From the NCBI RefSeq assembly GCF_003403075.1, contig NZ_CP031557.1:3100001-3164000 (forward strand): 64,000 nt of DNA, in the 5' to 3' direction. Below, piece after piece: positions 1-64,000 of this stretch. Made by a program: the position numbers and the translations under genes. The notes under the pieces are model-generated. The model was not told where the DNA came from, did not search any database, and was given only the letters and a program-made list of their open reading frames with translations. How positions within the stretch are numbered: the first letter of the stretch is position 1; the number at the start of each line of letters is the position of its first letter. Source of the stretch: Flavobacterium psychrotrophum (GTDB lineage Bacteria; Bacteroidota; Bacteroidia; Flavobacteriales; Flavobacteriaceae).

Positions 1-929
1 TGATGATTATTTTTAAGATGCGCCGCTTTGTGCAACAATAACTCACTGGCTTCAATTTCGGTAGCCATGTCAGCAAGCTTAAAAGAAATACCCTGGAAAC
101 TGCTTATAGGCTGACCAAACTGATGGCGTTCCTTGCTATATTTCAGCGAAGCCTCGTAAGCACCTTTAGCAATACCCAGCGATAACGCCCCGATAGAAAT
201 ACGTCCGCCATCAAGTATTTTCATGGCCTGTATAAAGCCCTCACCTACTTCGCCCAGGCGATTTGCATCAGGAATACGGCAGTCATCAAAAACAAGTTCT
301 GCTGTTTCGCTGGCACGCATACCCAGTTTGTTTTCTTTTTTACCCGAACTAAAGCCCGGCGTACCTTTTTCTATTACAAAAGCAGTCATGCCACGCGAGT
401 CGCCTTTCTCGCCGGTACGCACTATAACAACAGCTACATCGCCGCTTTTGCCGTGGGTTATAAAGTTTTTAGCACCGTTAATTACCCAATGATCACCTTC
501 TTTTACGGCAGTAGTATTCATACCACCCGCATCGCTGCCGGTATTATGCTCTGTAAGACCCCAGGCTCCAATAAATTCTGCTGTAGCCAACTTAGGCAAC
601 CAACGTTGCTTTTGCTCTTCATTACCAAACATTAATATATGGTTTGTACAAAGCGAATTATGCGCCGCTACAGAAAGGCCTATTGACGGATCAACTTTAG
701 ATAATTCATCGATAACGGTAATATATTCATGATAACCAAGGCCACTACCGCCATATTCTTCAGGCACGAGCACACCCATGTAGCCCATTTCACCCAGTTT
801 TTTAAACAGGTCTACTGGAAAATACTGGGTCTCATCCCATTCCATATAATAAGGAGTAATATTAAAGGCCGCAAATTCCCTGATGGAAGATGCTATCATA
901 GCCTGCGTATCGGTAGTTTCAAAAACCAT
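1..929 (-). CDS. acyl-CoA dehydrogenase (partial, C-terminus off left edge)
   Basis: Predicted to oxidise acyl-CoA to trans-2-enoyl-CoA with FAD in fatty-acid or branched-chain amino-acid breakdown in the cytoplasm. About 309 codons are visible, starting with ATG at 929 (MVFETTDTQAMIASS). Family hallmarks visible: VPEEYGGSGLG in the N-terminal helical domain, WGLTEHNTGSDAGGM (the flavin and substrate contact segment) near residue 130, and KERHQFGQPISSFQG at the start of the C-terminal helical domain. The frame is open to the window edge. The catalytic glutamate expected near residue 365 lies outside the window, so the substrate class cannot be judged. Confidence 0.93.
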   Translation of the reverse strand, partial: MVFETTDTQAMIASSIREFAAFNITPYYMEWDETQYFPVDLFKKLGEMGYMGVLVPEEYGGSGLGYHEYITVIDELSKVDPSIGLSVAAHNSLCTNHILMFGNEEQKQRWLPKLATAEFIGAWGLTEHNTGSDAGGMNTTAVKEGDHWVINGAKNFITHGKSGDVAVVIVRTGEKGDSRGMTAFVIEKGTPGFSSGKKENKLGMRASETAELVFDDCRIPDANRLGEVGEGFIQAMKILDGGRISIGALSLGIAKGAYEASLKYSKERHQFGQPISSFQGISFKLADMATEIEASELLLHKAAHLKNNH

Positions 930-947
930 AAATAATTAGCTTAATTT

Positions 948-1862
948 TTAGTATTCCAAATATAAAGCAATTATTTTTGATTTTAATATAAAAATATCAT
1001 TAATTTTTGACAATTCATCAAAGCTATAAATCTTTCCTTTCATGCTGCGCTGCGTGATAATGCTTTTTGCAATATCTCTGTTAAAATAAGGAAAACGGCT
1101 CAGTTGCTGTAATGATGCACTGTTTACATTAATTTTATTTACAGCAAGCCCATCTCCTGCTTTAAAAGCTTTTTTAAGTCCGGTAATGGCTTCGGGACTA
1201 AATTCAGGAAAATCATCCATCTGATCCATGCTCACAAAAGCCCCCAGGTCTGAACGGCGACGGAGCAGCTTTTTAGCATAAGCAGGCCCTATACCTCTCA
1301 CTGCAATAAGATCTTCTTCTAAAGCCGTGTTTATATCCAACACTTTTACAGGAACAGCTATATTTTCTTTTTTAGAAAATGCAGCATTTTTATTGCCCGC
1401 CGTATAAACATAAGCCGTCTTTTCCGTAAACTGCTTTTTATTCTTAACCCAGTCCGGAAATTTAAAATAAGGGGATACAACCGCAAGTAAACTATCGCTA
1501 ACACCGGTTACTGTTTTAAAATCGGCGGCAGAATTAACCCACTTGCCTTCTTTTCTAAATGCTTTAAGCTTATCGATCTGTTCTACAGTCATGCCTAAAG
1601 CATACCCTTTATAATCAGTTATGTAATTAGGATTAAACGGATATATCTTATAACCATCTTTTGTGGCGTGTTTTGCTTTAAGCGCATCTATTTTAGTTTG
1701 TAGTGCAAGCCATTGTTTTTCCTCTTCTGATTTTTCTGAATCTGAAACATCCTGCCGGGATATAAAAAACCACCCCACCTGTACGCATACAACTAACCCA
1801 CAAAGCACCATGAGCCCCTTGCGCTGCCCTGCCGTAAAACGGTATACCTGCCCTGTATCCAT
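948..1862 (-). CDS. helix-hairpin-helix (ComEA-like) membrane-anchored protein
   Basis: 304 residues. One hydrophobic segment lies at about residues 15-35 (LMVLCGLVVCVQVGWFFI), so the protein is probably anchored with the rest outside the cytoplasm. Three helix-hairpin-helix style repeats follow, near residues 90-145, 175-235 (VRGIGPAYAKKLLRRR) and 240-300 (VNSASLQQLSRFPYF). Such repeats bind DNA without sequence specificity; ComEA uses them in DNA uptake. Whether this protein takes part in competence is inference. It is encoded just downstream of the PspC-domain gene on the same strand and ends 18 bp before the dehydrogenase start. Confidence 0.8.
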   Translation of the reverse strand: MDTGQVYRFTAGQRKGLMVLCGLVVCVQVGWFFISRQDVSDSEKSEEEKQWLALQTKIDALKAKHATKDGYKIYPFNPNYITDYKGYALGMTVEQIDKLKAFRKEGKWVNSAADFKTVTGVSDSLLAVVSPYFKFPDWVKNKKQFTEKTAYVYTAGNKNAAFSKKENIAVPVKVLDINTALEEDLIAVRGIGPAYAKKLLRRRSDLGAFVSMDQMDDFPEFSPEAITGLKKAFKAGDGLAVNKINVNSASLQQLSRFPYFNRDIAKSIITQRSMKGKIYSFDELSKINDIFILKSKIIALYLEY

Positions 1863-1898
1863 AAAAATCAGGAAGTTTTTAAAATCAGAAATTTAAAT

Positions 1899-2126
1899 TT
1901 AAAGGTCAAAAACTGAACTGCGCTTGGTATAAACCATATCTTTTAACCTTAGCCAGAACGCAAGCGTAAGGTACACGCCAAACCAAAGACCTACAGTTAC
2001 AAACGTTATATAGATAAAAAACAAGCGCACATTGCTGGCGCGCATCCCCATACGGTCTGCCAGGCGGCTGGCAACTGCGAAACCATGTTTTTCAAAAAAG
2101 TGGCGAAGGTTATTTATCAAAGACAT
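1899..2126 (-). CDS. PspC-domain small membrane protein
   Basis: 75 residues with the compact PspC layout. A short N-terminal helix (LRHFFEKHGFAVASRLADRMG) is followed by one hydrophobic membrane segment (VRLFFIYITFVTVGLWFGVYLTL, about residues 33-56) and a basic tail. PspC proteins in other bacteria respond to envelope stress. Stand-alone PspC proteins of this size are frequent in Flavobacteria, and their role there is not established. Same strand as, and 36 bp before, the helix-hairpin-helix gene. Confidence 0.75.
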   Translation of the reverse strand: MSLINNLRHFFEKHGFAVASRLADRMGMRASNVRLFFIYITFVTVGLWFGVYLTLAFWLRLKDMVYTKRSSVFDL

Positions 2127-2198
2127 TTTAGTTTAAAGTTTGAGGCTTGAAGTTGGCTGCTAAACCTTATTATCGAATCAAAGATAGCAATAAATAAA

Positions 2199-3467
2199 TT
2201 ATCTTTTTAAAAGCTGAAGCCCAACGGCGCAGTGCATACAGCGGTGATGACTGCAATACTCATTCTTAAGCTGCAGTAACGACTGGGAGTCGTAAGCAGA
2301 CTGCACCGGAATTTTATAATATCGAAATTTATCAATTATCGCATTACTTTCAGGAGACAACTGCTGCAATATATCGATAAGAGACTCTGTAATATCTTTA
2401 CCTATACTTTTAGAATACGCAAACTTAACGGGAACAACCGTATTAATAATTAAAAGATTGATAAATGAGGCCGAAAGTGTTTTGCGCTTGCTGGGGCTTT
2501 CTTTGTCAAAACGGTAATGCTTTAACCAGTAAGACTGCACCTGCACATTAAACAACTCATAAAGTTCGGGCAATGTATTTGCCGACATTATCTTAGAAAA
2601 AAGGTTTTGATGGGTGTTATATACAGCAGCGAGCTGTGCAAGGCGTATTGTAGGAAAATTATCCGGCCGGTGCCTAAAGTAGTCTGCCGGTGCGGGAATA
2701 AAAACCGGTAATTGATACTTATGTGCGATGTACTCATATCGTGTTTGTAAATCTTTTGGATACACATCTTCATAAGTACCACCCAGCATACCTGAACGTC
2801 CAAATAAAATCGCTTCAAGATTTTCCAGTTCAAAGCTCTCCCTTCTCACTACGTTAAAGGGGAGCGACTTTGCCATATCAAAAAAAGAGTTTCCATTGGT
2901 ATTCAGTCCAAAATTGCGCGATAAAAAAGCAAAAAGAACTGCCTCCCAGTCGCCATTAGTTGCTGCTGCAAGTTGCAGCATGGGCTGTGCTTTACGTTCC
3001 AGGCGCTCAAAAAACAGGCGCTCTTTCCAGTTATCCATCACAAAAGGACTGATATGCTCCAGCTCGGTTTCGCAGTTTATCCAGGTTTTTGCCGATGCCA
3101 GATGCTGATAGTTAGCCAGCAGCAGGCCATCTACATAATTGCGGAGTTCCAGCACAGGAATTTCAGCACCATTGCGGCGCATAACATCAGCATCATGCTC
3201 CCACACTACATGAAGTACAACGTTATCATAATTCGTATCGGTTTCATGGCTGTGGTGGTACCAGTCAGAACTTTTAAGGTGTATCTCTACATTGCCCGCC
3301 CAGCGCTGCCCGCCAATAACAAGCTGCGCATTAAAAAAATCAGGCCCGGCCCGTTGCAGATACTGACCTGCATTGACTACCTGTACGAATTCGCCCTGCG
3401 TAGTTTTAAGGTTCGTAAGGTCAAATTTTTTAAACTGCCACACATGGTGCAGAAAATCTTCTTTCAT
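2199..3467 (-). CDS. DUF2851 family protein
   Basis: 422 residues matching the conserved DUF2851 start (MKEDFLHHVWQFKKFD, then GPDFFNAQLVIGGQRWAGNVEIH and NVVLHVVWEHD). No function is established for the family. The beta-rich N-terminal half carries several conserved His and Asp residues. The C-terminus ends with a Cys/His cluster (YCSHHRCMHCAVGLQ) that could bind a metal; this is inference. No signal peptide is visible, so it is probably cytoplasmic. Start ATG at 3467. Confidence 0.8.
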   Translation of the reverse strand: MKEDFLHHVWQFKKFDLTNLKTTQGEFVQVVNAGQYLQRAGPDFFNAQLVIGGQRWAGNVEIHLKSSDWYHHSHETDTNYDNVVLHVVWEHDADVMRRNGAEIPVLELRNYVDGLLLANYQHLASAKTWINCETELEHISPFVMDNWKERLFFERLERKAQPMLQLAAATNGDWEAVLFAFLSRNFGLNTNGNSFFDMAKSLPFNVVRRESFELENLEAILFGRSGMLGGTYEDVYPKDLQTRYEYIAHKYQLPVFIPAPADYFRHRPDNFPTIRLAQLAAVYNTHQNLFSKIMSANTLPELYELFNVQVQSYWLKHYRFDKESPSKRKTLSASFINLLIINTVVPVKFAYSKSIGKDITESLIDILQQLSPESNAIIDKFRYYKIPVQSAYDSQSLLQLKNEYCSHHRCMHCAVGLQLLKR

Positions 3468-3567
3468 GGATGTTTTTGGTTGGAAAGCCTAAGGTAGTAA
3501 AATTATGTAAATTTGCCCTAATGAAAGCAATTTTCGCAAAACTTAGCCTACATTTTTATTGGAAAGT

Positions 3568-4083
3568 TTAGATTTCTATGCGGCTTACGGTATCATTACC
3601 TATCAAAAAATATTTGTACCTGTAAAATCTTTCTTGATGTGTAACTGAGATGTCGGGGTTCTTTTTCCACAAAAAAACAAAAAAATGATCACGATAAGCA
3701 TCCATCCCACCTGTCCTATCTAGATCAACATAAAATTTTCGCCCATCTTTAAACGCAAGTAATGTATAACTGTTACCCCTTTGTGGGTGCTCAATATGAT
3801 AAGACTCTATGCCGCTATACTCAAGTAGCAAAGGCAAATCATTATCATTTTTTAAATAGCGGATGTGTTCATCTTCAAAAAGGAGCACATTTTTATCAAC
3901 ATCAATTTTTATTAATATATAAATTACGATTATAAGAATTAGCAATAAGACAGATACAAAAATATAAATACCAAACACACTTCCAGCTAATACCATAGGA
4001 ATTATAAGCAATGGTAACCACTGAAGATACCTGCTCCTTTTATAAACATTGAGTCTTGCTCTATAATGGTAATTAGTTATCAT
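3568..4083 (-). CDS. hypothetical two-helix membrane protein
   Basis: 171 residues if the ATG at 4083 is used; a TTG eight codons upstream would also be open, but ATG is preferred. After a basic N-terminus (YHYRARLNVYKRSRYLQW) there is a hydrophobic hairpin at about residues 22-60. A soluble domain of alternating strands then follows (LLFEDEHIRYLK, GNSYTLLAFKDGRKFYVDL). This hairpin-plus-soluble-domain layout recalls small PH-like membrane proteins, but I do not recognise the family. It lies alone between DUF2851 and the divergent tgt gene. Confidence 0.6.
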   Translation of the reverse strand: MITNYHYRARLNVYKRSRYLQWLPLLIIPMVLAGSVFGIYIFVSVLLLILIIVIYILIKIDVDKNVLLFEDEHIRYLKNDNDLPLLLEYSGIESYHIEHPQRGNSYTLLAFKDGRKFYVDLDRTGGMDAYRDHFFVFLWKKNPDISVTHQERFYRYKYFLIGNDTVSRIEI

Positions 4084-4237
4084 TGTGTTTCTGAAATTGT
4101 TTTCCAAGTAGAAAAGGCAATAAATGAACTGGCTTCATTGCGGTTTAGTTTGATTATGATAAAAATAACGAAATATACAACTACTGTAGTGCATCCACAA
4201 CCATAAACTATGCACCACAAACTATAAACAAAAAATG

Positions 4238-4245
4238 TATCTTTG
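4238..4245 (+). promoter_or_regulatory. -7 promoter element upstream of tgt
   Basis: TATCTTTG matches the Bacteroidota TAnnTTTG element and ends 19 bp before the tgt ATG, with an A-rich leader between. Confidence 0.6.
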
Positions 4246-4264
4246 CACCCTGTAAAAGAGAAGC

Positions 4265-5395
4265 ATGAAATTTGACCTGATTACTAAGGATCCACAAACC
4301 AAAGCCCGCGCCGGCGAATTAACGACCGACCACGGTACCATACAAACCCCAATATTTATGCCGGTGGGTACGGCAGGTACTGTAAAGGGTGTGCACCAGC
4401 GCGAACTGAAAAACGATATTAACCCCGATATTATACTGGGTAACACTTACCACCTGTACCTGCGCCCAAAGCTGGATGTACTGGAACAGGCCGGTGGCCT
4501 TCATAAATTCATGAACTGGGACCGCCCTATACTTACTGATAGTGGCGGATACCAGGTATACTCACTTTCGGCTAACCGAAAAATAAAAGAAGAGGGTGTA
4601 AAATTCAAGAGCCACATAGATGGTTCTTACCACTTCTTTTCGCCGGAAAGCGTTATGGAGATACAGCGCACCATAGGTGCCGACATTATTATGGCGTTTG
4701 ATGAGTGTACCCCGTACCCATGCGACTACCGCTATGCTAAGCGCAGTATGCACATGACGCACCGCTGGTTAGACAGGTGTATTACGCACCTTGAAAAAAC
4801 ACCTTACAAATACGATTACACACAGGCATTCTTCCCTATCGTACAGGGTAGCACCTATACAGACTTACGTAAGGAGAGCGCAGAATATATTGCAAACGCA
4901 GGTGCCGTAGGAAATGCCATTGGCGGATTATCTGTAGGTGAACCTGCCGAAGAAATGTATGCCATGACCGATGTGGTGTGCAGCATACTACCAGAAGATA
5001 AACCACGTTACCTTATGGGTGTGGGTACTCCTATAAATATATTAGAAAACATTGCGCTGGGTGTAGACATGTTTGACTGTGTTATGCCTACCCGAAATGC
5101 ACGTAACGGTATGTTGTTTACCGCTAACGGCACCATAAACATGAAGAACAAAAAGTGGGAGAATGATTTTAGCCCTATAGATGAGATGGGCATCACTTTT
5201 GTAGATACCGAATATTCTAAAGCCTATTTAAGGCACCTTTTTGCTGCTAATGAATTTTTGGGTAAGCAAATTGCTACCATACACAATCTTGGTTTTTATA
5301 TGTGGCTGGTGCGCGAAGCGCGTAAACACATTATAGAAGGCGACTTTAGGCAATGGAAAGAAATGATGGTGCGTAATATGAGCCAGAGATTATAG
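4265..5395 (+). CDS. tgt: tRNA-guanine transglycosylase
   Basis: 376 residues. Swaps guanine 34 for preQ1 in tRNAs with GUN anticodons, the first tRNA step of queuosine synthesis. The catalytic aspartates are visible in DSGGYQ (Asp92) and VDMFDCVMPTRNARNG (Asp271, nucleophile position), along with the substrate loop GGLSVGE (221-227). The family zinc site normally has three cysteines in a CxCxxC motif plus a histidine. Here the corresponding stretch (FSPIDEMGITFVDTEYSKAY, 302-321) contains no cysteine, although the later histidine (IHNL) is kept. The rest aligns well, so the enzyme is probably active with a zinc-free fold. Followed 74 bp later by the LptF/G gene. Confidence 0.95.
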   Translation: MKFDLITKDPQTKARAGELTTDHGTIQTPIFMPVGTAGTVKGVHQRELKNDINPDIILGNTYHLYLRPKLDVLEQAGGLHKFMNWDRPILTDSGGYQVYSLSANRKIKEEGVKFKSHIDGSYHFFSPESVMEIQRTIGADIIMAFDECTPYPCDYRYAKRSMHMTHRWLDRCITHLEKTPYKYDYTQAFFPIVQGSTYTDLRKESAEYIANAGAVGNAIGGLSVGEPAEEMYAMTDVVCSILPEDKPRYLMGVGTPINILENIALGVDMFDCVMPTRNARNGMLFTANGTINMKNKKWENDFSPIDEMGITFVDTEYSKAYLRHLFAANEFLGKQIATIHNLGFYMWLVREARKHIIEGDFRQWKEMMVRNMSQRL

Positions 5396-5469
5396 TTTTA
5401 AAGTTGACTGTTGCCCGTTTACGGAAGCTACTGGCAGCCGACAACTGACAACCAATAACAGAACAACAA

Positions 5470-6543
5470 ATGAAAATAATAGACTGGTACATCCTTAAAC
5501 GATACCTTGCCACATTTTTTGTAATGCTCCTTATGTTCATCCCCATAGGGATTGTTATAGACGTATCTGAAAAGGTAAACCGCATGCTCGAAAATAAGGT
5601 TCCCTTTAAACAGATAGCAATTTACTATGGCGATTTTACCATCTATTTTGCAAACCTGCTTTTTCCCATATTTCTGTTCCTGAGCATTATTTGGTTTACC
5701 AGTAAGCTGGCTAACAATACAGAGATTGTTGCCATACTAAGTTCAGGCATCTCATTTACGCGCTTTTTGCGTCCTTATATAGTTGGGGCTTCATTAATTT
5801 CGCTCCTGGCACTACTCATGGGCTTTTTCTTTGTACCCACGGCAAGTAAAGGCTTTAATGACTTTAGATACAAATACCTGTCCCGAAAGGAGGTACGCCA
5901 GAGTACCGATGTATACAAGCAGATAAGTGATAATGAATACATCTATGTTAGCAGCTTTAGCTACACCAGTAAAACAGGCAACAACTTTAACCTCGAAACT
6001 TTTCGCGGCAATAAACTTGTCAGCAAAATAAGTGCAAGCAGCATTAAATGGAATGAGAAAGACAGTACTTATACACTTGGCGGTTACACCAGCCGCACAA
6101 TAGGTTCTGAAGGCGATATACTGGCAAGCGCTCCTACTAAAAATTTTAAGTTCAACTTTAAGCCTGACGACCTTACCCCTGCTGTTTATGCAGCAGAGAC
6201 GATGACTTATGGCCAGTTGACCGACTTTATCGAAAAAGAACGTATGCGCGGATCGGGCAATCTTAATGCTTATTTAGTGGTACTCTACAAAAAGTATAGT
6301 GTACCCGTATCAGCCTTTATCCTTACCATAATTGCAGTATCGGTGTCGAGCATGAAACGCCGCGGTGGTATGGGCCTTAACCTTGCCATAGGCATATCGC
6401 TTGCCTTTACTTATGTGTTTTTTGACAAGGTATTTGGCACCCTTGCCGAAAAATCTACCTTTTCTCCACTTATAGCCACCTGGATACCCAATATAGCTTT
6501 TGGTATCCTGGCCATATACCTGCTACGCAATGCAAGGCGATAA
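5470..6543 (+). CDS. LptF/LptG family permease (YjgP/YjgQ)
   Basis: 357 residues. This is a transmembrane subunit of the ABC exporter that lifts lipopolysaccharide from the inner membrane into the Lpt bridge. Layout fits the family: an N-terminal amphipathic start (MKIIDWYILKRYLATFF), three helices up to about residue 125, a periplasmic beta-jellyroll domain (about 130-255, IKWNEKDSTYTLGGY), and three C-terminal helices ending LLRNARR. Bacteroidota often encode such a subunit next to tgt, as here. F and G subunits cannot be told apart from this sequence. Overlaps the next gene by 14 bp. Confidence 0.88.
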   Translation: MKIIDWYILKRYLATFFVMLLMFIPIGIVIDVSEKVNRMLENKVPFKQIAIYYGDFTIYFANLLFPIFLFLSIIWFTSKLANNTEIVAILSSGISFTRFLRPYIVGASLISLLALLMGFFFVPTASKGFNDFRYKYLSRKEVRQSTDVYKQISDNEYIYVSSFSYTSKTGNNFNLETFRGNKLVSKISASSIKWNEKDSTYTLGGYTSRTIGSEGDILASAPTKNFKFNFKPDDLTPAVYAAETMTYGQLTDFIEKERMRGSGNLNAYLVVLYKKYSVPVSAFILTIIAVSVSSMKRRGGMGLNLAIGISLAFTYVFFDKVFGTLAEKSTFSPLIATWIPNIAFGILAIYLLRNARR

Positions 6544-7414
6544 CCTAAAAAACTACCTGCACCTGCACCTCATTGTTTTTGTATGGGGGTTTACTGCCGT
6601 GCTTGGCAAACTCATTACATTGGGCGCATTTCCGCTGGTATGGTTCAGGATGAGTATAGCCGTGGCGTTAATGGCTATTTACGGTATTATAATGAAAGTG
6701 CCTTTTAAAGTTTCTTTAAAAGCTTTTATACAGTTTATGCTGGCAGGGCTTATTATAGCACTGCACTGGTTTACATTTTTTCATGCCATTAAAATCAGTA
6801 ATATATCGGTTACATTAGCCTGCCTTAGCACGGGTGCTTTTTTTGCCTCGCTGCTAGAACCTTTACTGTACGGACGCAAAATAATAGCGTATGAAGTTAT
6901 CTTCGGGCTGTTTGTAATTGCAGGGCTCTACATCATTTTCCACTTTGAAGGCAATTACCTTTTCGGGATACTTACAGCACTACTAAGCGCTTTTCTGTCT
7001 ACGCTATTTGCCATCATCAATGGTAAATTTGCAAAACAGCATAACGCTACTGCGATTTCATTTTATGAACTTTTGGGTGGTATATTTTTCTTTTCGCTCT
7101 ACCTTTTATATAGCGGCGAATTTACCCCTGAGTTTTTTACACTCTCTGCATCAGACTGGCTATGGCTGTTTATCCTGGGTTCTGTTTGTACTGCTTATGC
7201 ACAAATAGCGGCTGTAAAAGTTATGCAAACCATTACCCCTTACACCATGATGCTTACCATAAACCTGGAGCCTATTTATGGGATAATTCTTGCACTGGTG
7301 GTTTTTGAGGAAAGCGAACGTATGGCAAGCTCATTCTATGTGGGCGCCGCGATTATACTAATTACAGTGATAATCAACGGGGTGCTAAAAAACCGCTTGT
7401 CAAAAGCAAACTAA
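6530..7414 (+). CDS. EamA/DMT-family transporter
   Basis: 294 residues from the ATG at 6530 (MQGDNLKNYLHLHLIVFVWG). The frame extends to a TTG at 6500, but the ATG gives the usual EamA N-terminus and a short translational overlap with lptF/G. About ten hydrophobic helices are arranged as two EamA repeats; the second begins around TALLSAFLSTLFAIINGK and ends with the typical LEPIYGIILALVVFEE. It is an inner-membrane exporter or permease of unknown substrate. Likely co-transcribed with lptF/G. Confidence 0.85.
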   Translation: MQGDNLKNYLHLHLIVFVWGFTAVLGKLITLGAFPLVWFRMSIAVALMAIYGIIMKVPFKVSLKAFIQFMLAGLIIALHWFTFFHAIKISNISVTLACLSTGAFFASLLEPLLYGRKIIAYEVIFGLFVIAGLYIIFHFEGNYLFGILTALLSAFLSTLFAIINGKFAKQHNATAISFYELLGGIFFFSLYLLYSGEFTPEFFTLSASDWLWLFILGSVCTAYAQIAAVKVMQTITPYTMMLTINLEPIYGIILALVVFEESERMASSFYVGAAIILITVIINGVLKNRLSKAN

Positions 7415-7425
7415 TTGGCCTTAGG

Positions 7426-7459
7426 TTTTGCCATTAATAAAGAGAAATACCTATCTTTG
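7426..7459 (+). promoter_or_regulatory. promoter of accA
   Basis: A -7 element TATCTTTG (7452-7459) is preceded 21 bp upstream by TTTTG (7426-7430), fitting the Bacteroidota -33/-7 arrangement. Confidence 0.6.
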
Positions 7460-7494
7460 CAGCTTCAACTTTAAATAAAAAATCTGCCTTTACT

Positions 7495-8448
7495 ATGGAA
7501 TATTTAGATTTTGAGCTACCTATAAAGGAGCTGGAAGAGCAGTTGGACAAATGTACGATCATAGGCCAGGAGAGCGATGTAGACGTTTCTAATACCTGCA
7601 AACAGATCGAGAAAAAACTCGAAGAAACCAAGAAGAAAATATATAAGAACCTTACCGCATGGCAGCGTGTACAGTTATCGCGCCACCCAAGCCGTCCTTA
7701 TACAATGGATTACATAAAGGCACTGGCAGGCGATACCTGGCTGGAGCTTTTTGGCGATCGTTCTTTTAAAGACGATAAAGCTATGGTAGGCGGGCTAGCA
7801 AAAATCGACGGGCAAAGCTTTATGATCATTGGCCAGCAAAAAGGTTTTAATACTAAAACAAGGCAATACCGCAACTTTGGTATGGCAAACCCTGAGGGGT
7901 ACCGCAAGGCTTTAAGGCTAATGAAAATGGCTGAGAAGTTTGGCATACCTGTTGTAACCTTTGTAGATACTCCGGGTGCATACCCAGGGCTTGAAGCTGA
8001 GGAACGCGGACAGGGAGAGGCTATCGCAAGAAATATTTTTGAGATGTGCCGCCTTAAAACACCTGTTATTACCGTTATAGTAGGAGAAGGCGCATCAGGA
8101 GGTGCATTAGGCATAGGTGTAGGCGATAAAGTATACATGCTTGAAAACACCTGGTACTCTGTAATATCGCCTGAATCGTGTTCTTCGATTTTATGGAGAA
8201 GCTGGGAATATAAAGAGCAGGCAGCCGATGCGCTGAAGCTTACCAGCTACGACATGAAAAAAAATCACCTTATAGATGAGATTATTCCTGAACCTCTGGG
8301 CGGTGCCCACTACGACAGGGAAACCACATTTAAATCGGTAGAGCAATACATTACTAAAGCATACAATGAGCTGAAAGACTTATCAACAGCTGATTTAGTA
8401 GCGCAAAGGATGGATAAATACTGTAACATGGGCGAATTCAAGGACTAA
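7495..8448 (+). CDS. accA: acetyl-CoA carboxylase carboxyltransferase subunit alpha
   Basis: 317 residues, the usual AccA length. With AccD it moves the carboxyl group from biotin carrier protein to acetyl-CoA, giving malonyl-CoA for fatty-acid synthesis. Visible hallmarks: the N-terminal coiled region (ELEEQLDKC), [31 protein letters not shown], and the oxyanion/CoA loop [12 protein letters not shown]. The start ATG at 7495 follows a clear promoter, and a strong terminator lies 32 bp after the stop, so the gene appears monocistronic. Confidence 0.97.
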
Positions 8449-8479
8449 GGACCTGAAATTACCCAAAACACACAATACT

Positions 8480-8511
8480 GTCCGGAGCCCTGCTGCTTCG
8501 GACTTTTTTTT
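8480..8511 (+). terminator. rho-independent terminator after accA
   Basis: GTCCGGAGC and GCTTCGGAC pair around loop CCTGCT, followed by a run of eight T. Confidence 0.85.
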
Positions 8512-8597
8512 GGTTGTTAACAAAATGTAAATTTTATAAACATTTTTTGCTAACAACTTCATTCAGTTATAACTTTTTAAAAAGCTAATTTTAGCAG

Positions 8598-10148
8598 ATG
8601 GAAAACGCTAAGGAATACACTTCCAAAAAATTTGATAAATCAAAACTGATAACCCTTGAGGCCGGAAAAATCCAGCCCCAGGCTCTTGATTTAGAAGAAG
8701 CTGTATTAGGAGCTATGATGATTGATAAAAGAGGGGTAGATGAAGTAATTGACATTTTACAACCCGATGCTTTTTATGACCAGCGCCATAATTACATCTA
8801 TGAAGCCATTGTACAGCTATTTAATGATACACAGCCCATAGACCTTTTAACCGTTTCTGCACAGCTTAGAAAAACTGCCAAGCTGGAACAGGCCGGCGGC
8901 GACTTTTACCTGATACAGCTTACGCAAAAAATATCATCGTCAGCACACATTGAGTTTCACTCGCGCATTATCCTGCAAAAGTTTATACAGCGCAGCCTTA
9001 TACGAATCTCTGCCGAAATTGCCGAAGAAGCTTATGATGAGACTACCGATGTTTTTGACCTTTTAGATAAAGCAGAAAGTAAACTATATGAAGTTACCCA
9101 GGGCAACATAAAACGTAGTTCTGAAACGGCACAGAGCCTTGTAATGCAGGCTAAAAAACGTATTGAAGAGATTGCAGGTAAAGAAGGCCTTTCTGGTGTG
9201 GCAACAGGTTTCCACGAGCTTGATAAACTTACCAGTGGCTGGCAACCGAGCGACCTTATTATTATAGCGGCAAGGCCGGGTATGGGTAAAACGGCGTTTG
9301 TACTTTCTATGGCGCGCAACATAGCCATTACTTACGGGCATGGTGTAGCGGTATTCTCTCTGGAGATGGCATCGGTACAGCTTATTACCCGTTTGATATC
9401 GAGCGAAACCGGATTATCGTCTGAAAAACTGCGTACCGGTAAACTCGAAAAACATGAGTGGGAACAGCTTAGCATCAAGGTAAAAGATCTTGAAAAAGCA
9501 CCGCTATATATTGATGACACCCCTTCCCTATCTATATTTGACCTTAGGGCGAAGGCACGAAGGCTGCATTCGCAATACGGCATCAGGATGATTATAATTG
9601 ACTACCTGCAGCTAATGACTGCCGGTGGTAATGGTAAAAATGGTGGTAACCGTGAACAGGAAATCTCAACCATTTCCCGAAATCTTAAGGCACTGGCAAA
9701 AGAACTTAACGTTCCGGTAATTGCGCTGTCGCAGCTATCCCGTGCTGTTGAAACCCGTGGTAGCAGCAAACGCCCGCTACTATCTGACCTTAGGGAATCT
9801 GGTGCGATCGAGCAGGATGCAGATATCGTATCGTTCATCTACCGCCCCGAATATTATAAGATTGAAGAGTGGGATGATGATGAGCAATCGCCTACGGCAG
9901 GCCAGGCTGAATTTATCGTAGCCAAACACCGTAACGGTGGCCTTGAAAACATCCGCCTTAAATTTATTGGTAACCTGGGTAAGTTTGATAACCTGGACGA
10001 TTTTAGCTCGCCGTTTGACGAACTGCCATCGAGCATGAACAGTAATAATGATTTCATCACTAAAAACCTGCCGTCTGCTAATGATGCGTTTGGCAGCAAT
10101 ATGAACAGCAGCCGAGGTGTACAGGATGACGATGATGTACCATTCTAA
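8598..10148 (+). CDS. dnaB: replicative DNA helicase
   Basis: 516 residues. Hexameric 5'-3' helicase that opens the replication fork. The N-terminal DnaB domain starts at QALDLEEAVLGAM (about residue 28). The RecA-like C-terminal domain has Walker A ARPGMGKT (225-232), Walker B IIIDYLQLM, and the SQLSRAVETRG segment followed by SDLRESGAIEQDAD. The C-terminus is acidic (VQDDDDVPF), a tail type often seen in proteins that bind SSB or partner proteins. No intein or frameshift is seen. Confidence 0.97.
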   Translation: MENAKEYTSKKFDKSKLITLEAGKIQPQALDLEEAVLGAMMIDKRGVDEVIDILQPDAFYDQRHNYIYEAIVQLFNDTQPIDLLTVSAQLRKTAKLEQAGGDFYLIQLTQKISSSAHIEFHSRIILQKFIQRSLIRISAEIAEEAYDETTDVFDLLDKAESKLYEVTQGNIKRSSETAQSLVMQAKKRIEEIAGKEGLSGVATGFHELDKLTSGWQPSDLIIIAARPGMGKTAFVLSMARNIAITYGHGVAVFSLEMASVQLITRLISSETGLSSEKLRTGKLEKHEWEQLSIKVKDLEKAPLYIDDTPSLSIFDLRAKARRLHSQYGIRMIIIDYLQLMTAGGNGKNGGNREQEISTISRNLKALAKELNVPVIALSQLSRAVETRGSSKRPLLSDLRESGAIEQDADIVSFIYRPEYYKIEEWDDDEQSPTAGQAEFIVAKHRNGGLENIRLKFIGNLGKFDNLDDFSSPFDELPSSMNSNNDFITKNLPSANDAFGSNMNSSRGVQDDDDVPF

Positions 10149-10182
10149 AATTTAAAATAACCTAATCTCTATATACATAATT

Positions 10183-10275
10183 ATGACTGAAAATATAAAT
10201 CCTGAATCGCTTACACTTACCGAAACCATACTATCAATCAACGTTACCGATGCCGAGCTAGTGGCGTATGAGTAA
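10183..10275 (+). CDS. possible 30-residue ORF downstream of dnaB
   Basis: ATG at 10183 opens a 30-residue frame (MTENINPESLTLTETILSIN, ending VTDAELVAYE) just before a good terminator. It has the polar, acidic composition of a real peptide and sits in a short gap after dnaB. There is no recognisable family and no separate promoter. It may be a small protein or the start of a decayed gene. Confidence 0.3.
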   Translation: MTENINPESLTLTETILSINVTDAELVAYE

Positions 10276-10296
10276 ATAGTAATACAACAATAACAG

Positions 10297-10327
10297 AAAG
10301 CGTGTCTTAAAAGGATGCGCTTTTTTG
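10297..10327 (+). terminator. terminator after dnaB region
   Basis: AAAGCG and CGCTTT arms flank the hairpin, followed by a T-run (TTTTTT). Confidence 0.6.
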
Positions 10328-10375
10328 TTTTGTAAAAGCCATATTAAACAGCTAACAACAAAATCAAATATTTAA

Positions 10376-10383
10376 TATCTTTG
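10376..10383 (+). promoter_or_regulatory. -7 element of the toxin-antitoxin pair
   Basis: TATCTTTG ends 14 bp before the antitoxin ATG. Confidence 0.55.
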
Positions 10384-10397
10384 ATAAAAATAGTTCT

Positions 10398-10625
10398 ATG
10401 GAAACCATACACCTAAAAGTTAACTCAAAAGTCTATGACCACGTAATGTGGTTGCTAAAGCAATTTGACTCTAAAGATGTTGAAATTGTTTCGGACGATT
10501 TTTTTAAAAATAAGGAAGAGCTTGAGGAAGACCTCAGGAAGATTGATGCGGGAGAGATGAAAATGTATACTTTAGAAGAATTTGAACAGGATACAGATGA
10601 GTTGCTGAAGAAATATGAAGGTTAA
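10398..10625 (+). CDS. antitoxin-like small protein
   Basis: 75 residues, acidic and predicted mostly helical. A short N-terminal beta-like stretch (METIHLKVNSKVYDHVMWLL) is followed by a long acidic helix region (KNKEELEEDLRKIDAGEM) and a tail resembling the toxin-neutralising C-termini of RelB/Phd-type antitoxins. It overlaps the downstream toxin gene by 11 bp, the usual order for a type II pair. The call rests mainly on this pairing, as the family itself is not strongly conserved. Confidence 0.7.
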   Translation: METIHLKVNSKVYDHVMWLLKQFDSKDVEIVSDDFFKNKEELEEDLRKIDAGEMKMYTLEEFEQDTDELLKKYEG

Positions 10626-10896
10626 AATTCTAGAATCTTTTACAATAAAATTTAATAAACAGCTAATATTTATTGCTGAAGACAAACCTTCAGCGGCTAA
10701 AAAGTTTAGAACTGATTTATTATTTGAATTAAAGTCATTATCAGTAATGCCTTTTAAAAACAGACAGTCAATTTACTTTAATGATGATAACATACGCGAC
10801 CATAGTTTTAAAGGCTATGTGATCATCTACAGAATTAATGAAGAACAAAACCAAATTGAAGTATTCGGTTTTATCAAATATACCAACAAACCCTAA
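10615..10896 (+). CDS. RelE/ParE-family toxin
   Basis: 93 residues with the RelE/ParE fold pattern: an initial strand (MKVKILESFTIKFNKQL), two helices (EDKPSAAKKFRTDLLFELKSL), then the strand hairpin carrying the usual ending (FKGYVIIYRINEEQNQIEVFGF). RelE-type members cleave mRNA on the ribosome and ParE-type members poison gyrase; this sequence does not decide between them. The start ATG lies inside the antitoxin gene, so translation is probably coupled. Confidence 0.78.
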   Translation: MKVKILESFTIKFNKQLIFIAEDKPSAAKKFRTDLLFELKSLSVMPFKNRQSIYFNDDNIRDHSFKGYVIIYRINEEQNQIEVFGFIKYTNKP

Positions 10897-11025
10897 ACTA
10901 TTTTAAGTCCGTATTTTTTTAGCTCCCCCTAAAAACCTCATTTAAAAACAACTACACGCTTGCGTTTTAAGTGTTTCCAACACACTTGTAACTAATGGTA
11001 ATTCAACATGTTAAAGAATATTTTT

Positions 11026-11057
11026 GTTTGCCAAAGTTAAAAATAGGGCTACCTTTG
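11026..11057 (+). promoter_or_regulatory. promoter of the transketolase genes
   Basis: TTTG (11027-11030) and TACCTTTG (11050-11057) are separated by 19 bp, matching -33/-7 spacing in this phylum. Confidence 0.6.
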
Positions 11058-11082
11058 GGGTAGTTTAATTTTACTCAAACAA

Positions 11083-11931
11083 ATGAAACCTAATACACAA
11101 CAACTAAACGAATTAACTACCCAGGTAAGGCGCGACATCCTGCGTATGGTGCATGCCGTAAACAGCGGCCACCCGGGCGGATCTCTTGGCTGTACAGAAT
11201 TTATGGTAGCACTTTACCAGGTAATTATGGACCGTAAAGAAGGCTTTGACATGGACGGCAGGGATGAAGATATGTTCTTTCTTTCTAACGGGCACATTTC
11301 GCCGGTATTTTACAGTGTGCTTGCCCGTAGTGGCTACTTTCCGGTAAGTGAGCTTGCTACGTTCCGCCTGCTTAACTCAAGGCTTCAGGGCCACCCTACA
11401 ACGCATGAAGGACTGCCGGGCGTGCGCATTGCCTCAGGCTCGCTGGGCCAGGGTATGAGTGTAGCCATTGGTGCCGCACAAACAAAAAAACTTAACAAGG
11501 ATAACCACATAGTATATACCCTGCATGGCGATGGCGAATTACAGGAAGGCCAAAACTGGGAAGCTATAATGTATGCTGCGGCTTACAAAGTAGATAACCT
11601 TATTAGTACCGTAGATCTTAATGGCAAGCAGATAGACGGCGCTACTGACGAGGTACTGCCTATGGGCAGCCTGAGCGCTAAGTTTGTTGCATTTGGCTGG
11701 GATGTAGTTGAAATAGCCGCCGGTAATAACCTCGAAGCAATTATTGCAGGCATGACCGAAGCAAAAGCAAAATCTGGCCAGGGCAAACCGGTTGTAGTAC
11801 TGCTGCATACAGAAATGGGCAATGGTGTAGACTTTATGATGCACACGCACGCATGGCATGGCAAAGCGCCTAACGATGCCCAGCTTGCTGCTGCATTCGA
11901 ACAAAACCCGGTAACTTTAGGCGACTATTAA
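11083..11931 (+). CDS. transketolase, N-terminal (TPP-binding) subunit
   Basis: 282 residues covering only the thiamine-diphosphate-binding half of transketolase. Visible: SGHPGGSLGCTEFM, LSNGHISPVFYSVLA, SGSLGQGMSVAIGAA and the metal/TPP motif HGDGELQEGQNWEA. With the next gene it forms the heteromeric enzyme that moves two-carbon units in the non-oxidative pentose phosphate pathway. Many Bacteroidota carry transketolase as two adjacent genes, so this is not a broken gene. The 102-bp gap to the second gene has an AT-rich partial inverted repeat. Confidence 0.93.
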   Translation: MKPNTQQLNELTTQVRRDILRMVHAVNSGHPGGSLGCTEFMVALYQVIMDRKEGFDMDGRDEDMFFLSNGHISPVFYSVLARSGYFPVSELATFRLLNSRLQGHPTTHEGLPGVRIASGSLGQGMSVAIGAAQTKKLNKDNHIVYTLHGDGELQEGQNWEAIMYAAAYKVDNLISTVDLNGKQIDGATDEVLPMGSLSAKFVAFGWDVVEIAAGNNLEAIIAGMTEAKAKSGQGKPVVVLLHTEMGNGVDFMMHTHAWHGKAPNDAQLAAAFEQNPVTLGDY

Positions 11932-12033
11932 TTTTATTAAAGATTGAAGATTTAAAATTGAAAGATTCTATAGCGTTTACAAAACGATGAAATTTTTTAG
12001 TCTTTCAATAATTAAATTTTTAAGTTGAAGATC

Positions 12034-12987
12034 ATGACAAAATATACAAATACAGGAAGTAAAGATACCCGTTCGGGTTTTGGCGACGGCCTTACTGAAC
12101 TTGGACAGACTAATGAAAATGTAGTTGCCCTGTGCGCCGACCTTATTGGCTCACTAAAAATGGATGATTTTAAGAAGAACCACCCAGAGCGTTTCTTTCA
12201 GGTAGGTATTGCTGAGGCTAATATGATAGGTATGGCGGCAGGTATGACTCTTGGCGGCAAGATTCCGTTTACCGGTACGTTTGCTAACTTCTCTACAGGA
12301 AGGGTGTACGACCAGATTCGGCAGAGTGTAGCGTATTCAGATAAGAACGTAAAGATATGTGCATCGCACGCAGGCCTTACCCTGGGAGAAGATGGTGCTA
12401 CCCACCAGATTCTTGAGGACATTGGGTTAATGAAAATGCTTCCGGGCATGACGGTTATCAATACCTGCGATTATGCACAAACTAAAGCGGCTACGATAGC
12501 TATTGCCGCTCATCACGGCCCTGTTTATTTACGTTTTGGGCGTCCTGTAGTACCTAACTTTACAGGAGAACAGGAGTTTGTAATTGGTAAAGCAATACTT
12601 TTAAACGAAGGTAACGATGTAACTATAGTAGCCACAGGCCACCTTGTTTGGGAAGCACTTGTTGCCGCTGAAGCGCTGGAAGCTAAAGGCATTAGTGCCG
12701 AGGTGATTAACATACATACTATTAAACCACTTGATGATGAAGCCATTCTTAAATCGGTTGGTAAAACAGGTTGTGTAGTTACTGCCGAAGAGCACAACAT
12801 ACTGGGCGGACTGGGCGAAAGCGTGGCCCGTGTACTATCTCTAAACAATCCTGCCCCACAGGAATTTGTAGCTGTACAGGACAGTTTTGGCGAAAGCGGA
12901 ACTCCTGCTCAACTTATGGATAAATACAGCCTTAATAGCGCTGCTATTATTGCCGCTGCTGAAAAGGTTATCGCAAGAAAAAAATAA
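12034..12987 (+). CDS. transketolase, C-terminal subunit
   Basis: 317 residues from the ATG at 12034; the frame opens at a TTG three codons earlier, but MTKYTNTGSKDTRSGFGDGL is the likely start. Contains the pyrimidine-binding domain (LCADLIGS, FQVGIAEANMIGMAAGMTLGG, the family glutamate in GIAEANM) and the C-terminal transketolase domain (DVTIVATGHLVWEAL, EEHNILGGLGESVA). It partners the upstream subunit at the dimer interface where thiamine diphosphate sits. A terminator follows the stop. Confidence 0.93.
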   Translation: MTKYTNTGSKDTRSGFGDGLTELGQTNENVVALCADLIGSLKMDDFKKNHPERFFQVGIAEANMIGMAAGMTLGGKIPFTGTFANFSTGRVYDQIRQSVAYSDKNVKICASHAGLTLGEDGATHQILEDIGLMKMLPGMTVINTCDYAQTKAATIAIAAHHGPVYLRFGRPVVPNFTGEQEFVIGKAILLNEGNDVTIVATGHLVWEALVAAEALEAKGISAEVINIHTIKPLDDEAILKSVGKTGCVVTAEEHNILGGLGESVARVLSLNNPAPQEFVAVQDSFGESGTPAQLMDKYSLNSAAIIAAAEKVIARKK

Positions 12988-13011
12988 TTTGAGTTTTCTG
13001 ATAAGTAAAGG

Positions 13012-13041
13012 TCCCGGGGTGAAAGCTTCGGGATTTTTTTT
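13012..13041 (+). terminator. terminator after the transketolase genes
   Basis: TCCCGGGG pairs with CTTCGGGA (with G-T pairs) around a short loop, followed by eight T. Confidence 0.8.
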
Positions 13042-13112
13042 GTTTTGGAAGCTGAGCTGAATTACACTAATTTTATCAGTGATCAATTGAAAATATAATT
13101 CCAGATAAGTAA

Positions 13113-13676
13113 ATGCATCCCCTCCGCACCCATATAGAAAAAATCACTCCGCTAACCGATGCTGAATTTGACTATATACTATCTCACTTTACGTCCCGAA
13201 AACTAAAAAAACATCAATTTTTAATACAGGCAGGATTAGCTTGCAATCATGATCATTTTGTAGTTAACGGTTTGGTAAAAGCTTACTTTACTGCAGAAGA
13301 TGGTAAGCAACATATATTACAATTTGGGATGGAAGACTGGTGGATTACCGATTACCAGGCTTATTTTAACCAGATACCCGCCACTCTTGATATCGATTGC
13401 ATTGAAGATACCGAGGTTCTTTGTCTATCTCTTTATAACCGCGAGAAGCTCGCCGCCGATATGCACAAGATAGAGCACTTTTTCCGTAAAAAGTCAAATT
13501 CAGGTTATATTGCCCTTCAACAGCGCATTTTATCATTGCTTAATAATGATGCCAAAACACGTTATAAAGAGCTCCTGGAGCGATACCCTGTCCTCTTTCA
13601 GCGTGTGCCAAAAACAGTTATTGCGGCCTATCTGGGCGTATCGCGCGAAACCCTGAGCCGCCTATCCCAGCAGTAA
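13113..13676 (+). CDS. Crp/Fnr-family transcriptional regulator
   Basis: 187 residues. An N-terminal cyclic-nucleotide-binding-like beta-roll (LKKHQFLIQAG, VNGLVKAYFTAEDGKQHILQFG) is followed by a C-terminal winged helix (VPKTVIAAYLGVSRETLSRL). No Fnr-type cysteine cluster is present, so an iron-sulfur sensor is unlikely; the ligand is unknown. It lies directly upstream of a DJ-1/PfpI gene, and a CRP-type palindrome overlaps the region just after its stop codon, suggesting it controls that gene. Confidence 0.88.
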   Translation: MHPLRTHIEKITPLTDAEFDYILSHFTSRKLKKHQFLIQAGLACNHDHFVVNGLVKAYFTAEDGKQHILQFGMEDWWITDYQAYFNQIPATLDIDCIEDTEVLCLSLYNREKLAADMHKIEHFFRKKSNSGYIALQQRILSLLNNDAKTRYKELLERYPVLFQRVPKTVIAAYLGVSRETLSRLSQQ

Positions 13677-13678
13677 GC

Positions 13679-13692
13679 GTGATGTACATCAC
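13679..13692 (+). promoter_or_regulatory. CRP/FNR-type operator
   Basis: GTGATGTACATCAC is a perfect 14-bp palindrome fitting GTGA-N6-TCAC. Its centre lies about 56 bp upstream of the centre of the -7 element of the downstream gene, near the usual position for class I activation. Confidence 0.65.
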
Positions 13693-13737
13693 AAAAAATG
13701 TGTGACCTGTTTCCTGTGCAGGCTGCCTTACCGTGCC

Positions 13738-13745
13738 TACTTTTG
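13738..13745 (+). promoter_or_regulatory. -7 element of the DJ-1/PfpI gene
   Basis: TACTTTTG fits TAnnTTTG and lies 25 bp before the ATG at 13771. Confidence 0.55.
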
Positions 13746-13770
13746 CCTAGTACTTTTATAAACACATTTT

Positions 13771-14547
13771 ATGAGATTAACAATTAAAAAAACAGCAATG
13801 GTACTTGCGGCATTTACCATAATACTTACGGGTATCGATGCAACGGCACAGGTAAAAAAAGGCAAAACAATGAAAAAGAAAATTTTATTTGTGGTAACCA
13901 GCCACGACAAAAAAGGTAGTACCGGCGAGCCTACAGGGTATTACTTATCAGAAGTTTCCCATCCTTGGGAAGTGTTGCACAATGCAGGTTATGAAATTGA
14001 CTTTGTAAGCCCAAAAGGCGGCAAGGCTCCTGTAGATGGCTTTAATCTTGAAGATGCGGTTAATAAAAAATTCTGGAATAATGAAACCTATCGGTACAAG
14101 GTAGAACATACGCTAAAACCATCTGAAGTAAAAGTTAACGATTATGTAGCCATACACTATGCAGGCGGGCATGGCGCCATGTGGGATTTAGCTGACAATA
14201 CTGAAATTGCTGCCATAGCTTCTAAAATTTATGAGCATAACGGCGCCGTAAGTGCGGTATGCCACGGCCCGGCAGGTATTGTGAATATCAAATTAAGCAA
14301 CAGTAAATATTTAATAGAGGGCAAAAAAGTAGCAGGTTTTACAAATGAAGAAGAAGCTGCTGTAAAATTAGAAAAAGTGGTGCCATTTTTACTGGAAGAC
14401 AAACTTAAAGAACATGGTGCCAAATATGAAAAAGCAGGCTTATGGCAGGAATATGCCGTAACTGATGAACGGCTTGTAACGGGCCAGAATCCACAGTCTG
14501 CCCATGCGGTAGGTATTGCATTACTCAAAGTACTTAAGTCTTTGTAA
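13771..14547 (+). CDS. exported DJ-1/PfpI (Hsp31-like) family protein
   Basis: 258 residues. A signal peptide is visible (about residues 1-27: basic RLTIKK, hydrophobic core, then ATAQ), so it is exported, unlike most family members. The mature domain starts KKKILFVVTSHDKKGSTG and carries the nucleophile elbow AVCHGPAG plus a GGHGAMWDL loop, as in class I glutamine amidotransferase-like Hsp31 chaperone/glyoxalase proteins. The Cys-His pair is visible; the third residue is not certain. It probably responds to the upstream Crp/Fnr regulator. A bidirectional terminator follows. Confidence 0.85.
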   Translation: MRLTIKKTAMVLAAFTIILTGIDATAQVKKGKTMKKKILFVVTSHDKKGSTGEPTGYYLSEVSHPWEVLHNAGYEIDFVSPKGGKAPVDGFNLEDAVNKKFWNNETYRYKVEHTLKPSEVKVNDYVAIHYAGGHGAMWDLADNTEIAAIASKIYEHNGAVSAVCHGPAGIVNIKLSNSKYLIEGKKVAGFTNEEEAAVKLEKVVPFLLEDKLKEHGAKYEKAGLWQEYAVTDERLVTGQNPQSAHAVGIALLKVLKSL

Positions 14548-14550
14548 GAT

Positions 14551-14588
14551 AAAAAAATCCCAATCGTTTCTGGATTGGGATTTTTTTT
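14551..14588. terminator. bidirectional terminator between convergent genes
   Basis: AAAAAATCCCAATC pairs with GATTGGGATTTTTT, giving A/T tracts on both sides. It serves the DJ-1 gene (plus) and the lipoprotein gene (minus). Confidence 0.85.
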
Positions 14589-14591
14589 AAC

Positions 14592-15545
14592 TTATGGATT
14601 TTGTACTGAATGCACATTTGGGTCTAAGTGAACTTTTTGTCCACTGCCTGTTATAATCTCAGGAGAATTTACATCATAATACTCGTAATTGGTACTTGTA
14701 TCGCCTACCGATTTCGGCTTCCTAAGCTCGAGCCTTGTAGAATATCCATCGCCATCATCATCCTGATCACGATAATTTGGAGTCCCATCCGCATCAGTAT
14801 CTACATATTCTATATCGCTGACATTTGGAAAATTAACCAAATCTAACTCATCTTTATTTAAAATACCATCACCATCAAGATCTGTATAAGTAACGGCATA
14901 AAGCCTGAAACTAAATACAATGGGCCTGTATGCCCCTATCAACCCGCTACCACTGTTATAATATGCAAGCCCGGATGGTATAAACATAACGCCCACTCCA
15001 TAATCATTAAAATTTGCCGGATTAGGATTATCAGGTATATCGGTATAAGTACCGGCATTAAACAACGGGATAATATTTTTCCAGCCCTCTACATATACAT
15101 CGGTGTATAGCGATAGTTGAGTATTAGGAAATGGCTGGTAATCAAACTGCGTGTCATTAAGCATCCATCCCCTGTAAGATATAAGGATATTATCTCCCCT
15201 TGTAGGCCTGTCGCCCGATCCCTGGCGGAAATTAAGATAGTAAACTTTATATTCAACAGTATTTTTCTCGTTAGTACTCTTTACCATTTTGTATTGTAAC
15301 GGATAAAGAGTTTGATCCCAGATAGAAACCTGTGTAGCCGGATTTTTTATTGAATCAAACCTAATGTTATCAATATCTGCATTCGATATATAGTGGTTTT
15401 TAAGGTATTTCTCAATACTGTCCTGTTCAGATGCGTATTGTACTCCAAAATCTCGCGGAGGTGCTACGTTATCATCGTCTTTTTTACACGAGGCAAAAAA
15501 CGTTATAAGGGCAATAAGGCCAAAAGCCTTTAAAAATCTGTTCAT
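14592..15545 (-). CDS. FKBP-like lipoprotein with type-3-like calcium repeats
   Basis: 317 residues from the ATG at 15545 (MNRFLKAFGLIALITFFASC); the frame opens eight codons earlier. A lipoprotein signal ends at the Cys of FFASCKKDDD. The middle (about residues 95-215) resembles FKBP-type prolyl isomerase domains of gliding-type lipoproteins (GDNILISYRGWMLNDTQFD, FIPSGLAYYNSG, PIVFSFRLYAV). The C-terminal part carries Asp-rich motifs (DLDGDGILNKDE, DTDADGTPNYRDQDDDGDG) like thrombospondin type-3 calcium sites. It is probably anchored to the outer membrane. Isomerase activity is untested. Confidence 0.75.
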   Translation of the reverse strand: MNRFLKAFGLIALITFFASCKKDDDNVAPPRDFGVQYASEQDSIEKYLKNHYISNADIDNIRFDSIKNPATQVSIWDQTLYPLQYKMVKSTNEKNTVEYKVYYLNFRQGSGDRPTRGDNILISYRGWMLNDTQFDYQPFPNTQLSLYTDVYVEGWKNIIPLFNAGTYTDIPDNPNPANFNDYGVGVMFIPSGLAYYNSGSGLIGAYRPIVFSFRLYAVTYTDLDGDGILNKDELDLVNFPNVSDIEYVDTDADGTPNYRDQDDDGDGYSTRLELRKPKSVGDTSTNYEYYDVNSPEIITGSGQKVHLDPNVHSVQNP

Positions 15546-15625
15546 ATTAATTTTTTTAATGGGGTGCAAGATACAATTTTCCTGTATTTTTGTATTGGTT
15601 ATAACACCGATTTTTAGTTATTAGT

Positions 15626-16018
15626 ATGAGAATTGACAAATATTTGTGGTGTGTGCGGTACTACAAAACACGCAGCATAGCCACACAAGCCATACAAAAA
15701 GGGCACGTTACCGTAAATGGCCAGCAGGCAAAGGCATCTCGCGATGTATTTGCAGGTGATAAAATAACGGTACGCCGCGATCAGATAAATTACATCCTTA
15801 GTATACTGGATATACCGGCAAACCGTGTAGGACCTAAACTGGTAGACATTTACAGGAAAGACGAAACCCCGCCCGAATCTTTTGAGCATCTGGCACTGCT
15901 TCGCCTTAGTAAAGAACATTACCGTGCTAAGGGTACAGGAAGGCCTACTAAGAAAGACCGTCGTGACCTTGATGATTATTCTGATGATTTTCCTGATGAT
16001 GACGATGCCGACATTTAA
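15626..16018 (+). CDS. S4-domain RNA-binding protein (Hsp15-like)
   Basis: 130 residues. The S4 domain occupies the N-terminus (MRIDKYLWCVRYYKTRSIAT, then KGHVTVNGQQAKASRDV). Hsp15/HslR proteins bind 50S subunits carrying stalled peptidyl-tRNA. The C-terminal extension is basic then strongly acidic (DDYSDDFPDDDDADI), frequent in the Bacteroidota versions. The stop overlaps the methyltransferase start by 14 bp, so the two are probably translated together. Confidence 0.85.
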   Translation: MRIDKYLWCVRYYKTRSIATQAIQKGHVTVNGQQAKASRDVFAGDKITVRRDQINYILSILDIPANRVGPKLVDIYRKDETPPESFEHLALLRLSKEHYRAKGTGRPTKKDRRDLDDYSDDFPDDDDADI

Positions 16019-16589
16019 CCAGGCCTACTGGGAAGAGCGTTATAAAAACGACCAAGCCCAATGGGATACGGGTACCGTTACCCCACCCATTAAAGAATAC
16101 ATAGACCAGTTATCTGATAAAACAAAACGCATTTTAGTGCCCGGCGCAGGCAACGGGCATGAGTTTGAATACCTGGTAACACAGGATTTTAAGAATGCTG
16201 TAATGCTGGACATAGCAAAGGAGCCATTGGCAAATGTTGCAAAACGACTGCCGGAACTTGACGCTGCACGATTAATACATGCTGATTTTTTTGAACACAA
16301 CGCAACGTATGATCTTATTATTGAGCAAACTTTTTTCTGTGCACTGTCTCCCGAACTAAGAGATGCATACATGACAAAAGCACACAGCCTGCTGGCTCCC
16401 GGCGGAAAAATTGCAGGATTGCTATTTGACTTTCCACTTACAGAACAGGGTCCACCCTTTGGTGGCAGCAGAGAAGAATACATTGCCCTGTTTGGGAATC
16501 TCTTTAAAATAACCATGCTGCACAGGGCTTATAATTCTATTAAACCCAGGGCAGAAAGGGAACTGTTTTTTATCTTTGAAAAAAAATAA
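16005..16589 (+). CDS. SAM-dependent methyltransferase (thiopurine-methyltransferase-like)
   Basis: 194 residues from the ATG at 16005 (MPTFNQAYWEERYKND). The longer open frame upstream is a shadow of the S4 gene. TPMT-type features: the YWEERY...WDTG start, the SAM-binding loop ILVPGAGNGHEFEYL, the acidic LDIA after motif I, and the EQTFFCALSPELR segment typical of the TPMT family. The substrate is unknown; bacterial relatives methylate selenium, tellurium or thiol compounds. Same transcript as the S4 and phosphoribosyltransferase genes. Confidence 0.85.
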   Translation: MPTFNQAYWEERYKNDQAQWDTGTVTPPIKEYIDQLSDKTKRILVPGAGNGHEFEYLVTQDFKNAVMLDIAKEPLANVAKRLPELDAARLIHADFFEHNATYDLIIEQTFFCALSPELRDAYMTKAHSLLAPGGKIAGLLFDFPLTEQGPPFGGSREEYIALFGNLFKITMLHRAYNSIKPRAERELFFIFEKK

Positions 16590-16606
16590 CAACACCACTT
16601 ATTACT

Positions 16607-17098
16607 ATGAACATCATCCTAAACAAGCAGGAAATACAACATAAAACACGCCGCATTGCCTACCAGATATACGAAACCTTTTCGGATGAAACCGAAGTAG
16701 TACTTGCAGGCATAGCAAGTAACGGTTATGTATTTGCCAAGCTTCTTGCAACCGAACTGGAAAAGATATCTGATATAAAGCCAATATTGTGCGAAGTAAC
16801 CATAAATAAGCAGCAACCGCTTGAGCCTGTAAAAACATCGTTACCTACAGCAGAATACACAAATAAGGCACTTGTTTTAATTGACGATGTACTAAATAGT
16901 GGCACTACGCTTATTTATGGTGTAAAGCATTTTCTTGATGTTCCGCTAAAAAAATTCAAAACAGCGGTACTGGTAGACCGCAACCACAAACAATACCCTG
17001 TTAAAGCCGATTTTAAGGGCCTCTCCCTGTCTACTTCTATGCGTGAGCACATACAGGTAGAACTGGAAGGCGATGAGCCCTATGCTGCGCTTAATTAA
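16607..17098 (+). CDS. phosphoribosyltransferase family protein
   Basis: 163 residues with the type I PRTase fold. The PRPP-binding motif ALVLIDDVLNSGTTL lies at about residues 88-102, with GIASNGYVFAKLLA near the N-terminus. It resembles PyrR/hypoxanthine PRTase-like small proteins, but the base specificity loop is not diagnostic. It starts 17 bp after the methyltransferase. Its stop overlaps the 3' end of the convergent shikimate kinase by 4 bp. Confidence 0.82.
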   Translation: MNIILNKQEIQHKTRRIAYQIYETFSDETEVVLAGIASNGYVFAKLLATELEKISDIKPILCEVTINKQQPLEPVKTSLPTAEYTNKALVLIDDVLNSGTTLIYGVKHFLDVPLKKFKTAVLVDRNHKQYPVKADFKGLSLSTSMREHIQVELEGDEPYAALN

Positions 17099-17610
17099 AG
17101 CAGGCTCATAATTTCATCTGCCACCTGTGCAGGAGATTTTCCGTCGGTTAGTACTACATGCTTTGCATGATGGTAAAAGTAACTGCGTTCAAAAAGGTGC
17201 TGCCCTATAAACTCTTCGAGCGCGGCACCTTCAAGGTTTGCAAGTAGCGGGCGTGTCCTACCCTGCCCCTGTACGCGCTTTACAACCTCTTTAATGCCCG
17301 TTTTAAGATAAACAGATACTACATCATTCCGCTGTAACAATAAATGATTATTAGCATAGCAGGGCGTTCCCCCTCCCAGGCCAAGTATAAAATCTTCATT
17401 TACGTCTAAAAGACCTTTAAGTATATTGTGCTCAAGTTTGCGAAATTTAATCTCACCATCCGTCGCAAATATTTCTTCTACGGTTTTTCCGGTTTCTTTT
17501 TCAATTATTTCATCAAGATCCATGTACGGAATTTCTGCGGCATTAGACAGTAAACGGGCTGTCGTGGTCTTACCAGACCCCATATAGCCACAAAGTATAA
17601 TCTTTTTCAT
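17095..17610 (-). CDS. aroK: shikimate kinase
   Basis: 171 residues, normal family length. Phosphorylates shikimate at the 3-hydroxyl in the aromatic amino-acid pathway. Visible: Walker A GYMGSGKTT at the N-terminus, the shikimate-binding DLDEIIE (Asp-Leu-Asp), FRKLEHNIL with the substrate arginine, LGLGGGTPC, and the lid arginine in GRTRPLL. Start ATG at 17610. Confidence 0.94.
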   Translation of the reverse strand: MKKIILCGYMGSGKTTTARLLSNAAEIPYMDLDEIIEKETGKTVEEIFATDGEIKFRKLEHNILKGLLDVNEDFILGLGGGTPCYANNHLLLQRNDVVSVYLKTGIKEVVKRVQGQGRTRPLLANLEGAALEEFIGQHLFERSYFYHHAKHVVLTDGKSPAQVADEIMSLL

Positions 17611-17706
17611 ATTAATAAGCCCTTATAAATTAAGAGGTTGAAGAACAAGGTTAAAAAAAAATCAAATTTATAATAAAAAGGCTTTGAAAAATGAATAAAA
17701 CATGCG

Positions 17707-17714
17707 TATATTTG
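17707..17714 (+). promoter_or_regulatory. -7 element of the tRNA cluster
   Basis: TATATTTG lies about 36 bp upstream of the first tRNA. Confidence 0.55.
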
Positions 17715-17749
17715 CACCCGCATTCAGGGAATGACTTTTATTGACTAAT

Positions 17750-17822
17750 GACTCGGTAGCTCAGCTGGTAGAGCACATCACTTTTAATGATGGGGTCCTG
17801 GGTTCGAATCCCAGCCGGGTCA
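17750..17822 (+). tRNA. tRNA-Lys(UUU), copy 1
   Basis: 73 nt. The acceptor arms GACTCGG and CCGGGTC pair. The anticodon stem CATCA/TGATG encloses loop CTTTTAA with anticodon TTT. The T-arm has GGTTCGAATCC. The 3' CCA is not encoded. Confidence 0.95.
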
Positions 17823-17850
17823 CAAAATAAAGTCTTTTTTGAATGCTACC

Positions 17851-17923
17851 GACTCGGTAGCTCAGCTGGTAGAGCACATCACTTTTAATGATGGGGTCCT
17901 GGGTTCGAATCCCAGCCGGGTCA
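17851..17923 (+). tRNA. tRNA-Lys(UUU), copy 2
   Basis: Identical over all 73 nt to the copy starting at 17750, separated from it by 28 bp. A recent tandem duplication. Confidence 0.95.
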
Positions 17924-17924
17924 C

Positions 17925-17959
17925 AAAAAGTTAAGCCGAAATGCTTAACTTTTTTTTTT
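17925..17959 (+). terminator. terminator after the second tRNA-Lys
   Basis: AAAAAGTTAAG pairs with CTTAACTTTTT around CCGAAATG, followed by a long T-run. It separates tRNA-Lys from tRNA-Leu. Confidence 0.8.
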
Positions 17960-17969
17960 GCTTACATAT

Positions 17970-18051
17970 GGCCACGTGGAGAAACTGGTAGACTTGCCAT
18001 CTTGAGGGGGTGGTGCCGCAAGGCGTATGGGTTCGAATCCCATCGTGGTCA
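17970..18051 (+). tRNA. tRNA-Leu(GAG)
   Basis: 82 nt with the long variable arm of a class II tRNA. The acceptor arms GGCCACG and CGTGGTC pair. The anticodon stem CCATC/GGTGG encloses loop TTGAGGG, giving GAG. The T-stem is ATGGG/CCCAT. The 3' end is the integration target of the island that follows. Confidence 0.93.
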
Positions 18052-18052
18052 C
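18031..18052 (+). repeat. attL: tRNA-Leu 3' end, left boundary of the genomic island
   Basis: The 22 bases from GTTCGAATCCC to GGTCAC recur at 36996-37016 with a single base missing. The first 17 bases are identical. The tRNA stays whole on this side, as is usual for tyrosine-recombinase islands. Confidence 0.85.
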
Positions 18053-18096
18053 TTTTAGCTGTTTAGACAACAGCGAACTTATTTTCAAAAGCTCAT

Positions 18097-18132
18097 AAAA
18101 GCCTGCAAATCAATAGAGTTGCAGGCTTTTTT
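18097..18132 (+). terminator. terminator between tRNA-Leu and the integrase
   Basis: AAAAGCCTGCAA pairs with TTGCAGGCTTTT, followed by more T. Confidence 0.85.
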
Positions 18133-18323
18133 AGTTTAAGGCACATTTCAAATTTTATAATAATAATCATAATTATCGTGGCGCTTTCGTGGCACCGGTA
18201 TTTTTGATAAAAAAGTGCCACAGATTGGAACTTAACCAATTATAGGTTAACATGTTAAACGGGTTAACGACTTGATTTTAGGATACTATAATTCGCCCTT
18301 TATATTAATTAAAATGTTGAATT

Positions 18324-19643
18324 ATGTTAGAAAACAGTTTTAGGCTTACCTTTTTTTTAAAGTCACCTAAGAAGGTGACAAGCCAAAGATTAATTTATTT
18401 GAGAATTACCGTTGATGGTATTGCAAAAGAAACTTCGACCAAACAGAAATGGGATGTAAAACGTTGGGATCAACAAGCCTGTAGAGCTACAGGTAATAAA
18501 GAAGATGCTAAGTCTATAAACTTTTACCTTGATTCGGTAACGAACAAAATTGTACAATTCAAAGCCGAACTTATATTAAATTCCCATACCATAACAGCAC
18601 AGCGTATTGTTGATTTTGTATTAGGCAGGGACGTTTCAAGAGCCAAGCTATTAGAAGAATTTACGCTTCACAACGATGAGATGAGGGCATTGGTATCAAA
18701 GGGAGAGTATGCCATTGGCACTCATACCCATTTTGTTATTGCCAAGGGCCATGTAAAGGATTTTATTGAATTTAAGTACCGTGCCCCCGATATAGAATTT
18801 AGGGATCTTAATTATGAGTTTATAAAGGACTATGAATTTTTCCTAAAAACTGTAAAGCATTGTAACAACAACACTGCTTTAAAGCATATTACATATGTTC
18901 GGAAGATGGTATTGCGGGCTGTACACAAAGATATTCTTCAAAAGGATCCCTTTGCCAGCTTTAAAGGAAAAAGGACAAAGGTGGTTAAAAGCCCTTTAAG
19001 CCTGGAAGAACTTACAGCTTTGGAAAATTACAATTTTTCAACTCACAGGTTAAGTGTCATACGTGATGTTTTCATATTTCAGTGTTACACAGGGCTCGCT
19101 TATGTTGATGTCTTTAATCTTAAGCACTGTGATATAAAAAACGGAATTGACGGCAAGCTATGGATTATTAAAACGCGCCAAAAAACAGACAGTCCATTTC
19201 ACGTGCCACTACTACCCCAAGCAATTAAAATTATGGAATTTTATAGAAATGACGCTACGTGTCTAAAAAAGGGTACAATCCTTCCGGTAGCATCAAATCA
19301 AAAGATGAATGAATATCTAAAGGAAATTGCAGCACTCTGCGGGCTCTCCTGCAGCCTTAATACTCACAAAGCAAGAAGAACATTCGGAAGCACTGTCACG
19401 TTGGCAAATGGAGTACCTATACACGTCGTAAAGGAAATGCTAGGCCATCAGTCCGTTAAGCAGACAGAAGAGTATGCTATTACCGAACAGATTGCCATTA
19501 GTAGGGAGATGGACGCCTTGACAAATAAATTTAATGTATCACTTTCCAAACCTACACTTGAATCTGATGGTATCGTATTGGAATTAAGAAAAGAGATTGA
19601 AGATCTAAAACATCAGTTGATGTCTAAAAATGATTTTGATTGA
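18324..19643 (+). CDS. tyrosine site-specific recombinase (island integrase)
   Basis: 439 residues, Bacteroidota phage-integrase type. An N-terminal arm-binding domain (about 1-100) and a SAM-like core-binding domain (about 105-205) precede the catalytic domain. Catalytic residues: His348/Arg351 in HKARR, GlyHis 374-375 in LGHQS and Tyr384 in TEEYAI. The first box reads CYTGLAYVDVF, lacking the usual arginine after TGL, as in CTnDOT-type recombinases. It begins 272 bp after tRNA-Leu and points into the island, so it very probably inserted the 19-kb segment that ends at 37016. The C-terminus is helical (LRKEIEDLKHQLM). Confidence 0.93.
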   Translation: MLENSFRLTFFLKSPKKVTSQRLIYLRITVDGIAKETSTKQKWDVKRWDQQACRATGNKEDAKSINFYLDSVTNKIVQFKAELILNSHTITAQRIVDFVLGRDVSRAKLLEEFTLHNDEMRALVSKGEYAIGTHTHFVIAKGHVKDFIEFKYRAPDIEFRDLNYEFIKDYEFFLKTVKHCNNNTALKHITYVRKMVLRAVHKDILQKDPFASFKGKRTKVVKSPLSLEELTALENYNFSTHRLSVIRDVFIFQCYTGLAYVDVFNLKHCDIKNGIDGKLWIIKTRQKTDSPFHVPLLPQAIKIMEFYRNDATCLKKGTILPVASNQKMNEYLKEIAALCGLSCSLNTHKARRTFGSTVTLANGVPIHVVKEMLGHQSVKQTEEYAITEQIAISREMDALTNKFNVSLSKPTLESDGIVLELRKEIEDLKHQLMSKNDFD

Positions 19644-19701
19644 TATGCATTCACTCAAATTTTAGACAATATGTAATAAGTAAGAAATATTTAAAATTTG
19701 C

Positions 19702-19743
19702 AAAAAATACAACTGCCACTGTTTCAGTGGCAGTTGTATTTTT
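19702..19743. terminator. bidirectional terminator between integrase and DUF3570 gene
   Basis: AAAAATACAACTGCCACTG pairs with CAGTGGCAGTTGTATTTTT (nearly perfect, ~19 bp) between convergent genes. Confidence 0.85.
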
Positions 19744-19748
19744 GTAGA

Positions 19749-20933
19749 CTACTTGTATTTTATGTTGATACTTATAATATCCGATGTAAGGTTGGTAGAA
19801 CGACTGTAATGTCCATATCGTATTTCAAGCGCATTAAAATGTTTTATCCCAAAAACGCCGTTAGGTGTTGCTATCCTCATCCCCATACCATAAAAACTGC
19901 TGTCAAATTTAGACAGGTCGTAGTTGCTTGTATAAAATTCTTCTGATCCCGTATGTTCGGCATACGGCTTAAAGTATTTTACAGCACTCTGTGTATAATA
20001 TCTGTAGAACGGGCTTATCGAAAAGAAAGGCGATATTTTTACCGGCACTTCAAGATCCGCCGTATGCGAGGTCAGTTTCCAATCGTCGGTATAATAACGG
20101 TAATAGGCCCTTATAATAATATTATCCCCAAGGAAATAACTCGCGCGTACTGCGAGTGGAATCTTAAGCCTGCTGTCGGGCAGGTATTCCTGGTGCACAC
20201 TGCCATCACTAAAATATACCCTGTGAAAGGGCAGGCTCAGATATCCCTGTTGTGATACGATATCGGCTTGGAAGAGCACTTGGAAATTCCGGTTGACCAC
20301 CTGCGAATAACTCAGCGTTCCGGCAAAAGTATTCCGCCCTTCCGTGCTTCCGTTACCAATGGCAGACCTAAGTTCAATGGGATTGATCAACTTTACCTGG
20401 TCGAGGTAGGTTTGGAATTTGGCGGTAAATTCCCCATTTCGGTCTTTTGTTTTTTTAGAATAACTAATATTCCCTCCAAAAGACTGATAATCAAATTCAG
20501 TTGAAGAAGATACCCCTGCGCCAAAGGTATTGCCCGTCTGCTCATTCTCCATGGTATAGCTTAAGGAAGGATATACCCTGATATCGGAATACGAGGCCGA
20601 GGTGTTTGCACTCAGGTCAATCATGTCTGATGAGGCGGAGGAATAGTGATCGACACCCACCTCAACATCCAGGGTGTGCTTTTTCCCGGTTTGGCCAATC
20701 TTCACAAATTTCACATCCAGGCTGTTGGATATATCGGTCAGTTTTTCGGTACCGATACCTCCTGTGACAGCCGAGTTGTTCCCATCCTGCTTATAATAGC
20801 TGGACACCAGGTTGATCTCATCCAGTTTTAGTTTCTGGGCCTTGTAGGTAGTTGAATCTGCCGGTGTTTTGTCCTGCGCCGCTACCCGTAGTAACCCTAA
20901 CAGGGCAAAGCCTGTAATAAAAATGCGTTTCAT
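19749..20933 (-). CDS. DUF3570 outer-membrane beta-barrel-like protein
   Basis: 394 residues with an N-terminal signal peptide (MKRIFITGFALLGLLRVAAQ). The rest is rich in alternating amphipathic strands ending in a run of aromatic positions (NLTSDIISINIKYK), consistent with an outer-membrane barrel. It matches what I know of DUF3570, including the QKLKLDEINLVSSYYKQDGNNSAV start and the HYSSASSD motif. Last gene of a four-gene operon with thioredoxin, ApbE and DUF4266; these families are known to travel together. It may be the outer-membrane partner of the system. Function unknown. Confidence 0.78.
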   Translation of the reverse strand: MKRIFITGFALLGLLRVAAQDKTPADSTTYKAQKLKLDEINLVSSYYKQDGNNSAVTGGIGTEKLTDISNSLDVKFVKIGQTGKKHTLDVEVGVDHYSSASSDMIDLSANTSASYSDIRVYPSLSYTMENEQTGNTFGAGVSSSTEFDYQSFGGNISYSKKTKDRNGEFTAKFQTYLDQVKLINPIELRSAIGNGSTEGRNTFAGTLSYSQVVNRNFQVLFQADIVSQQGYLSLPFHRVYFSDGSVHQEYLPDSRLKIPLAVRASYFLGDNIIIRAYYRYYTDDWKLTSHTADLEVPVKISPFFSISPFYRYYTQSAVKYFKPYAEHTGSEEFYTSNYDLSKFDSSFYGMGMRIATPNGVFGIKHFNALEIRYGHYSRSTNLTSDIISINIKYK

Positions 20934-20951
20934 GGTTATTTTATTTTAGGG

Positions 20952-21170
20952 TTAATTGCATCCACAGCCACCGCCACTTTTTCCTGCATTAGCACCCGAG
21001 GAACCTTCCCGATAGGTCTGGAAGCTCAACTCAGTTTTCTCAACTTTACGGTTGTTTAATGCCATTTCGGCATCATTAATCTTGTTTTTTTGGTACTCCT
21101 TAACCGAGGTGCAGGAGCAGCATGCAATGCCGATAAATACGGCACAGCACAGGTAACGGGAAAGTTTCAT
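20952..21170 (-). CDS. DUF4266 lipoprotein with GGGCGCN tail
   Basis: 72 residues. Lipoprotein signal MKLSRYLCCAVFIGIACCSC, with several candidate Cys. The mature part is short and conserved in the family as I remember it: NDAEMALNNRKVEKTE, FQTYREGSSGANAG and the terminal KSGGGCGCN. The closing Gly/Cys tail looks like a metal-binding or modification site. EGSSGAN also resembles the ApbE flavinylation signature Dxx(S/T)GA(S/T), but with Asn at the acceptor position. It sits between apbE and DUF3570 with 6- and 18-bp gaps. No activity is established. Confidence 0.8.
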   Translation of the reverse strand: MKLSRYLCCAVFIGIACCSCTSVKEYQKNKINDAEMALNNRKVEKTELSFQTYREGSSGANAGKSGGGCGCN

Positions 21171-21176
21171 GTCGTT

Positions 21177-22106
21177 TTAGTTAAGGTTAATATTTTTTGA
21201 GGTATAAATGTTGTTGTGGTCGTCTATAATGATACAATACAAATCAGGTATCTGGTCAATTAGGTACAGCCCTGCCTTAATACCCATTACGGCAATAGGT
21301 GTTGCCATAGCATCCGCAAACTCTGCATTGGCACTTATGACTGTTACACTTTTTATTCCCGATATAGGAAGCCCTGTTTTGGGATCGATGGTGTGTGAGT
21401 ATTTTTTTCCACCTATCATTATATATTTCTCATAATTTCCTGATGTTGCTACTGCCTTGCCGGAGATATCCATATAAGAAAATACGTCCTGTGGTCGGTC
21501 CGGATTTGAAATCCCAATGCGCCACGGGCTGCCATCGGGCTGCATACCCCAGGCGGTAAGGTCGCCACTGGCATTGATGATACCGCTTGAGACGCCCTGT
21601 CGCATCAGTAGTGCTTTTGACATTTCTGCCGCATAGCCCTTGCCAATGCCCCCGAAACCGATACGCATACCTTTTTCTTTCAGATATACCGAAGTATTGG
21701 AAGCATCAAGGATTATGTTATTATAATTTATAAGATGCACCCTTTTTAAAGCTTCTTCTTTAGAGGGTAAGCTGGACATAGCCCTGTCAAAATTCCACAG
21801 GCTTTTATCGATGCTGCCGTAAGTAATGTCAAAGGCGCCCTGTGTGATTTTAGATATGGCAATACTACGTTCAATGAGCCTAAAAACTTCTTCATCCACA
21901 ACAACAGGTGCAATACCTGCATTGTTGTTGATGCGGTTAGTCTGGCTATCATTGCTAAACGTGGTGAGCAATCTTTCAATCCTCCTTATCTCTTCCGCTG
22001 CTATTCCAATAAAGTGTTGGGCAGCAGCATTGTCTTCGGCCACCACAGTAATGGTAAAGTTGTTGCCCATAAGTTTCAGGGATTGAGAAAAAGGCTTCAT
22101 CACCAT
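21177..22106 (-). CDS. apbE: FAD:protein FMN transferase (ApbE family)
   Basis: 309 residues. Transfers FMN from FAD to a Thr/Ser of target proteins. Visible: GAFDITYGSIDKSLWNFD, GFGGIGKGYAAEMSKALL, INASGDLTAWG, YSHTIDPKTGLPISG and the metal-site end ANAEFADAMATPIAVMG. Unlike most Gram-negative ApbE proteins, no clear signal peptide or lipobox is seen (MVMKPFSQSLKLMGNNF), so it may act in the cytoplasm or be exported otherwise. It starts 3 bp after the thioredoxin stop. Its target in this operon is unknown. Confidence 0.9.
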   Translation of the reverse strand: MVMKPFSQSLKLMGNNFTITVVAEDNAAAQHFIGIAAEEIRRIERLLTTFSNDSQTNRINNNAGIAPVVVDEEVFRLIERSIAISKITQGAFDITYGSIDKSLWNFDRAMSSLPSKEEALKRVHLINYNNIILDASNTSVYLKEKGMRIGFGGIGKGYAAEMSKALLMRQGVSSGIINASGDLTAWGMQPDGSPWRIGISNPDRPQDVFSYMDISGKAVATSGNYEKYIMIGGKKYSHTIDPKTGLPISGIKSVTVISANAEFADAMATPIAVMGIKAGLYLIDQIPDLYCIIIDDHNNIYTSKNINLN

Positions 22107-22109
22107 AAC

Positions 22110-22541
22110 TTATTTGTGTGCCTTACAAATGGCTTGGATCTCTTCAGTCCACTTTTCAACGGAAACTTCCGGTTTCCCCGTCCAGGCCTTTACAACCTTC
22201 CCGTCGGAGTCAAGCAACAGCGTAAAAGGAAATTGACCTTCTTTATTGTATTTCTCCGCAAGTGTCTCATTACGTTTTACCTGCTCAGCAGAAAGCTGGT
22301 TTTTCTTTTTCCTCGGAAAATCGGCATTGACCAGCACTAGGTTTTCCTTTGCCATGCTTTGAAAGGTATCACTGTCAATATAATCTTTGCGGAGCATAAT
22401 GCATGGGCCACACCAGTCTGATCCTGAAAAGTTAAGGAGTATCAGTTCATGTTTCTCTTTGGCTATTTTTTTTGCGTTCTCAAAATCGGGTTCCCACTGG
22501 GTGGGAATCACAAACAGTAATAGTAGGGCTAAAAATTTCAT
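22110..22541 (-). CDS. exported thioredoxin-family protein
   Basis: 143 residues. A short signal peptide (MKFLALLLLFVIPTQ) is followed by a thioredoxin fold with the active site SDWCGPCIML (typical WCGPC) at about residues 43-47. A long insertion (RKKKNQLSAEQVKRN) precedes the cis-proline region QFPFTLLLD. It probably works in the periplasm, reducing cysteines such as those of the DUF4266 tail encoded two genes downstream; that link is inference. First gene of the operon. Confidence 0.88.
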   Translation of the reverse strand: MKFLALLLLFVIPTQWEPDFENAKKIAKEKHELILLNFSGSDWCGPCIMLRKDYIDSDTFQSMAKENLVLVNADFPRKKKNQLSAEQVKRNETLAEKYNKEGQFPFTLLLDSDGKVVKAWTGKPEVSVEKWTEEIQAICKAHK

Positions 22542-22605
22542 AGTAGTAAGTGTTTATGTGATAACGTAAAGAGCTAGCTGGTAGTATGGATTATATTTTG
22601 AAAGG

Positions 22606-23301
22606 TCATGTCGTCTGAACATTAAAGAGATAGCCCACCAGAGCCGAAGCACACATGGCAATTGTACCCCATAAACATATCCGCAATATGGACTTCACCT
22701 TATTGGAGCCACCTGCACCGGCGGCCAAGGCTCCAGAAATAGCAAGAAAGACTATAGCAAAACAATATTGCAGCACTACCATATACCTAACAGGCGCTAA
22801 AATCGCTACCAACAGTGGCAAAACCCCGCCGGCTATAAAAGCAAGCGCTGATGCCATTGCCGCTTGGAACGGTTTTGCCTGCGTGATTTCGTTAATACCC
22901 AGCTCGTCTCTTGCATGGGCTTCCAATGCATTATGGGCCGTCAGTTGCAAAGCGACTTCATGGGCCAAATCGGGAGCCAGACCCCTGGCAACATAAATAC
23001 CGGTAAGCTCTGCAAGTTCAGACTCCGGCATTTCTGCCAGTTCTTTCTTTTCTCTTTCCAGGTCAGAAGTTTCAATATCGCTTTGCGAACTTACCGATAC
23101 ATATTCGCCTGCGGCCATCGAGAGCGCTCCTGCAACTACTCCGGCCAAAGCAGCCAGTACAATTGGATCTCTACCGTCACTGGCGGCAGCAATACCAATG
23201 GCGAGACTCGTCGTTGACAATATGCCATCATTTGCCCCCAGGACAGCGGCACGAAGCCAGCCGCTTCGGTTGATAAAATGGTTCTCAGTTTGCGTTTTCA
23301 T
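22606..23301 (-). CDS. VIT1/CCC1-family iron/manganese transporter
   Basis: 231 residues with five hydrophobic helices. Family hallmarks: AAVLGANDGILSTTSLAIG in the first helix, AGALSMAAGEYVSVSSQ in the second, and the cytosolic charged helical region SDLEREKKELAEMPESELAEL with many Glu that bind metal in plant VIT1. The last three helices follow PFQAAMASALAFIAGG. Relatives export or store Fe2+/Mn2+. It lies 64 bp upstream of the ApbE operon on the same strand, which may link that operon to metal handling. Confidence 0.9.
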   Translation of the reverse strand: MKTQTENHFINRSGWLRAAVLGANDGILSTTSLAIGIAAASDGRDPIVLAALAGVVAGALSMAAGEYVSVSSQSDIETSDLEREKKELAEMPESELAELTGIYVARGLAPDLAHEVALQLTAHNALEAHARDELGINEITQAKPFQAAMASALAFIAGGVLPLLVAILAPVRYMVVLQYCFAIVFLAISGALAAGAGGSNKVKSILRICLWGTIAMCASALVGYLFNVQTT

Positions 23302-23558
23302 CTGTCAAATCCTGAATTTTATAGTAAAGATATACTTTATTTTGCTTAAAAACACATCGCCTTTTAACAGTCCTGTATACTGTCTCTTTTAAAGTAATCA
23401 GTGACAAATAAAAGTACCGTATTTCCTGATAATTTTCTTACACGACCTGAAAATGTGATGCCTAATTTATATTTATTCCAAGTATGAATTGCCATGTGCA
23501 CGCAAGACTACTGGTAATATTATTTAAATTTGATACTCCACGCATAAAAGTCAAGGGT

Positions 23559-23789
23559 ATGTTACAATTTAAAGATAAAAGATTAGTCAAATTTGGTACG
23601 TATATAGCTTCTCTACGAAAAGAGCGTGGCTTGGAATCTAAAGACGTTACGAAAAACTGTTCATTAAGTACCAAAGACCTACAGTCTATTGAGGACGGCA
23701 GTAAGAATTTCGGTTTTACAACATTGCTCGAACTTGCTAAAGGAATAGGTATAAGTCCTAAAGATTTATTGAATATTGATCTTGACTAA
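23559..23789 (+). CDS. XRE-family helix-turn-helix regulator
   Basis: 76 residues from the ATG at 23559 (MLQFKDKRLVKFGTYIASLR). A longer frame from 23484 exists, but its extra N-terminus looks non-coding. A single HTH_3 domain is visible: FGTYIASLRKERGLESKDVT, then STKDLQSIEDGSKNFGFTTL and LELAKGIGISPKDLL. Such small stand-alone XRE proteins are common in mobile elements as repressors. Target unknown. Confidence 0.8.
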   Translation: MLQFKDKRLVKFGTYIASLRKERGLESKDVTKNCSLSTKDLQSIEDGSKNFGFTTLLELAKGIGISPKDLLNIDLD

Positions 23790-23895
23790 GGCGTTACTCC
23801 TCGAATTAATATTTCCTAAAGCCATGCTAGGAATATCAAATGTATAAACGTAGGCATGAGATTCCATAGAATTTTATCTTCTTTCATATTAATTA

Positions 23896-23928
23896 AAAAA
23901 GGCAACCTGCTTATCAGATTGCCTTTAA
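23896..23928. terminator. hairpin terminator
   Basis: AAAAGGCAA pairs with TTGCCTTT around CCTGCTTATCAGA. It overlaps the 3' end of the minus-strand remnant that follows and faces the XRE gene. Confidence 0.65.
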
Positions 23929-24201
23929 ATCAATTTCACTTCGAACATCAGGATGATAGGATGGCCTATAGCTGATATAACCTAATTCCTGAAGCTCTTT
24001 AAAATATTTATGATAAGTGGGTAATGTATTTACATGAGACAGTGACATAATTTTAGCCCTGCTGACCCGTATTGCTTTCTTTTTCCCCTGTTCACAGCCC
24101 AGCAATAATATGGCATAAAGCAAAGCAATATGCCAAACATTGAGCCTACTGTCATGCTGAAGGTTGAAGAAACCTTTTATAATACTATTTGTTTCCTGCC
24201 T
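23914..24201 (-). pseudogene. 5'-truncated winged-helix protein of mobile elements
   Basis: The frame is open from 24201 down to the TGA at 23914 but has no ATG; it begins directly after an in-frame stop. The readable part (NLQHDSRLNVWHIALLYAIL, then VSRAKIMSLSHVNTLPTYHK and FKELQELGYISYRPSY) matches the winged-helix proteins often encoded near integrases in Bacteroidota elements. The missing 5' end meets the missing 5' end of the divergent caspase-like gene near 24200, so one deletion probably removed both starts. Product unlikely to be made. Confidence 0.65.
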
Positions 24202-25021
24202 TCAGGCTTCAAAATTTTACTCCAGGTCCAGCGGCATCCCTCACATTGTATTTATATCGGATGCCTGTCGTTCAAAGGCCACTACTTCTGAACAGTTTGG
24301 TATGCGTGGATCCGTAATATTTTCATATTCTACCGGCCAGCAAACCATACCAGACATAGATATGTTTTATGCTACGGCTCCAGGGGATCCTGCACTTGAA
24401 GTGGAGATTACGGAGGCTGATGTAACCAGTAGGCAAAGCTTATATACTAAATTACTGCTGGAGGGACTTCATGGCAAAGTCCCACAAATAATACGCACGC
24501 AAGGGCGTAACGATATCGTGATGGCATATGAACTTTCACAATACCTGAAAACCGGGCTTCCCGATGCGCTCGCTGCAGCAAATATATTGCGAAACCAACG
24601 CCCTGATGCTGAAATAACATCGCGTGAACCCTTACATCTTTCGAAGTTTCCCAGAAAACCTACGAAGCCGGTTCGGGTAGTTCGGCCTTTGAAGGGTAAA
24701 AGAAGCGAAGTTATGAACTTTGAAACGGTAAAAAAGATGGTTGACCATCCGCTTAAAGGAGCCTATAGGGATACCATAAGTTTCTCACAGCGACCAACAG
24801 GTGAGGAATTGGAATATATTGAACGTTTCAGGGAGGCCTCTGCAGTAGAAACAGACAAGTTTCATACAGGGTTTATCGTTTTTGGCGCTCAACTCTTCAT
24901 TAGAGAGTACGATTTGCCCAACCAAAAAGGGCCTTATGTACATATGGTAAATTTAGATCATGCTAATCACTACCAAAACACGTACTTCATGACGCTTACA
25001 AACGGCACAATCTATCCCTAA
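24164..25021 (+). pseudogene. N-terminally truncated caspase-like protein
   Basis: 285-codon frame. Homology starts only around IPHIVFISDACRS (about residue 25), the Cys segment of caspase/metacaspase p20 domains. It continues with GSVIFSYSTGQQ and DMFYATAPGDPALE, the loop after the active site. The ~100 residues that should carry the catalytic His are absent, and the first ~24 codons lie opposite the truncated winged-helix gene. A C-terminal region (MVDHPLKGAYRDTISFSQRP to the end) has no family I recognise. Caspase-like proteases in bacteria often serve as defence effectors, but this copy is probably inactive. Confidence 0.65.
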
Positions 25022-25070
25022 TACCTCATGAAGTACTTGCTGCATCTGACCCTATAAGTAGCATGTGAAA

Positions 25071-25114
25071 AAATATACTAAAAAGTATTTTATTTTAGAC
25101 TTTTTAGTATATTT
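25071..25114. promoter_or_regulatory. TetR operator and promoter
   Basis: Perfect 16-bp inverted repeat: AAATATACTAAAAAGT (25071-25086) and ACTTTTTAGTATATTT (25099-25114), 12-bp spacer. The right arm overlaps a -7 element TATATTTG (25108-25115) ahead of the regulator gene, so a bound protein would block transcription. Confidence 0.75.
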
Positions 25115-25133
25115 GCAATGTAATAATTTAGTT

Positions 25134-25724
25134 ATGGCAACTAAGGCAGAAAGAACGAAACAGTTTATTATAGAAACCGCCGCCCCCATTTATAACCAAA
25201 AAGGGATTTCAGGGGCTAACATTGATGATGTGCTTGAGGCTACTAAGCTTACTAAAGGCTGCCTTTATGGACATTTTGAGAACAAAGAAGACCTTACATT
25301 ACAGGTAGTTGACCATATGCTCACGAGCAATGGAGAAAAGATAGGGCTCGCAATTAGTAAGGCCAAAACGGCGAAAGCAAAAGTTTTTGCTTTTTTGGAT
25401 TTTTACAAAGATCCTTTAAATACCCATCTTAAAGGCGGATGCCCCATTTTTAATATAGCGGTGGAAGCTGATGACCATTTCCCTGAAATCAGCGAAAAGA
25501 TAGCAGGTATAATAAGGAACGGGCAGGAAGTGTTCGTCAGTATCCTTAAACAGGGCATACAGGCAGGAGAGTTCAATGAAAATCTTGACCCTGCCGTGTA
25601 TGCCTTTAAAGCCATGTCAGCGGTTGAAGGCGGTGTTATAATGTGTAAGGTGTTGAAAAGCGCCAAACCTATGGCAGGATTGATCAAAAGCCTTAAGGCC
25701 GAACTGGAGTCTTATTCGCAATAA
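25134..25724 (+). CDS. TetR/AcrR-family transcriptional regulator
   Basis: 196 residues from the ATG at 25134 (MATKAERTKQFIIETAAPIY); the upstream frame runs through the operator and is rejected. The N-terminal HTH is clear: NQKGISGANIDDVLEATKLT, then KGCLYGHFENKEDL. The C-terminal ligand domain (KGGCPIFNIAVEADDHFPE) is like YxaF/LmrA-type regulators. It probably represses itself and the SDR operon through the shared operator sequence found before both. The inducer is unknown, perhaps a small hydrophobic or carbonyl compound given the target genes. Confidence 0.88.
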   Translation: MATKAERTKQFIIETAAPIYNQKGISGANIDDVLEATKLTKGCLYGHFENKEDLTLQVVDHMLTSNGEKIGLAISKAKTAKAKVFAFLDFYKDPLNTHLKGGCPIFNIAVEADDHFPEISEKIAGIIRNGQEVFVSILKQGIQAGEFNENLDPAVYAFKAMSAVEGGVIMCKVLKSAKPMAGLIKSLKAELESYSQ

Positions 25725-25767
25725 ATCTGTCATAAGACCATAAGTTATGGTCTTTTTTTAAAAACTA

Positions 25768-25794
25768 AAATATACTAAAAAGTCTAAAATAAAT
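25768..25794 (+). promoter_or_regulatory. second copy of the TetR operator half, before the SDR operon
   Basis: AAATATACTAAAAAGTCTAA and the following seven bases match the reverse complement of 25088-25114 at 26 of 27 positions. It ends 5 bp before the first SDR start, at a place where binding would block expression. Confidence 0.7.
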
Positions 25795-25799
25795 ATAAC

Positions 25800-26537
25800 A
25801 TGAAAACAGCAGGTAATACCATATTCATTACAGGAGGCAGTGCCGGGATAGGCCTGGCTATCGCAAAAAAACTAAACGCAGAAGGCAATAAGGTCATCAT
25901 CAATGGCCGTAGCGAAGAACGCCTGCAAAAGGCATTAGCTGAATTAGATGGTGCCATAGCCATTAAGGGTGACTGGGCCGTGGATACCGAAAGGGCCCGA
26001 ATCGCAGCCGAGCTGAAAAACAACTTCCCCGAGCTAAATATCATTATCAACAATGCAGGGGCCGCCTTTGGTTATCTGCTGAGCGAAGAAACGAATGCCG
26101 TAGAAAAAGCACAGGTTGAAATGAACCTGAATTATTTTGCTATTATTCACTTTAACGAATTAATGATGCCGCACCTGTTACAAAAAGAAGAAGCGGCTAT
26201 TGTAAACATCTCTTCCCTTGCAGTTTATGGCAGCCATAAATTCCTACCTACGTATTGCGCCACTAAAGCGGCCTTACACAGCTATACCGTGGCGTTAAGG
26301 GACACGTACCAGGACAATAAAAACCTGCAGGTGTATGAAGTCTACCCTCCGCTTACCAATACCGAGTTCTCTTCCTATATCGGTGGAAAGAATGGCATCC
26401 CACCGCAGGAGGTTGCAGATGAGTTACTGACCGGATTAAAGGCCGCACAATTCGATATTCCTGTTGGCGAGACAAAGATATATGCTGCGGCTGTTAATGA
26501 AGCCATGGCAAAAATAGTCGCTGAAGCTAGGCATTAA
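25800..26537 (+). CDS. SDR-family NAD(P)-dependent oxidoreductase (DltE-like)
   Basis: 245 residues. Rossmann nucleotide motif TGGSAGIGLAIAKKL (TGxxxGxG), INNAG, and the catalytic Ser (VNISSLAV) with Tyr/Lys in PTYCATKAAL. The C-terminal half (VYEVYPPLTNTEFSSYIGG) is typical of the DltE-like classical SDRs, which carry a Pro-rich loop after the active site. Substrate unknown. First gene of the TetR-controlled operon, 23 bp before a second SDR. A fragment of a close paralogue lies at 34158-34330. Confidence 0.88.
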   Translation: MKTAGNTIFITGGSAGIGLAIAKKLNAEGNKVIINGRSEERLQKALAELDGAIAIKGDWAVDTERARIAAELKNNFPELNIIINNAGAAFGYLLSEETNAVEKAQVEMNLNYFAIIHFNELMMPHLLQKEEAAIVNISSLAVYGSHKFLPTYCATKAALHSYTVALRDTYQDNKNLQVYEVYPPLTNTEFSSYIGGKNGIPPQEVADELLTGLKAAQFDIPVGETKIYAAAVNEAMAKIVAEARH

Positions 26538-26560
26538 TCAGGTTCTAAAATAATGTACTT

Positions 26561-27325
26561 ATGAACTTACAAGGCAAAACAATATTGATTACAGGCGGGG
26601 CATCGGGCATTGGGCTTGAAGCTGCAAGACAATTTCATGGGCTGGGTAATAAGGTAATTATTACAGGGCGCAATCAGGCGAAGCTGGATGCTGCCAAACA
26701 ACTCCTGCCCGGAATAGTTGCCATACAGAGTGACGCCGCTAAAGCCGAAGATGCACAGGCGCTATTTGATCAGGTAAAAACACTCGGCGGTATCGATATA
26801 CTGTACAACAACGCCGGTGTAGGTGTACCACCGTTAAACCTGGGTAACGCCCATCATAGCCATGTAGCTGGTGCTTTATATGAAATGGAGGTAAACTATA
26901 TCGGTGTGATCCGACTTAATAACCTTTTTATGGAGCAGTTAAAGAAGCGGCCTGAAGCAGCAATTATTAATACTACTTCCATTCTCAGCATTGTACCCTC
27001 GGTGTTGGAAGCTACCTACTCTGCCTCAAAGGCGGCTTTATCGTCCTATACTAAAACATTAAGGTCACACCTGAAAGTTCTCAACAGCACTGTCAGAGTA
27101 TATGAGTTGCTTCCACCGCTGGTAGACACCGATATGGTGGCAGACCGTCCGGATAAAAAGATCAGCCCGGAAAAATTAGTCAATGCCCTTATTAAAGGCA
27201 TGCAAAATGACCAATTCACAATCCGTGTGGGTGATACAAAAATCGTATCTGTGCTTAACCGCCTGTTGCCCAATACTGTCTATGGGATAATTAACCCTAA
27301 AAAGGCATTCGATGCACTTAGGTAA
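26561..27325 (+). CDS. SDR-family oxidoreductase (DltE-like), second copy
   Basis: 254 residues, clearly related to the preceding gene. Nucleotide motif TGGASGIGLEAARQF, NNAG (YNNAGVGVPP), Ser in NTTSILSIVPS, Tyr/Lys in ATYSASKAALSSY, then VYELLPPLVDTDMVADRP. The C-terminus is longer (VLNRLLPNTVYGIINPKKAF). Same operon; it would reduce or oxidise a carbonyl or alcohol with NAD(P). Not obviously a pathway-specific enzyme. Confidence 0.87.
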   Translation: MNLQGKTILITGGASGIGLEAARQFHGLGNKVIITGRNQAKLDAAKQLLPGIVAIQSDAAKAEDAQALFDQVKTLGGIDILYNNAGVGVPPLNLGNAHHSHVAGALYEMEVNYIGVIRLNNLFMEQLKKRPEAAIINTTSILSIVPSVLEATYSASKAALSSYTKTLRSHLKVLNSTVRVYELLPPLVDTDMVADRPDKKISPEKLVNALIKGMQNDQFTIRVGDTKIVSVLNRLLPNTVYGIINPKKAFDALR

Positions 27326-27361
27326 CAGCTCAACACAAACACTGCAGATAAATCATACGTC

Positions 27362-27694
27362 ATGAAAAAAATAAAGGTTCTGTATTGGACAACAACAGTA
27401 TTGGCTATGGCCACAGGGGCATCATCGGGATATATGTATTTTACCAGCCCTTTCATGGTGGGCGTGTTTAAGCACCTTGAATTACCCGACTATTTTAGGA
27501 TAGAGTTAGGTGTGCTGAAAGTACTCGGATCAATAGCCTTATTGATTCCTGTAATACCGGCAAGGATTAAAGAATGGGCATATTTCGGATTCGGTATTAC
27601 TTTCCTTTCCGGGACTATTGCACATATGGCAATCGATGGTATATCGAAAAGTTTTTTCCCATTGATACCCTCCTTTTTCCTGCTCTTGTCATAA
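27362..27694 (+). CDS. DoxX-family membrane protein, C-terminus cut by a stop codon
   Basis: 110 residues, four hydrophobic segments, DoxX-like (VLYWTTTVLAMATGASSGYMY, YFRIELGVLKVLGSIALL, IKEWAYFGFGITFLSGTIAHM). The reading frame ends FFLLLS-TAA. The same frame continues for 17 more codons (HYYHRIKGYSSANQNIL) to a TAG at 27746. In relatives the segment after LLLS begins Tyr then a Tyr/His-rich stretch, so the TAA probably replaced a Tyr codon. The protein may still insert with a short tail. Same operon as the SDRs. Confidence 0.75.
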   Translation: MKKIKVLYWTTTVLAMATGASSGYMYFTSPFMVGVFKHLELPDYFRIELGVLKVLGSIALLIPVIPARIKEWAYFGFGITFLSGTIAHMAIDGISKSFFPLIPSFFLLLS

Positions 27695-27781
27695 CATTAT
27701 TATCACCGGATAAAAGGCTATTCTTCAGCAAACCAGAATATATTATAGTTCCAGTATTTAAAAAAAAATAAAAGATAGATA

Positions 27782-28780
27782 ATGAAAGCATTTGTCATAG
27801 AAAAATATCAAAAAGATGGAGGGCATATAAGCCAGGTACCCTCCCCCACACCCAAAGCTGGCGAGGTACTGGTAGAAGTGCATGCTGCCGGTATTAACCT
27901 CTTGGACTCCAAGATCAGGCAAGGCGAGTTTAAAATGCTGTTACCGTACAAAACCCCTTTCATATTGGGCCATGACCTTGCGGGTGTGGTAACCAAAGTG
28001 GGAACAGGTGTACGGGGATTTAAGGTGGGCGACGAGGTATATGCCCGGCCTTCCGATTATCATATTGGCACTTTTGCGGAGTTCATCGCAGTACCCGAAG
28101 CCGACCTGGCGTTAAAACCAAAAGAACTTTCTATGGAAGAAGCCGCTTCAATACCCTTGGTAGCATTAACCGCCTGGCAGGCACTGGTCGAAAAAGGGCA
28201 GCTTAAAAAAGGCCAGAAAGTATTTATTCAAGCGGGCTCGGGAGGTGTTGGTACCGTAGCTATTCAGTTAGCGAAACATCTGGGCGCAACCGTAGCTACT
28301 ACTACAAGTGCCGGCAACGCAGCATTGGTTAAAAATCTTGGTGCAGATGTAATAATTGATTACAGGAAAGATGATTTTGAAAAGCTGTTAAATGGCTATG
28401 ACCTGGTACTGCACAGCCAGGATGCGAAAACCCTTGAAAAGTCGCTGAGGGTACTCAGGCCCGGTGGGAAGTTGATCTCTATTTCAGGCCCGCCTACGCC
28501 GGAGTTTGCCAACGAGGCCGGATTGCCATGGTACCTGAAACTGCTAATGCGTATGCTGAGTGCCGGTACACGTCGAAAAGCAAAAAAACTGGGGGTTGGA
28601 TTTTCATTCCTTTTCATGAAAGCGGATGGCCGCCAACTCAAGAAAATAACAGCATTGATCGATGCAGGTATCATAAAACCTGTAATGGATAAGGTCTTTC
28701 CGTTTTCCCAAATTAAAGAAGCCATAACATACGTAGAAAGCGGCCGAGCTAAAGGAAAAGTAGTCATGAAAATTAAATAA
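27782..28780 (+). CDS. zinc-independent NAD(P)-dependent alcohol dehydrogenase / quinone oxidoreductase
   Basis: 332 residues, medium-chain dehydrogenase superfamily. GroES-like N-terminal domain (GEVLVEVHAAGINLLDSKIR, TPFILGHDLAGVV, GDEVYARPSD) and a Rossmann domain with AGSGGVGTVAIQLAK. It lacks the Cys/His zinc ligands of true alcohol dehydrogenases, which points to a quinone or enone reductase. The C-terminus (IKEAITYVESGRAKGKVVMKI) is typical. Last intact gene of the TetR-regulated operon. Confidence 0.88.
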   Translation: MKAFVIEKYQKDGGHISQVPSPTPKAGEVLVEVHAAGINLLDSKIRQGEFKMLLPYKTPFILGHDLAGVVTKVGTGVRGFKVGDEVYARPSDYHIGTFAEFIAVPEADLALKPKELSMEEAASIPLVALTAWQALVEKGQLKKGQKVFIQAGSGGVGTVAIQLAKHLGATVATTTSAGNAALVKNLGADVIIDYRKDDFEKLLNGYDLVLHSQDAKTLEKSLRVLRPGGKLISISGPPTPEFANEAGLPWYLKLLMRMLSAGTRRKAKKLGVGFSFLFMKADGRQLKKITALIDAGIIKPVMDKVFPFSQIKEAITYVESGRAKGKVVMKIK

Positions 28781-28783
28781 GAA

Positions 28784-28867
28784 ATGAAAGCAGTACGATT
28801 TCACAGGACAGGTGGCTCTGAGGAATGGTTGTGTTGCAGCGCTGGGCAGACTAATAAAAGTTTTTAA
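28784..28867 (+). pseudogene. N-terminal remnant of a second alcohol dehydrogenase/quinone oxidoreductase
   Basis: An ATG 3 bp after the preceding stop opens MKAVRFHRTGGSEEW, the standard first strand of quinone-oxidoreductase proteins, but the frame then loses similarity and stops after 27 codons. This looks like the start of a further operon gene removed by deletion. Confidence 0.6.
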
Positions 28868-29257
28868 AAGTAAAACGTGCGATATCAATAAGAATTTCAA
28901 GTGGAAAGTACTTTTTGCTATTGGTTTTGGACCGCCAAAATTGACGCTGTCCCACTCAAACCGTTACTTTTATAAGAAACAACACAGGAATAAATCTATT
29001 TTAATAACAGCAACTGATCGAATCGAAAAAGCCCTAAAAATCAATGACTTTGAGGGATTTTTCGATTTTTTATGCACCTGAAGGTACAGAATATGAAACA
29101 TTTTAAAGGATTTGGAACAATTAAGTTTACTTTAAAAATATAGTTCACGAAATAATCTAAAAGTAAACGCACCTTAGGCGGATGTACAAATAGATTATCA
29201 ACACTGAATTGCTCCATATGCACATAAATTATTAGAAGATTTGGTACTATCCTGGTG
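28868..29257. other. gene-poor stretch
   Basis: 390 bp with no supported gene. It holds a terminator at 29021-29070, which closes the SDR operon. The rest is AT-rich and shows no recognisable coding remnant. Confidence 0.6.
29021..29070 (+). terminator. terminator after the SDR operon
   Basis: AATCGAAAAAGCCCT pairs with AGGGATTTTTCGATT (one G-T pair), followed by T. Confidence 0.75.
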
Positions 29258-29518
29258 TTATTTTCCAATCTGCTTTTGTGAAAAATGTGCAATTCTCTGT
29301 GAAGTTTTTTCAGTGTTACTTCCCTTTTCGTTTTCTACTTCACGTTTTTCAGGAGGAACTGAAGTAAAATGACCATTATTATCCACGTATATGATCATGC
29401 TTTCAATACCTTTACCTTTATTGTTATTGGTTTTCCTGTCCTCCCGCTTCTGTGCTTTTTGTTTCTTTATTAAAGTTTTCTTTTTATTATTTTCTTTCTT
29501 AAAAAAAGAATCTGCCAT
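29258..29518 (-). CDS. small basic protein of the cold-shock-associated type
   Basis: 86 residues from the ATG at 29518 (MADSFFKKENNKKKTLIKKQ). A very Lys-rich N-terminus is followed by NNNKGKGIESMIIYVDNNGH and FTSVPPEK. This layout (MADSF..KKE..KKK, then YVD..G..T..PP) is common in Bacteroidota proteins labelled cold-shock protein, though it is not a CspA OB fold. It may bind RNA or ribosomes through the Lys tail. It lies just downstream of the DEAD-box helicase on the same strand. Confidence 0.65.
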   Translation of the reverse strand: MADSFFKKENNKKKTLIKKQKAQKREDRKTNNNKGKGIESMIIYVDNNGHFTSVPPEKREVENEKGSNTEKTSQRIAHFSQKQIGK

Positions 29519-29591
29519 CGTATATGAATGATTTAAAAAGTGAAATACTGTATTATTGTCTATTACCTTGCCTGTTGGTTGCCTGAACGCA

Positions 29592-30707
29592 TTACAAAGC
29601 AGAAACCGGTAGCTTAAAACCAATGAGTTTTTCGATGCTCCTCAGGTCTGCTTTTTCTTCATTTCCACAAAATGATACCGCCGTGCCGCTATTACCGCCA
29701 CGACCCGTACGGCCAATTCGGTGTACGTAAGTTTCCGGTACATCAGGGAGGTCAAAGTTAATCACGTGTGGGAGCTCGTCAATGTCAATGCCACGCGCTG
29801 CAATATCTGTAGCCACAAGTACACGCAGCTGGTTAACTTTAAAACCCTGTAATGCTTTTTGCCTTGCATTTTGAGACTTGTTACCATGGATAGCTGCTGC
29901 AAATATGCCTTCCTTTACAAGAAGCTTTACCAGCTGGTCTGCGCCACGCTTGGTGCGGGTAAATACCAGCGAACGCGAAATTCCATTACCATTAAGAATA
30001 TGCGTCAGCAGTTTTTCCTTATCCCTTTTATCTACAAAGTAAACGCTCTGGCTTACGGTTTTTGCAGCGGAAGATACTGGGGCTACGCTCACGTATTCAG
30101 GGTTTTGCAACAGGCTGTCAGCCAATTGCTGTATGGTGTTGGGCATAGTCGCAGAGAAAAACAGCGTTTGCCTTTGTGCAGGAAGTTTAGTAATGATCTT
30201 TTTTACATCACGCACAAAGCCCATGTCGAGCATACTGTCTGCCTCATCCAGTACAAATATTTCAAGGTTAGAAAGATCAATATATTGTTGTTGTATTAAA
30301 TCCAGCAACCTGCCGGGCGTGGCTATCAATATATCAACGCCGTTACGTAGTGCCTTGACCTGGTGGAATTGCGAGACTCCTCCGTAAATGGCAATATGTT
30401 TCAAGGTAAGATGCTGCCCATAAGATGTGAAGTTATCGCTGATCTGTATTGCCAGTTCACGGGTGGGCGTAAGTATAAGCGACCGTATCGCTTTTGTTTT
30501 TTTTGCTGGCCTGCCTGCCAGTTGTTGTAAAATAGGGATTGCAAAAGCGGCGGTTTTACCCGTGCCGGTCTGGGCGCAACCTATTAGGTCTTTACCCGAA
30601 AGGATTACCGGTATGGCTCGCTCTTGTATGGGAGTTGGTGTTGTATAATTTTGCTGACCCAAAGCTTTTAGTATGGGTGCTGAAATATTTAAATTTTCAA
30701 ATGTCAT
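29592..30707 (-). CDS. DEAD-box ATP-dependent RNA helicase (RhlE-type)
   Basis: 371 residues containing nearly only the helicase core. Q motif ([10 protein letters not shown]), motif I AQTGTGKT, Ia PTRELAIQ, Ib [29 protein letters not shown], then RecA-like domain 2 with [21 protein letters not shown] and motif [12 protein letters not shown]. It ends soon after motif VI ([14 protein letters not shown]), lacking the long basic tail many RhlE proteins have. DEAD-box helicases unwind RNA and are often cold-induced. It neighbours an RRM protein and the small basic protein. Confidence 0.94.
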
Positions 30708-30940
30708 GATAAAGTGTGCCGTAATGGCTTTTGTTTAAAGTAGTAGCCTAAATACCAAAGAGGTATTTAAGGCCTGAAAATTCTCAGGATGGTACCGATG
30801 CAGAGAATGAATCCGGGCGACGTCCATTCAATACCAGATGAATTTTATAAACAAAAATTGTCACTATTATAGGAATAGAAAATTCAAAAGGTAGAAAAAA
30901 ACAAGAACGGCCTAAACCATTCTTATCTATATAAATGAGT

Positions 30941-31252
30941 TTAGTATCTTCTGTCGTTAGACCTTGAATAGCCACCGCCTCCGCGGTTAGAACCGAAACC
31001 TGAATTAGCCGGTTTTGGACGGGCTTCATTTACCACAATTACCTGGCTGTCCAACCTTGAATTATTCAGTTCTTCTATCGCTTTTTCCGCTTCTGAGGTC
31101 TTTGGCATTTCTACAAAACCAAATCCTTTAGCACGGCCACTAACCTGGTCAATGATTAATTTTACGGAAGTTACTTCTCCGTGGGCAGCGAAAGCATCGC
31201 GCACCTGATTTTCTGAGGTACTATACCCCAGATTTGCTACATAAATGTTCAT
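30941..31252 (-). CDS. RNA recognition motif (RRM) protein
   Basis: 103 residues. One RRM: RNP2 IYVANLGYST at the N-terminus and RNP1 GRAKGFGFVEM at about residues 42-52, followed by a Gly/Arg-rich tail (FGSNRGGGGYSRSNDRRY) like cyanobacterial cold-induced Rbp proteins. Bacteroidota RRM proteins of this type bind RNA in the cytoplasm and shape expression of many transcripts. The ~108-bp leader after the -7 element at 31360-31367 would allow post-transcriptional control. It points towards the DEAD-box gene. Confidence 0.9.
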   Translation of the reverse strand: MNIYVANLGYSTSENQVRDAFAAHGEVTSVKLIIDQVSGRAKGFGFVEMPKTSEAEKAIEELNNSRLDSQVIVVNEARPKPANSGFGSNRGGGGYSRSNDRRY

Positions 31253-31359
31253 AATGTAATTTGTTTAAATTAAATAAGGCAACTGGAACGCCTGAACTGA
31301 AGAGTAAGAAGGGACAAATTTGCTTATCAGAGTGAGCATTGGCAGAGAACCAATATGGT

Positions 31360-31367
31360 CAAAGGTA
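31360..31367 (-). promoter_or_regulatory. -7 element of the RRM gene
   Basis: CAAAGGTA reads TACCTTTG on the minus strand, about 108 bp upstream of the start. Confidence 0.5.
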
Positions 31368-31451
31368 AGCCAAATATAAATAGCAATGCCAGTTTATCTT
31401 AAAAACTTTTAAAATAAAAAATTGAAAATCAACAAATTAAACTTTAAAGCA

Positions 31452-32699
31452 TCATTCCATGCCACGTCTAAGGTCTTTCTTGTCTAATATAGCGATCAGT
31501 CTATTTAGGGATAAGCCCTGCCCTATGGTGGAAAACAGTACTATAAAATAACAGCCTGAAAGTATACCTTCTTTGTATTGTGATTCAGGGAGCGACAAAG
31601 CCATTGCGATGGAGATACCGCCACGCAGCCCGGCCCATGCCAGGATGAAAACATTGTTGAAGTTTAGCTTACCTAAAAGGAACAGTGCAGGCAGCGAAAC
31701 GCTGATGATTCTTGCAATCAGTATAATGACTATTGAAAAAAGCCCGAGCAGCCAGTATTCCTCTAAAAAAGGCATGGCGACCAATTGCAGGCCGATCATA
31801 ACAAAGAGGATGGTATTAAGTACTTCGTCAATCATTTTCCACATTTTTAGCAGGAAATTATCCGATACTTTGTCCGTGTGAAAGCTGTTGTTGCCGATGA
31901 TAAGCCCTGCCGAAACTGCGGCAAGCGGTATTGAAGCATGGAAGTAATTAGCGAGGAACGATATGCCTAGCACCAGTGCTACCGACAACAGGAGTATGGT
32001 CTGGAAATCCTGTATAGATTTTATCAATTTATAACCCATATAACCGGCCAGCAGCCCGATTAGGATACCGCCAAGGATCTCATGCAAAAGTAAATTGCCA
32101 ACAGTGCTGATGCTTAACATAGCTTCGGGTTGTTGCACAAATTCCAATAGCAGTACAAAAAGCAATAGGCCTATAGCGTCGTTGAAAAGCGACTCACCCG
32201 CAACGACAGTCGAAAGCTTTTCCGATATTTTAGAATGTTTCAGTATTGCTCCTACTGCTATAGGGTCGGTCGGCGATATCAATGCGCCGAATATAAAGCA
32301 ATATACAAGCGGAAGTGCAATGCCGGAAAGGCTGCACAGATAATAGAGCAACAACCCGAAAATGACCGTTGACATGAATACCCCCAACGTGCTTAGCGCA
32401 AAAACAGGCCACTGCTGTTTTCGCAATTTCTGGTAGTCAAAATGGAGCGCACTTGCAAAGAGCAGGAAACCCAACATTACATCGAGCAATATCCTTGAAA
32501 AATCCATTCCGGCTGAGACATCTCTTATTTTTGTAGAAAACTCATTATTGGTTTTGCCGATGATTACAATAACAATAGAGACAACCACTGAGATAGCAAC
32601 CACACCTATAGTGCCAGGCAGCTTTACAAAACGCTGGTTCAGGTAGGAAACACCGGCGCTTATCACCACCAGGAGGGTTATCAGTTGTAAAAAATCCAT
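31452..32699 (-). CDS. Na+(cation)/H+ antiporter of the NhaP/CPA1 type
   Basis: 415 residues, about 12 hydrophobic helices. CPA1 hallmarks: FGALISPTDPIAVGAILK and AGESLFNDAIGLLLFVLL (the ND motif), with LAWAGLRGGISIAMALSLP late. Helps control cytosolic Na+ and pH at the inner membrane. The C-terminal cytosolic tail is short (AILDKKDLRRGME). It starts 9 bp after the desaturase stop, so one transcript from 33935 probably covers both genes. Confidence 0.92.
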   Translation of the reverse strand: MDFLQLITLLVVISAGVSYLNQRFVKLPGTIGVVAISVVVSIVIVIIGKTNNEFSTKIRDVSAGMDFSRILLDVMLGFLLFASALHFDYQKLRKQQWPVFALSTLGVFMSTVIFGLLLYYLCSLSGIALPLVYCFIFGALISPTDPIAVGAILKHSKISEKLSTVVAGESLFNDAIGLLLFVLLLEFVQQPEAMLSISTVGNLLLHEILGGILIGLLAGYMGYKLIKSIQDFQTILLLSVALVLGISFLANYFHASIPLAAVSAGLIIGNNSFHTDKVSDNFLLKMWKMIDEVLNTILFVMIGLQLVAMPFLEEYWLLGLFSIVIILIARIISVSLPALFLLGKLNFNNVFILAWAGLRGGISIAMALSLPESQYKEGILSGCYFIVLFSTIGQGLSLNRLIAILDKKDLRRGME

Positions 32700-32708
32700 A
32701 GGTTATGT

Positions 32709-33812
32709 TTAAGCTGGCTTGTAAGTAACTTTTGAAGGTGCAGCTTCCCGGGCAAACTTCTTCAGGACGCGATAATGTGAACGTATTGCGGAAAAGAAAG
32801 TAGGACTTTCAATATAAGGTAAACCGTACTCATGTGCCGTTTGCTTTATTATCTTACCAATCTCGGCATAGTGTATATGGCAAACCTTTGGAAATAAATG
32901 GTGCTCTATCTGCCTGTTCAGTCCAACAAGGAAGAATGCTGCCATGGGGCTATCAGAGGAAAAATTGGCGGTAGTATGCATCTGGTGTTCCGCCCATGTT
33001 TCCTCCATAGTGCCTGTAGGGTTTGCATCCGGGAAATCCGTTTCTTCTACAACATGTGCCAATTGAAATACAAGCCCCATGGTAAGCCCCTGTGTAAGGT
33101 GCATAGCAATAAAACCAATGATGAACTGCCACCATGTAATATTTAAAACAAGCAATGGCACAATAATGAACAGGAAGTAATAAAGCCCTTTCGAGGCAAA
33201 CAGGTTAAAATACTCTTTTGCCGGATGCTTTACGGTAACCTGTCCTATCTTCTTTTGGAAGATTTTAATGAAATCCTTACGAAAAACCCATGACAGGCTG
33301 GCTAACCCATAAAGGGGAAATGCGTACCAATGCTGGAAGCGCTGAATTTTTCTTTTGGGGTCATCTTCTTCAATACGTATCAGCCCCGGGGCAATAACAA
33401 GGTCTTCGTCGTGACCGGGTATATTGGTAAAAGTATGGTGCACGCCGTTATGTGAGATATTCCAGATGTAAGGGCTGGCTCCAAGAAGGTTGAACACCAT
33501 ACCGAGCGCTTTGTTGACATACTTATTGGATGAGAACGCCCCATGTATGGCATCATGGCAGATATTAAAGCCTACAAAAGCACTGAACATGCCTAAAAGC
33601 ACTGCAAGGCCAAACATGGCAAAAGTTGGTAACATACCGGATATAATAAGCGCATAACAACCAAAGAAGCCGCCCAGGAATATCAGGGTTTTGACCCACA
33701 TCGCAGTATTAGCATGCTTATGCTTTCCTGTTTCGGCAAAGTGGGCATCTACCCGTTGCCTGACTGCTGTGAAAAAAGCAGAACTGGGAGAAAATTTCAA
33801 ACGTTTTGTCAT
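32709..33812 (-). CDS. membrane fatty acid desaturase (acyl-lipid/acyl-CoA type)
   Basis: 367 residues. Integral membrane di-iron enzyme that puts a double bond in acyl chains. The three histidine boxes are intact: HDAIHG, HNGVHHTF and QIEHHLF. Four to six hydrophobic segments separate them. The first residues (TKRLKFSPSSAFFTAVRQRV) and the Box 1-Box 2 spacing match the Bacteroidota linoleoyl-CoA/delta-5 desaturase-like group. Desaturation keeps membranes fluid in the cold. Confidence 0.93.
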   Translation of the reverse strand: MTKRLKFSPSSAFFTAVRQRVDAHFAETGKHKHANTAMWVKTLIFLGGFFGCYALIISGMLPTFAMFGLAVLLGMFSAFVGFNICHDAIHGAFSSNKYVNKALGMVFNLLGASPYIWNISHNGVHHTFTNIPGHDEDLVIAPGLIRIEEDDPKRKIQRFQHWYAFPLYGLASLSWVFRKDFIKIFQKKIGQVTVKHPAKEYFNLFASKGLYYFLFIIVPLLVLNITWWQFIIGFIAMHLTQGLTMGLVFQLAHVVEETDFPDANPTGTMEETWAEHQMHTTANFSSDSPMAAFFLVGLNRQIEHHLFPKVCHIHYAEIGKIIKQTAHEYGLPYIESPTFFSAIRSHYRVLKKFAREAAPSKVTYKPA

Positions 33813-33934
33813 GATAACGACATAGCTACAACCTTAAATTCACTATGCAATCGATAAGACAGGACGGTGAGAGGGCATTCTATAGTATTGGGGTTCCAAT
33901 ATTTTTTTCGGAAGTGTTCCTTTGTTGAAGTATA

Positions 33935-33942
33935 CAAAGATA
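33935..33942 (-). promoter_or_regulatory. -7 element of the desaturase-antiporter operon
   Basis: CAAAGATA reads TATCTTTG on the minus strand, 122 bp upstream of the desaturase start. Confidence 0.5.
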
Positions 33943-34157
33943 ACGTATTATTCTTATTATATTGTATTTTGAATGGATACACCCTAAGATTGAAATTTTT
34001 CAAAATTAAATTTTAGAAAAAGAAATCAAATACATTATCTCTACTTAGTAATTAATTGGTGCTTGAATAAAAGCAATTTCTATTCGAAGAAAAAGACAAT
34101 TAACATTCTACTGCAAATATGGCTACACGGAATTTAAAGACCAACACATAAATATAG

Positions 34158-34330
34158 GCTAATGCCATGGAAAAAGCACAGTTTGGAAATAAACCTGATT
34201 ATTTTTCCACCATTCATTTCAATGAATTGATGATTCCCAACGATAAAGAAGAAGCTATTGTAAACATTTCTTCCCATGCAATTTTAGTCTCTGCATTCAC
34301 TTGTACACTATACAAGCTTTGTGTATCGCT
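34158..34330 (+). pseudogene. fragment of a DltE-like SDR
   Basis: Reading from 34158 gives ANAMEKAQFGNKPDYFSTIH, FNELMIP and EEAIVNISSHA. The SDR at 25800 reads NAVEKAQVEMNLNYFAIIHF, NELMMP and EEAAIVNISSLA. The rest of the gene is missing. It is probably debris of a duplicate of that operon or of a related element. Confidence 0.7.
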
Positions 34331-34411
34331 GGTCGACCAAATCCAGGTAAGCCTTGCAGCACCGGCGGTAAAAAGGACTCACTTAGCCAATGATCAACAG
34401 CTACTTTGTCT

Positions 34412-34600
34412 TTAAATAATCTTCGGAAAGAACCTGTAATCTGATGGGGTTAATCCAAGGCCTAAACCAAATTGCTCAAAATGTTTCCTGCTAAATTTTC
34501 TTTTTTTGCACTTAACGTTTGGGCGAGTTCCTCATTGTGTCCGGGTTTACAATAGCGACGTTAAGCAGGTCATAAGCAGGTGCAAGTGAAGGTAGTATCT
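34412..34600 (-). pseudogene. C-terminal remnant of a HipA-family kinase gene, frameshifted
   Basis: On the minus strand the text LAPAYDLLNVAIVNPD (a hallmark of HipA C-terminal domains) is followed, in another frame, by NEELAQTLSAKKENL. Back in a further frame comes KFSRKHFEQFGLGLGL, ending TPSDYRFFPKII-stop at 34412. Both frameshifts are required to join them. HipA proteins phosphorylate glutamyl-tRNA synthetase in type II toxin pairs. The N-terminal two-thirds is absent. Confidence 0.65.
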
Positions 34601-34917
34601 TAACTCTCAATCGCCGCCGCGCTTAAGCCTAAGTTACGTTTTTTAATTAAAATCAAGTAGCAGAAGAACTGGAAAACGTATTTTTTTGTCGCAAATACGT
34701 ACTAAGATTGCGACAGGATTAAGTCTAATTTAAAGACGTAAATAACTAAAAAAAACAATATAGAAAAGATAAAACTCCCTTTAGTTTTACCGGCCTTAAA
34801 GGAAGAGATTTTAGTCCTACAATAACACGACAGACTGTAGCTCGCACAAAGGTATTCGTGCCATCTAACAATCACAATCTACGTAAAAAAATAAATGGAT
34901 AGCTTTTTTATTATGCC

Positions 34918-36477
34918 TCACTGTGCAGGTAAATTCGCGATAGCTTTACCGTCCATACTGGCTTGGACTAGACTTGCAATGAAGAGTGTTAATGGCTCTA
35001 TATTTTGCCCAACGCTTGCATGCTCTAACGCCTGCATATATTCTTCCCGACGTTCTACAGGTATTACAGTCCAAGGGTACCCGCCTGAGGCAAGCATTGC
35101 ATTCATAATAAATCTGCCCATACGGCCGTTACCATCCATGTAGGGATGGATAAATACAAAAATGAAATGCCCCAAAACCGATCTGACGGAAGCTTCCTGC
35201 TCCTGTTCAAGTAATTCAAAGAGTACCGGCATAGCATCACGCATAGAGTCCACGCTTAATGGCACATGTTGTGAATTGCCAATATATACCTGATGCCTGC
35301 GGTAACCTGCGAGGTCTGAAGCTTTTAGCAGCCCTACCGCGACGCTTGGGTCAAAAAGCTCCCTGTACCATTTTGAATGGTCCATATCTACCTGAGCACC
35401 AGGATTTGCACCTTGCATTATTGCCATTATGCTTTCCTTGACACTTAAAAATGCCTGATAGTATCCTCTCGCAGCCATGGCATCGCGTTGCTGGCGGTCT
35501 TCCTTGTTTTTTTCAAAATCCCATTCACCACTACTCACTTTAGCAATAAGCTCCGGTGTTACCGTATAGCGTTCAATGGATAGTGAATGGTAAGCATCAG
35601 TTACGTATATCTCATCTACATCATTAAGATAAGCGTCTGCATCTTTGGGCAGGCCTGGCTGTGCGGGAAATCTTAAAAGGATTACATCACGCATCTGCTG
35701 CCACATTAATCGGATTCGGTTGGCATAGGCAGACCTTTCCCTTGGCGGAAGGTTCAGCGTCAATTTCACTTCAAAGGGGTCGTCTTCCCTTATGATAAAA
35801 TCGGCCTGCCTAAAGGTCTCTACAACTTGATCTGCAATCCGATCGCGCTCGATGTTCCTAAAGGCAGCAGCGAGCCGTCCGGCATAAGTAGTATGTCCAT
35901 TTTCCAATAGTAGTGGCAATACTTCCGAAGCATCACGGATCATGGAAAGTGCGGTACGCGCATCGATAGGATTATGCGTATAAAAACTCGATGAACAATA
36001 AATAAGGGCTGTAGGCAAATCATAAATACGAATGCCTTTTTCTACTATAATATGCTCGGGATCCGGAAGGTTCCCCTTTAGATTAATAATAGATGTACCA
36101 TGGACCAACTGTGTAGGATTATTATTTGCCTGGGGCGAACGAATGATCAACTGCTTAGGTACTGCGTTGTTACCCGCATGCAAAAGTAGTGAATGATCAG
36201 GGGACAGGCTCCAATTGTCCCCGTAACGATGGCCTAAAAATTTAGCAATAAAATCCCAATAAGATGTGTACCATGAAGTAGTTTCACCTTTCTTTTCATC
36301 GGGATTTGAAGGAATATACCACCCTTTAAGTACTTCTTTTATAAATCCATGCTTTTGCAATAGTTCCCTGTACCGCCTGTTAGGTATTTCATCAGTATAT
36401 ATCCCTACGGCACCTTCTTGCTGTAAGCTGTGCAGGAACTGCAATGCCTCTGCTAATTTTTCATTTCGTATTGCCAT
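34918..36477 (-). CDS. large Fic-domain protein with AbiEi-like N-terminus
   Basis: 519 residues from the ATG at 36477 (MAIRNEKLAEALQFLHS); a TTG nine codons upstream is also open. The catalytic Fic motif HPYMDGNGRMGRF lies at about residue 444, and a possible inhibitory helix SIERY is seen near residue 300. Fic enzymes transfer AMP or similar groups to proteins. The N-terminal ~240 residues look like the winged-helix and AbiEi-like region of Bacteroidota antitoxins (IPNRRYRELLQKHGFIKEVL, LKGWYIPSN, SLSPDHSLLLH, PTALIYCSSS). One polypeptide may therefore hold both DNA binding and AMPylation. Confidence 0.85.
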   Translation of the reverse strand: MAIRNEKLAEALQFLHSLQQEGAVGIYTDEIPNRRYRELLQKHGFIKEVLKGWYIPSNPDEKKGETTSWYTSYWDFIAKFLGHRYGDNWSLSPDHSLLLHAGNNAVPKQLIIRSPQANNNPTQLVHGTSIINLKGNLPDPEHIIVEKGIRIYDLPTALIYCSSSFYTHNPIDARTALSMIRDASEVLPLLLENGHTTYAGRLAAAFRNIERDRIADQVVETFRQADFIIREDDPFEVKLTLNLPPRERSAYANRIRLMWQQMRDVILLRFPAQPGLPKDADAYLNDVDEIYVTDAYHSLSIERYTVTPELIAKVSSGEWDFEKNKEDRQQRDAMAARGYYQAFLSVKESIMAIMQGANPGAQVDMDHSKWYRELFDPSVAVGLLKASDLAGYRRHQVYIGNSQHVPLSVDSMRDAMPVLFELLEQEQEASVRSVLGHFIFVFIHPYMDGNGRMGRFIMNAMLASGGYPWTVIPVERREEYMQALEHASVGQNIEPLTLFIASLVQASMDGKAIANLPAQ

Positions 36478-36533
36478 AGCATTGTTGGTTTTATGTATTA
36501 CCAAGAGTTATCATAGCATCGTATATAATTATC

Positions 36534-36677
36534 ATTATTATATGCTACTGTAGCATCTCTATTATATTCTGCTGTAATATTTCTATTAAATTCCGTTGTA
36601 GTATTTCTATTAAATTCTGCTGTAGCAAATTTATTAAATTCTGTTGTAGTATTTCTATTAAATCATGCTTTATTATT
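36534..36677 (-). repeat. 24-bp tandem repeat array upstream of the fic gene
   Basis: Six consecutive 24-bp units with consensus TCTATTAAATTCTGCTGTAG plus TATT. The four central units differ at a few positions and the outer two are more diverged. They lie just upstream of the Fic start and could be a set of binding sites for its own N-terminal DNA-binding domain. Confidence 0.8.
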
Positions 36678-36995
36678 TTACTTTCATTCAAATTCATCAT
36701 TTTGATCGCTGCTTTTTCATTATCATTATTAACATTACAGACAAAAAATACATATATTTGGAATGAATTATTGTATGTAATAAGTCGTTAAATAAGCCTT
36801 GGCAAAAGGTAGATAAAGGCTGTTTCGCTATGGTATGGTACTTGGATTACAAGAAATCAAAAAACACCAAACAAAACACTTGAAAATCAGCACTTTAAAA
36901 ACACTTACTAGAGTAGTTTGCCGGACTCTCGCCTTTCGTGGCACTTTTATTATGGAGGTTGAAATAGCCAGGTTTTACTGGGTTTTTAGAGATAA

Positions 36996-37016
36996 GTTCG
37001 AATCCCATCGTGTCAC
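36996..37016 (+). repeat. attR: right boundary of the genomic island
   Basis: GTTCGAATCCCATCGTG matches tRNA-Leu positions 18031-18047 exactly and continues TCAC after a one-base gap. No tRNA body surrounds it, so this is the displaced 3' end left by integration. Confidence 0.85.
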
Positions 37017-37018
37017 AT

Positions 37019-37064
37019 AAAAACCTTCTAGAACATTAACTACAAATGTTTTAGAAGGTTTTTA
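37019..37064 (+). terminator. probable original terminator of tRNA-Leu
   Basis: AAAAACCTTCTAGAACATT pairs with AATGTTTTAGAAGGTTTTT just beyond attR. In the uninterrupted chromosome it would lie directly after tRNA-Leu. Confidence 0.7.
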
Positions 37065-37359
37065 AATTTAATTCTCCCAATCATTTCCCTACAATAGTTT
37101 TTCATATCATTCCTGAATCTTTTGTATTTTACTTCTAAGCCTTATAAAGCCATAAAATAAGGTTGATTTTATTACAATTAGCAATAGCGGCTGATTTAGC
37201 GATAGTTGAAAAAATATTGACCGTAGTAGATGTTTATGCTTTTACAACAGGCAGATCAGAACCTGAATATAGGAAAGCCATAAAATAATTTAGTGTAATA
37301 GGACTTCAATACAGTAAGATATTTAAAACCTGCTAAATCAGCACCAGGCTTTGTATGCA

Positions 37360-37388
37360 AAAAAACCGCCTCAAAAACTGAGACGGTT
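37360..37388 (-). terminator. terminator of the glycan operon
   Basis: AACCGCCTCA and TGAGACGGTT pair; on the minus strand the hairpin is followed by seven T. It ends the transcript that carries the last GH16 gene. Confidence 0.75.
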
Positions 37389-37438
37389 CTTCATTTTCCT
37401 AACTAAACTTAATGTACAATAGAAAACTATAAAATTAT

Positions 37439-38203
37439 TTAATTGCCATATACCCTGATATAATCTATCACATATTCCTGCGGAAAGATGCTGTTATCAA
37501 CCTCCATTCCTCCAAAATAGCCACCTACAGCACAATTAAGAATAAAATAAAACGGTTGGTTAAACGGCCATACTTCAGCCGATTTACTGTCAGATGCGAA
37601 ACTGTGAATTTCAACCTCATCTACATAAAACGTAATCTTATCTTTAGTCCAGTTTGTGGCAAACGTATGAAAACCTTCCTCCAGGCCTTTAAATTCCTGT
37701 TTTCTTCCGTTAGCATGCTCACCATGCGTTTCTTTAGTATGTAGCGTAGCATAAGCCATATGCGGTTCGCGCCCCACATATTCCATAATATCAATTTCTC
37801 CAGACAGAGGCCATCCTACCTTGTCAATATTTCCGCCAAGCATCCAGAATGCAGGCCATATACCTTTGCCGGCAGGAATCTTTACACGTGCCTCCATATA
37901 GCCATATTTAAACTCCTTCTTGCCTTTAGTAGTTATTCTGGTACTTGTATAGCCATCGCCTTCTTTTTTAGCTGTAATGGTTAAAAATCCGTTCTCTACT
38001 TTGTGGTTGCTTTTGGTATACGTTTGTTTCTCGGCATTACCAAAACCGCAATTGTCAGGACAACCATTGCCCAGTTCAAAGTTCCACACTTTTTCATCCA
38101 GAGCCTTACCGTTAAAATTCTCTTCCCATATAAGCTTCCCTTTTTTAACCTGTGCTGAGCATACCAGGCCTGTAAGTAAAAGTATTGCAGATAGTTTTTT
38201 CAT
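37439..38203 (-). CDS. glycoside hydrolase family 16 endo-beta-glucanase (laminarinase-like)
   Basis: 254 residues. A signal peptide (MKKLSAILLLTGLVCSAQ) is followed directly by a single GH16 jelly-roll. The catalytic ExDxxE motif is GEIDIMEYVG (Glu136, Asp138, Glu141: nucleophile, helper, acid/base). Trp-rich substrate sites include GIWPAFWMLGG. Family members of this length usually cut beta-1,3- or mixed beta-1,3/1,4-glucans. Last gene of the locus, 9 bp after the GH3 gene. No lipobox, so it is probably periplasmic or secreted. Confidence 0.92.
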   Translation of the reverse strand: MKKLSAILLLTGLVCSAQVKKGKLIWEENFNGKALDEKVWNFELGNGCPDNCGFGNAEKQTYTKSNHKVENGFLTITAKKEGDGYTSTRITTKGKKEFKYGYMEARVKIPAGKGIWPAFWMLGGNIDKVGWPLSGEIDIMEYVGREPHMAYATLHTKETHGEHANGRKQEFKGLEEGFHTFATNWTKDKITFYVDEVEIHSFASDSKSAEVWPFNQPFYFILNCAVGGYFGGMEVDNSIFPQEYVIDYIRVYGN

Positions 38204-38212
38204 AAATTTAAA

Positions 38213-40513
38213 TTAATTGGTATATGTAAATGATGCTTCCATAGTGGTGTTAGAATCGCCTCCTATCCAGAGTTTAAAGTCACCCGGTTCAGCTTCAAAC
38301 TTTTTATTAGCAGTATAAAATTCTATAAGCTTTTCATCTATTGTAAAGGTAACGGTTTTTGATTGTCCTGCCCTAATGGCTGTAAGTTCAAAACCTTTTA
38401 GTTCTCTTACAGGACGGGTTACAGAAGCTACAAGATCTTGCAGGTATAACTGAACCACTTCTTTACCTTCTACACCACTAATGTTTTTTACATCTACAGA
38501 CACTGTTATCTTTCCATCTTTAGAGAAACTATTACTGCTCATTTTCAGGTTGCTGTATTCAAATTTAGAATAGCTAAGCCCATAGCCAAAAGGATATAGG
38601 GGAGCATTATCTATATCAATGTAATGAGACCAGAACACGCTTTCTGTAGGCTGCCCATTACCGGGACGTCCGGTGCTTTTATGATTATAATAAAGCGGAA
38701 CCTGACCTATGCTTTTCGGGAAACTCATAGGCAACTTTCCGCTTGGGTTATAATCGCCATACAAAACTTGTGCAATGGCATTACCAGCCTCTGTACCCAG
38801 TTGCCAGCCTTCTAGAATAGCAGGTATATTTTTAGCAGCCCATGGTATGGTAAGCGGGCGCCCGTTGTTAAGAACCAAAACAATATTTGGGTTCGCTTTA
38901 TAAACCGTTTCCAGTAGTTCTTGCTGTACACCCGGCAAGCTTAGGTCAGCACGGCTACGGCCTTCGCCGGTTTGCAGGCCGTGTTCTCCCAGTACCATTA
39001 TTATAACATCGGCACTTTTAGCTGCTGTAACAGCCTCTGCAAAGCCACTTTTATCGGTCATATTAATATGGGTCTCACTGCCAAAGGCAATAGTACCCAC
39101 GGCAACATCTGCCCCTTTAGCATATGTCAGCGTATTACCGGTATATTTTTTTAGACCTTCGAGTACCGACACCGCAGTACCATCAGCAGCAGCTATACGC
39201 CAACTACCTAAAGGACTTGTCTTGTCATTTGCCAGAGCACCAATAACTGCTATTTTTTGCCCATCCTTTTTTAGAGGCAGAAGATTTTTTTCATTTTTGA
39301 GTAATACAATCGACTTTTTAGCCACATCGAGTACACCATCATGAAACTCTTTTTTTCCAATAGTTTGTTGTTCGCGGGCTTCATTGCAATATTTATATGG
39401 ATCATCAAAAAGTCCCATCATAAATTTAACGCGCAGTATGCGACGCACTGCATCATTTACATTTGCCTCGCTAACTTTTCCTTCCCGCACTAAAGCGGCC
39501 AGGTGCGTTACAAAACCATAAGATTCCATATCCATGTCAGAACCCGCATTGGCTGCTTTCATGGCTGCTTCTTTCATGTCTTTAGCGTAGCCGTGCGAAA
39601 TCATTTCGCCCATGCTTCCCCAGTCTGAAACTACAAAGCCCTTAAAATTCCATTTATCTTTCAGTATATCGCGCTGCAGGTAAGCATTTCCCGTTGCCGG
39701 AATACCTTCAAGCTCGTTAAAAGAATTCATAAAAGTAAGCGCCCCTGCCTCTGAGGCAGCTTTAAAAGGGGGTAATATTATATTGTGAAGCGTATTATCG
39801 CTTATATCTACCGTGTTATAATCTCTGCCGGCTTCGGCAAAGGAGTAGCCTGCAAAGTGTTTTACGCATGCAGCAACGCTAAACTCGCCCAGGTTGCCCT
39901 GAAATCCTTTTACACGTGCTTCTGCAATGCGGCTGTTAAGGTAAGGATCTTCACCTGCACCTTCCATTACACGACCCCAACGGGCATCGCGGCTTACATC
40001 TACCATAGGGGCAAATGTCCAGTTAAGGCCACTGGCGGCTGCTTCTGCAGCGGCTATCTCGGCAGAGTGCTGCATCGCCTCTAAATCCCAGCTTGCGGCT
40101 TCGGCAAGCGGAATGGGGCTAATTGTTTTGTAACCATGTATTACATCAAACCCAAAAATAAGAGGTATGTGCAAACGTGTTTCTTCTACCGCAATTTTTT
40201 GTAATGCCCTTACATCTTTAACGCCTTTAACGTTAAGCATAGAACCTACCCATCCTTTTTTAAGGTGGTCATATTTTAAGGCTGCCGCACCATCTTTTGG
40301 GGCGGGGCCTGTAACTTCCCAAAAACCATTATACTGATTCATCTGGCCTGCTTTTTCCTCAAGGGTCATTAGTGCCAGTACAGAATCTACTTTGCGATCT
40401 ATGGGTAATTTTTCTTCTTTGGCTGAGGAAATGCCTGTGTTTTTTGTACCGCCGCAGCTTAGTGCTATGGCTAGCGGTGCGATAAAAAGGTAATGGGGAA
40501 ATTTGTATTTCAT
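38213..40513 (-). CDS. bglX: GH3 beta-glucosidase lipoprotein
   Basis: 766 residues, BglX length. Lipoprotein signal ending LAIALSC (Cys20). The GH3 N-terminal TIM barrel holds the KHF (218-220) and nucleophile Asp297 in FVVSDWGSM. The C-terminal alpha/beta domain and fibronectin-III-like end follow (EVVQLYLQDLVASVTRPVRE). Releases glucose from short beta-gluco-oligosaccharides in the periplasm. A 109-bp gap with a strong stem-loop separates it from the upstream GH16 gene, while the GH16 gene downstream follows within 9 bp. Confidence 0.93.
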   Translation of the reverse strand: MKYKFPHYLFIAPLAIALSCGGTKNTGISSAKEEKLPIDRKVDSVLALMTLEEKAGQMNQYNGFWEVTGPAPKDGAAALKYDHLKKGWVGSMLNVKGVKDVRALQKIAVEETRLHIPLIFGFDVIHGYKTISPIPLAEAASWDLEAMQHSAEIAAAEAAASGLNWTFAPMVDVSRDARWGRVMEGAGEDPYLNSRIAEARVKGFQGNLGEFSVAACVKHFAGYSFAEAGRDYNTVDISDNTLHNIILPPFKAASEAGALTFMNSFNELEGIPATGNAYLQRDILKDKWNFKGFVVSDWGSMGEMISHGYAKDMKEAAMKAANAGSDMDMESYGFVTHLAALVREGKVSEANVNDAVRRILRVKFMMGLFDDPYKYCNEAREQQTIGKKEFHDGVLDVAKKSIVLLKNEKNLLPLKKDGQKIAVIGALANDKTSPLGSWRIAAADGTAVSVLEGLKKYTGNTLTYAKGADVAVGTIAFGSETHINMTDKSGFAEAVTAAKSADVIIMVLGEHGLQTGEGRSRADLSLPGVQQELLETVYKANPNIVLVLNNGRPLTIPWAAKNIPAILEGWQLGTEAGNAIAQVLYGDYNPSGKLPMSFPKSIGQVPLYYNHKSTGRPGNGQPTESVFWSHYIDIDNAPLYPFGYGLSYSKFEYSNLKMSSNSFSKDGKITVSVDVKNISGVEGKEVVQLYLQDLVASVTRPVRELKGFELTAIRAGQSKTVTFTIDEKLIEFYTANKKFEAEPGDFKLWIGGDSNTTMEASFTYTN

Positions 40514-40550
40514 CAGTTTTTCGGATGTGTTGTAAATGGCCCGATAGATT

Positions 40551-40576
40551 CGGAGGTTAGCCTATGCTAACCTCCG
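40551..40576. other. intercistronic stem-loop between GH16 and GH3 genes
   Basis: CGGAGGTTAGC pairs perfectly with GCTAACCTCCG around loop CTAT. There is no T-run on either side, so it is not a normal terminator. It may stop exonucleases or allow different expression of the two halves of the operon. Confidence 0.7.
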
Positions 40577-40622
40577 ATGCTACCCGGGTAATCTGAATTT
40601 TGGATAGATGTTTGCAGAACTG

Positions 40623-42287
40623 CTATTGATATACACGAACGTAATCTACTTCCATGCTGCTTTGGGTAAATGCAGGATCTACATTACCCCCCATATTGCC
40701 ACCTACAGCTACGTTAAATATCAGGAAGAAGTTCCAGTTAAAATAAGGGTGCGCTGCAGAATTTGCAAATTGTTTTATAAGTACAGGAGCAGAAGTCTCA
40801 GTATCTTTTACATAGAATTTCATTACAGAATCGCTCCAAACAAGTTCATATATTTTAAAACCGTCAGATACGCCAGCTATTGTTTTAGAACTTGTATCTG
40901 CCTGCCCTCCGGAGTGGCCAGGGTAATGCAATGTACTGTGTACTAAATCCTGTTGATTACCTACATGTTCCATAATATCTATTTCGCCACAGGCAGGCCA
41001 TGAATTAGTCTGGTAATTACTGCCCAGCATCCAAAGTGCCGGCCATGTGCCACCACCTGTAGGCAGCTTGGCTTTTATAGATACACGACCATACTTAAAG
41101 TCGTACTTATTATGAGTATTCATACGCGAAGAAGTGTACTGGTACCCTTGGTATGTTTCTTTTTTAGCTGTAATTTTTAATGTCCCGTCAGATACTACAG
41201 CATTTTCTGCACGGTAGTATTCAAGCTCGTTATTACCCCAGCCGTTATTATTACCGCTTTCCATACTCCATTTTGTAGTATCAGGAGCACCCGGAGTATC
41301 AAACTCATCTGCCCACATAAGGTTAGTATACACAGGATCTGGCGTACCGTTAGGATCTTCGGTTGTTAAAATATGGTACCATGCAAGCCCTGGGTTATTA
41401 CCCTGAACGGCACGCACTACCATGCGATTATCTGTAAGTTCAAGTATCTCATACGTACTCGTACCTATGTAATAGCCCATAAAACCATTGCCCGTAATGT
41501 TTAGTTGCGTACCTGTTGAAAACGCATCAGGCACATAAGACTGTGCAGGCTCAAGAAGCACTGTTTTTTGACCTGCTGTATTGTAAGGCAAACAGGTATC
41601 ATCTGTTTGTGTACCGCCACCTACACTAGTGTAGCCACCATTAAAGAAAGTAGAACCGCCATTATCAAGACTTAACTTAAGCAGGTTACCATCTTTAGTA
41701 AACGTAAGTTTGTTGTTGTAAAGACAGCTACTAGATTCTGATCCTGCTTTTTCAAACGGAGCAGCCATATACCAGTCAGCATAATAGTTATTTCCGGTTT
41801 CGGTATTAGGGCCTACACCAAGGTGTCCCTTTTCTGCTGCTGACCAGTACCATACTTTACTAGTGCCGCCCGTAAGCTTAGCTACAGTTACAGGATCTTC
41901 AAAAAGACTTAACACGTCTACTACAGTAATCATCCCTGTCGTAGAAACACCACCCCTTCCGTAAGCAATTACAGTAACATCATACGAGTTGATGCCGGTA
42001 GTTGTAAAGCGCTTGGTATATGATCCGGTAGGTGAAGTAGTGCTTGTACCGTCAGGATATATAAATTTATAGGTTATAGCGTTGTCTGCATGGGCTGTAA
42101 GCGCCACGTTTCCTGTGCCATCGCCGTTAGGATTGTCTGCTGTTTTACCGGCAATGGTATAGCCCAGCTCTAAATTAGTAGGTGCTGTTAAAGACCCAAA
42201 ACTGTTATCATCGTCCTGGCACCCCGCTACCAGCAGCAGCATAAATGCCACCAATAGTGTTCCTAAATTCTTAATTTTCTCTTTCAT
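40623..42287 (-). CDS. GH16 lipoprotein with N-terminal PKD-like domain
   Basis: 554 residues. Lipoprotein signal (MLLLVAGCQDDD). A PKD-like domain (about 35-130, VALTAHADNAITYKFIYPDG) and a central module (about 135-320) precede the C-terminal GH16 catalytic domain. Its motif is GEIDIMEHVGN (Glu435, Asp437, Glu440). It is probably held at the outer-membrane surface, where it would make oligosaccharides for SusCD. The central module is similar to domains of other Bacteroidota GH16 enzymes, but I cannot name it. Confidence 0.9.
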   Translation of the reverse strand: MKEKIKNLGTLLVAFMLLLVAGCQDDDNSFGSLTAPTNLELGYTIAGKTADNPNGDGTGNVALTAHADNAITYKFIYPDGTSTTSPTGSYTKRFTTTGINSYDVTVIAYGRGGVSTTGMITVVDVLSLFEDPVTVAKLTGGTSKVWYWSAAEKGHLGVGPNTETGNNYYADWYMAAPFEKAGSESSSCLYNNKLTFTKDGNLLKLSLDNGGSTFFNGGYTSVGGGTQTDDTCLPYNTAGQKTVLLEPAQSYVPDAFSTGTQLNITGNGFMGYYIGTSTYEILELTDNRMVVRAVQGNNPGLAWYHILTTEDPNGTPDPVYTNLMWADEFDTPGAPDTTKWSMESGNNNGWGNNELEYYRAENAVVSDGTLKITAKKETYQGYQYTSSRMNTHNKYDFKYGRVSIKAKLPTGGGTWPALWMLGSNYQTNSWPACGEIDIMEHVGNQQDLVHSTLHYPGHSGGQADTSSKTIAGVSDGFKIYELVWSDSVMKFYVKDTETSAPVLIKQFANSAAHPYFNWNFFLIFNVAVGGNMGGNVDPAFTQSSMEVDYVRVYQ

Positions 42288-42290
42288 TTT

Positions 42291-43838
42291 TTAGTTTGCT
42301 TGTTTTACATCATCAAAGTAGTAGCTTTCACCTGTTCCTCTTATATCGAAGTTAAAGAACAGTACCATTTGCTGATAATTTTTAGACGAATCTATTCCGG
42401 TAAAATCAAAAGTTATTTCCTCCCATTGGTTAGCAACAGTTGTTGTAGTTCTTTTTTCAATATCATCACCTGCTACGTGCGGGTTCATGTTTTCGAACTT
42501 CATAAGCACAGTAATACCCGCCGCAGGAGACCAAACTTTCATTTTTACCTTTTTCATTACAGTAAAGTCTATAGGTGCATCAAACGGTATAGCTATACCT
42601 GCCCACGTTTCAGAATTGGCATTTTTAACAAACTTACCTACCTGAGATGATGTATTAATACCAGTAGCATTAGGGTTTGCAACTTTAGATCCTATTGCTC
42701 CCCCAAAGTTATTCCAGGTAAGATTTAGAGTTTGCTCAAAGGTAAGTGGCATACCTATGGCAACACCTGATGATGCCTGTACGATGTCATCAAAATAGTA
42801 CGTATCTCCCGTACCTGCATTAGCTGCATTAAAGAATAGCACCATTTTAGAATAGCTGGCAGTAGCGCCTGTAAAGTCGTAAACTAATTCTTCCCACTGG
42901 TTTGCTACGGTAGTATTTACAATATGCTCTGCACTGGTATTAGGGTCTGTAAGGTTTTCAAGCTTTAATAATACAGGAACACCTGCCGCCGGCGACCATA
43001 CTTTTATCCTGAAGAAATGCTGTGCCATATCAATAGGAGCATCAAGGGTTAGGTAACCGCCTGTCCAGGTTTGTCCTGCCGCCGGTATCATGCTGCCTAC
43101 TCTTGCACTGCTGTTTATGCCTCCTGCCGCAGGGTTATTTACCACACTTGCTACTGCACCGCCAAAGGTGGTAAAGTTGTAACTAAGGTTAGCGCTTTCA
43201 AAATCTATAGGCAGGTTAAGCGGATTTGAAATGGTAACCTCCTGTGTGTATGTAGCGTTTGCCGCACCACCACTATAGGCTATAACTGTAACTGTGTATG
43301 TACCAATACCAGCATAGGTGTAAGGTATGGTATCGCCCTCGTTAAACTCTATGGGTTCTGCAGCGGCATTTTCACCAAACCATACCTTAAAGTAAGTTTC
43401 AAGGTCAGCTGTAGCGCTTACTGTTATTTTTAGCGGACTGCCTACTACGTTTGTAATAGTTACAGCCAGGTTCTCTGGCGCTACGAAAGACACGGTAAGC
43501 GGAAACTCAGCTTCTGTCCTTTTACCGTTGATGCCTATACCAGTAACTTTTACTGTAAAGGTACCTTCAGGATACACATGCTGTGCCTTCTCGCCAGCCT
43601 GCAAACTAGCAGGCTCTGTAGTACCATCTCCATACAATATTTCAAAGGCTGTTACACCTTCGCCATGTGGGGCAATAGTAACCCTGCCTGAATTATCTGA
43701 AGCTATGGTAAAAAGCGCTGTAATGTTCTTTGGCGCTTCTGCATTATCTGCAAAAGATGTATCGCCATTGCTGTCGTCGCTGCAACCAAATATTATGGCT
43801 ACAAACAATATGCTTATTATATATTTAAGATTTTTCAT
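42291..43838 (-). CDS. surface glycan-binding-type lipoprotein with two PKD and two tandem CBM-like modules
   Basis: 515 residues. Lipoprotein signal (FVAIIFGCSDDS). Two PKD-like domains come first (about 35-115 and 120-200). Two ~145-residue repeats follow, both with the same landmarks: FGGA(V/I), VGxFxKNA or VGSMIPAA, WSPAAG(V/I)xVLxKxEN, VANQWEE(L/I)xxDFTG and YYFDD. Such jelly-roll modules are carbohydrate-binding in laminarin loci. Its place directly after susD fits a SusE/SusF-like role in capturing glucan. No catalytic residues are seen. Confidence 0.85.
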   Translation of the reverse strand: MKNLKYIISILFVAIIFGCSDDSNGDTSFADNAEAPKNITALFTIASDNSGRVTIAPHGEGVTAFEILYGDGTTEPASLQAGEKAQHVYPEGTFTVKVTGIGINGKRTEAEFPLTVSFVAPENLAVTITNVVGSPLKITVSATADLETYFKVWFGENAAAEPIEFNEGDTIPYTYAGIGTYTVTVIAYSGGAANATYTQEVTISNPLNLPIDFESANLSYNFTTFGGAVASVVNNPAAGGINSSARVGSMIPAAGQTWTGGYLTLDAPIDMAQHFFRIKVWSPAAGVPVLLKLENLTDPNTSAEHIVNTTVANQWEELVYDFTGATASYSKMVLFFNAANAGTGDTYYFDDIVQASSGVAIGMPLTFEQTLNLTWNNFGGAIGSKVANPNATGINTSSQVGKFVKNANSETWAGIAIPFDAPIDFTVMKKVKMKVWSPAAGITVLMKFENMNPHVAGDDIEKRTTTTVANQWEEITFDFTGIDSSKNYQQMVLFFNFDIRGTGESYYFDDVKQAN

Positions 43839-43849
43839 TAGCTCATATT

Positions 43850-45322
43850 TTAGTTGTAGCCTGGGTTTTGCTTCCAGTTACCGTTAGAGAACTGTATTTC
43901 TTCGTAAGGAATAGGAAACAGTTCGTTTTTGTCTTTTGTAAAGTTTGGTATCAACTTGCCGCGTCCTGTGCGCACAAGGTCAAAAAAGCGGTGCCCCTCG
44001 CCCATTAGCTCTCTGCGGCGTTCATCAAATATCTGGTCGCCCAGACCACTGCCACTAGCTACAAAGTTGTGGTTATTATCGCCAAAGGCACGTGCCCTTA
44101 CAAGGTTTACATAAGTACGGGCTTTATCGTCGTTACCTATTTTATTGAAAGCCTCTGCTGCCATAAGCAATACATCTGCATAACGTATTGCCCTATAGTT
44201 GTTAGGGTTAGTAAGCTTACTATCGCCCAGGTTAAGGTCGCCCTGCCTTGGTATGTACTTTTTGTTGAAAAAACCTGTATGCTCATAACCTATACCATAA
44301 GTGGTACCGGGATTTGCAGTTACAAAATCTGCAATATTTAGTATAGCCACATCACGACGGTTATCGCCCGGCTCATAAATATCATAGGCTTCTTGGGTAG
44401 GAATGTTAAAACTATAGCCCGAATCGTACAGCGGACCGGTAAAATTCCTTGGACCGTTAAAACCTACAGCTACGTTACCTTCACTACATTGAAGACAACC
44501 AAAACCGGCACCTTCCTGATCTGAATACTGTACCTCAAAAACCGATTCGGTACCGTTTTCTCCATCGTTTTCAAAGATGGTATTGTAATCTGCCACCAGT
44601 GTGTAGGCATTAGTCTGGATAAGCGTTTCCAGCACATCTGCCGCCTGCTGGTATTTACTCTGATACAGATAAACCTTACCAAGCAATGCCTGCGCAGCGC
44701 CTTTAGTTATACGCCCTTTTTCCTGAGCGCCGGTTTCCATATTTTCTATGGCATATAACAGGTCTTCTTCTATAGTTGCATATACCTCGGCAGCTGTGGC
44801 ACGCGGTATAGACGTTTCGTCGCCTACAACAAACCTGGTATCTCCTTTAAGCGGAATACCTCCAAACCATTTTACCAGTTCAAAATGAAAGTATGCCCTT
44901 AAAAAGCGTGTTTGCGCTATTACTTTTTCTTTACCTTCAAAGTCGGTCTTATCCTGGTATTCCATAATGTAGTTAGCACGGCTTACACCGGCAAACATCC
45001 AGTCCCAAACGTTTTTAAGATTAGGGTTTACCGGATTATGGTTCATTTGGTCTACCTGATGAAAACCCGGTGTATCTGTAGCACTCTCTCCGCCGGCAAG
45101 TGTATTATCTGAGGCTATTTCGCCCAGTAATACATTTACATAAGTAGATTGCAGTATATCATATACACCTATAAGTGCTTTGTTATAATCTTCTTCAGAA
45201 TTAAAATAAGCATCAGAGTCTAACTGGTATTTTGGCGTGGTATCTACAAAATCATCGCACGATGTTGTTGAGAAGCCTAATATTGTAAAAGCTACTATAG
45301 CTGTTAATATCTTCTTTTTCAT
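43850..45322 (-). CDS. susD: SusD/RagB-family glycan-binding lipoprotein
   Basis: 490 residues. Lipobox in FSTTSCDDF. TPR-rich SusD fold with the usual landmarks: DSDAYFNSEEDYNKALIGVYD at the N-terminus, IAQTRFLRAYFHFELVKWFG, and the C-terminal DERRRELMGEGHRFFDLVRT and PIPYEEIQFSNGNWKQNPGY. It acts as the surface lid of the SusC channel that captures oligosaccharides. Stop to start distance to the next gene is 11 bp, and it follows susC by 12 bp. Confidence 0.94.
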   Translation of the reverse strand: MKKKILTAIVAFTILGFSTTSCDDFVDTTPKYQLDSDAYFNSEEDYNKALIGVYDILQSTYVNVLLGEIASDNTLAGGESATDTPGFHQVDQMNHNPVNPNLKNVWDWMFAGVSRANYIMEYQDKTDFEGKEKVIAQTRFLRAYFHFELVKWFGGIPLKGDTRFVVGDETSIPRATAAEVYATIEEDLLYAIENMETGAQEKGRITKGAAQALLGKVYLYQSKYQQAADVLETLIQTNAYTLVADYNTIFENDGENGTESVFEVQYSDQEGAGFGCLQCSEGNVAVGFNGPRNFTGPLYDSGYSFNIPTQEAYDIYEPGDNRRDVAILNIADFVTANPGTTYGIGYEHTGFFNKKYIPRQGDLNLGDSKLTNPNNYRAIRYADVLLMAAEAFNKIGNDDKARTYVNLVRARAFGDNNHNFVASGSGLGDQIFDERRRELMGEGHRFFDLVRTGRGKLIPNFTKDKNELFPIPYEEIQFSNGNWKQNPGYN

Positions 45323-45334
45323 GTTGTGTGAGAA

Positions 45335-48300
45335 TTAAAAATTAATGTTGGCGCCTATCAAATATGTTCTTGGCACGGGGTAAAAACCGTAATCTATACC
45401 ACCGCCAATTGGCGATCCATTAGAAGCTCCCGGATCATATCCCATATATTTGGTAAAGGTGTATAGGTTGTTTACACCTGCATAAATCCTTACCTTACTA
45501 AGGGCGCCTTTAGTCCATTCCGGGTTAAGGGTATAACCAAGCTGCACATTTTGTATCCTGCAATACGAAGCATCTTCAACATAATATGATGAGAAAACCT
45601 TATTATTAGTAGCTCCTGTAGTTACACGTGGTATACTGTTGCTTGTACCTTCGCCCGTCCAGCGGTTAAGAACGTAATTAAGGCGGTTACCATTAGGCAC
45701 ATCCCTTTCATAAGCTCTTATCATATCATTACCTAAAGATGCAAATGCATAAGCTGTAAAGTCAAAACCTTTATAGTGAAGGGTAATGTTAAAGCCCATT
45801 GTAGCATTAGGAATTGGGTTACCAAGGTCTGTCCTGTCGGCAGCAGTAATAATACCATCACCGTTAACATCCTTAAACCTGATATCTCCCGGAGATGTTG
45901 ACGTAGAGCCAAGGCCTGCCTGAGATGGTGCATTGTCTATTTCTGCCTGGTTCTGGAAAATACCTTCCATTTTATAGCCATAGAAATATCCCATAGGCTT
46001 ACCAATTTCCATGCGCGATGGCTGGTCGCTCAGGCCAAAAGTACCGCCCGGGTAAAAACCTGTACCGTTATTTACCTCGGTAACTTTATTATTAATGAAA
46101 GAAACATTGTAGTTTACATCCATCTTGAAATTATCGGTAATATTATCTTTATAACCAATTGCAAATTCAAAACCTGAATTTTTTACCGTTCCGGCGTTAA
46201 CCGTAGGAGCACTTGCTCCCGGAGCACCTATACCTATAATGCTTGAGGTAGGTATGTTTGGCACCAAAAGGTCTTTACGGGTATCGCTAAAATAATCTGC
46301 AGTAAGTGTAACCTTATTTTTGAAAAGGTTAATGTCTGCACCCACGTCAAACTTGCGTGATTCTTCCCAACGCGCAAGACGGTTAGGAACTACACCATTT
46401 GCAACACCGCTTGTAAGCGTATTGTTAAATACATACATTGCCTCGCCACTAAGACCCGGAAAATATATGGCAGACCCAAGGTTACCGTCGCTACCCAGTA
46501 TACCATAACTTGCCCTTAATTTTGCAAAGCTTACAAGGCCGTCTTTATTAAAGAAAGGCTCTTCTGAAAGTGCCCAGCCTGCTGTAGCCGATGGAAAATA
46601 AGCAACTTTGTTTTCTGGAGCAAAACGGGTAGAAAGATCTCGGCGGCCCATAAATGAAACCAGGTAACGGCCTTTATAATCATATTGTAGCCTTGCAAAA
46701 TGAGAAACCCTGCGCACATCATATACATATGAGCTGTTGCTCTTGGCATCAGACAAACCATTTGCTAAACTTATATCTGCAAATTCCCAACTGTTGTAAG
46801 GTATATCATAGCCAGTAGCATAAAGGGCTTCACCATAGGTTTTATATAAGGTTGTACCCGCTGTAAATGTAAAGTGATGCGTTTCTGCAAATACTTTTTC
46901 ATAAGTACCATAAAGGTCAAATGTAAAATCGTTGTCGTTTATGGCATTCTGGTCTACACTACTGCGCTGTACATCATAAATTTTACCACCATAGCTTATC
47001 TGCTTGTGAAATGTGCGGCTGCGGTTGTTGCCGGTGTTGAAACCAAACCTTGCTGTAAACTTAAGCCCGTCTAATACTTCATAATCTGCATTAATAGTAC
47101 CGTTAAGCTTGCGCAGATTGTAGTCGTTATAAGTATTGGCCACCTGCGCCAGCGGATTGATGATCTCTGTACCAAAACCTGTTGTGCTTGGCACTAATGT
47201 ATATTCGCCATTTTCATCATAAGGTTTAAGTGTAGCAGGAACGTTGATCGCATTAAATAACACTGAACCTAAAGCACCTTCACTCAATGAATTTCTGTAC
47301 AATTGAGTATAAATAATGTTAGTATTCAGTTTTAATTTTGGTGTAATGTCTATACCCAGGGCAATACGGCCTGTGTTTCTTTCGAACTGAGACTTACCAT
47401 CGCCCACAATACCTTTTTGGTCTATGTGCGAGCCACCTACCGAATATGTTATGGTTTCTGACCCTCCACTTAATGTAAGATCATGGCTTGCCATAGGAAC
47501 GGCTTTACCAAAAACTTCTTTCTGCCAGTCAGTACCTTTGCCAAGTCCGCTTAAATTAGGGAAAGGCAATGCCTGCCCGCCATTTGCGTAACTCTCGTTT
47601 AAGAGCGCTGCATATTCAGTAGCGTTAAGAGTAGGGAGTTTGCGTGATGTTTCCTGAAAACCGCTGTATACATTATATACTAATTGCGGTTTTTGGTTTT
47701 TACGGCCTTTTTTAGTAGTGATTAATACAACACCATTAGCACCTAAAACGCCGTAGATCGCAGCCTGCGCGTCTTTAAGTACTGAAATGCTTTCGATATC
47801 TCCAGGGTTTAAGGTATTTATGTCGCCCACATAGCCGTCTATAAGTACATAAGGATCTGCGTTACCGTTAGAACCAATACCTCTTATACGCACAGTAAGA
47901 GGTGCTCCTGGCGCACCAGATGTAGTAGTTACATTTACGCCAGCTACAGTACCTTGTAGTGCCTGTTCAATTTTTACAGGTTTTAATTTTTCAATAGTTT
48001 CTGCGCCCACATAGCCTACAGCACCTGTAACTTCTTTCCTTTTTTGGGTACCATAACCAATAACAACTACCTCCTCAAGGGTTTTGGCATCTTCCTTTAG
48101 GGCGAGTGATATTGATAATGTGTTTGCTACCTGCTCTATGGTTTGAAAACCAATAAAGCTAAAAATAAGTGTAGATCCTTTTGGTACTTTGAGGGCATAA
48201 TTACCATCAAGGTCTGTGGCCGTGCTCACCGTAGTGTTTTTTAAAGCGATACTTACACCGGGCATAGGCAAACCGGTAGCCGCTTCTGTTACTTTCCCGC

Positions 48301-48373
48301 TTACCTCAATATCCTGTGCAAAGGATATGGCCGAGAAAAGCATGAAAGCAATCAAGAATAGTTTTGACTTCAT
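45335..48373 (-). CDS. susC: SusC-type TonB-dependent outer-membrane transporter
   Basis: 1012 residues. Signal peptide (LFLIAFMLFSAISFAQD), a carboxypeptidase-regulatory-like domain (VSGKVTEAATGLPMPGVSIA), then the TonB-box and plug start (LEEVVVIGYGTQKRKEVTGAV). A 22-strand barrel is expected for the rest, ending RTYLIGANINF with a C-terminal aromatic residue. With SusD it forms the pedal-bin import complex for the locus's glucan oligosaccharides, powered by TonB-ExbBD. First gene of the operon; the promoter must lie in the 246-bp gap upstream. Confidence 0.95.
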   Translation of the reverse strand: MKSKLFLIAFMLFSAISFAQDIEVSGKVTEAATGLPMPGVSIALKNTTVSTATDLDGNYALKVPKGSTLIFSFIGFQTIEQVANTLSISLALKEDAKTLEEVVVIGYGTQKRKEVTGAVGYVGAETIEKLKPVKIEQALQGTVAGVNVTTTSGAPGAPLTVRIRGIGSNGNADPYVLIDGYVGDINTLNPGDIESISVLKDAQAAIYGVLGANGVVLITTKKGRKNQKPQLVYNVYSGFQETSRKLPTLNATEYAALLNESYANGGQALPFPNLSGLGKGTDWQKEVFGKAVPMASHDLTLSGGSETITYSVGGSHIDQKGIVGDGKSQFERNTGRIALGIDITPKLKLNTNIIYTQLYRNSLSEGALGSVLFNAINVPATLKPYDENGEYTLVPSTTGFGTEIINPLAQVANTYNDYNLRKLNGTINADYEVLDGLKFTARFGFNTGNNRSRTFHKQISYGGKIYDVQRSSVDQNAINDNDFTFDLYGTYEKVFAETHHFTFTAGTTLYKTYGEALYATGYDIPYNSWEFADISLANGLSDAKSNSSYVYDVRRVSHFARLQYDYKGRYLVSFMGRRDLSTRFAPENKVAYFPSATAGWALSEEPFFNKDGLVSFAKLRASYGILGSDGNLGSAIYFPGLSGEAMYVFNNTLTSGVANGVVPNRLARWEESRKFDVGADINLFKNKVTLTADYFSDTRKDLLVPNIPTSSIIGIGAPGASAPTVNAGTVKNSGFEFAIGYKDNITDNFKMDVNYNVSFINNKVTEVNNGTGFYPGGTFGLSDQPSRMEIGKPMGYFYGYKMEGIFQNQAEIDNAPSQAGLGSTSTSPGDIRFKDVNGDGIITAADRTDLGNPIPNATMGFNITLHYKGFDFTAYAFASLGNDMIRAYERDVPNGNRLNYVLNRWTGEGTSNSIPRVTTGATNNKVFSSYYVEDASYCRIQNVQLGYTLNPEWTKGALSKVRIYAGVNNLYTFTKYMGYDPGASNGSPIGGGIDYGFYPVPRTYLIGANINF

Positions 48374-48489
48374 AGGGTTAAAAGTGTTTTTTGTGATATT
48401 ATAAAATTAAAGGGGTATTTATTAAATACATTAAAAAGAACCTCTACAAAAAATATACATATCGAAAAAACATTGTTCTGTAAAAGCAG

Positions 48490-48521
48490 AAAGCCTGTTA
48501 ACATAGCGTTAACAGGCTTTT
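48490..48521 (-). terminator. hairpin between the regulator gene and susC
   Basis: AAAGCCTGTTAAC pairs with GTTAACAGGCTTT around ATAGC. It probably ends the regulator transcript (minus strand); the T-run is weak. Confidence 0.6.
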
Positions 48522-48619
48522 AGGCGTTTTTAATGATTTTAATAATAGCTAACGAAAACCTTGTAATTGCAGCTTTGTATAGGTAATGTTGTGGTAAATA
48601 TTGTTTTTGTTGAGTTGAT

Positions 48620-51418
48620 TTATATTGATAATATGTACTCAACAAGGCTTAATTCATGCAACAAGTCCATTTTTTTTCTCAAACGATATCGCTTTATCTC
48701 TACGCTTCGTACTGAGATATTTAAAAGAGGTGCTATTTCTTTAGAAGAAAGGTTTAATCTTAAATAAGCACATAGGCGTAAATCGTTTGGAGTAAGTGCC
48801 GGATGCGCCTTTTTTATCTTCTTCAAAAAGTCTTTATCGGCGTTGTTAAAGGCTTCTTTAAACATATCCCACGTATCATCTTCATTAATATTTTTATTGA
48901 TGGTCGTGATTACCGACTTAAAGCTTTTATCGCCTTCTGTCGTTTTTTTAAGGTCGTCTTTGATAGTAGAGAGTAACTCATTTTTCTTGATGAGGTTCAT
49001 CGTACTAACGGCAAGTTCACGGTTCTTATTCTCAAATTCCTGCTGTAACTGGTCGTTCTTAACGCGCATTAGTTCCTGTTCGTTTTCGAGTTCTTTAATC
49101 TCCAGCAAGCGGTTGTTTTCTTCAATAAGTTTTTCGTGCTGCTGCTGATAATAATTTTTATAAGCCCGGTTAATAAGAAACGCCGCGATGATAGCCAGTA
49201 TGAGGTATATAGTAATTGCAAGATTTGTGGCATACCATGGTTTTAATATGGTAAATGTATAATTAGCCGTATTTGTAGATAATGAGTTACCCGCTTTTGC
49301 ACGTACTTTAAAGGTATATTCGCCGGCGGGCAGGTTCTTAAAACTTACTGTTGACCGTCCGCTCCATTCACTCCAATCGTCCTGCACACCCTCAAGAAGG
49401 TATTGAAATTCTGAATTTACATACTTATTGTATTCCGGTAAGGTGTAATTAAACGTGAGGTTATTATCTGAATAGTCAAGGCTGCCTTCACCTGAGACAG
49501 TAACGTTAAATGGATTCTTATTTTGGGCGTTTGCTGTTATATTGGTAATAAAAACACGATATTTTTTAAATGATATATCGTGTAGGTTAATAGTATAATA
49601 ACCATCTGTAGTACCTATTAAATAAACACTTGGCGATATTTGGGTAATGTTTTCATACCCAAGCATAGAATTAGTGAGGGATGAAGGTATGGGGATGATA
49701 TTGTGTTTTAAATCTGTATTAAGCTTGCCACTGGATAGGTAATTGATATAATTCTTAGTAAAGAACCACAAACGGTTAGCACTGTCAGGAATAAGCTTGC
49801 CAGAAGTATATTCATCATTATTAAATATCTTTGACAACTGCCCCTGCATTTCAAACTGTTTGGTTTTGTCATTAAGCATAAAGATGCCTTCTTTTGAGGC
49901 ATAATAAACTTTGTTGTTAAAAGTAACGAGGCTAACGTTTTTACCTTTTGACGGTTCTTTATACGTAATCACTTTTTTTGTAGTCGTAAAACCGGGGTCT
50001 ATAACCACGCGGTAAATACCTTTGTATTCATGACTTACGTAAATTTCGTTTGTTCTTCTTACTGCAAAAAATCGGCTTGAGTTATCAAATCCGGCTATCT
50101 TATTGCGATATTTCCAACCTGTTGCTGTTTTTTCCAGTATTGATAAGCCTTGGTAATTACCCTGTATGATAAGGTTTTTGTTAGTAGGATGTGGCTCAAA
50201 CTTCCAGGTACCAATACCTGTAAAAATAGGCAGTGCCAAAGTGCCTTTTACAACATATGTGCCGTAATCATGCCCACAAAACAGTGTGTCATCATATAAA
50301 AATAAAGACCACACCTGCCCTTTAGTACCGGGAATAAACTTAAAATCGGCAGAGGAGTTATATGGCTTACAAAAAAGTCCTTGATTAGTACCTATATAAA
50401 GTAATTCATTGTGTAATAAAGAGGTGTATACCGTTCCTAAAAATCCGGTATCATCTGCATAGTTGTGCACAACACTTTGCATATTGATGCAGTTAATACC
50501 ATTATCAAGTCCCAGCCATAAATTATTATCCTCATCTTCATACATAGAGAGGGCTGTGTTATTGCTTAGACCCTTATTTTGTGTTATATGATATTTTACA
50601 TTGCCTTGCTGCGTAATTATAAATATACCATTACTTACAGTGCCCAGGGCAAAACTTCCATCGCTGAGCAATTGGCTACTGTATATACTGGAAGTATTAA
50701 GATCTGCGTCGGCTGCAATGTTCCAGCGGGTAAGAACACCATTCTTAAGTTCATAGAAACCATCATACTGCGTAATAATAAGATAGCTGTCATCACGCCC
50801 GTAAATATTTACTATTTTACTTTTAGACAATATTGGGGCATCGCTTACAAGGCGGCTTTGGCCATTTTCTATTTCAAACAGTCCGGAACCTATAGCTTGA
50901 TACAGTATGGTATTATTAGCTGTAAACACCTTATTCATCCCGGTATCTGAATGTATGATATTAAAATTTGAAGTTTTAGTATCATATATAAATATCCGCG
51001 AGAGCGATTGAAATATTATCCATCGGTCATACTGGGCAATGTTCCAAAACTGTTCGTCATCAATTATTTTATTCCGTATCTTTTTGGTAAGAGATGTATA
51101 AGCAAGCGTGCCGTCAGTTTTTCGGGACCAGTAACCAAAATCCATATAAAAGCCACAATAAATACGGTTGCCTATAACTTTTACCGATCGCATAATGGTT
51201 TCATTTGGAGTAGGGTATAATGACCATGATGTACCATTATATTCTAACAGCCCCTCGTTATTTGCAAAGTACAAGTAGCCGTTATTATCCTGGCTTATCA
51301 TCCAGTTTTGGTTACCTGCCGCGTAGTTACCTGCAGTGTACTTAAGAATAGGAGGCAAATCCTGGCTAAAACTTGTTAGAAATGAAAATATGATGAAAAT
51401 AAGTGTAATTTTTTTCAA
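48620..51418 (-). CDS. membrane-spanning LuxR-type regulator with triple-tyrosine sensor domain
   Basis: 932 residues. Starts with TTG at 51418 (no ATG fits; the signal peptide KKITLIFIIFSFLTSFSQ begins there). A large N-terminal beta-propeller-like region (DNNGYLYFANNEGLLEYNGT repeats, to ~640) and a Y_Y_Y domain (GEYTFKVRAKAGNSLSTN) form the periplasmic sensor. One membrane helix (LAITIYLILAIIAAFL), a coiled coil and a C-terminal LuxR/GerE HTH follow (LTPNDLRLCAYLRLNLSSKE, IAPLLNISVRSVEIKRYRLR). No histidine kinase domain is present. This fits an inner-membrane one-component regulator that senses oligosaccharide and switches on the susC operon. Confidence 0.88.
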   Translation of the reverse strand: MKKITLIFIIFSFLTSFSQDLPPILKYTAGNYAAGNQNWMISQDNNGYLYFANNEGLLEYNGTSWSLYPTPNETIMRSVKVIGNRIYCGFYMDFGYWSRKTDGTLAYTSLTKKIRNKIIDDEQFWNIAQYDRWIIFQSLSRIFIYDTKTSNFNIIHSDTGMNKVFTANNTILYQAIGSGLFEIENGQSRLVSDAPILSKSKIVNIYGRDDSYLIITQYDGFYELKNGVLTRWNIAADADLNTSSIYSSQLLSDGSFALGTVSNGIFIITQQGNVKYHITQNKGLSNNTALSMYEDEDNNLWLGLDNGINCINMQSVVHNYADDTGFLGTVYTSLLHNELLYIGTNQGLFCKPYNSSADFKFIPGTKGQVWSLFLYDDTLFCGHDYGTYVVKGTLALPIFTGIGTWKFEPHPTNKNLIIQGNYQGLSILEKTATGWKYRNKIAGFDNSSRFFAVRRTNEIYVSHEYKGIYRVVIDPGFTTTKKVITYKEPSKGKNVSLVTFNNKVYYASKEGIFMLNDKTKQFEMQGQLSKIFNNDEYTSGKLIPDSANRLWFFTKNYINYLSSGKLNTDLKHNIIPIPSSLTNSMLGYENITQISPSVYLIGTTDGYYTINLHDISFKKYRVFITNITANAQNKNPFNVTVSGEGSLDYSDNNLTFNYTLPEYNKYVNSEFQYLLEGVQDDWSEWSGRSTVSFKNLPAGEYTFKVRAKAGNSLSTNTANYTFTILKPWYATNLAITIYLILAIIAAFLINRAYKNYYQQQHEKLIEENNRLLEIKELENEQELMRVKNDQLQQEFENKNRELAVSTMNLIKKNELLSTIKDDLKKTTEGDKSFKSVITTINKNINEDDTWDMFKEAFNNADKDFLKKIKKAHPALTPNDLRLCAYLRLNLSSKEIAPLLNISVRSVEIKRYRLRKKMDLLHELSLVEYILSI

Positions 51419-51472
51419 AATATATTTTTTTATTGTGATTTGGTGTTACGAATATACAAGAAAATGTATAAT

Positions 51473-51504
51473 AAAAAACCGCACCGCTTAAGGCGGTGCG
51501 GTTT
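51473..51504 (-). terminator. terminator of the sorted-protein gene
   Basis: AAACCGCACCGC pairs with GCGGTGCGGTTT; on the minus strand a T-run follows. Confidence 0.85.
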
Positions 51505-51546
51505 CAAACTATCAACATAAAAATTTAAAAAAGCTTTTGCCCGAAA

Positions 51547-52992
51547 TTATTGTTTAATAAAGCGTGTAGTACCTGTTTTGCCATTTGCAGTGGTATTTAC
51601 CATGTAAACTCCGCTTTTAAGATCGCTTATACTAAGTGTAGCCGTTGTGTTATTTGGAGTAATATTAATTACCTGCTGGCCAAGCATATTATATACCTGA
51701 ACTTTAGTAACCACATCCTCTGCAGTTATGTTTAGCACATTGCTTGCAGGGTTAGGATAAACTGCTATTGCCTTTTTAACAACAGGTGCAACAGAAGCTG
51801 TTGCACGGCCTACGCGTGCAAAACCAAGTGCTGCTTCCTGGTTAGGGTTGGCATTTCTTCCTGTTACAGAGTAGCCATATTGTACATGAGATCCTGCTGC
51901 CGGTGTAGCGCTAATGCTAAAATCTTCGCCGGCAACAAGTGGAGCAGTTGTCATTTGAAGGTTACCAAAGTTTGCATCAAAAATTTTGATGAATGCAATA
52001 CCTGTATAACCGGCTGCAAGTGTATTGCTAATAGTATGGCCTTTGTATGTAAAAGCTGTACCGGCAAGATTATCGTCCTGTACATAAGTGTTACCTTCAA
52101 AAACGCGTGTGCCCACTTCGCCATTGTGCCAAACAGTTCCGGTAGGGTTTGTAGCTACCTCATTAGCATATTCATAAAAGTTAGGGTGCAGGTCTATAGT
52201 ATTGTCTCCTGTGTTTAAAACTGTTTTAAGATCGCTTACACCATACTCTTTACCCCCAATGTAGGTTGTACCATCAAGCTGGAAGAAGTTTGCATAAGCT
52301 ATTAGCGTAGAAGCAGTATCTACCTGTACTTCAGTTTCTGTAGGCTCTACGATTACGGGTTCATCTGCGGTAATAACAACATTACCTAATGTGCTCATGT
52401 TCTCAGGATTAGCAATTACTCCTTTTACAATAAAGCCGTATTCCAGGTGATTTGCATTAGCTGCAAGAGGTGCTGTATCATATGTTAGAGTAAAGTTTCC
52501 GGTAGAAGTTATTGGTATTTCTGCCTCACCTACAGGTGTATAATATGGTTCTACGTCCTGAACATAGGCCACTTTTATATATGCCTTTACAACATAAGCG
52601 CTGGATATTGTATAGCTGCTTACATTTCCGCTGAATACAACATTTTGGCCTAAAAGGTTATTTGCATCAACATGTGGCAACGCTTCTGCAACTTTAATAC
52701 CTTGTCCGTTAACAACCCAGTAAGCATCAGTAGCGTTATAAAGGTTGTAATTAGGATATAATGTAATAGTATTTGCCGTTGCATTAGTCTCTGCTTTTAA
52801 TTCTGCAAATCCCCAACCGCTAGACCACTGGTAGGCATTGGCAAGATCATAAACATTCATAGACCCAATCCAGTTTGCACTTGCATCTACACTAACATTA
52901 GTTTGTGAATATGATGTAAGCCCGGCCAAAGCAAGGCCAAATAATGAAGCTCTTTTAACAAGCTTATTGTTAAGTAGTTTTTCAAATTTCAT
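51547..52992 (-). CDS. secreted protein with type IX C-terminal sorting domain
   Basis: 481 residues. Signal peptide (LFGLALAGLTSYSQ). Two similar halves precede the C-terminal type A sorting domain (VAVYPNPASNVLNITA, then VQVYNMLGQQVINITP and LKSGVYMVNT). Each half repeats patterns like NxIxLxPNxYxY and HxxYGxxVxG(x)xANP, so it looks duplicated. No catalytic motif is recognised; a glycan-binding role next to the locus is inference. The gene has its own terminator and probably its own promoter. Confidence 0.8.
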   Translation of the reverse strand: MKFEKLLNNKLVKRASLFGLALAGLTSYSQTNVSVDASANWIGSMNVYDLANAYQWSSGWGFAELKAETNATANTITLYPNYNLYNATDAYWVVNGQGIKVAEALPHVDANNLLGQNVVFSGNVSSYTISSAYVVKAYIKVAYVQDVEPYYTPVGEAEIPITSTGNFTLTYDTAPLAANANHLEYGFIVKGVIANPENMSTLGNVVITADEPVIVEPTETEVQVDTASTLIAYANFFQLDGTTYIGGKEYGVSDLKTVLNTGDNTIDLHPNFYEYANEVATNPTGTVWHNGEVGTRVFEGNTYVQDDNLAGTAFTYKGHTISNTLAAGYTGIAFIKIFDANFGNLQMTTAPLVAGEDFSISATPAAGSHVQYGYSVTGRNANPNQEAALGFARVGRATASVAPVVKKAIAVYPNPASNVLNITAEDVVTKVQVYNMLGQQVINITPNNTTATLSISDLKSGVYMVNTTANGKTGTTRFIKQ

Positions 52993-53567
52993 AAAATTTA
53001 TATTAAGGTTCGTATTGTAAAAGTATACAAATCACGAAAACGATGTAATAAATAATCAGATATACAAACTATACAGCTTATTTACATTTTGTGTTTGATG
53101 TTATGTAGATTTAAAACCCTTTATTTTAAAGGCGTTAATGAATATTATGACAATTGAAAACAAACGTTGTAGTCAGTTATTTGTATAGGCTTTGTATAGG
53201 TAAATTTAAGACAAATATAAATTTGATGTGGTCTTCCATACACTGCAACAATTGCTAAAAGCATTTTTAATTACACTATTTTTTTAGAAACGTACAAATA
53301 TTTGGCATTGATGATTAAAACTGTTCATTGTAGTTGTACCAGCTGATTTTGAAATTAAACTATTATAAGCAACAAGCCAATTACAATTTCGAGAATTAAA
53401 TCAATATCGTACTAACTTTAATACATTACGACAAAACAATACACCAGTTATTCACTCATAACTATAAAGCTAATCGATACGGTAAATTTTGTAATTTCGT
53501 ACCAACATTTAATCCTATATATTTCACATTGAGAAGTATCAGGAATAGATTAAAATGAAAGCCGAAG
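52993..53567. other. intergenic region between the glycan locus and the monooxygenase cluster
   Basis: 575 bp with no supported gene. A possible minus-strand -7 element TATATTTG lies at 53212-53219, 220 bp upstream of the sorted-protein start. Otherwise only AT-rich sequence is seen. Confidence 0.5.
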
Positions 53568-55013
53568 GTGAATATAAATAATATAGTCTGGACTTTTTGC
53601 CCCGAATGCCGGGGACAAGGCAAGAAAAGCCGGGGATTAAGCAAAAAGGCGAGACTCCAGTATCAGGCAGCGCTTAATCAATTTGAAAAATCAAAAATCG
53701 AAGGTATTGCACCGGTTCGCCCAAAAGCGCATTTATACACTTGCGTGGCCTGTGCAGGATTGGGCATAATCAAAGCAGAAAGTTTTCCTTTACCAGACGT
53801 TACCAATTACCCGCACGTTGCTATTATAGGCGGCGGTATAGGAGGCGTGGCCCTGGCTGTAGCTTGCTTGCACCGCGGCATACCGTTTACACTCTATGAA
53901 CGGGATGATAACTTTAGCTCCCGCGCGCAGGGATACGGACTCACGCTACAGCAAGCCGGAAAAGCCATTGAAGCATTAGGCATTACTACTTTAAAAGACA
54001 AGGTAATTTCTACAAGACATGTAGTACATACTACAGATGGGAATGTTATAGGCGAATGGGGGCTTAGAAAGTGGCTGTCTCCTGATGCAGCAATACCATC
54101 AAAACGTTCTAATATGCATATTGCCCGGCAGTCATTGCGTATGGCGTTACTGGAACAACTGGGCGGACATAACGTAAAGTGGGGACACCAGTTGATCGAT
54201 TTTAAGAAATCTGAAGTTAACGACGAAATTATATTACACTTTGAAGCTAACGGTGTGACCTCAACAGCTAAAGCCGATCTTATAGTGGGAGCTGATGGCA
54301 TTCGCAGTACCGTGCGCAGGTTATTGATTGGTGAAAACAATACTCCCTTACGCTACCTGGATTGTATTGTTATTCTTGGTATTTGCCCGCTAAGCGCGCT
54401 CGAAGAACACAGTAGCCCATTACTTGACGTTGCAACCGTATTTCAAACCGCTAACGGGAATGAACGGATTTACATGATGCCTTACACATCAGATTCGGTA
54501 ATGTGGCAACTTAGCTTCCCGATGCCGGAAGATGAGGCCAAAGCACTGAGCGCACAGGGGGCTGTAGCACTTAAAGCGGAAGCCTGCCGAAGAACCCAAT
54601 GGCACGATCCAATTCCACAAATTTTAGCCGCAACCCCAGCTGCTCAGGTTTCAGGATATCCGGTTTATGACCGGGAATTACTTAGACCTGAACTATTGCA
54701 AAATGCTGCCGCTGCAACACTGCTTGGAGATGCTGCCCACCCTATGAGTCCATTTAAAGGACAGGGTGCAAACCAGGCATTGCTGGATGCGATGACGCTG
54801 GCATGCGAAATTACACGGGGATGCAGATCTGGCGAATGGAGAAAAACCGGAATAAGGGAAAGCGTACTAAATGCCTTTGAAGCTGAAATGTTAGAACGCA
54901 GTGCTGTTAAAGTTAAAGATTCTGCCGCTGCAGCGCAGTTTCTGCATTCAGAGGTTGTACTTCGGGAGGGCGACACACCCAGAGGAAGCTGCGTTAAGAA
55001 AAACAGCTTATAA
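53568..55013 (+). CDS. FAD-dependent monooxygenase with N-terminal CxxC zinc-ribbon-like domain
   Basis: 481 residues from a GTG at 53568 (MNINNIVWTFCPECRG); the next in-frame upstream codon is a stop. The first ~70 residues hold two CxxC pairs with a following GxG: CPECRGQGKK and CVACAGLGII, as in DnaJ-like zinc repeats. The rest is a PHBH-fold flavin monooxygenase: VAIIGGGIGGVALAVACLHR (dinucleotide site), ADLIVGADGIRSTVRR (DG motif) and TLLGDAAHPMSPFKGQGANQ (GD motif). Substrate unknown. The same N-terminal fusion occurs in other Bacteroidota copies as I recall. Confidence 0.88.
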   Translation: MNINNIVWTFCPECRGQGKKSRGLSKKARLQYQAALNQFEKSKIEGIAPVRPKAHLYTCVACAGLGIIKAESFPLPDVTNYPHVAIIGGGIGGVALAVACLHRGIPFTLYERDDNFSSRAQGYGLTLQQAGKAIEALGITTLKDKVISTRHVVHTTDGNVIGEWGLRKWLSPDAAIPSKRSNMHIARQSLRMALLEQLGGHNVKWGHQLIDFKKSEVNDEIILHFEANGVTSTAKADLIVGADGIRSTVRRLLIGENNTPLRYLDCIVILGICPLSALEEHSSPLLDVATVFQTANGNERIYMMPYTSDSVMWQLSFPMPEDEAKALSAQGAVALKAEACRRTQWHDPIPQILAATPAAQVSGYPVYDRELLRPELLQNAAAATLLGDAAHPMSPFKGQGANQALLDAMTLACEITRGCRSGEWRKTGIRESVLNAFEAEMLERSAVKVKDSAAAAQFLHSEVVLREGDTPRGSCVKKNSL

Positions 55014-55138
55014 CAAGGAATTAATATTCAAAATCTTAAACACTGATTCTCACAAACTATTGGTAAAAAAGTCGACAGGATAAAATAAAGCTTTACATTG
55101 ATATCATCTAACGAAGCATAAAATTTAAAAATATTGAC

Positions 55139-55486
55139 ATGGACAATAAGACTATTCTTGAAACAGCAAATATAGCTATCACTGCGGGTGACTATGAAGG
55201 TTTTTTGGCTTTTTGTACTGATGATACACAATGGACTTTTATAGGCGACCAAAAACTTGAAGGGAAGGAAGCGGTACGACTGTATATGGCTAAAGCATAT
55301 TCAGAGCCACCAAAATTTATGGTTGAAAACCTTATTGCTGAGGGTAATTTTGTTACGGCATTAGGAAAAATCAGCATGAAAGATGAAGCAGGTAAAATGA
55401 TTAATTATATGTATTGCGATGTCTGGAAATTTCGCGAAGGTAAAATGGCTGAATTAACAGCTTTTGTAATAGCATCAAAACCATAA
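55139..55486 (+). CDS. SnoaL-like (NTF2 fold) protein
   Basis: 115 residues with NTF2-like layout. Helices (TILETANIAITAGDYEGFLA) are followed by strands (FCTDDTQWTFIGDQKLEGKE and NFVTALGKISMKDEAG) ending VWKFREGKMAELTAFV. Such proteins may be small hydrolases, isomerases or ligand-binding proteins; no catalytic Asp/His pair can be assigned with confidence. It lies 125 bp after the monooxygenase and may share its transcript. Confidence 0.8.
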   Translation: MDNKTILETANIAITAGDYEGFLAFCTDDTQWTFIGDQKLEGKEAVRLYMAKAYSEPPKFMVENLIAEGNFVTALGKISMKDEAGKMINYMYCDVWKFREGKMAELTAFVIASKP

Positions 55487-55496
55487 TAAAAAATCA

Positions 55497-55525
55497 AACC
55501 TGTAAAATCGTTGACTTTACAGGTT
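55497..55525. terminator. hairpin between convergent genes
   Basis: AACCTGTAAA pairs with TTTACAGGTT. The minus strand shows a T-run after it, so it ends the MazG-like transcript; less convincing for the plus strand. Confidence 0.6.
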
Positions 55526-55566
55526 CCAGGCTGCATAGCAATACAAATTGGAATTAACCGGAAAAC

Positions 55567-55890
55567 TTATTCGCCAAATAATTGTTCTATCTTACCAAGA
55601 AATTTGTCTACCGCATCTTTAATATCAATACCAGACCGGTTTGCTAATACTATAAGCCACCATATGTTTTCTCCAAGCTTGTGCTCCAGCTCGTTTTGAG
55701 AATCGGCCTTAGGCCATCGTTGCTGTTGCGACATGATGTTCCTGCCTACAAGCCCGGCATCGGTAAGGTAAGCCAGCGCATCTTCTTCTACAGTCCATTC
55801 GCTGCCATGATGCAGTAATTCAAGCTTGTGGTATTTTTTTCGTAGTTCTAAAGAACGGTTTACAACCTCATCAAAATTATCTTTGCTCAT
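55567..55890 (-). CDS. MazG-like NTP-pyrophosphohydrolase-type protein
   Basis: 107 residues, all helical. Similar to the small MazG-like proteins with the acidic helix ENIWWLIVLANRSGIDIKDA and YHKLELLHHGSEWTVEEDAL. The family binds Mg2+ and hydrolyses nucleoside triphosphates, but the EExxE signature is degenerate here (ELEHKLGENIWWL), so activity is doubtful. Last gene of a minus-strand run with an SDR, AraC and NTF2 gene. Confidence 0.65.
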   Translation of the reverse strand: MSKDNFDEVVNRSLELRKKYHKLELLHHGSEWTVEEDALAYLTDAGLVGRNIMSQQQRWPKADSQNELEHKLGENIWWLIVLANRSGIDIKDAVDKFLGKIEQLFGE

Positions 55891-55902
55891 ATTTTCTGTT
55901 TG

Positions 55903-56238
55903 TTATATTAAGTCTGCTTTAATAAAAGATATTTTATCCTGTTTAAAGGCAATATCAAATGTCCCTCCTATTTCTCCTTCCGGAAAATCTCCGGTGAATT
56001 TAACTTCAACATGCACACTTTGAGCATTTGCAACCTCCAGGTGTACCAACTCAGTATTTGTATTATATCCTATAAAATAGCTCTCAAAATAGTTCCTTAT
56101 TCCCTCCTGCCCTATAAATTTTCGCCTTACAGATGAATCATCTAAAACGGCATCCGGCAAATAGTGGCTCAAATACTTTTCTGTATCAAATGCATTGCCT
56201 GCGGCAATCCACTCATTTATAAATATGTGTACGTTCAT
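55903..56238 (-). CDS. SnoaL-like (NTF2 fold) protein
   Basis: 111 residues; NTF2-like pattern (FINEWIAAGNAFDTEKYLSH, YLPDAVLDDSSVRRKFIGQE, GIRNYFESYFIGYNT). Start ATG at 56238, 12 bp before the MazG-like gene. It differs from the plus-strand NTF2 gene at 55139, so they are not recent duplicates. Substrate unknown. Confidence 0.75.
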   Translation of the reverse strand: MNVHIFINEWIAAGNAFDTEKYLSHYLPDAVLDDSSVRRKFIGQEGIRNYFESYFIGYNTNTELVHLEVANAQSVHVEVKFTGDFPEGEIGGTFDIAFKQDKISFIKADLI

Positions 56239-56268
56239 AATCTCTATTTGTAAAATTGCGCTGTTTTA

Positions 56269-57183
56269 TTAATTTTTTAAAACAGCTTCCCTAAACTGTA
56301 GCGGTGTAAGGCCGGTTTTACTTTTAAACAATTTATTTAATGACTGCGGATGCCCAAACCCTAAATGGTAGGCAACCTCTGCAATAGTTAACTGCTGTTT
56401 CACTAAATAATCTTTCGCCTTTTCCATCAATTTTTCATGGATAAACTGCTGTGTGTTTTGACCTGTAAGGCTACGAAGCAAATCGCTCAAGTAACGGGGC
56501 GTGAGTTTTAATTGCCCGGCTAAAAAACTTACAGAGGGCAGGCCATTAGCCATAGCATCTTCATTACTAAAATAATCGTCTAATATGGTTTCTAATTTAC
56601 CCAGTACATCGTTATTAATTACCTTGCGGGTTATAAATTGACGGTCATAAAAGCGGCTGGCATAATTTAGCAACAGTTCAATTTGAGAGATGATAACATC
56701 CTGGCTAAATTTATCGATACGCTCATCAAGCTCATCTTTTATAAGCTGGTAAACGCTCAATATGGTTGCCTTTTCTTTTTCTGAAAGATAAAGTGCTTCA
56801 GCAGCTGAGTACGTAAAAAAACCAAATTGTTTTATAGCTGTATTTAAAGAGTATCCCCTTAAAAAGTCCGGATGAATGTGCAGGGTCATGCCATCATAAT
56901 CAGCTTCCTCATCCTGCATTCGCAATAACTGCCCCGGCGCAATGAATGACATTCCGCCTTCCTCAAAATCATAATAACCCTGCCCGTACCGTAGCTTTCC
57001 TGAAAAAGTGGTTTTAAAAGACACCTTATAAAAATTAAGAATAATTCCCTGCTCAAAATCTTTAGGATCAAAGCTGGCCTCACCATAATTCATAATACTT
57101 ATTAACGGATGCGCAGGCGCGGGTTGTCCCATTGCTTTATGAAGCTGGGATAGCGAATTAAATACTACAGGTTGCTTTTTCAT
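56269..57183 (-). CDS. AraC-family transcriptional regulator
   Basis: 304 residues from the ATG at 57183 (MKKQPVVFNSLSQLHKAM); a TTG three codons upstream is the longer alternative. An N-terminal cupin-like sensing domain (FKTTFSGKLRYGQGYYDFEE) precedes the C-terminal two-helix AraC domain (SFLAGQLKLTPRYLSDLLRS, FIHEKLMEKAKDYLVKQQLT, VAYHLGFGHPQSLNKLF). It lies 11 bp after the SDR stop, so it probably regulates that gene as part of one operon. Confidence 0.9.
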   Translation of the reverse strand: MKKQPVVFNSLSQLHKAMGQPAPAHPLISIMNYGEASFDPKDFEQGIILNFYKVSFKTTFSGKLRYGQGYYDFEEGGMSFIAPGQLLRMQDEEADYDGMTLHIHPDFLRGYSLNTAIKQFGFFTYSAAEALYLSEKEKATILSVYQLIKDELDERIDKFSQDVIISQIELLLNYASRFYDRQFITRKVINNDVLGKLETILDDYFSNEDAMANGLPSVSFLAGQLKLTPRYLSDLLRSLTGQNTQQFIHEKLMEKAKDYLVKQQLTIAEVAYHLGFGHPQSLNKLFKSKTGLTPLQFREAVLKN

Positions 57184-57194
57184 CAGAAACAAAT

Positions 57195-58004
57195 TTAGTC
57201 AAATAAAAACTGTGCCCTTACGTTTTGTACCTGTGCTTCAGGTCCGTTTTTCAAACGTTCAGTATATAAAGCTATTGCATCTTTACCTGCGATGTACCGC
57301 AGCTGGTTTGACCCATCCGTAGCTGCATCAAAAATAACCTGTGCCACTTCTTGCGGCTTAGTATAGTTCGCAATTTGTTCTGCGCTATATCCTTCGCTTA
57401 CCTTTTCTACCAGTTTTGTATAAGCAGTATGCATGCCTCCCTGCAAAGATCGTCCTGCAAAATCGGTTTGCATACCGCCCGGAGCCACTACCTTCACCAT
57501 AATGCCAAACTGTGCCAGCTCGTGCGACAAGCCTTCTGAAAAGCCATCGACAGCAAATTTAGTGGCACTGTAAACAGAACAGGTTGGATAACTCAACAAG
57601 CCAAAAGATGAGGTTACATTAATAAACGTACCGGCTTTTCTTTCCCTGAAATAAGGCAGAAATGCCCTGGAAACATTTATTACCCCAAATAGATTTGTAT
57701 GGATTTGCGTACTGATCTGTTCATCGGTAAAAGACTCCAGTGGCCCAATCAGGCCATAGCCCGCATTATTAAGTACTACATCAACTTCATGATTGGTTAA
57801 TACACCTGCCACGGTTTCGCTAATCTGTTCAGGATTGGTAACATCCAGGCGCAGCACTGTTACATTTTTTAAATCATTAAGCTCTGTTTCTCTTTCGGGG
57901 TTGCGCATAGTGGCTATTACATTCCAGCCCCGTTGCTGAAATAGCTTTGCCGTTACTTTTCCTAATCCGGCAGAAGCCCCTGTAATAAAAATTGTCTTTT
58001 GCAT
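57195..58004 (-). CDS. SDR-family oxidoreductase
   Basis: 269 residues. ITGASAGLGKVTAKLFQQRG (TGxxxGxG), VVLNNAGYGLIGPL, Ser in NVTSSFGLLSYPTCS and Tyr/Lys in VYSATKFAVDGF. The C-terminus (ALYTERLKNGPEAQ) is of the SDR-type oxidoreductases in Flavobacteria with an AraC regulator next door. It is the paralogue of the partial SDR at the right edge (63687). First gene of a four-gene minus-strand run. Confidence 0.9.
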   Translation of the reverse strand: MQKTIFITGASAGLGKVTAKLFQQRGWNVIATMRNPERETELNDLKNVTVLRLDVTNPEQISETVAGVLTNHEVDVVLNNAGYGLIGPLESFTDEQISTQIHTNLFGVINVSRAFLPYFRERKAGTFINVTSSFGLLSYPTCSVYSATKFAVDGFSEGLSHELAQFGIMVKVVAPGGMQTDFAGRSLQGGMHTAYTKLVEKVSEGYSAEQIANYTKPQEVAQVIFDAATDGSNQLRYIAGKDAIALYTERLKNGPEAQVQNVRAQFLFD

Positions 58005-58123
58005 AGTATTGTTGTTTTGTATGATGCAAAATTCAGCCGTTATCCGGATTAAAAATTAACCGAAATGGTAAAAGGAGTAGCCGTAATTACGTGTCTACAT
58101 TATATGACGTAACAGATGAGAAC

Positions 58124-59089
58124 TTAATTTACAGAATATTGTTTAGGCTTCATACCGATGTGCTGCGCAAAAACCCTTGAAAAATGACTCAGGTTTGTAA
58201 AGCCCAGCCGGTAGCCCACCTCAGATACCGAAAGTCGTTTTTCTTTGAGCAGCAGTGCCGCTTCCTGCATGCGTGCTGACTGGTAATATTCAAACACCCC
58301 TTTGCCAAACGTTTGCTTAAAAAGCTTTCGTAATTTGGGTTCGCTCATGGAAGCTTGATTAGCAAGGGTAGCAATATTGGGCGGCACATTAATATGCGAC
58401 AATAAGTAGTCTTTAATTGCGTAAATAGCCTTAATATCATGTATGTGCATACCTTTGGTTGGTGTTGCCTCACGTTGCATGAGCAGGCTGAAAACATGGC
58501 ACAGCAGCTCTTCGCATTTTAGTTTACAGTAGTAGCTCTCTACACCTTCCGGTACAGGCGGATGCAGGATTTCTCCGGCGGTTTTTATCATTTCAGCCGA
58601 GATTGCCGTTTCAAACGCAAAGTATTCTTTAGCTTCTAAAATACTGACAACTACAGGATGGACCACATTACCAAAAAGCTTTTTAAGGTACTGCCTGGAA
58701 ACTGCGATACCAATACTCCTGAAAAATGTATTTGAAGGCATGGCAACTGCCGAAGATACGGCCTGTATACAAATAAGCACGCTGGCCTGCTCCGGTAATG
58801 GCTGCTTTTCTACCTGAACAGGAGATGGAAAAATTCCGCTTAAAAGAAAAATTACATCCTCCTCTCCTTCTGCTATCTCATTATTGCGCTCAAGCAGAAC
58901 TTCCTCATTAAGGTAATAATTGCGCACCATCATCCGCAGTTCATTATCTTCCCATGAAAATCCGGTTATAAACCCCTCTCCCCTGTCTTTAGGAATATGA
59001 TAATACCGTCCTTCTATGGTAGCGCCAATGGCTTTAGAAAACTCAAGCATAATACCTGTGCGGCCTTTATCTGTAACAGATATTTTCAT
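58124..59089 (-). CDS. AraC-family transcriptional regulator
   Basis: 321 residues. A long N-terminal sensing part (MLEFSKAIGATIEGRYYHIP onward) is followed by a C-terminal AraC domain: ATLANQASMSEPKLRKLFKQ, FEYYQSARMQEAALLLKEKR, VGYRLGFTNLSHFSRVFAQH. It is divergent from the FAD monooxygenase at 59171 with 81 bp between them, so it most likely controls that gene. Inducer unknown. Confidence 0.9.
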   Translation of the reverse strand: MKISVTDKGRTGIMLEFSKAIGATIEGRYYHIPKDRGEGFITGFSWEDNELRMMVRNYYLNEEVLLERNNEIAEGEEDVIFLLSGIFPSPVQVEKQPLPEQASVLICIQAVSSAVAMPSNTFFRSIGIAVSRQYLKKLFGNVVHPVVVSILEAKEYFAFETAISAEMIKTAGEILHPPVPEGVESYYCKLKCEELLCHVFSLLMQREATPTKGMHIHDIKAIYAIKDYLLSHINVPPNIATLANQASMSEPKLRKLFKQTFGKGVFEYYQSARMQEAALLLKEKRLSVSEVGYRLGFTNLSHFSRVFAQHIGMKPKQYSVN

Positions 59090-59140
59090 TTACGACTATT
59101 TTGTTATTACAAACGGTTATTTTACCTATAAAAGTAGTCA

Positions 59141-59148
59141 TAAATTTG
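59141..59148 (+). promoter_or_regulatory. -7 element of the TetX-like gene
   Basis: TAAATTTG lies 22 bp before the ATG at 59171, in the divergent spacer with the AraC gene. Confidence 0.5.
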
Positions 59149-59170
59149 TAAACATAAAACTAAGAAAGAT

Positions 59171-60337
59171 ATGTTATTAGACAATAAACAGGTGGCCATT
59201 ATAGGTGGTGGCCCCGGAGGGTTGATACTTGCAAGGCTATTACAGCAAAAAGGTGCGAATGTAAAAGTATATGAACGCGATACCGACCAGTATGTGCGCC
59301 AACAGGGTGCTACGCTCGATTTGCATCATGAAACAGGATTAAGGGCACTAAGGGAAGGTGGGCTTATAGAGGCCTTTAGAGAAAATTACAGGCCCGGTGC
59401 TGAGAGGGTAACCATTACAGATAACAATGCAGTAGTGCACTATACAGAGTTTGAGAACAACCCGCTTACAGATCTGGATGACGCCCACGCCCGCCCGGAA
59501 ATAGACCGTGGCCCCTTGCGCGACCTGCTCATAGCATCATTGCAGGACGGCACAATGGTATGGGATTCAAAATTTGCAGCGCTAAACAAAAATGGTAGTG
59601 GCTGGAACATACTTTTTGACAATGGAACCAGCGCTTATGCAGACCTGGTTATTGCCGCAGACGGTGCTAACTCTAAAGCAAGGAAATACATTACCGATAT
59701 TGAGCGCATTTATTCAGGCTTTACCATTATAGAAGGCAATATTTATAATGCCGAAAAAAATGCACCGCACTTATGGAAACTTACCAATGGCGGAAAAGTA
59801 TATGCTCACTGGAATGGTAAAGCTATAGTACTAAGTGCAAAGGGTGAGGGTTCGCTTTCATTCTACACCATTACCCGCGAAGCAGACAACTGGGTTACTG
59901 ATTCAGGCATTGATTTTACCAATAAAGAAAGTGTTTTTACCTGGTTTAAACAGCGTTTTAGCGACTGGGGTACTGCCTGGTATGAAATATTTGTAACTGA
60001 CGATTCTTATTTTGTTGCCCGTCCGCAATACTATTTTCCGCAAGACCAAACCTGGGAGAGCCTGACCAACCTGACCGTACTTGGCGATGCAGCACACCAA
60101 ACACCACCATCGGGTGATGGTGTAAACCAGGCTATGCTAGATGCAGTGCTACTTTGCGAGGCACTTTGTAACAGTAATTTTAATACTGTACAGGAGGCAA
60201 TTGCATTTTACGAAAAGGAAATGCTAAGCAGGGCATCGGCCATAACTGATGAGGCTATGGAGCAGGTAGAAAATATGCTCTCTGAAAACAATATTAAATT
60301 TATGCTTGATTTTTTTGCCCTGAACAGTCATGGTTAA
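59171..60337 (+). CDS. TetX-like FAD-dependent monooxygenase
   Basis: 388 residues, the size and layout of the TetX family. NKQVAIIGGGPGGLILARLL (dinucleotide), ATLDLHHETGLRALREGGL, RPEIDRGPLRDLLIASL (like TetX NPEINRNDLRAILLNSL), ADLVIAADGANSKARKYI and GDAAHQTPPSGDGVNQAML. At the substrate end, the segment corresponding to TetX GALHFGIS reads GSLSFYTI, so the key histidine is replaced. The sequence supports a family call, not tetracycline resistance. Divergent from an AraC regulator. Confidence 0.88.
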   Translation: MLLDNKQVAIIGGGPGGLILARLLQQKGANVKVYERDTDQYVRQQGATLDLHHETGLRALREGGLIEAFRENYRPGAERVTITDNNAVVHYTEFENNPLTDLDDAHARPEIDRGPLRDLLIASLQDGTMVWDSKFAALNKNGSGWNILFDNGTSAYADLVIAADGANSKARKYITDIERIYSGFTIIEGNIYNAEKNAPHLWKLTNGGKVYAHWNGKAIVLSAKGEGSLSFYTITREADNWVTDSGIDFTNKESVFTWFKQRFSDWGTAWYEIFVTDDSYFVARPQYYFPQDQTWESLTNLTVLGDAAHQTPPSGDGVNQAMLDAVLLCEALCNSNFNTVQEAIAFYEKEMLSRASAITDEAMEQVENMLSENNIKFMLDFFALNSHG

Positions 60338-60413
60338 CTAAAAAAAGTTGCTGTGAATTAACTTAAGTGAATTTTTCAAATGTTATTCCGGCGAAAATTT
60401 GCAGAAAAAAATC

Positions 60414-60908
60414 ATGGGACTTTCAAACTTAGGTATTTTTCACACTATTGTAGGCATTATTGCCATAATAGCCGGATTGGCATCATTTATTAAATTTGGT
60501 AAAATTGATTTAGCCAGGTTATCCGGTAAGGTATATTTTTACGGAACGATCGTTACATCGCTTACTGCACTGGGGTTTACAAAACACGGGCGCTTTAACC
60601 CCGGGCATATATTTTCTTTATTTATAGCCGCACTTGTTGTAATAGCTTTTATACTATCCTATCAAAAAAAAGGCAATATAAAAGCACGATATTTTGAGAA
60701 CCTGCAACTTTCGCTTAGCTTCTTTTTATCGTTGGTACCTACCGTTAATGAAACACTTACCCGCGTACCCATAGGCCATCCTGTGGCTAAAGACCCTAGT
60801 GATCCTGCTATAAAAACAACGTTGCTGGTGTTTTTTATTCTATTTATAGCCGGGTCAGTTTTTCAGTTTATAAAGCAGCGAAAAATAAATAACGGGCAAT
60901 TGTTGTAA
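60414..60908 (+). CDS. hypothetical four-helix membrane protein
   Basis: 164 residues from the ATG at 60414 (MGLSNLGIFHTIVGIIAIIA); the frame opens five codons earlier at a TTG. Four hydrophobic helices, with a conserved-looking loop TRVPIGHPVAKDPSDPAIKT before the last helix. Similar proteins accompany DoxX/DUF2306-type membrane genes in Bacteroidota, but I do not recognise the family with certainty. 76 bp after the TetX-like gene and probably on the same transcript. Confidence 0.65.
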   Translation: MGLSNLGIFHTIVGIIAIIAGLASFIKFGKIDLARLSGKVYFYGTIVTSLTALGFTKHGRFNPGHIFSLFIAALVVIAFILSYQKKGNIKARYFENLQLSLSFFLSLVPTVNETLTRVPIGHPVAKDPSDPAIKTTLLVFFILFIAGSVFQFIKQRKINNGQLL

Positions 60909-60965
60909 TATACCTCAACAGATAAGCATCCGGTAAAGAAATTATTATTTATTTTTATTCCTGAA

Positions 60966-61580
60966 ATGGAAACAGGTACAGCAAAGTTTTTACAGGATAT
61001 ACTCTCTCAATTTGCAGGGTTGGCAGAAAATGATATTTCTGTCAGCGCTGCATTTTGGCGTAGGCGCGAAATTCCGAAAGGTAGTTTTTACAACCGCCAA
61101 AATGTAGTGTGTGCAGATCTGGGTATTGTAGTAAAAGGCATCTTCAGGGTATATTACTACGACAGCAAAACAAATGACGAAAAAAATATGTTCTTCTTTT
61201 CTGAGGGGCAGTTCATTGTTTCCTTTCGCAGCTTTCTGTACCAGTACCCCTGCGTATATTTTATAGAAGCCTTAGAAGATGCAGAGGTATTGTATGTACC
61301 CTACCCGGATTTACAAATCCTGTATACCAGCCATAAGCCTTGGGAACGCTTCGGGAGAATTTTGGCAGAGCATTTTTTTCACCAGTCGCAGGGCCGGTCA
61401 GAAGAGCTGTTCTTTTTTACCCACGAGCAGCGGTACCTTAATTTACTGCAACAGCACCCTAATATTGTACAGCGCATTGCTGCCCTGCACATAGCGTCTT
61501 ACCTTGGCATAAAAAACCAGTCGCTAAGCCGGATAAAGAAAAGAATACTGGACGGGCAGCAGTCTAAACAAAAAAAATAG
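60966..61580 (+). CDS. Crp/Fnr-family transcriptional regulator
   Basis: 204 residues. A cyclic-nucleotide-binding-like domain (LGIVVKGIFRVYYYDSKTND, FFFSEGQFIVSFRSFLYQYP) precedes a C-terminal winged helix (FFFTHEQRYLNLLQQHPNIV, IASYLGIKNQSLSRIKKRIL). Lacks Fnr cysteines. The next gene downstream is an aldo/keto reductase on the same strand, a possible target. Confidence 0.88.
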   Translation: METGTAKFLQDILSQFAGLAENDISVSAAFWRRREIPKGSFYNRQNVVCADLGIVVKGIFRVYYYDSKTNDEKNMFFFSEGQFIVSFRSFLYQYPCVYFIEALEDAEVLYVPYPDLQILYTSHKPWERFGRILAEHFFHQSQGRSEELFFFTHEQRYLNLLQQHPNIVQRIAALHIASYLGIKNQSLSRIKKRILDGQQSKQKK

Positions 61581-61718
61581 TATAATCTCGCTTTTATTAA
61601 AGTTACACTCCGTGCAAAATACCTGAGCCATACAGACAAGTAAATTGAGCCGTAAGTGATAACCTGATGGCGCATAATGGCAGACCTTTGTATTGTTAAT
61701 CAACAAATAAAAATAACG

Positions 61719-62690
61719 ATGTCAACAATAACAAAGATTTCTTTAGGCACAAACGGGCCACTTGTTTCTAAACTTGGATTAGGCTGTATGCGTATGTCTT
61801 CAGTATGGGGAGGCCAGACAAATGATGAAAATGAAAGCATTGCAACCATTCATCAGGCGCTGGACAGTGGTATAAATTTCCTGAATACAGGCGACTTTTA
61901 TGGTGCAGGCCACAACGAACTTTTAGTAGGCAAAGCCATTAAAGACCGTAGGGACGATGCTTTTATAAGCGTAAAGTTTGGTGCCATTTTTTATAACGGG
62001 CAGTGGATAGGGCTTGACCTCCGCCCTGCATCCATCAAAAATTTCATCAATTATTCACTGGTACGTTTGGGTATCGATACCATCGACCTGTACCAGCCGT
62101 GCAGGTTAGATAACAGCGTTCCTACAGAAGATGTTATAGGTACCGTTGCAGATCTTATTAAAGAAGGTAAGGTGCGCCACCTGGGCGTAAGCGAAATTAC
62201 GGCTGACCAGTTACGACTGGCCAATAGCATCCATCCGGTAACGGCTTTAGAAATAGGCTATTCTTTAGCTGACCGCCAAATTGAAACCGACCTGCTGCCT
62301 ACAGCAAAAGAATTGGGCATAGGCGTAGTAGCATTTGCCAATACTGCCGAAGGCCTGCTTACAGGAGAAATGAAAGCACCGCTGGCCGCTAACGATTACC
62401 ACAATCATTTTTCGCGCTTTCAGGGAGAAAACCTTATAAAAAACCTTGAAAAAGTAGAAGTCTTGAAAACAATAGCAAATGAAAAGGGCTATACTCCTAC
62501 CCAACTGGCTATTGCATGGGTAAATGCACAGGACAGCCACATTATGCCGCTGGTAAGCATGAGCCGCAGATCAAGGTTGCCGGAAAATATAGAAGCCATG
62601 AACATTACCTTTACACCTCAAGAACAAGAAGCGCTTAACACGCATTTTGCACCGGGTGCTATACTGGGCGGTACCTACCTGCAACGATAA
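61719..62690 (+). CDS. aldo/keto reductase
   Basis: 323 residues from the ATG at 61719 (MSTITKISLGTNGPLVSKLG); the upstream frame to 61677 is rejected. (beta/alpha)8 barrel family: LGLGCMRMSSVWGG, IHQALDSGINFLNTGDFYGA and EGKVRHLGVSEITADQL. The normally conserved catalytic Asp of FLDTA is Asn here (FLNTGDFYG), and the site usually carrying His reads DLYQPCRLDN. The Tyr (DFYG) and Lys (ISVKFG) are kept. NADPH-dependent carbonyl reduction is expected but may be reduced or altered. Confidence 0.88.
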   Translation: MSTITKISLGTNGPLVSKLGLGCMRMSSVWGGQTNDENESIATIHQALDSGINFLNTGDFYGAGHNELLVGKAIKDRRDDAFISVKFGAIFYNGQWIGLDLRPASIKNFINYSLVRLGIDTIDLYQPCRLDNSVPTEDVIGTVADLIKEGKVRHLGVSEITADQLRLANSIHPVTALEIGYSLADRQIETDLLPTAKELGIGVVAFANTAEGLLTGEMKAPLAANDYHNHFSRFQGENLIKNLEKVEVLKTIANEKGYTPTQLAIAWVNAQDSHIMPLVSMSRRSRLPENIEAMNITFTPQEQEALNTHFAPGAILGGTYLQR

Positions 62691-62714
62691 GCCCGAAATT
62701 GATATCTTTACGCA

Positions 62715-63524
62715 ATGACAAATCCATCAGAAATTATACCGGGTGTACTTTTTTATTCTTACCTCGCTAAAATGCGGAAGGATAAAGTGGGCTTTTTTGA
62801 ACACAATACCCTGGTGCTGCAGGTATCGGGGCTTTTTACACTGGAAACGTCTGATGAAAAGGTATCTATGAGTACCGGTAATATGCTGCTGATACGCAAA
62901 AACCAGTTAGGCGAAATTACCAAGGTACCGCTAAACGGAGAGGATTACCAAACCATTGTAATTATACTTAAAGAAGATATGCTGCGAAAGATGGCATTGG
63001 AACAGCATTTAGATAAGGTTGCAAAATACATGGGAGCTCCTAATGTGCTTATTCCTGAAAATGATTTCCTGAAGGGGTTTTTCCAGTCGGTCATACCCTA
63101 TGTACATCAGTCCGAAAAAATTACCGAGGCACTTGGCGAACTTAAAATAAAAGAGGCCGTACAGCTACTAATTCATATAATGCCGGAGTTAAAAGAATTT
63201 TTGTTCGACTTTTCTGAACCACACAAAATAGACCTGGAAAAGTTTATGGTAAATAATTACCATTATAATGTGCCTGTCGAAAAATTTGCACACCTTACCG
63301 GCCGCAGCCTGGCAGGGTTTAAGCGCGACTTCCAGAAAACATTTGGTATGGCACCCCGGCAGTGGCTTCAGGAAAAAAGACTTACTGAGGCTATGCACCT
63401 CATCGAAAAGAAGCACCAAAAACCATCTGCCATTTATCTGGACTTAGGTTTTGAAAGCCTTTCTCATTTTTCATCTTCTTTTAAAAAGAAGTTTGGCAAA
63501 GCACCTACCGAATGGGCTATTTAA
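62715..63524 (+). CDS. AraC-family transcriptional regulator
   Basis: 269 residues. The N-terminal domain (PGVLFYSYLAKMRKDKVGFF) is followed by a C-terminal AraC domain: FAHLTGRSLAGFKRDFQKTF, GMAPRQWLQEKRLTEAMHLI, IYLDLGFESLSHFSSSFKKK. A terminator follows (63549-63581). The SDR at 63687 starts on the same strand beyond it, and the aldo/keto reductase precedes it by 24 bp, so either could be a target. Confidence 0.88.
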   Translation: MTNPSEIIPGVLFYSYLAKMRKDKVGFFEHNTLVLQVSGLFTLETSDEKVSMSTGNMLLIRKNQLGEITKVPLNGEDYQTIVIILKEDMLRKMALEQHLDKVAKYMGAPNVLIPENDFLKGFFQSVIPYVHQSEKITEALGELKIKEAVQLLIHIMPELKEFLFDFSEPHKIDLEKFMVNNYHYNVPVEKFAHLTGRSLAGFKRDFQKTFGMAPRQWLQEKRLTEAMHLIEKKHQKPSAIYLDLGFESLSHFSSSFKKKFGKAPTEWAI

Positions 63525-63548
63525 CAAACTATATCATAATAGTATCTC

Positions 63549-63581
63549 AAAAGCAAAGTACAGTTGTATTTTGCTTTTTTG
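63549..63581 (+). terminator. terminator after the AraC gene
   Basis: AAAAGCAAAGTA pairs with TATTTTGCTTTTTT (imperfect middle), followed by T and G-T tract. Confidence 0.6.
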
Positions 63582-63686
63582 TTTTATTTACTTAACCCAC
63601 AATCAGGACACAACAACATCCGTTCAGGATACACGCACTCCATGCGTATGTACCAACTTTGCTGTATAAAATTTAATCATCAAAAA

Positions 63687-64000
63687 ATGCAGAAGACAAT
63701 TTTTATTACAGGCGCGTCATCAGGGTTAGGAAAAGCTACAGCAATTTTATTTCAGTCAAAAGGCTGGAATGTAATAGCCACTATGCGCAACCCAGAAAAA
63801 GAAACAGAACTTACCCTTTTACCTAACGTTACATTACTTCCGTTAGATGTTACCGATACTGAACAAATAAAAGCCACCGTAGCTAAGGCCGTGTCGCTAC
63901 ACAGTATAGATGTAGTGTTTAACAACGCCGGTTACGGATTAATGGGCGCACTGGAAGCCCTTACCGATGTACAAATAGTAAAACAGGTAAACACGAATCT
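63687..64000 (+). CDS. SDR-family oxidoreductase (partial, C-terminus off right edge)
   Basis: About 104 codons visible from the ATG at 63687. MQKTIFITGASSGLGKATAI, GWNVIATMRNPEKETEL and NNAGYGLMGALEALTD are nearly identical to the SDR at 57195, so the two are paralogues from one duplication. The active-site Ser/Tyr/Lys part lies outside the window. Confidence 0.9.
   Translation, partial: MQKTIFITGASSGLGKATAILFQSKGWNVIATMRNPEKETELTLLPNVTLLPLDVTDTEQIKATVAKAVSLHSIDVVFNNAGYGLMGALEALTDVQIVKQVNTN

Follow-up and report, generated by a model that had tools for sequence, protein, structure and literature searches.

Organization of the island and its attachment sites

The window, i.e., the whole stretch of 64,000 nucleotides analysed here (Flavobacterium psychrotrophum, contig NZ_CP031557.1, positions 3,100,001 to 3,164,000), carries on the forward strand a tRNA-Leu(GAG) gene (17970..18052), called by both ARAGORN and Rfam, which is the integration target of a 19-kb island. 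The last 22 bases of this gene (18031-18052) form the left att core and are repeated on the same strand at 36996..37016, where the right att copy counts 21 bases, one G being deleted, and no tRNA is predicted around it; both points agree with the first-pass annotation, which had read the two copies as the ends of the island. Searched with at most one mismatch, the shared 17-mer has these two occurrences and no other in the single-contig genome of 4,843,008 bases (4.84 Mb), which answers the concern that the match might be frequent elsewhere. An ungapped search with the 22-mer found the tRNA-Leu copy and two tRNA-Lys genes and missed the right att copy, because mismatches were allowed and gaps were not. 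A second tRNA-Leu-like match (G000 3388096-3388166) was not called as a tRNA, and base composition was discarded as an island marker, the 2-kb windows across the island ranging from 35 to 45% G+C versus 41% for the whole window. We also considered that excision would destroy the sole tRNA-Leu(GAG), an idea weakened by the joined flanks with the shortened core, on which ARAGORN continues to predict a tRNA-Leu, shorter by one base.

The same tRNA carries elements in Flavobacterium sp. Sd200 (NZ_WUMN01000003.1, about 280.3-391.9 kb, 111.5 kb), first picked up through its conserved right end in a search of 398 genomes with the right flank, and in F. akiainvivens IK-1 (NZ_LIYD01000005.1, about 4429.6-4445.4 kb, 15.8 kb). 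The alignment of the three elements defines a conserved inner right end (36927..36995, forward strand), with one GTGGCAC at 36938, and the right end of the island is 88.8% identical to that of Sd200 over 98 bp. In both relatives, the right att copy is of full length and is followed by a hairpin.

The hairpin that follows the right att copy in the window (37018..37064, forward strand) has a folding energy of -23.1 kcal/mol versus -4.95 on average for shuffled sequences (z -8.1), and most likely represents the natural terminator of tRNA-Leu, as had been proposed. In G033, a genome of the same genus without the island, a hairpin immediately follows tRNA-Leu, with chromosomal genes beyond it. Furthermore, a hairpin with arms of at least 12 and a T-run within 75 bases of tRNA-Leu was present in 15 of 29 relatives, compared to 17 of 580 shuffles, these being the best-matching 29 relatives whose tRNA-Leu genes were fetched (a match occurred in 87 of 100 genomes); arms of 8 proved too lax (27/29 versus 205/580 shuffles) and were replaced by arms of 12. 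Of the empty site expected by the first-pass annotation, the junction of tRNA-Leu with the hairpin is thus found, in a distant species that has sequence other than the glycan locus on the right, but the order tRNA-Leu, hairpin and glycan gene was not recovered when 398 genomes of the genus were searched with the right flank, because the relatives searched are too distant (the best-scoring match of the GH16 gene is 70% at the nucleotide level). The part of the genus covered in the separate scans amounted to 398, 398, 299, 299 and 299 genomes. With the tRNA 3' end repeated at the distal boundary (21/22 bases) and an integrase adjacent to the tRNA, the locus presents the features of a tRNA-targeting island, whose ends are corroborated by the comparisons with G033, Sd200 and F. 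akiainvivens.

The integrase, its leader and its family

The gene next to the tRNA encodes a tyrosine recombinase of 439 amino acids (18324..19643, forward strand), and its ORF starts, as previously annotated, 272 bases past tRNA-Leu(GAG). Pfam recognizes the arm-binding, SAM-like and catalytic domains, and in an alignment of 83 family members the residues K287, H348, R351, H375 and Y384 are present, so that the integrase looks intact. A CIME, as described in the available excerpt of PMC5704250, keeps the att sites and has lost the integration and transfer genes; the open integrase ORF with its catalytic residues sets the island apart from this class.

Between the tRNA and the integrase, alignment and a motif scan point to putative arm-like sites close to attL (18181..18222), i.e., GTGGCG and GTGGCAC in forward and GTGCCAC in inverted orientation, in a region alignable among the three tRNA-Leu elements; their function as such sites is suggested by these motifs. 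A strict set of at least two GTGGCA and one TGCCAC was found in 28 of the 83 family leaders and in none of 1660 shuffles, and was rejected as a universal leader feature on this count. The leader in the window falls outside the set because one copy reads GTGGCG, and that of the tmRNA paralogue contains neither GTGGCA nor TGCCAC.

Seventy-one of the 83 family members follow a tRNA or tmRNA encoded in the same direction, 69 of these at 231-303 bp, and nine tRNAs and one tmRNA occur as targets among the 83. Scoring of 4 of the 13 first-look candidates in the genome under study established a minimum of three integrases related to that of the island, two of them at tRNA-Val and one at tmRNA, and all three known paralogues are counted among the 71. 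From the named genomes, 79 loci out of 421 relatives were retained. The family represents a natural set for learning what determines the choice of the tRNA.

Cargo genes

Cargo block 1 (19749..23301, reverse strand) encodes, according to Pfam, a DUF3570 protein, a DUF4266 protein, an ApbE flavin transferase, a thioredoxin-like protein and a VIT1 family transporter, and is also present in G033 with 73% nucleotide identity. It is followed by a small helix-turn-helix protein (23484..23789, forward strand; a weak Pfam HTH_19 match, below cut-off), a 56% homologue of which adjoins the counterpart of block 1 in G033. An ApbE/DUF3570 flavinylation cluster is described in the accessible portion of PMC8238504; in the three DUF3570 proteins looked at, no exact match to the flavinylation motif [S/T]GA[S/T] was found, and all three show SSAS/TSAS-like motifs at two places each.

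Cargo block 2 (25065..28780, forward strand; Pfam) comprises a TetR regulator, two SDR oxidoreductases, a DoxX-like protein and a zinc alcohol dehydrogenase. Most of it occurs in G201 and part in G320, with 63-70% amino acid identity, the DoxX gene being unmatched there. Relatives of the DUF3570 gene were detected in 109 and those of the TetR gene in 20 of 299 genus genomes, the own genome included. No tRNA was found in four neighbourhoods of block 1 and block 2 homologues; therefore, there is no sign of an island origin for these two blocks, and the DUF3570 and TetR genes were discarded as markers of mobile cargo.

Cargo block 3 (29592..33812, reverse strand; Pfam) encodes a DEAD-box helicase, an RRM RNA-binding protein, a Na+/H+ exchanger and a fatty acid desaturase. 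Over 29364-33952, the island shares 86.5% identity with a block of Sd200 that lies beside a sister integrase at tRNA-Val. Over 38 kb of sequence, no right att copy of the tRNA-Val element came to light, so that the shared block may lie inside that element, a placement supported by a match to the regulator-like gene further in. Because of this identity beside another tRNA, cargo probably moves between such islands.

A Fic-domain protein of 528 amino acids (34918..36504, reverse strand; Pfam), matched by PADLOC as SoFic over residues 299-517, has an N-terminal part without a Pfam match even at E 5. A 24-bp tandem repeat follows (36536..36679), and the Sd200 element has a comparable stretch about 3.9 kb inward from its right end.

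The probable deletion scar

The Sd200 element resembles the island in its tRNA, in an integrase 85% identical, and in its conserved leader and right end, but differs in its transfer genes, in the full-length right att core and in an almost wholly different cargo. Since it encodes TraG, TraJ, TraM, a DUF4138 protein (TraN-like), a relaxase and a coupling protein, it looks, from its gene content, like a conjugative element (ICE). In the window, no relaxase, coupling protein or type IV transfer gene was found by Pfam among the 18 island ORFs, and the mobilization region of Sd200 has no match in the island beyond a caspase-like fragment. This fragment (24200..25021, forward strand), internal to an ICE gene, is 54% identical in amino acids to about residues 103-380 of a 569-residue Sd200 protein. 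On its left lies the remnant of a small regulator-like ICE gene (23890..24196, reverse strand; 61% amino acid identity to Sd200), whose 5' end is truncated at the junction, so that both genes are cut there.

The sequences 23890-24196 and 24218 onward match places of Sd200 that are 68,593 bp apart, in the same order and orientation, and the intervening 24197..24217 represents the scar, whose two sides are 68.6 kb apart in that relative. In particular, the Sd200 counterparts of the two scar genes flank the transfer genes, and the island thus retains remnants of backbone genes in ICE order, as does a decayed ICE. The candidate excisionase, an HTH_17 gene, is absent from the island. We therefore consider it very probable, from comparative sequence analysis, that the island derives from an ICE stripped of its transfer genes by a deletion, with a readable scar and the passenger genes left.

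As the comparison with the relatives shows, the 3' end of tRNA-Leu(GAG) was invaded by an element, best read as an ICE whose transfer system was CTnDOT-like, by means of its tyrosine integrase, and the tRNA was rebuilt with the element's own copy of the 3' end while the original end and the terminator were pushed to the right. Judging from Sd200, which is 54-61% identical at the scar, the deletion would then have taken the transfer genes, the relaxase, the coupling protein and the HTH_17 gene, which may be the excisionase, joining the regulator-like gene to the caspase-like gene at about 24.2 kb and leaving cargo blocks on both sides. The caspase fragment lacks the C-terminal part, so one or more additional rearrangements must have occurred. 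The island has probably become fixed and is passed on vertically, because no transfer genes and no excisionase candidate were found and the right att core is shortened.

The element of F. akiainvivens, which shares with the island the tRNA, an integrase 83% identical, the conserved right end and the lack of most of the transfer region, differs in keeping the HTH_17 gene and both regulator-like genes, in an AbiE pair and other cargo, and in its junction, where the coupling protein, reduced to its C-terminal part (94% identity), comes directly after the regulator and HTH_17 genes. The end points of the two junctions are nested, so they may go back to a single old deletion that was subsequently extended, or to two independent ones. 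Together with the full-length relative, the scar argues for decay in one case and suggests it in the second.

More tentatively, we could envisage a genus-wide family of related elements, with clades at different tRNAs and a spacing of 230-300 bp between tRNA and integrase in nearly all cases, which trade cargo between sites and repeatedly shed their transfer genes; the tRNA-Leu island and the Sd200 tRNA-Val element may represent two stations of one circulating cargo.

Alternative readings

The island could instead be functional and mobilizable, retaining the integrase only and depending for its movement on a co-resident element, such as those of the paralogous integrases, that supplies the transfer genes and the excisionase. 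The conserved catalytic residues and the related integrases of the same genome are in agreement with this possibility, and the available part of a review (PMC5704250) leaves open whether integrase-only islands are decayed or functional, leaning toward function for many integration-module islands without known conjugation genes. However, the truncation of both scar genes, the right att core one base short, and the absence of transfer genes from the 18 ORFs scanned and of further matches to the Sd200 mobilization region make it unlikely.

The relationship with the adjacent glycan locus also bears on the extent of the element. The first-pass annotation placed this locus outside the island, which holds as the island ends at 37016, but the locus is itself an addition at this spot. 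None of the three relatives compared (G033, Sd200 and F. akiainvivens) has it at the corresponding position; F. akiainvivens passes from the att copy and hairpin to a small ORF, a short fragment related to 56269-57192 of the window and then a homologue of 53568-55013, which argues for an addition. This absence would also be expected if island and glycan locus were one composite with an internal att site at 36996, a reading that appears very unlikely: the genome-wide core search found no third copy to the right, the terminator hairpin follows 37016 as at native sites, and the glycan locus of G033 is found on a different contig, where the 40 kb inspected contain no tRNA.

Finally, that the 68 kb were inserted into the Sd200 element and that the short form is ancestral, as the short F. 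akiainvivens element might suggest, is hardly tenable, because truncation affects both junction genes in the window, and in F. akiainvivens the break lies within the coupling-protein gene, unlike what a simple insertion between whole genes would leave.

Comparison with known systems

The ICE derivative that we favor can be related to the CTnDOT-type ICEs of Bacteroidetes, since the Sd200 proteins match the Pfam families TraG P-loop, conjugative transposon TraM, CtnDOT_TraJ and DUF4138, none of which was found in the island of the window. By its description in the accessible part of PMC6764341, the 10K genomic island of Riemerella anatipestifer is likewise adjacent to a tRNA and carries a tyrosine integrase for which integration and excision have been demonstrated, but it differs in its target (tRNA-Arg), its 53-bp direct repeats and its size of 10 kb.

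Island ends and the same site in relatives

The first-pass annotation had described the 3' end of tRNA-Leu(GAG) as recurring with one base fewer, and the repeat was confirmed: the gene (17970-18052, called by ARAGORN and preceded by two tRNA-Lys genes) has its bases 18031-18052 repeated at 36996-37016, minus one G. The 17-mer common to both att copies, searched with up to one mismatch, occurs at precisely these two positions of the one-contig genome. The tyrosine recombinase, proposed to begin 272 bp after the tRNA, has its ORF start at that distance and contains arm-binding, SAM-like, and catalytic Pfam domains, and the hairpin behind the right att copy is a strong fold (z -8.1). A 71-bp, 93% identical copy of the tRNA-Leu body also occurs at genome positions 3388096-3388166, missing the outer acceptor bases at either end and not called as a tRNA.

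In the same-genus relative G033, where tRNA-Leu carries no element, the gene order shikimate kinase, two tRNA-Lys, and tRNA-Leu is preserved. The empty site expected in relatives was found there as far as the hairpin, which follows tRNA-Leu, but beyond it comes, about 1.5 kb further, a homologue of window 56269-57192. Flavobacterium sp. Sd200 presents tRNA-Leu and an 85% identical integrase at one end, and 111.5 kb away the tRNA end is repeated at full length; this right att copy is part of a 98-bp segment with 88.8% identity to window 36927-37022, after which come a hairpin and the same chromosomal gene as in G033. The arrangement is the same in F. akiainvivens IK-1, spanning 15.8 kb, with an integrase 83% identical and a right core differing by one base from its own left core. 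Thus, the layouts at tRNA-Leu in these three genomes bear out the proposed island ends. Near its right end, the window island features a 24-bp tandem repeat (36536-36679), and a similar stretch occurs in the Sd200 element (locus L091, 4248-4329).

As anticipated, the glycan locus lies outside the island, to the right of the right att copy. It is a separate addition beside the island, since the F. akiainvivens site is without it and the glycan genes of G033 are on a different contig from the tRNA-Leu site. Downstream of the att copy and hairpin, F. akiainvivens has a small ORF (no window match better than E 0.5), next a fragment of 49 residues with similarity to window 56269-57192, and then homologues of both window 53568-55013 (68% amino acid identity) and 56269-57192. 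The window locus (37439-53000), which in relatives sits elsewhere, comprises two GH16 genes, one of which was scanned, together with what are presumably a GH3-like gene and SusC/SusD-like genes.

Probable deletion scar and state of the island

The window island was compared with every stop-to-stop ORF (at least 50 codons) of the Sd200 element. Six of the 10 Sd200 proteins scanned with Pfam are transfer or mobilization proteins (TraG, TraM, a DUF4138 protein, which we take to be TraN-like, a coupling protein, a relaxase, and TraJ). Besides the integrase and antisense shadows, two backbone matches emerged, namely, window 23917-24195, 61% identical to a small regulator-like protein, and window 24200-25030, 54% identical to a caspase-like protein; a third match is a generic dehydrogenase (27.5%). 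In the nucleotide alignment, the first match runs to 24196 and the second starts at 24218; the corresponding Sd200 sequences keep this order and orientation but are separated by 68,593 bp, in which the transfer genes, relaxase, and coupling protein lie. The regulator fragment starts just past the start codon of its Sd200 relative and the caspase fragment is without approximately the first 100 residues; therefore, both genes were cut at the junction. The window island is thus best read as a stripped ICE.

In F. akiainvivens, residues 379 to 665 of the coupling protein (94% identity) come directly after the regulator-like and HTH_17 genes, an arrangement that would represent a loss comparable to that of the window with other end points. 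It is possible to hypothesize a single old deletion, enlarged later, since the F. akiainvivens end points fall within the span absent from the window.

The integrase ORF of the window island is open, and the joined flanks yield an ARAGORN tRNA-Leu call with either core. However, neither the transfer genes of the Sd200 element nor the HTH_17 gene, a possible excisionase, is present in the island, whose right att core is shortened by one base, unlike the full-length cores of Sd200 and F. akiainvivens. For these reasons, we infer that excision is rare or never occurs, even though trans-acting help might come from other elements of the integrase family in the cell.

The integrase family

Relatives of the integrase at E 1e-60 or better occur in 209 of 398 genomes of the genus, this one counted; among the matches listed, only that of Sd200 exceeds 62% identity. 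The set of 83 members comprises 79 named loci plus the window integrase and three of its paralogues in the same genome; 71 of the 83 have a same-strand tRNA or tmRNA within 1.5 kb upstream, at 231 to 303 bp in 69 cases and at 413 and 416 bp in the other two. The remaining 12 have none within 1.5 kb, two of them with less than 500 bp of sequence there. The 71 targets are Tyr (40), Ser(TGA) (10), Arg (6), Val (5), Leu(GAG) (3), Ser(GGA) (2), Asp (2), Ser(CGA), Ala, and tmRNA (1 each). In a quick tree (SH-aLRT support only, some long branches), a single clade with support 100 unites the three Leu(GAG) integrases, and 12 target changes are needed when members without a tRNA are omitted. Catalytic-place residues K, H, R, H, and Y are conserved in 83/83 members. 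Many tyrosine recombinases have a first arginine at one catalytic place, which in this family is occupied by alanine (82/83) or serine (1/83).

The paralogues, of which the genome has at least three (174125-175429, 2745644-2746939, and 1996322-1997605), adjoin tRNA-Val(TAC) twice and tmRNA, each 270 to 303 bp away, and probably mark more islands. Among the open papers listed for Flavobacterium islands, tRNA, ICEs, or F. akiainvivens, none concerns, judging from title or opening lines, a tRNA-Leu(GAG) element of this kind.

Cargo

Block 3 (29592-33812, minus strand) would suit cold or salt stress, judging from its gene families. Relatives of its desaturase (E 1e-100 or better) occur in 8 of 299 genomes of the genus, this one counted, and Sd200 alone is at 90%. 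The whole block is present in Sd200 (4614 bp, 86.5%), about 5 kb from a same-family integrase at tRNA-Val, while at the Leu site the two genomes share two stretches 71.0% and 78.0% identical, the second including the tRNA and integrase. The higher identity of the block in this small sequence comparison points to its exchange between islands. Where Sd200 and F. akiainvivens have an AbiE pair in common, at the right end of the element, the window island encodes a Fic protein. The Sd200 element (L100 5180-9163, L091, and L097) also contains a GH32 gene and two SusC/SusD-like pairs, 26 to 31% identical to those of the window, so that its cargo would include glycan-use genes.

Block 2 (25065-28780, plus strand) is an oxidoreductase set under TetR control. 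Block 1 (19749-23301, minus strand) is a cluster of ApbE, DUF3570, thioredoxin-like, and DUF4266 genes that also includes a VIT1 transporter; its order is unchanged in G033, at 73% nucleotide identity, where the 20 kb read contained no tRNA. Clusters of this type have been described, with VIT1 noted in 25 of them, and a Chlorobium DUF3570 protein has been shown to be flavinylated (PMC8238504). The published flavinylation motif, [S/T]GA[S/T], has no exact match in the window DUF3570 protein (19749-20933); in this protein and in those of two other genomes (loci L260 and L261), SSAS/TSAS-like sequences occur in its place.
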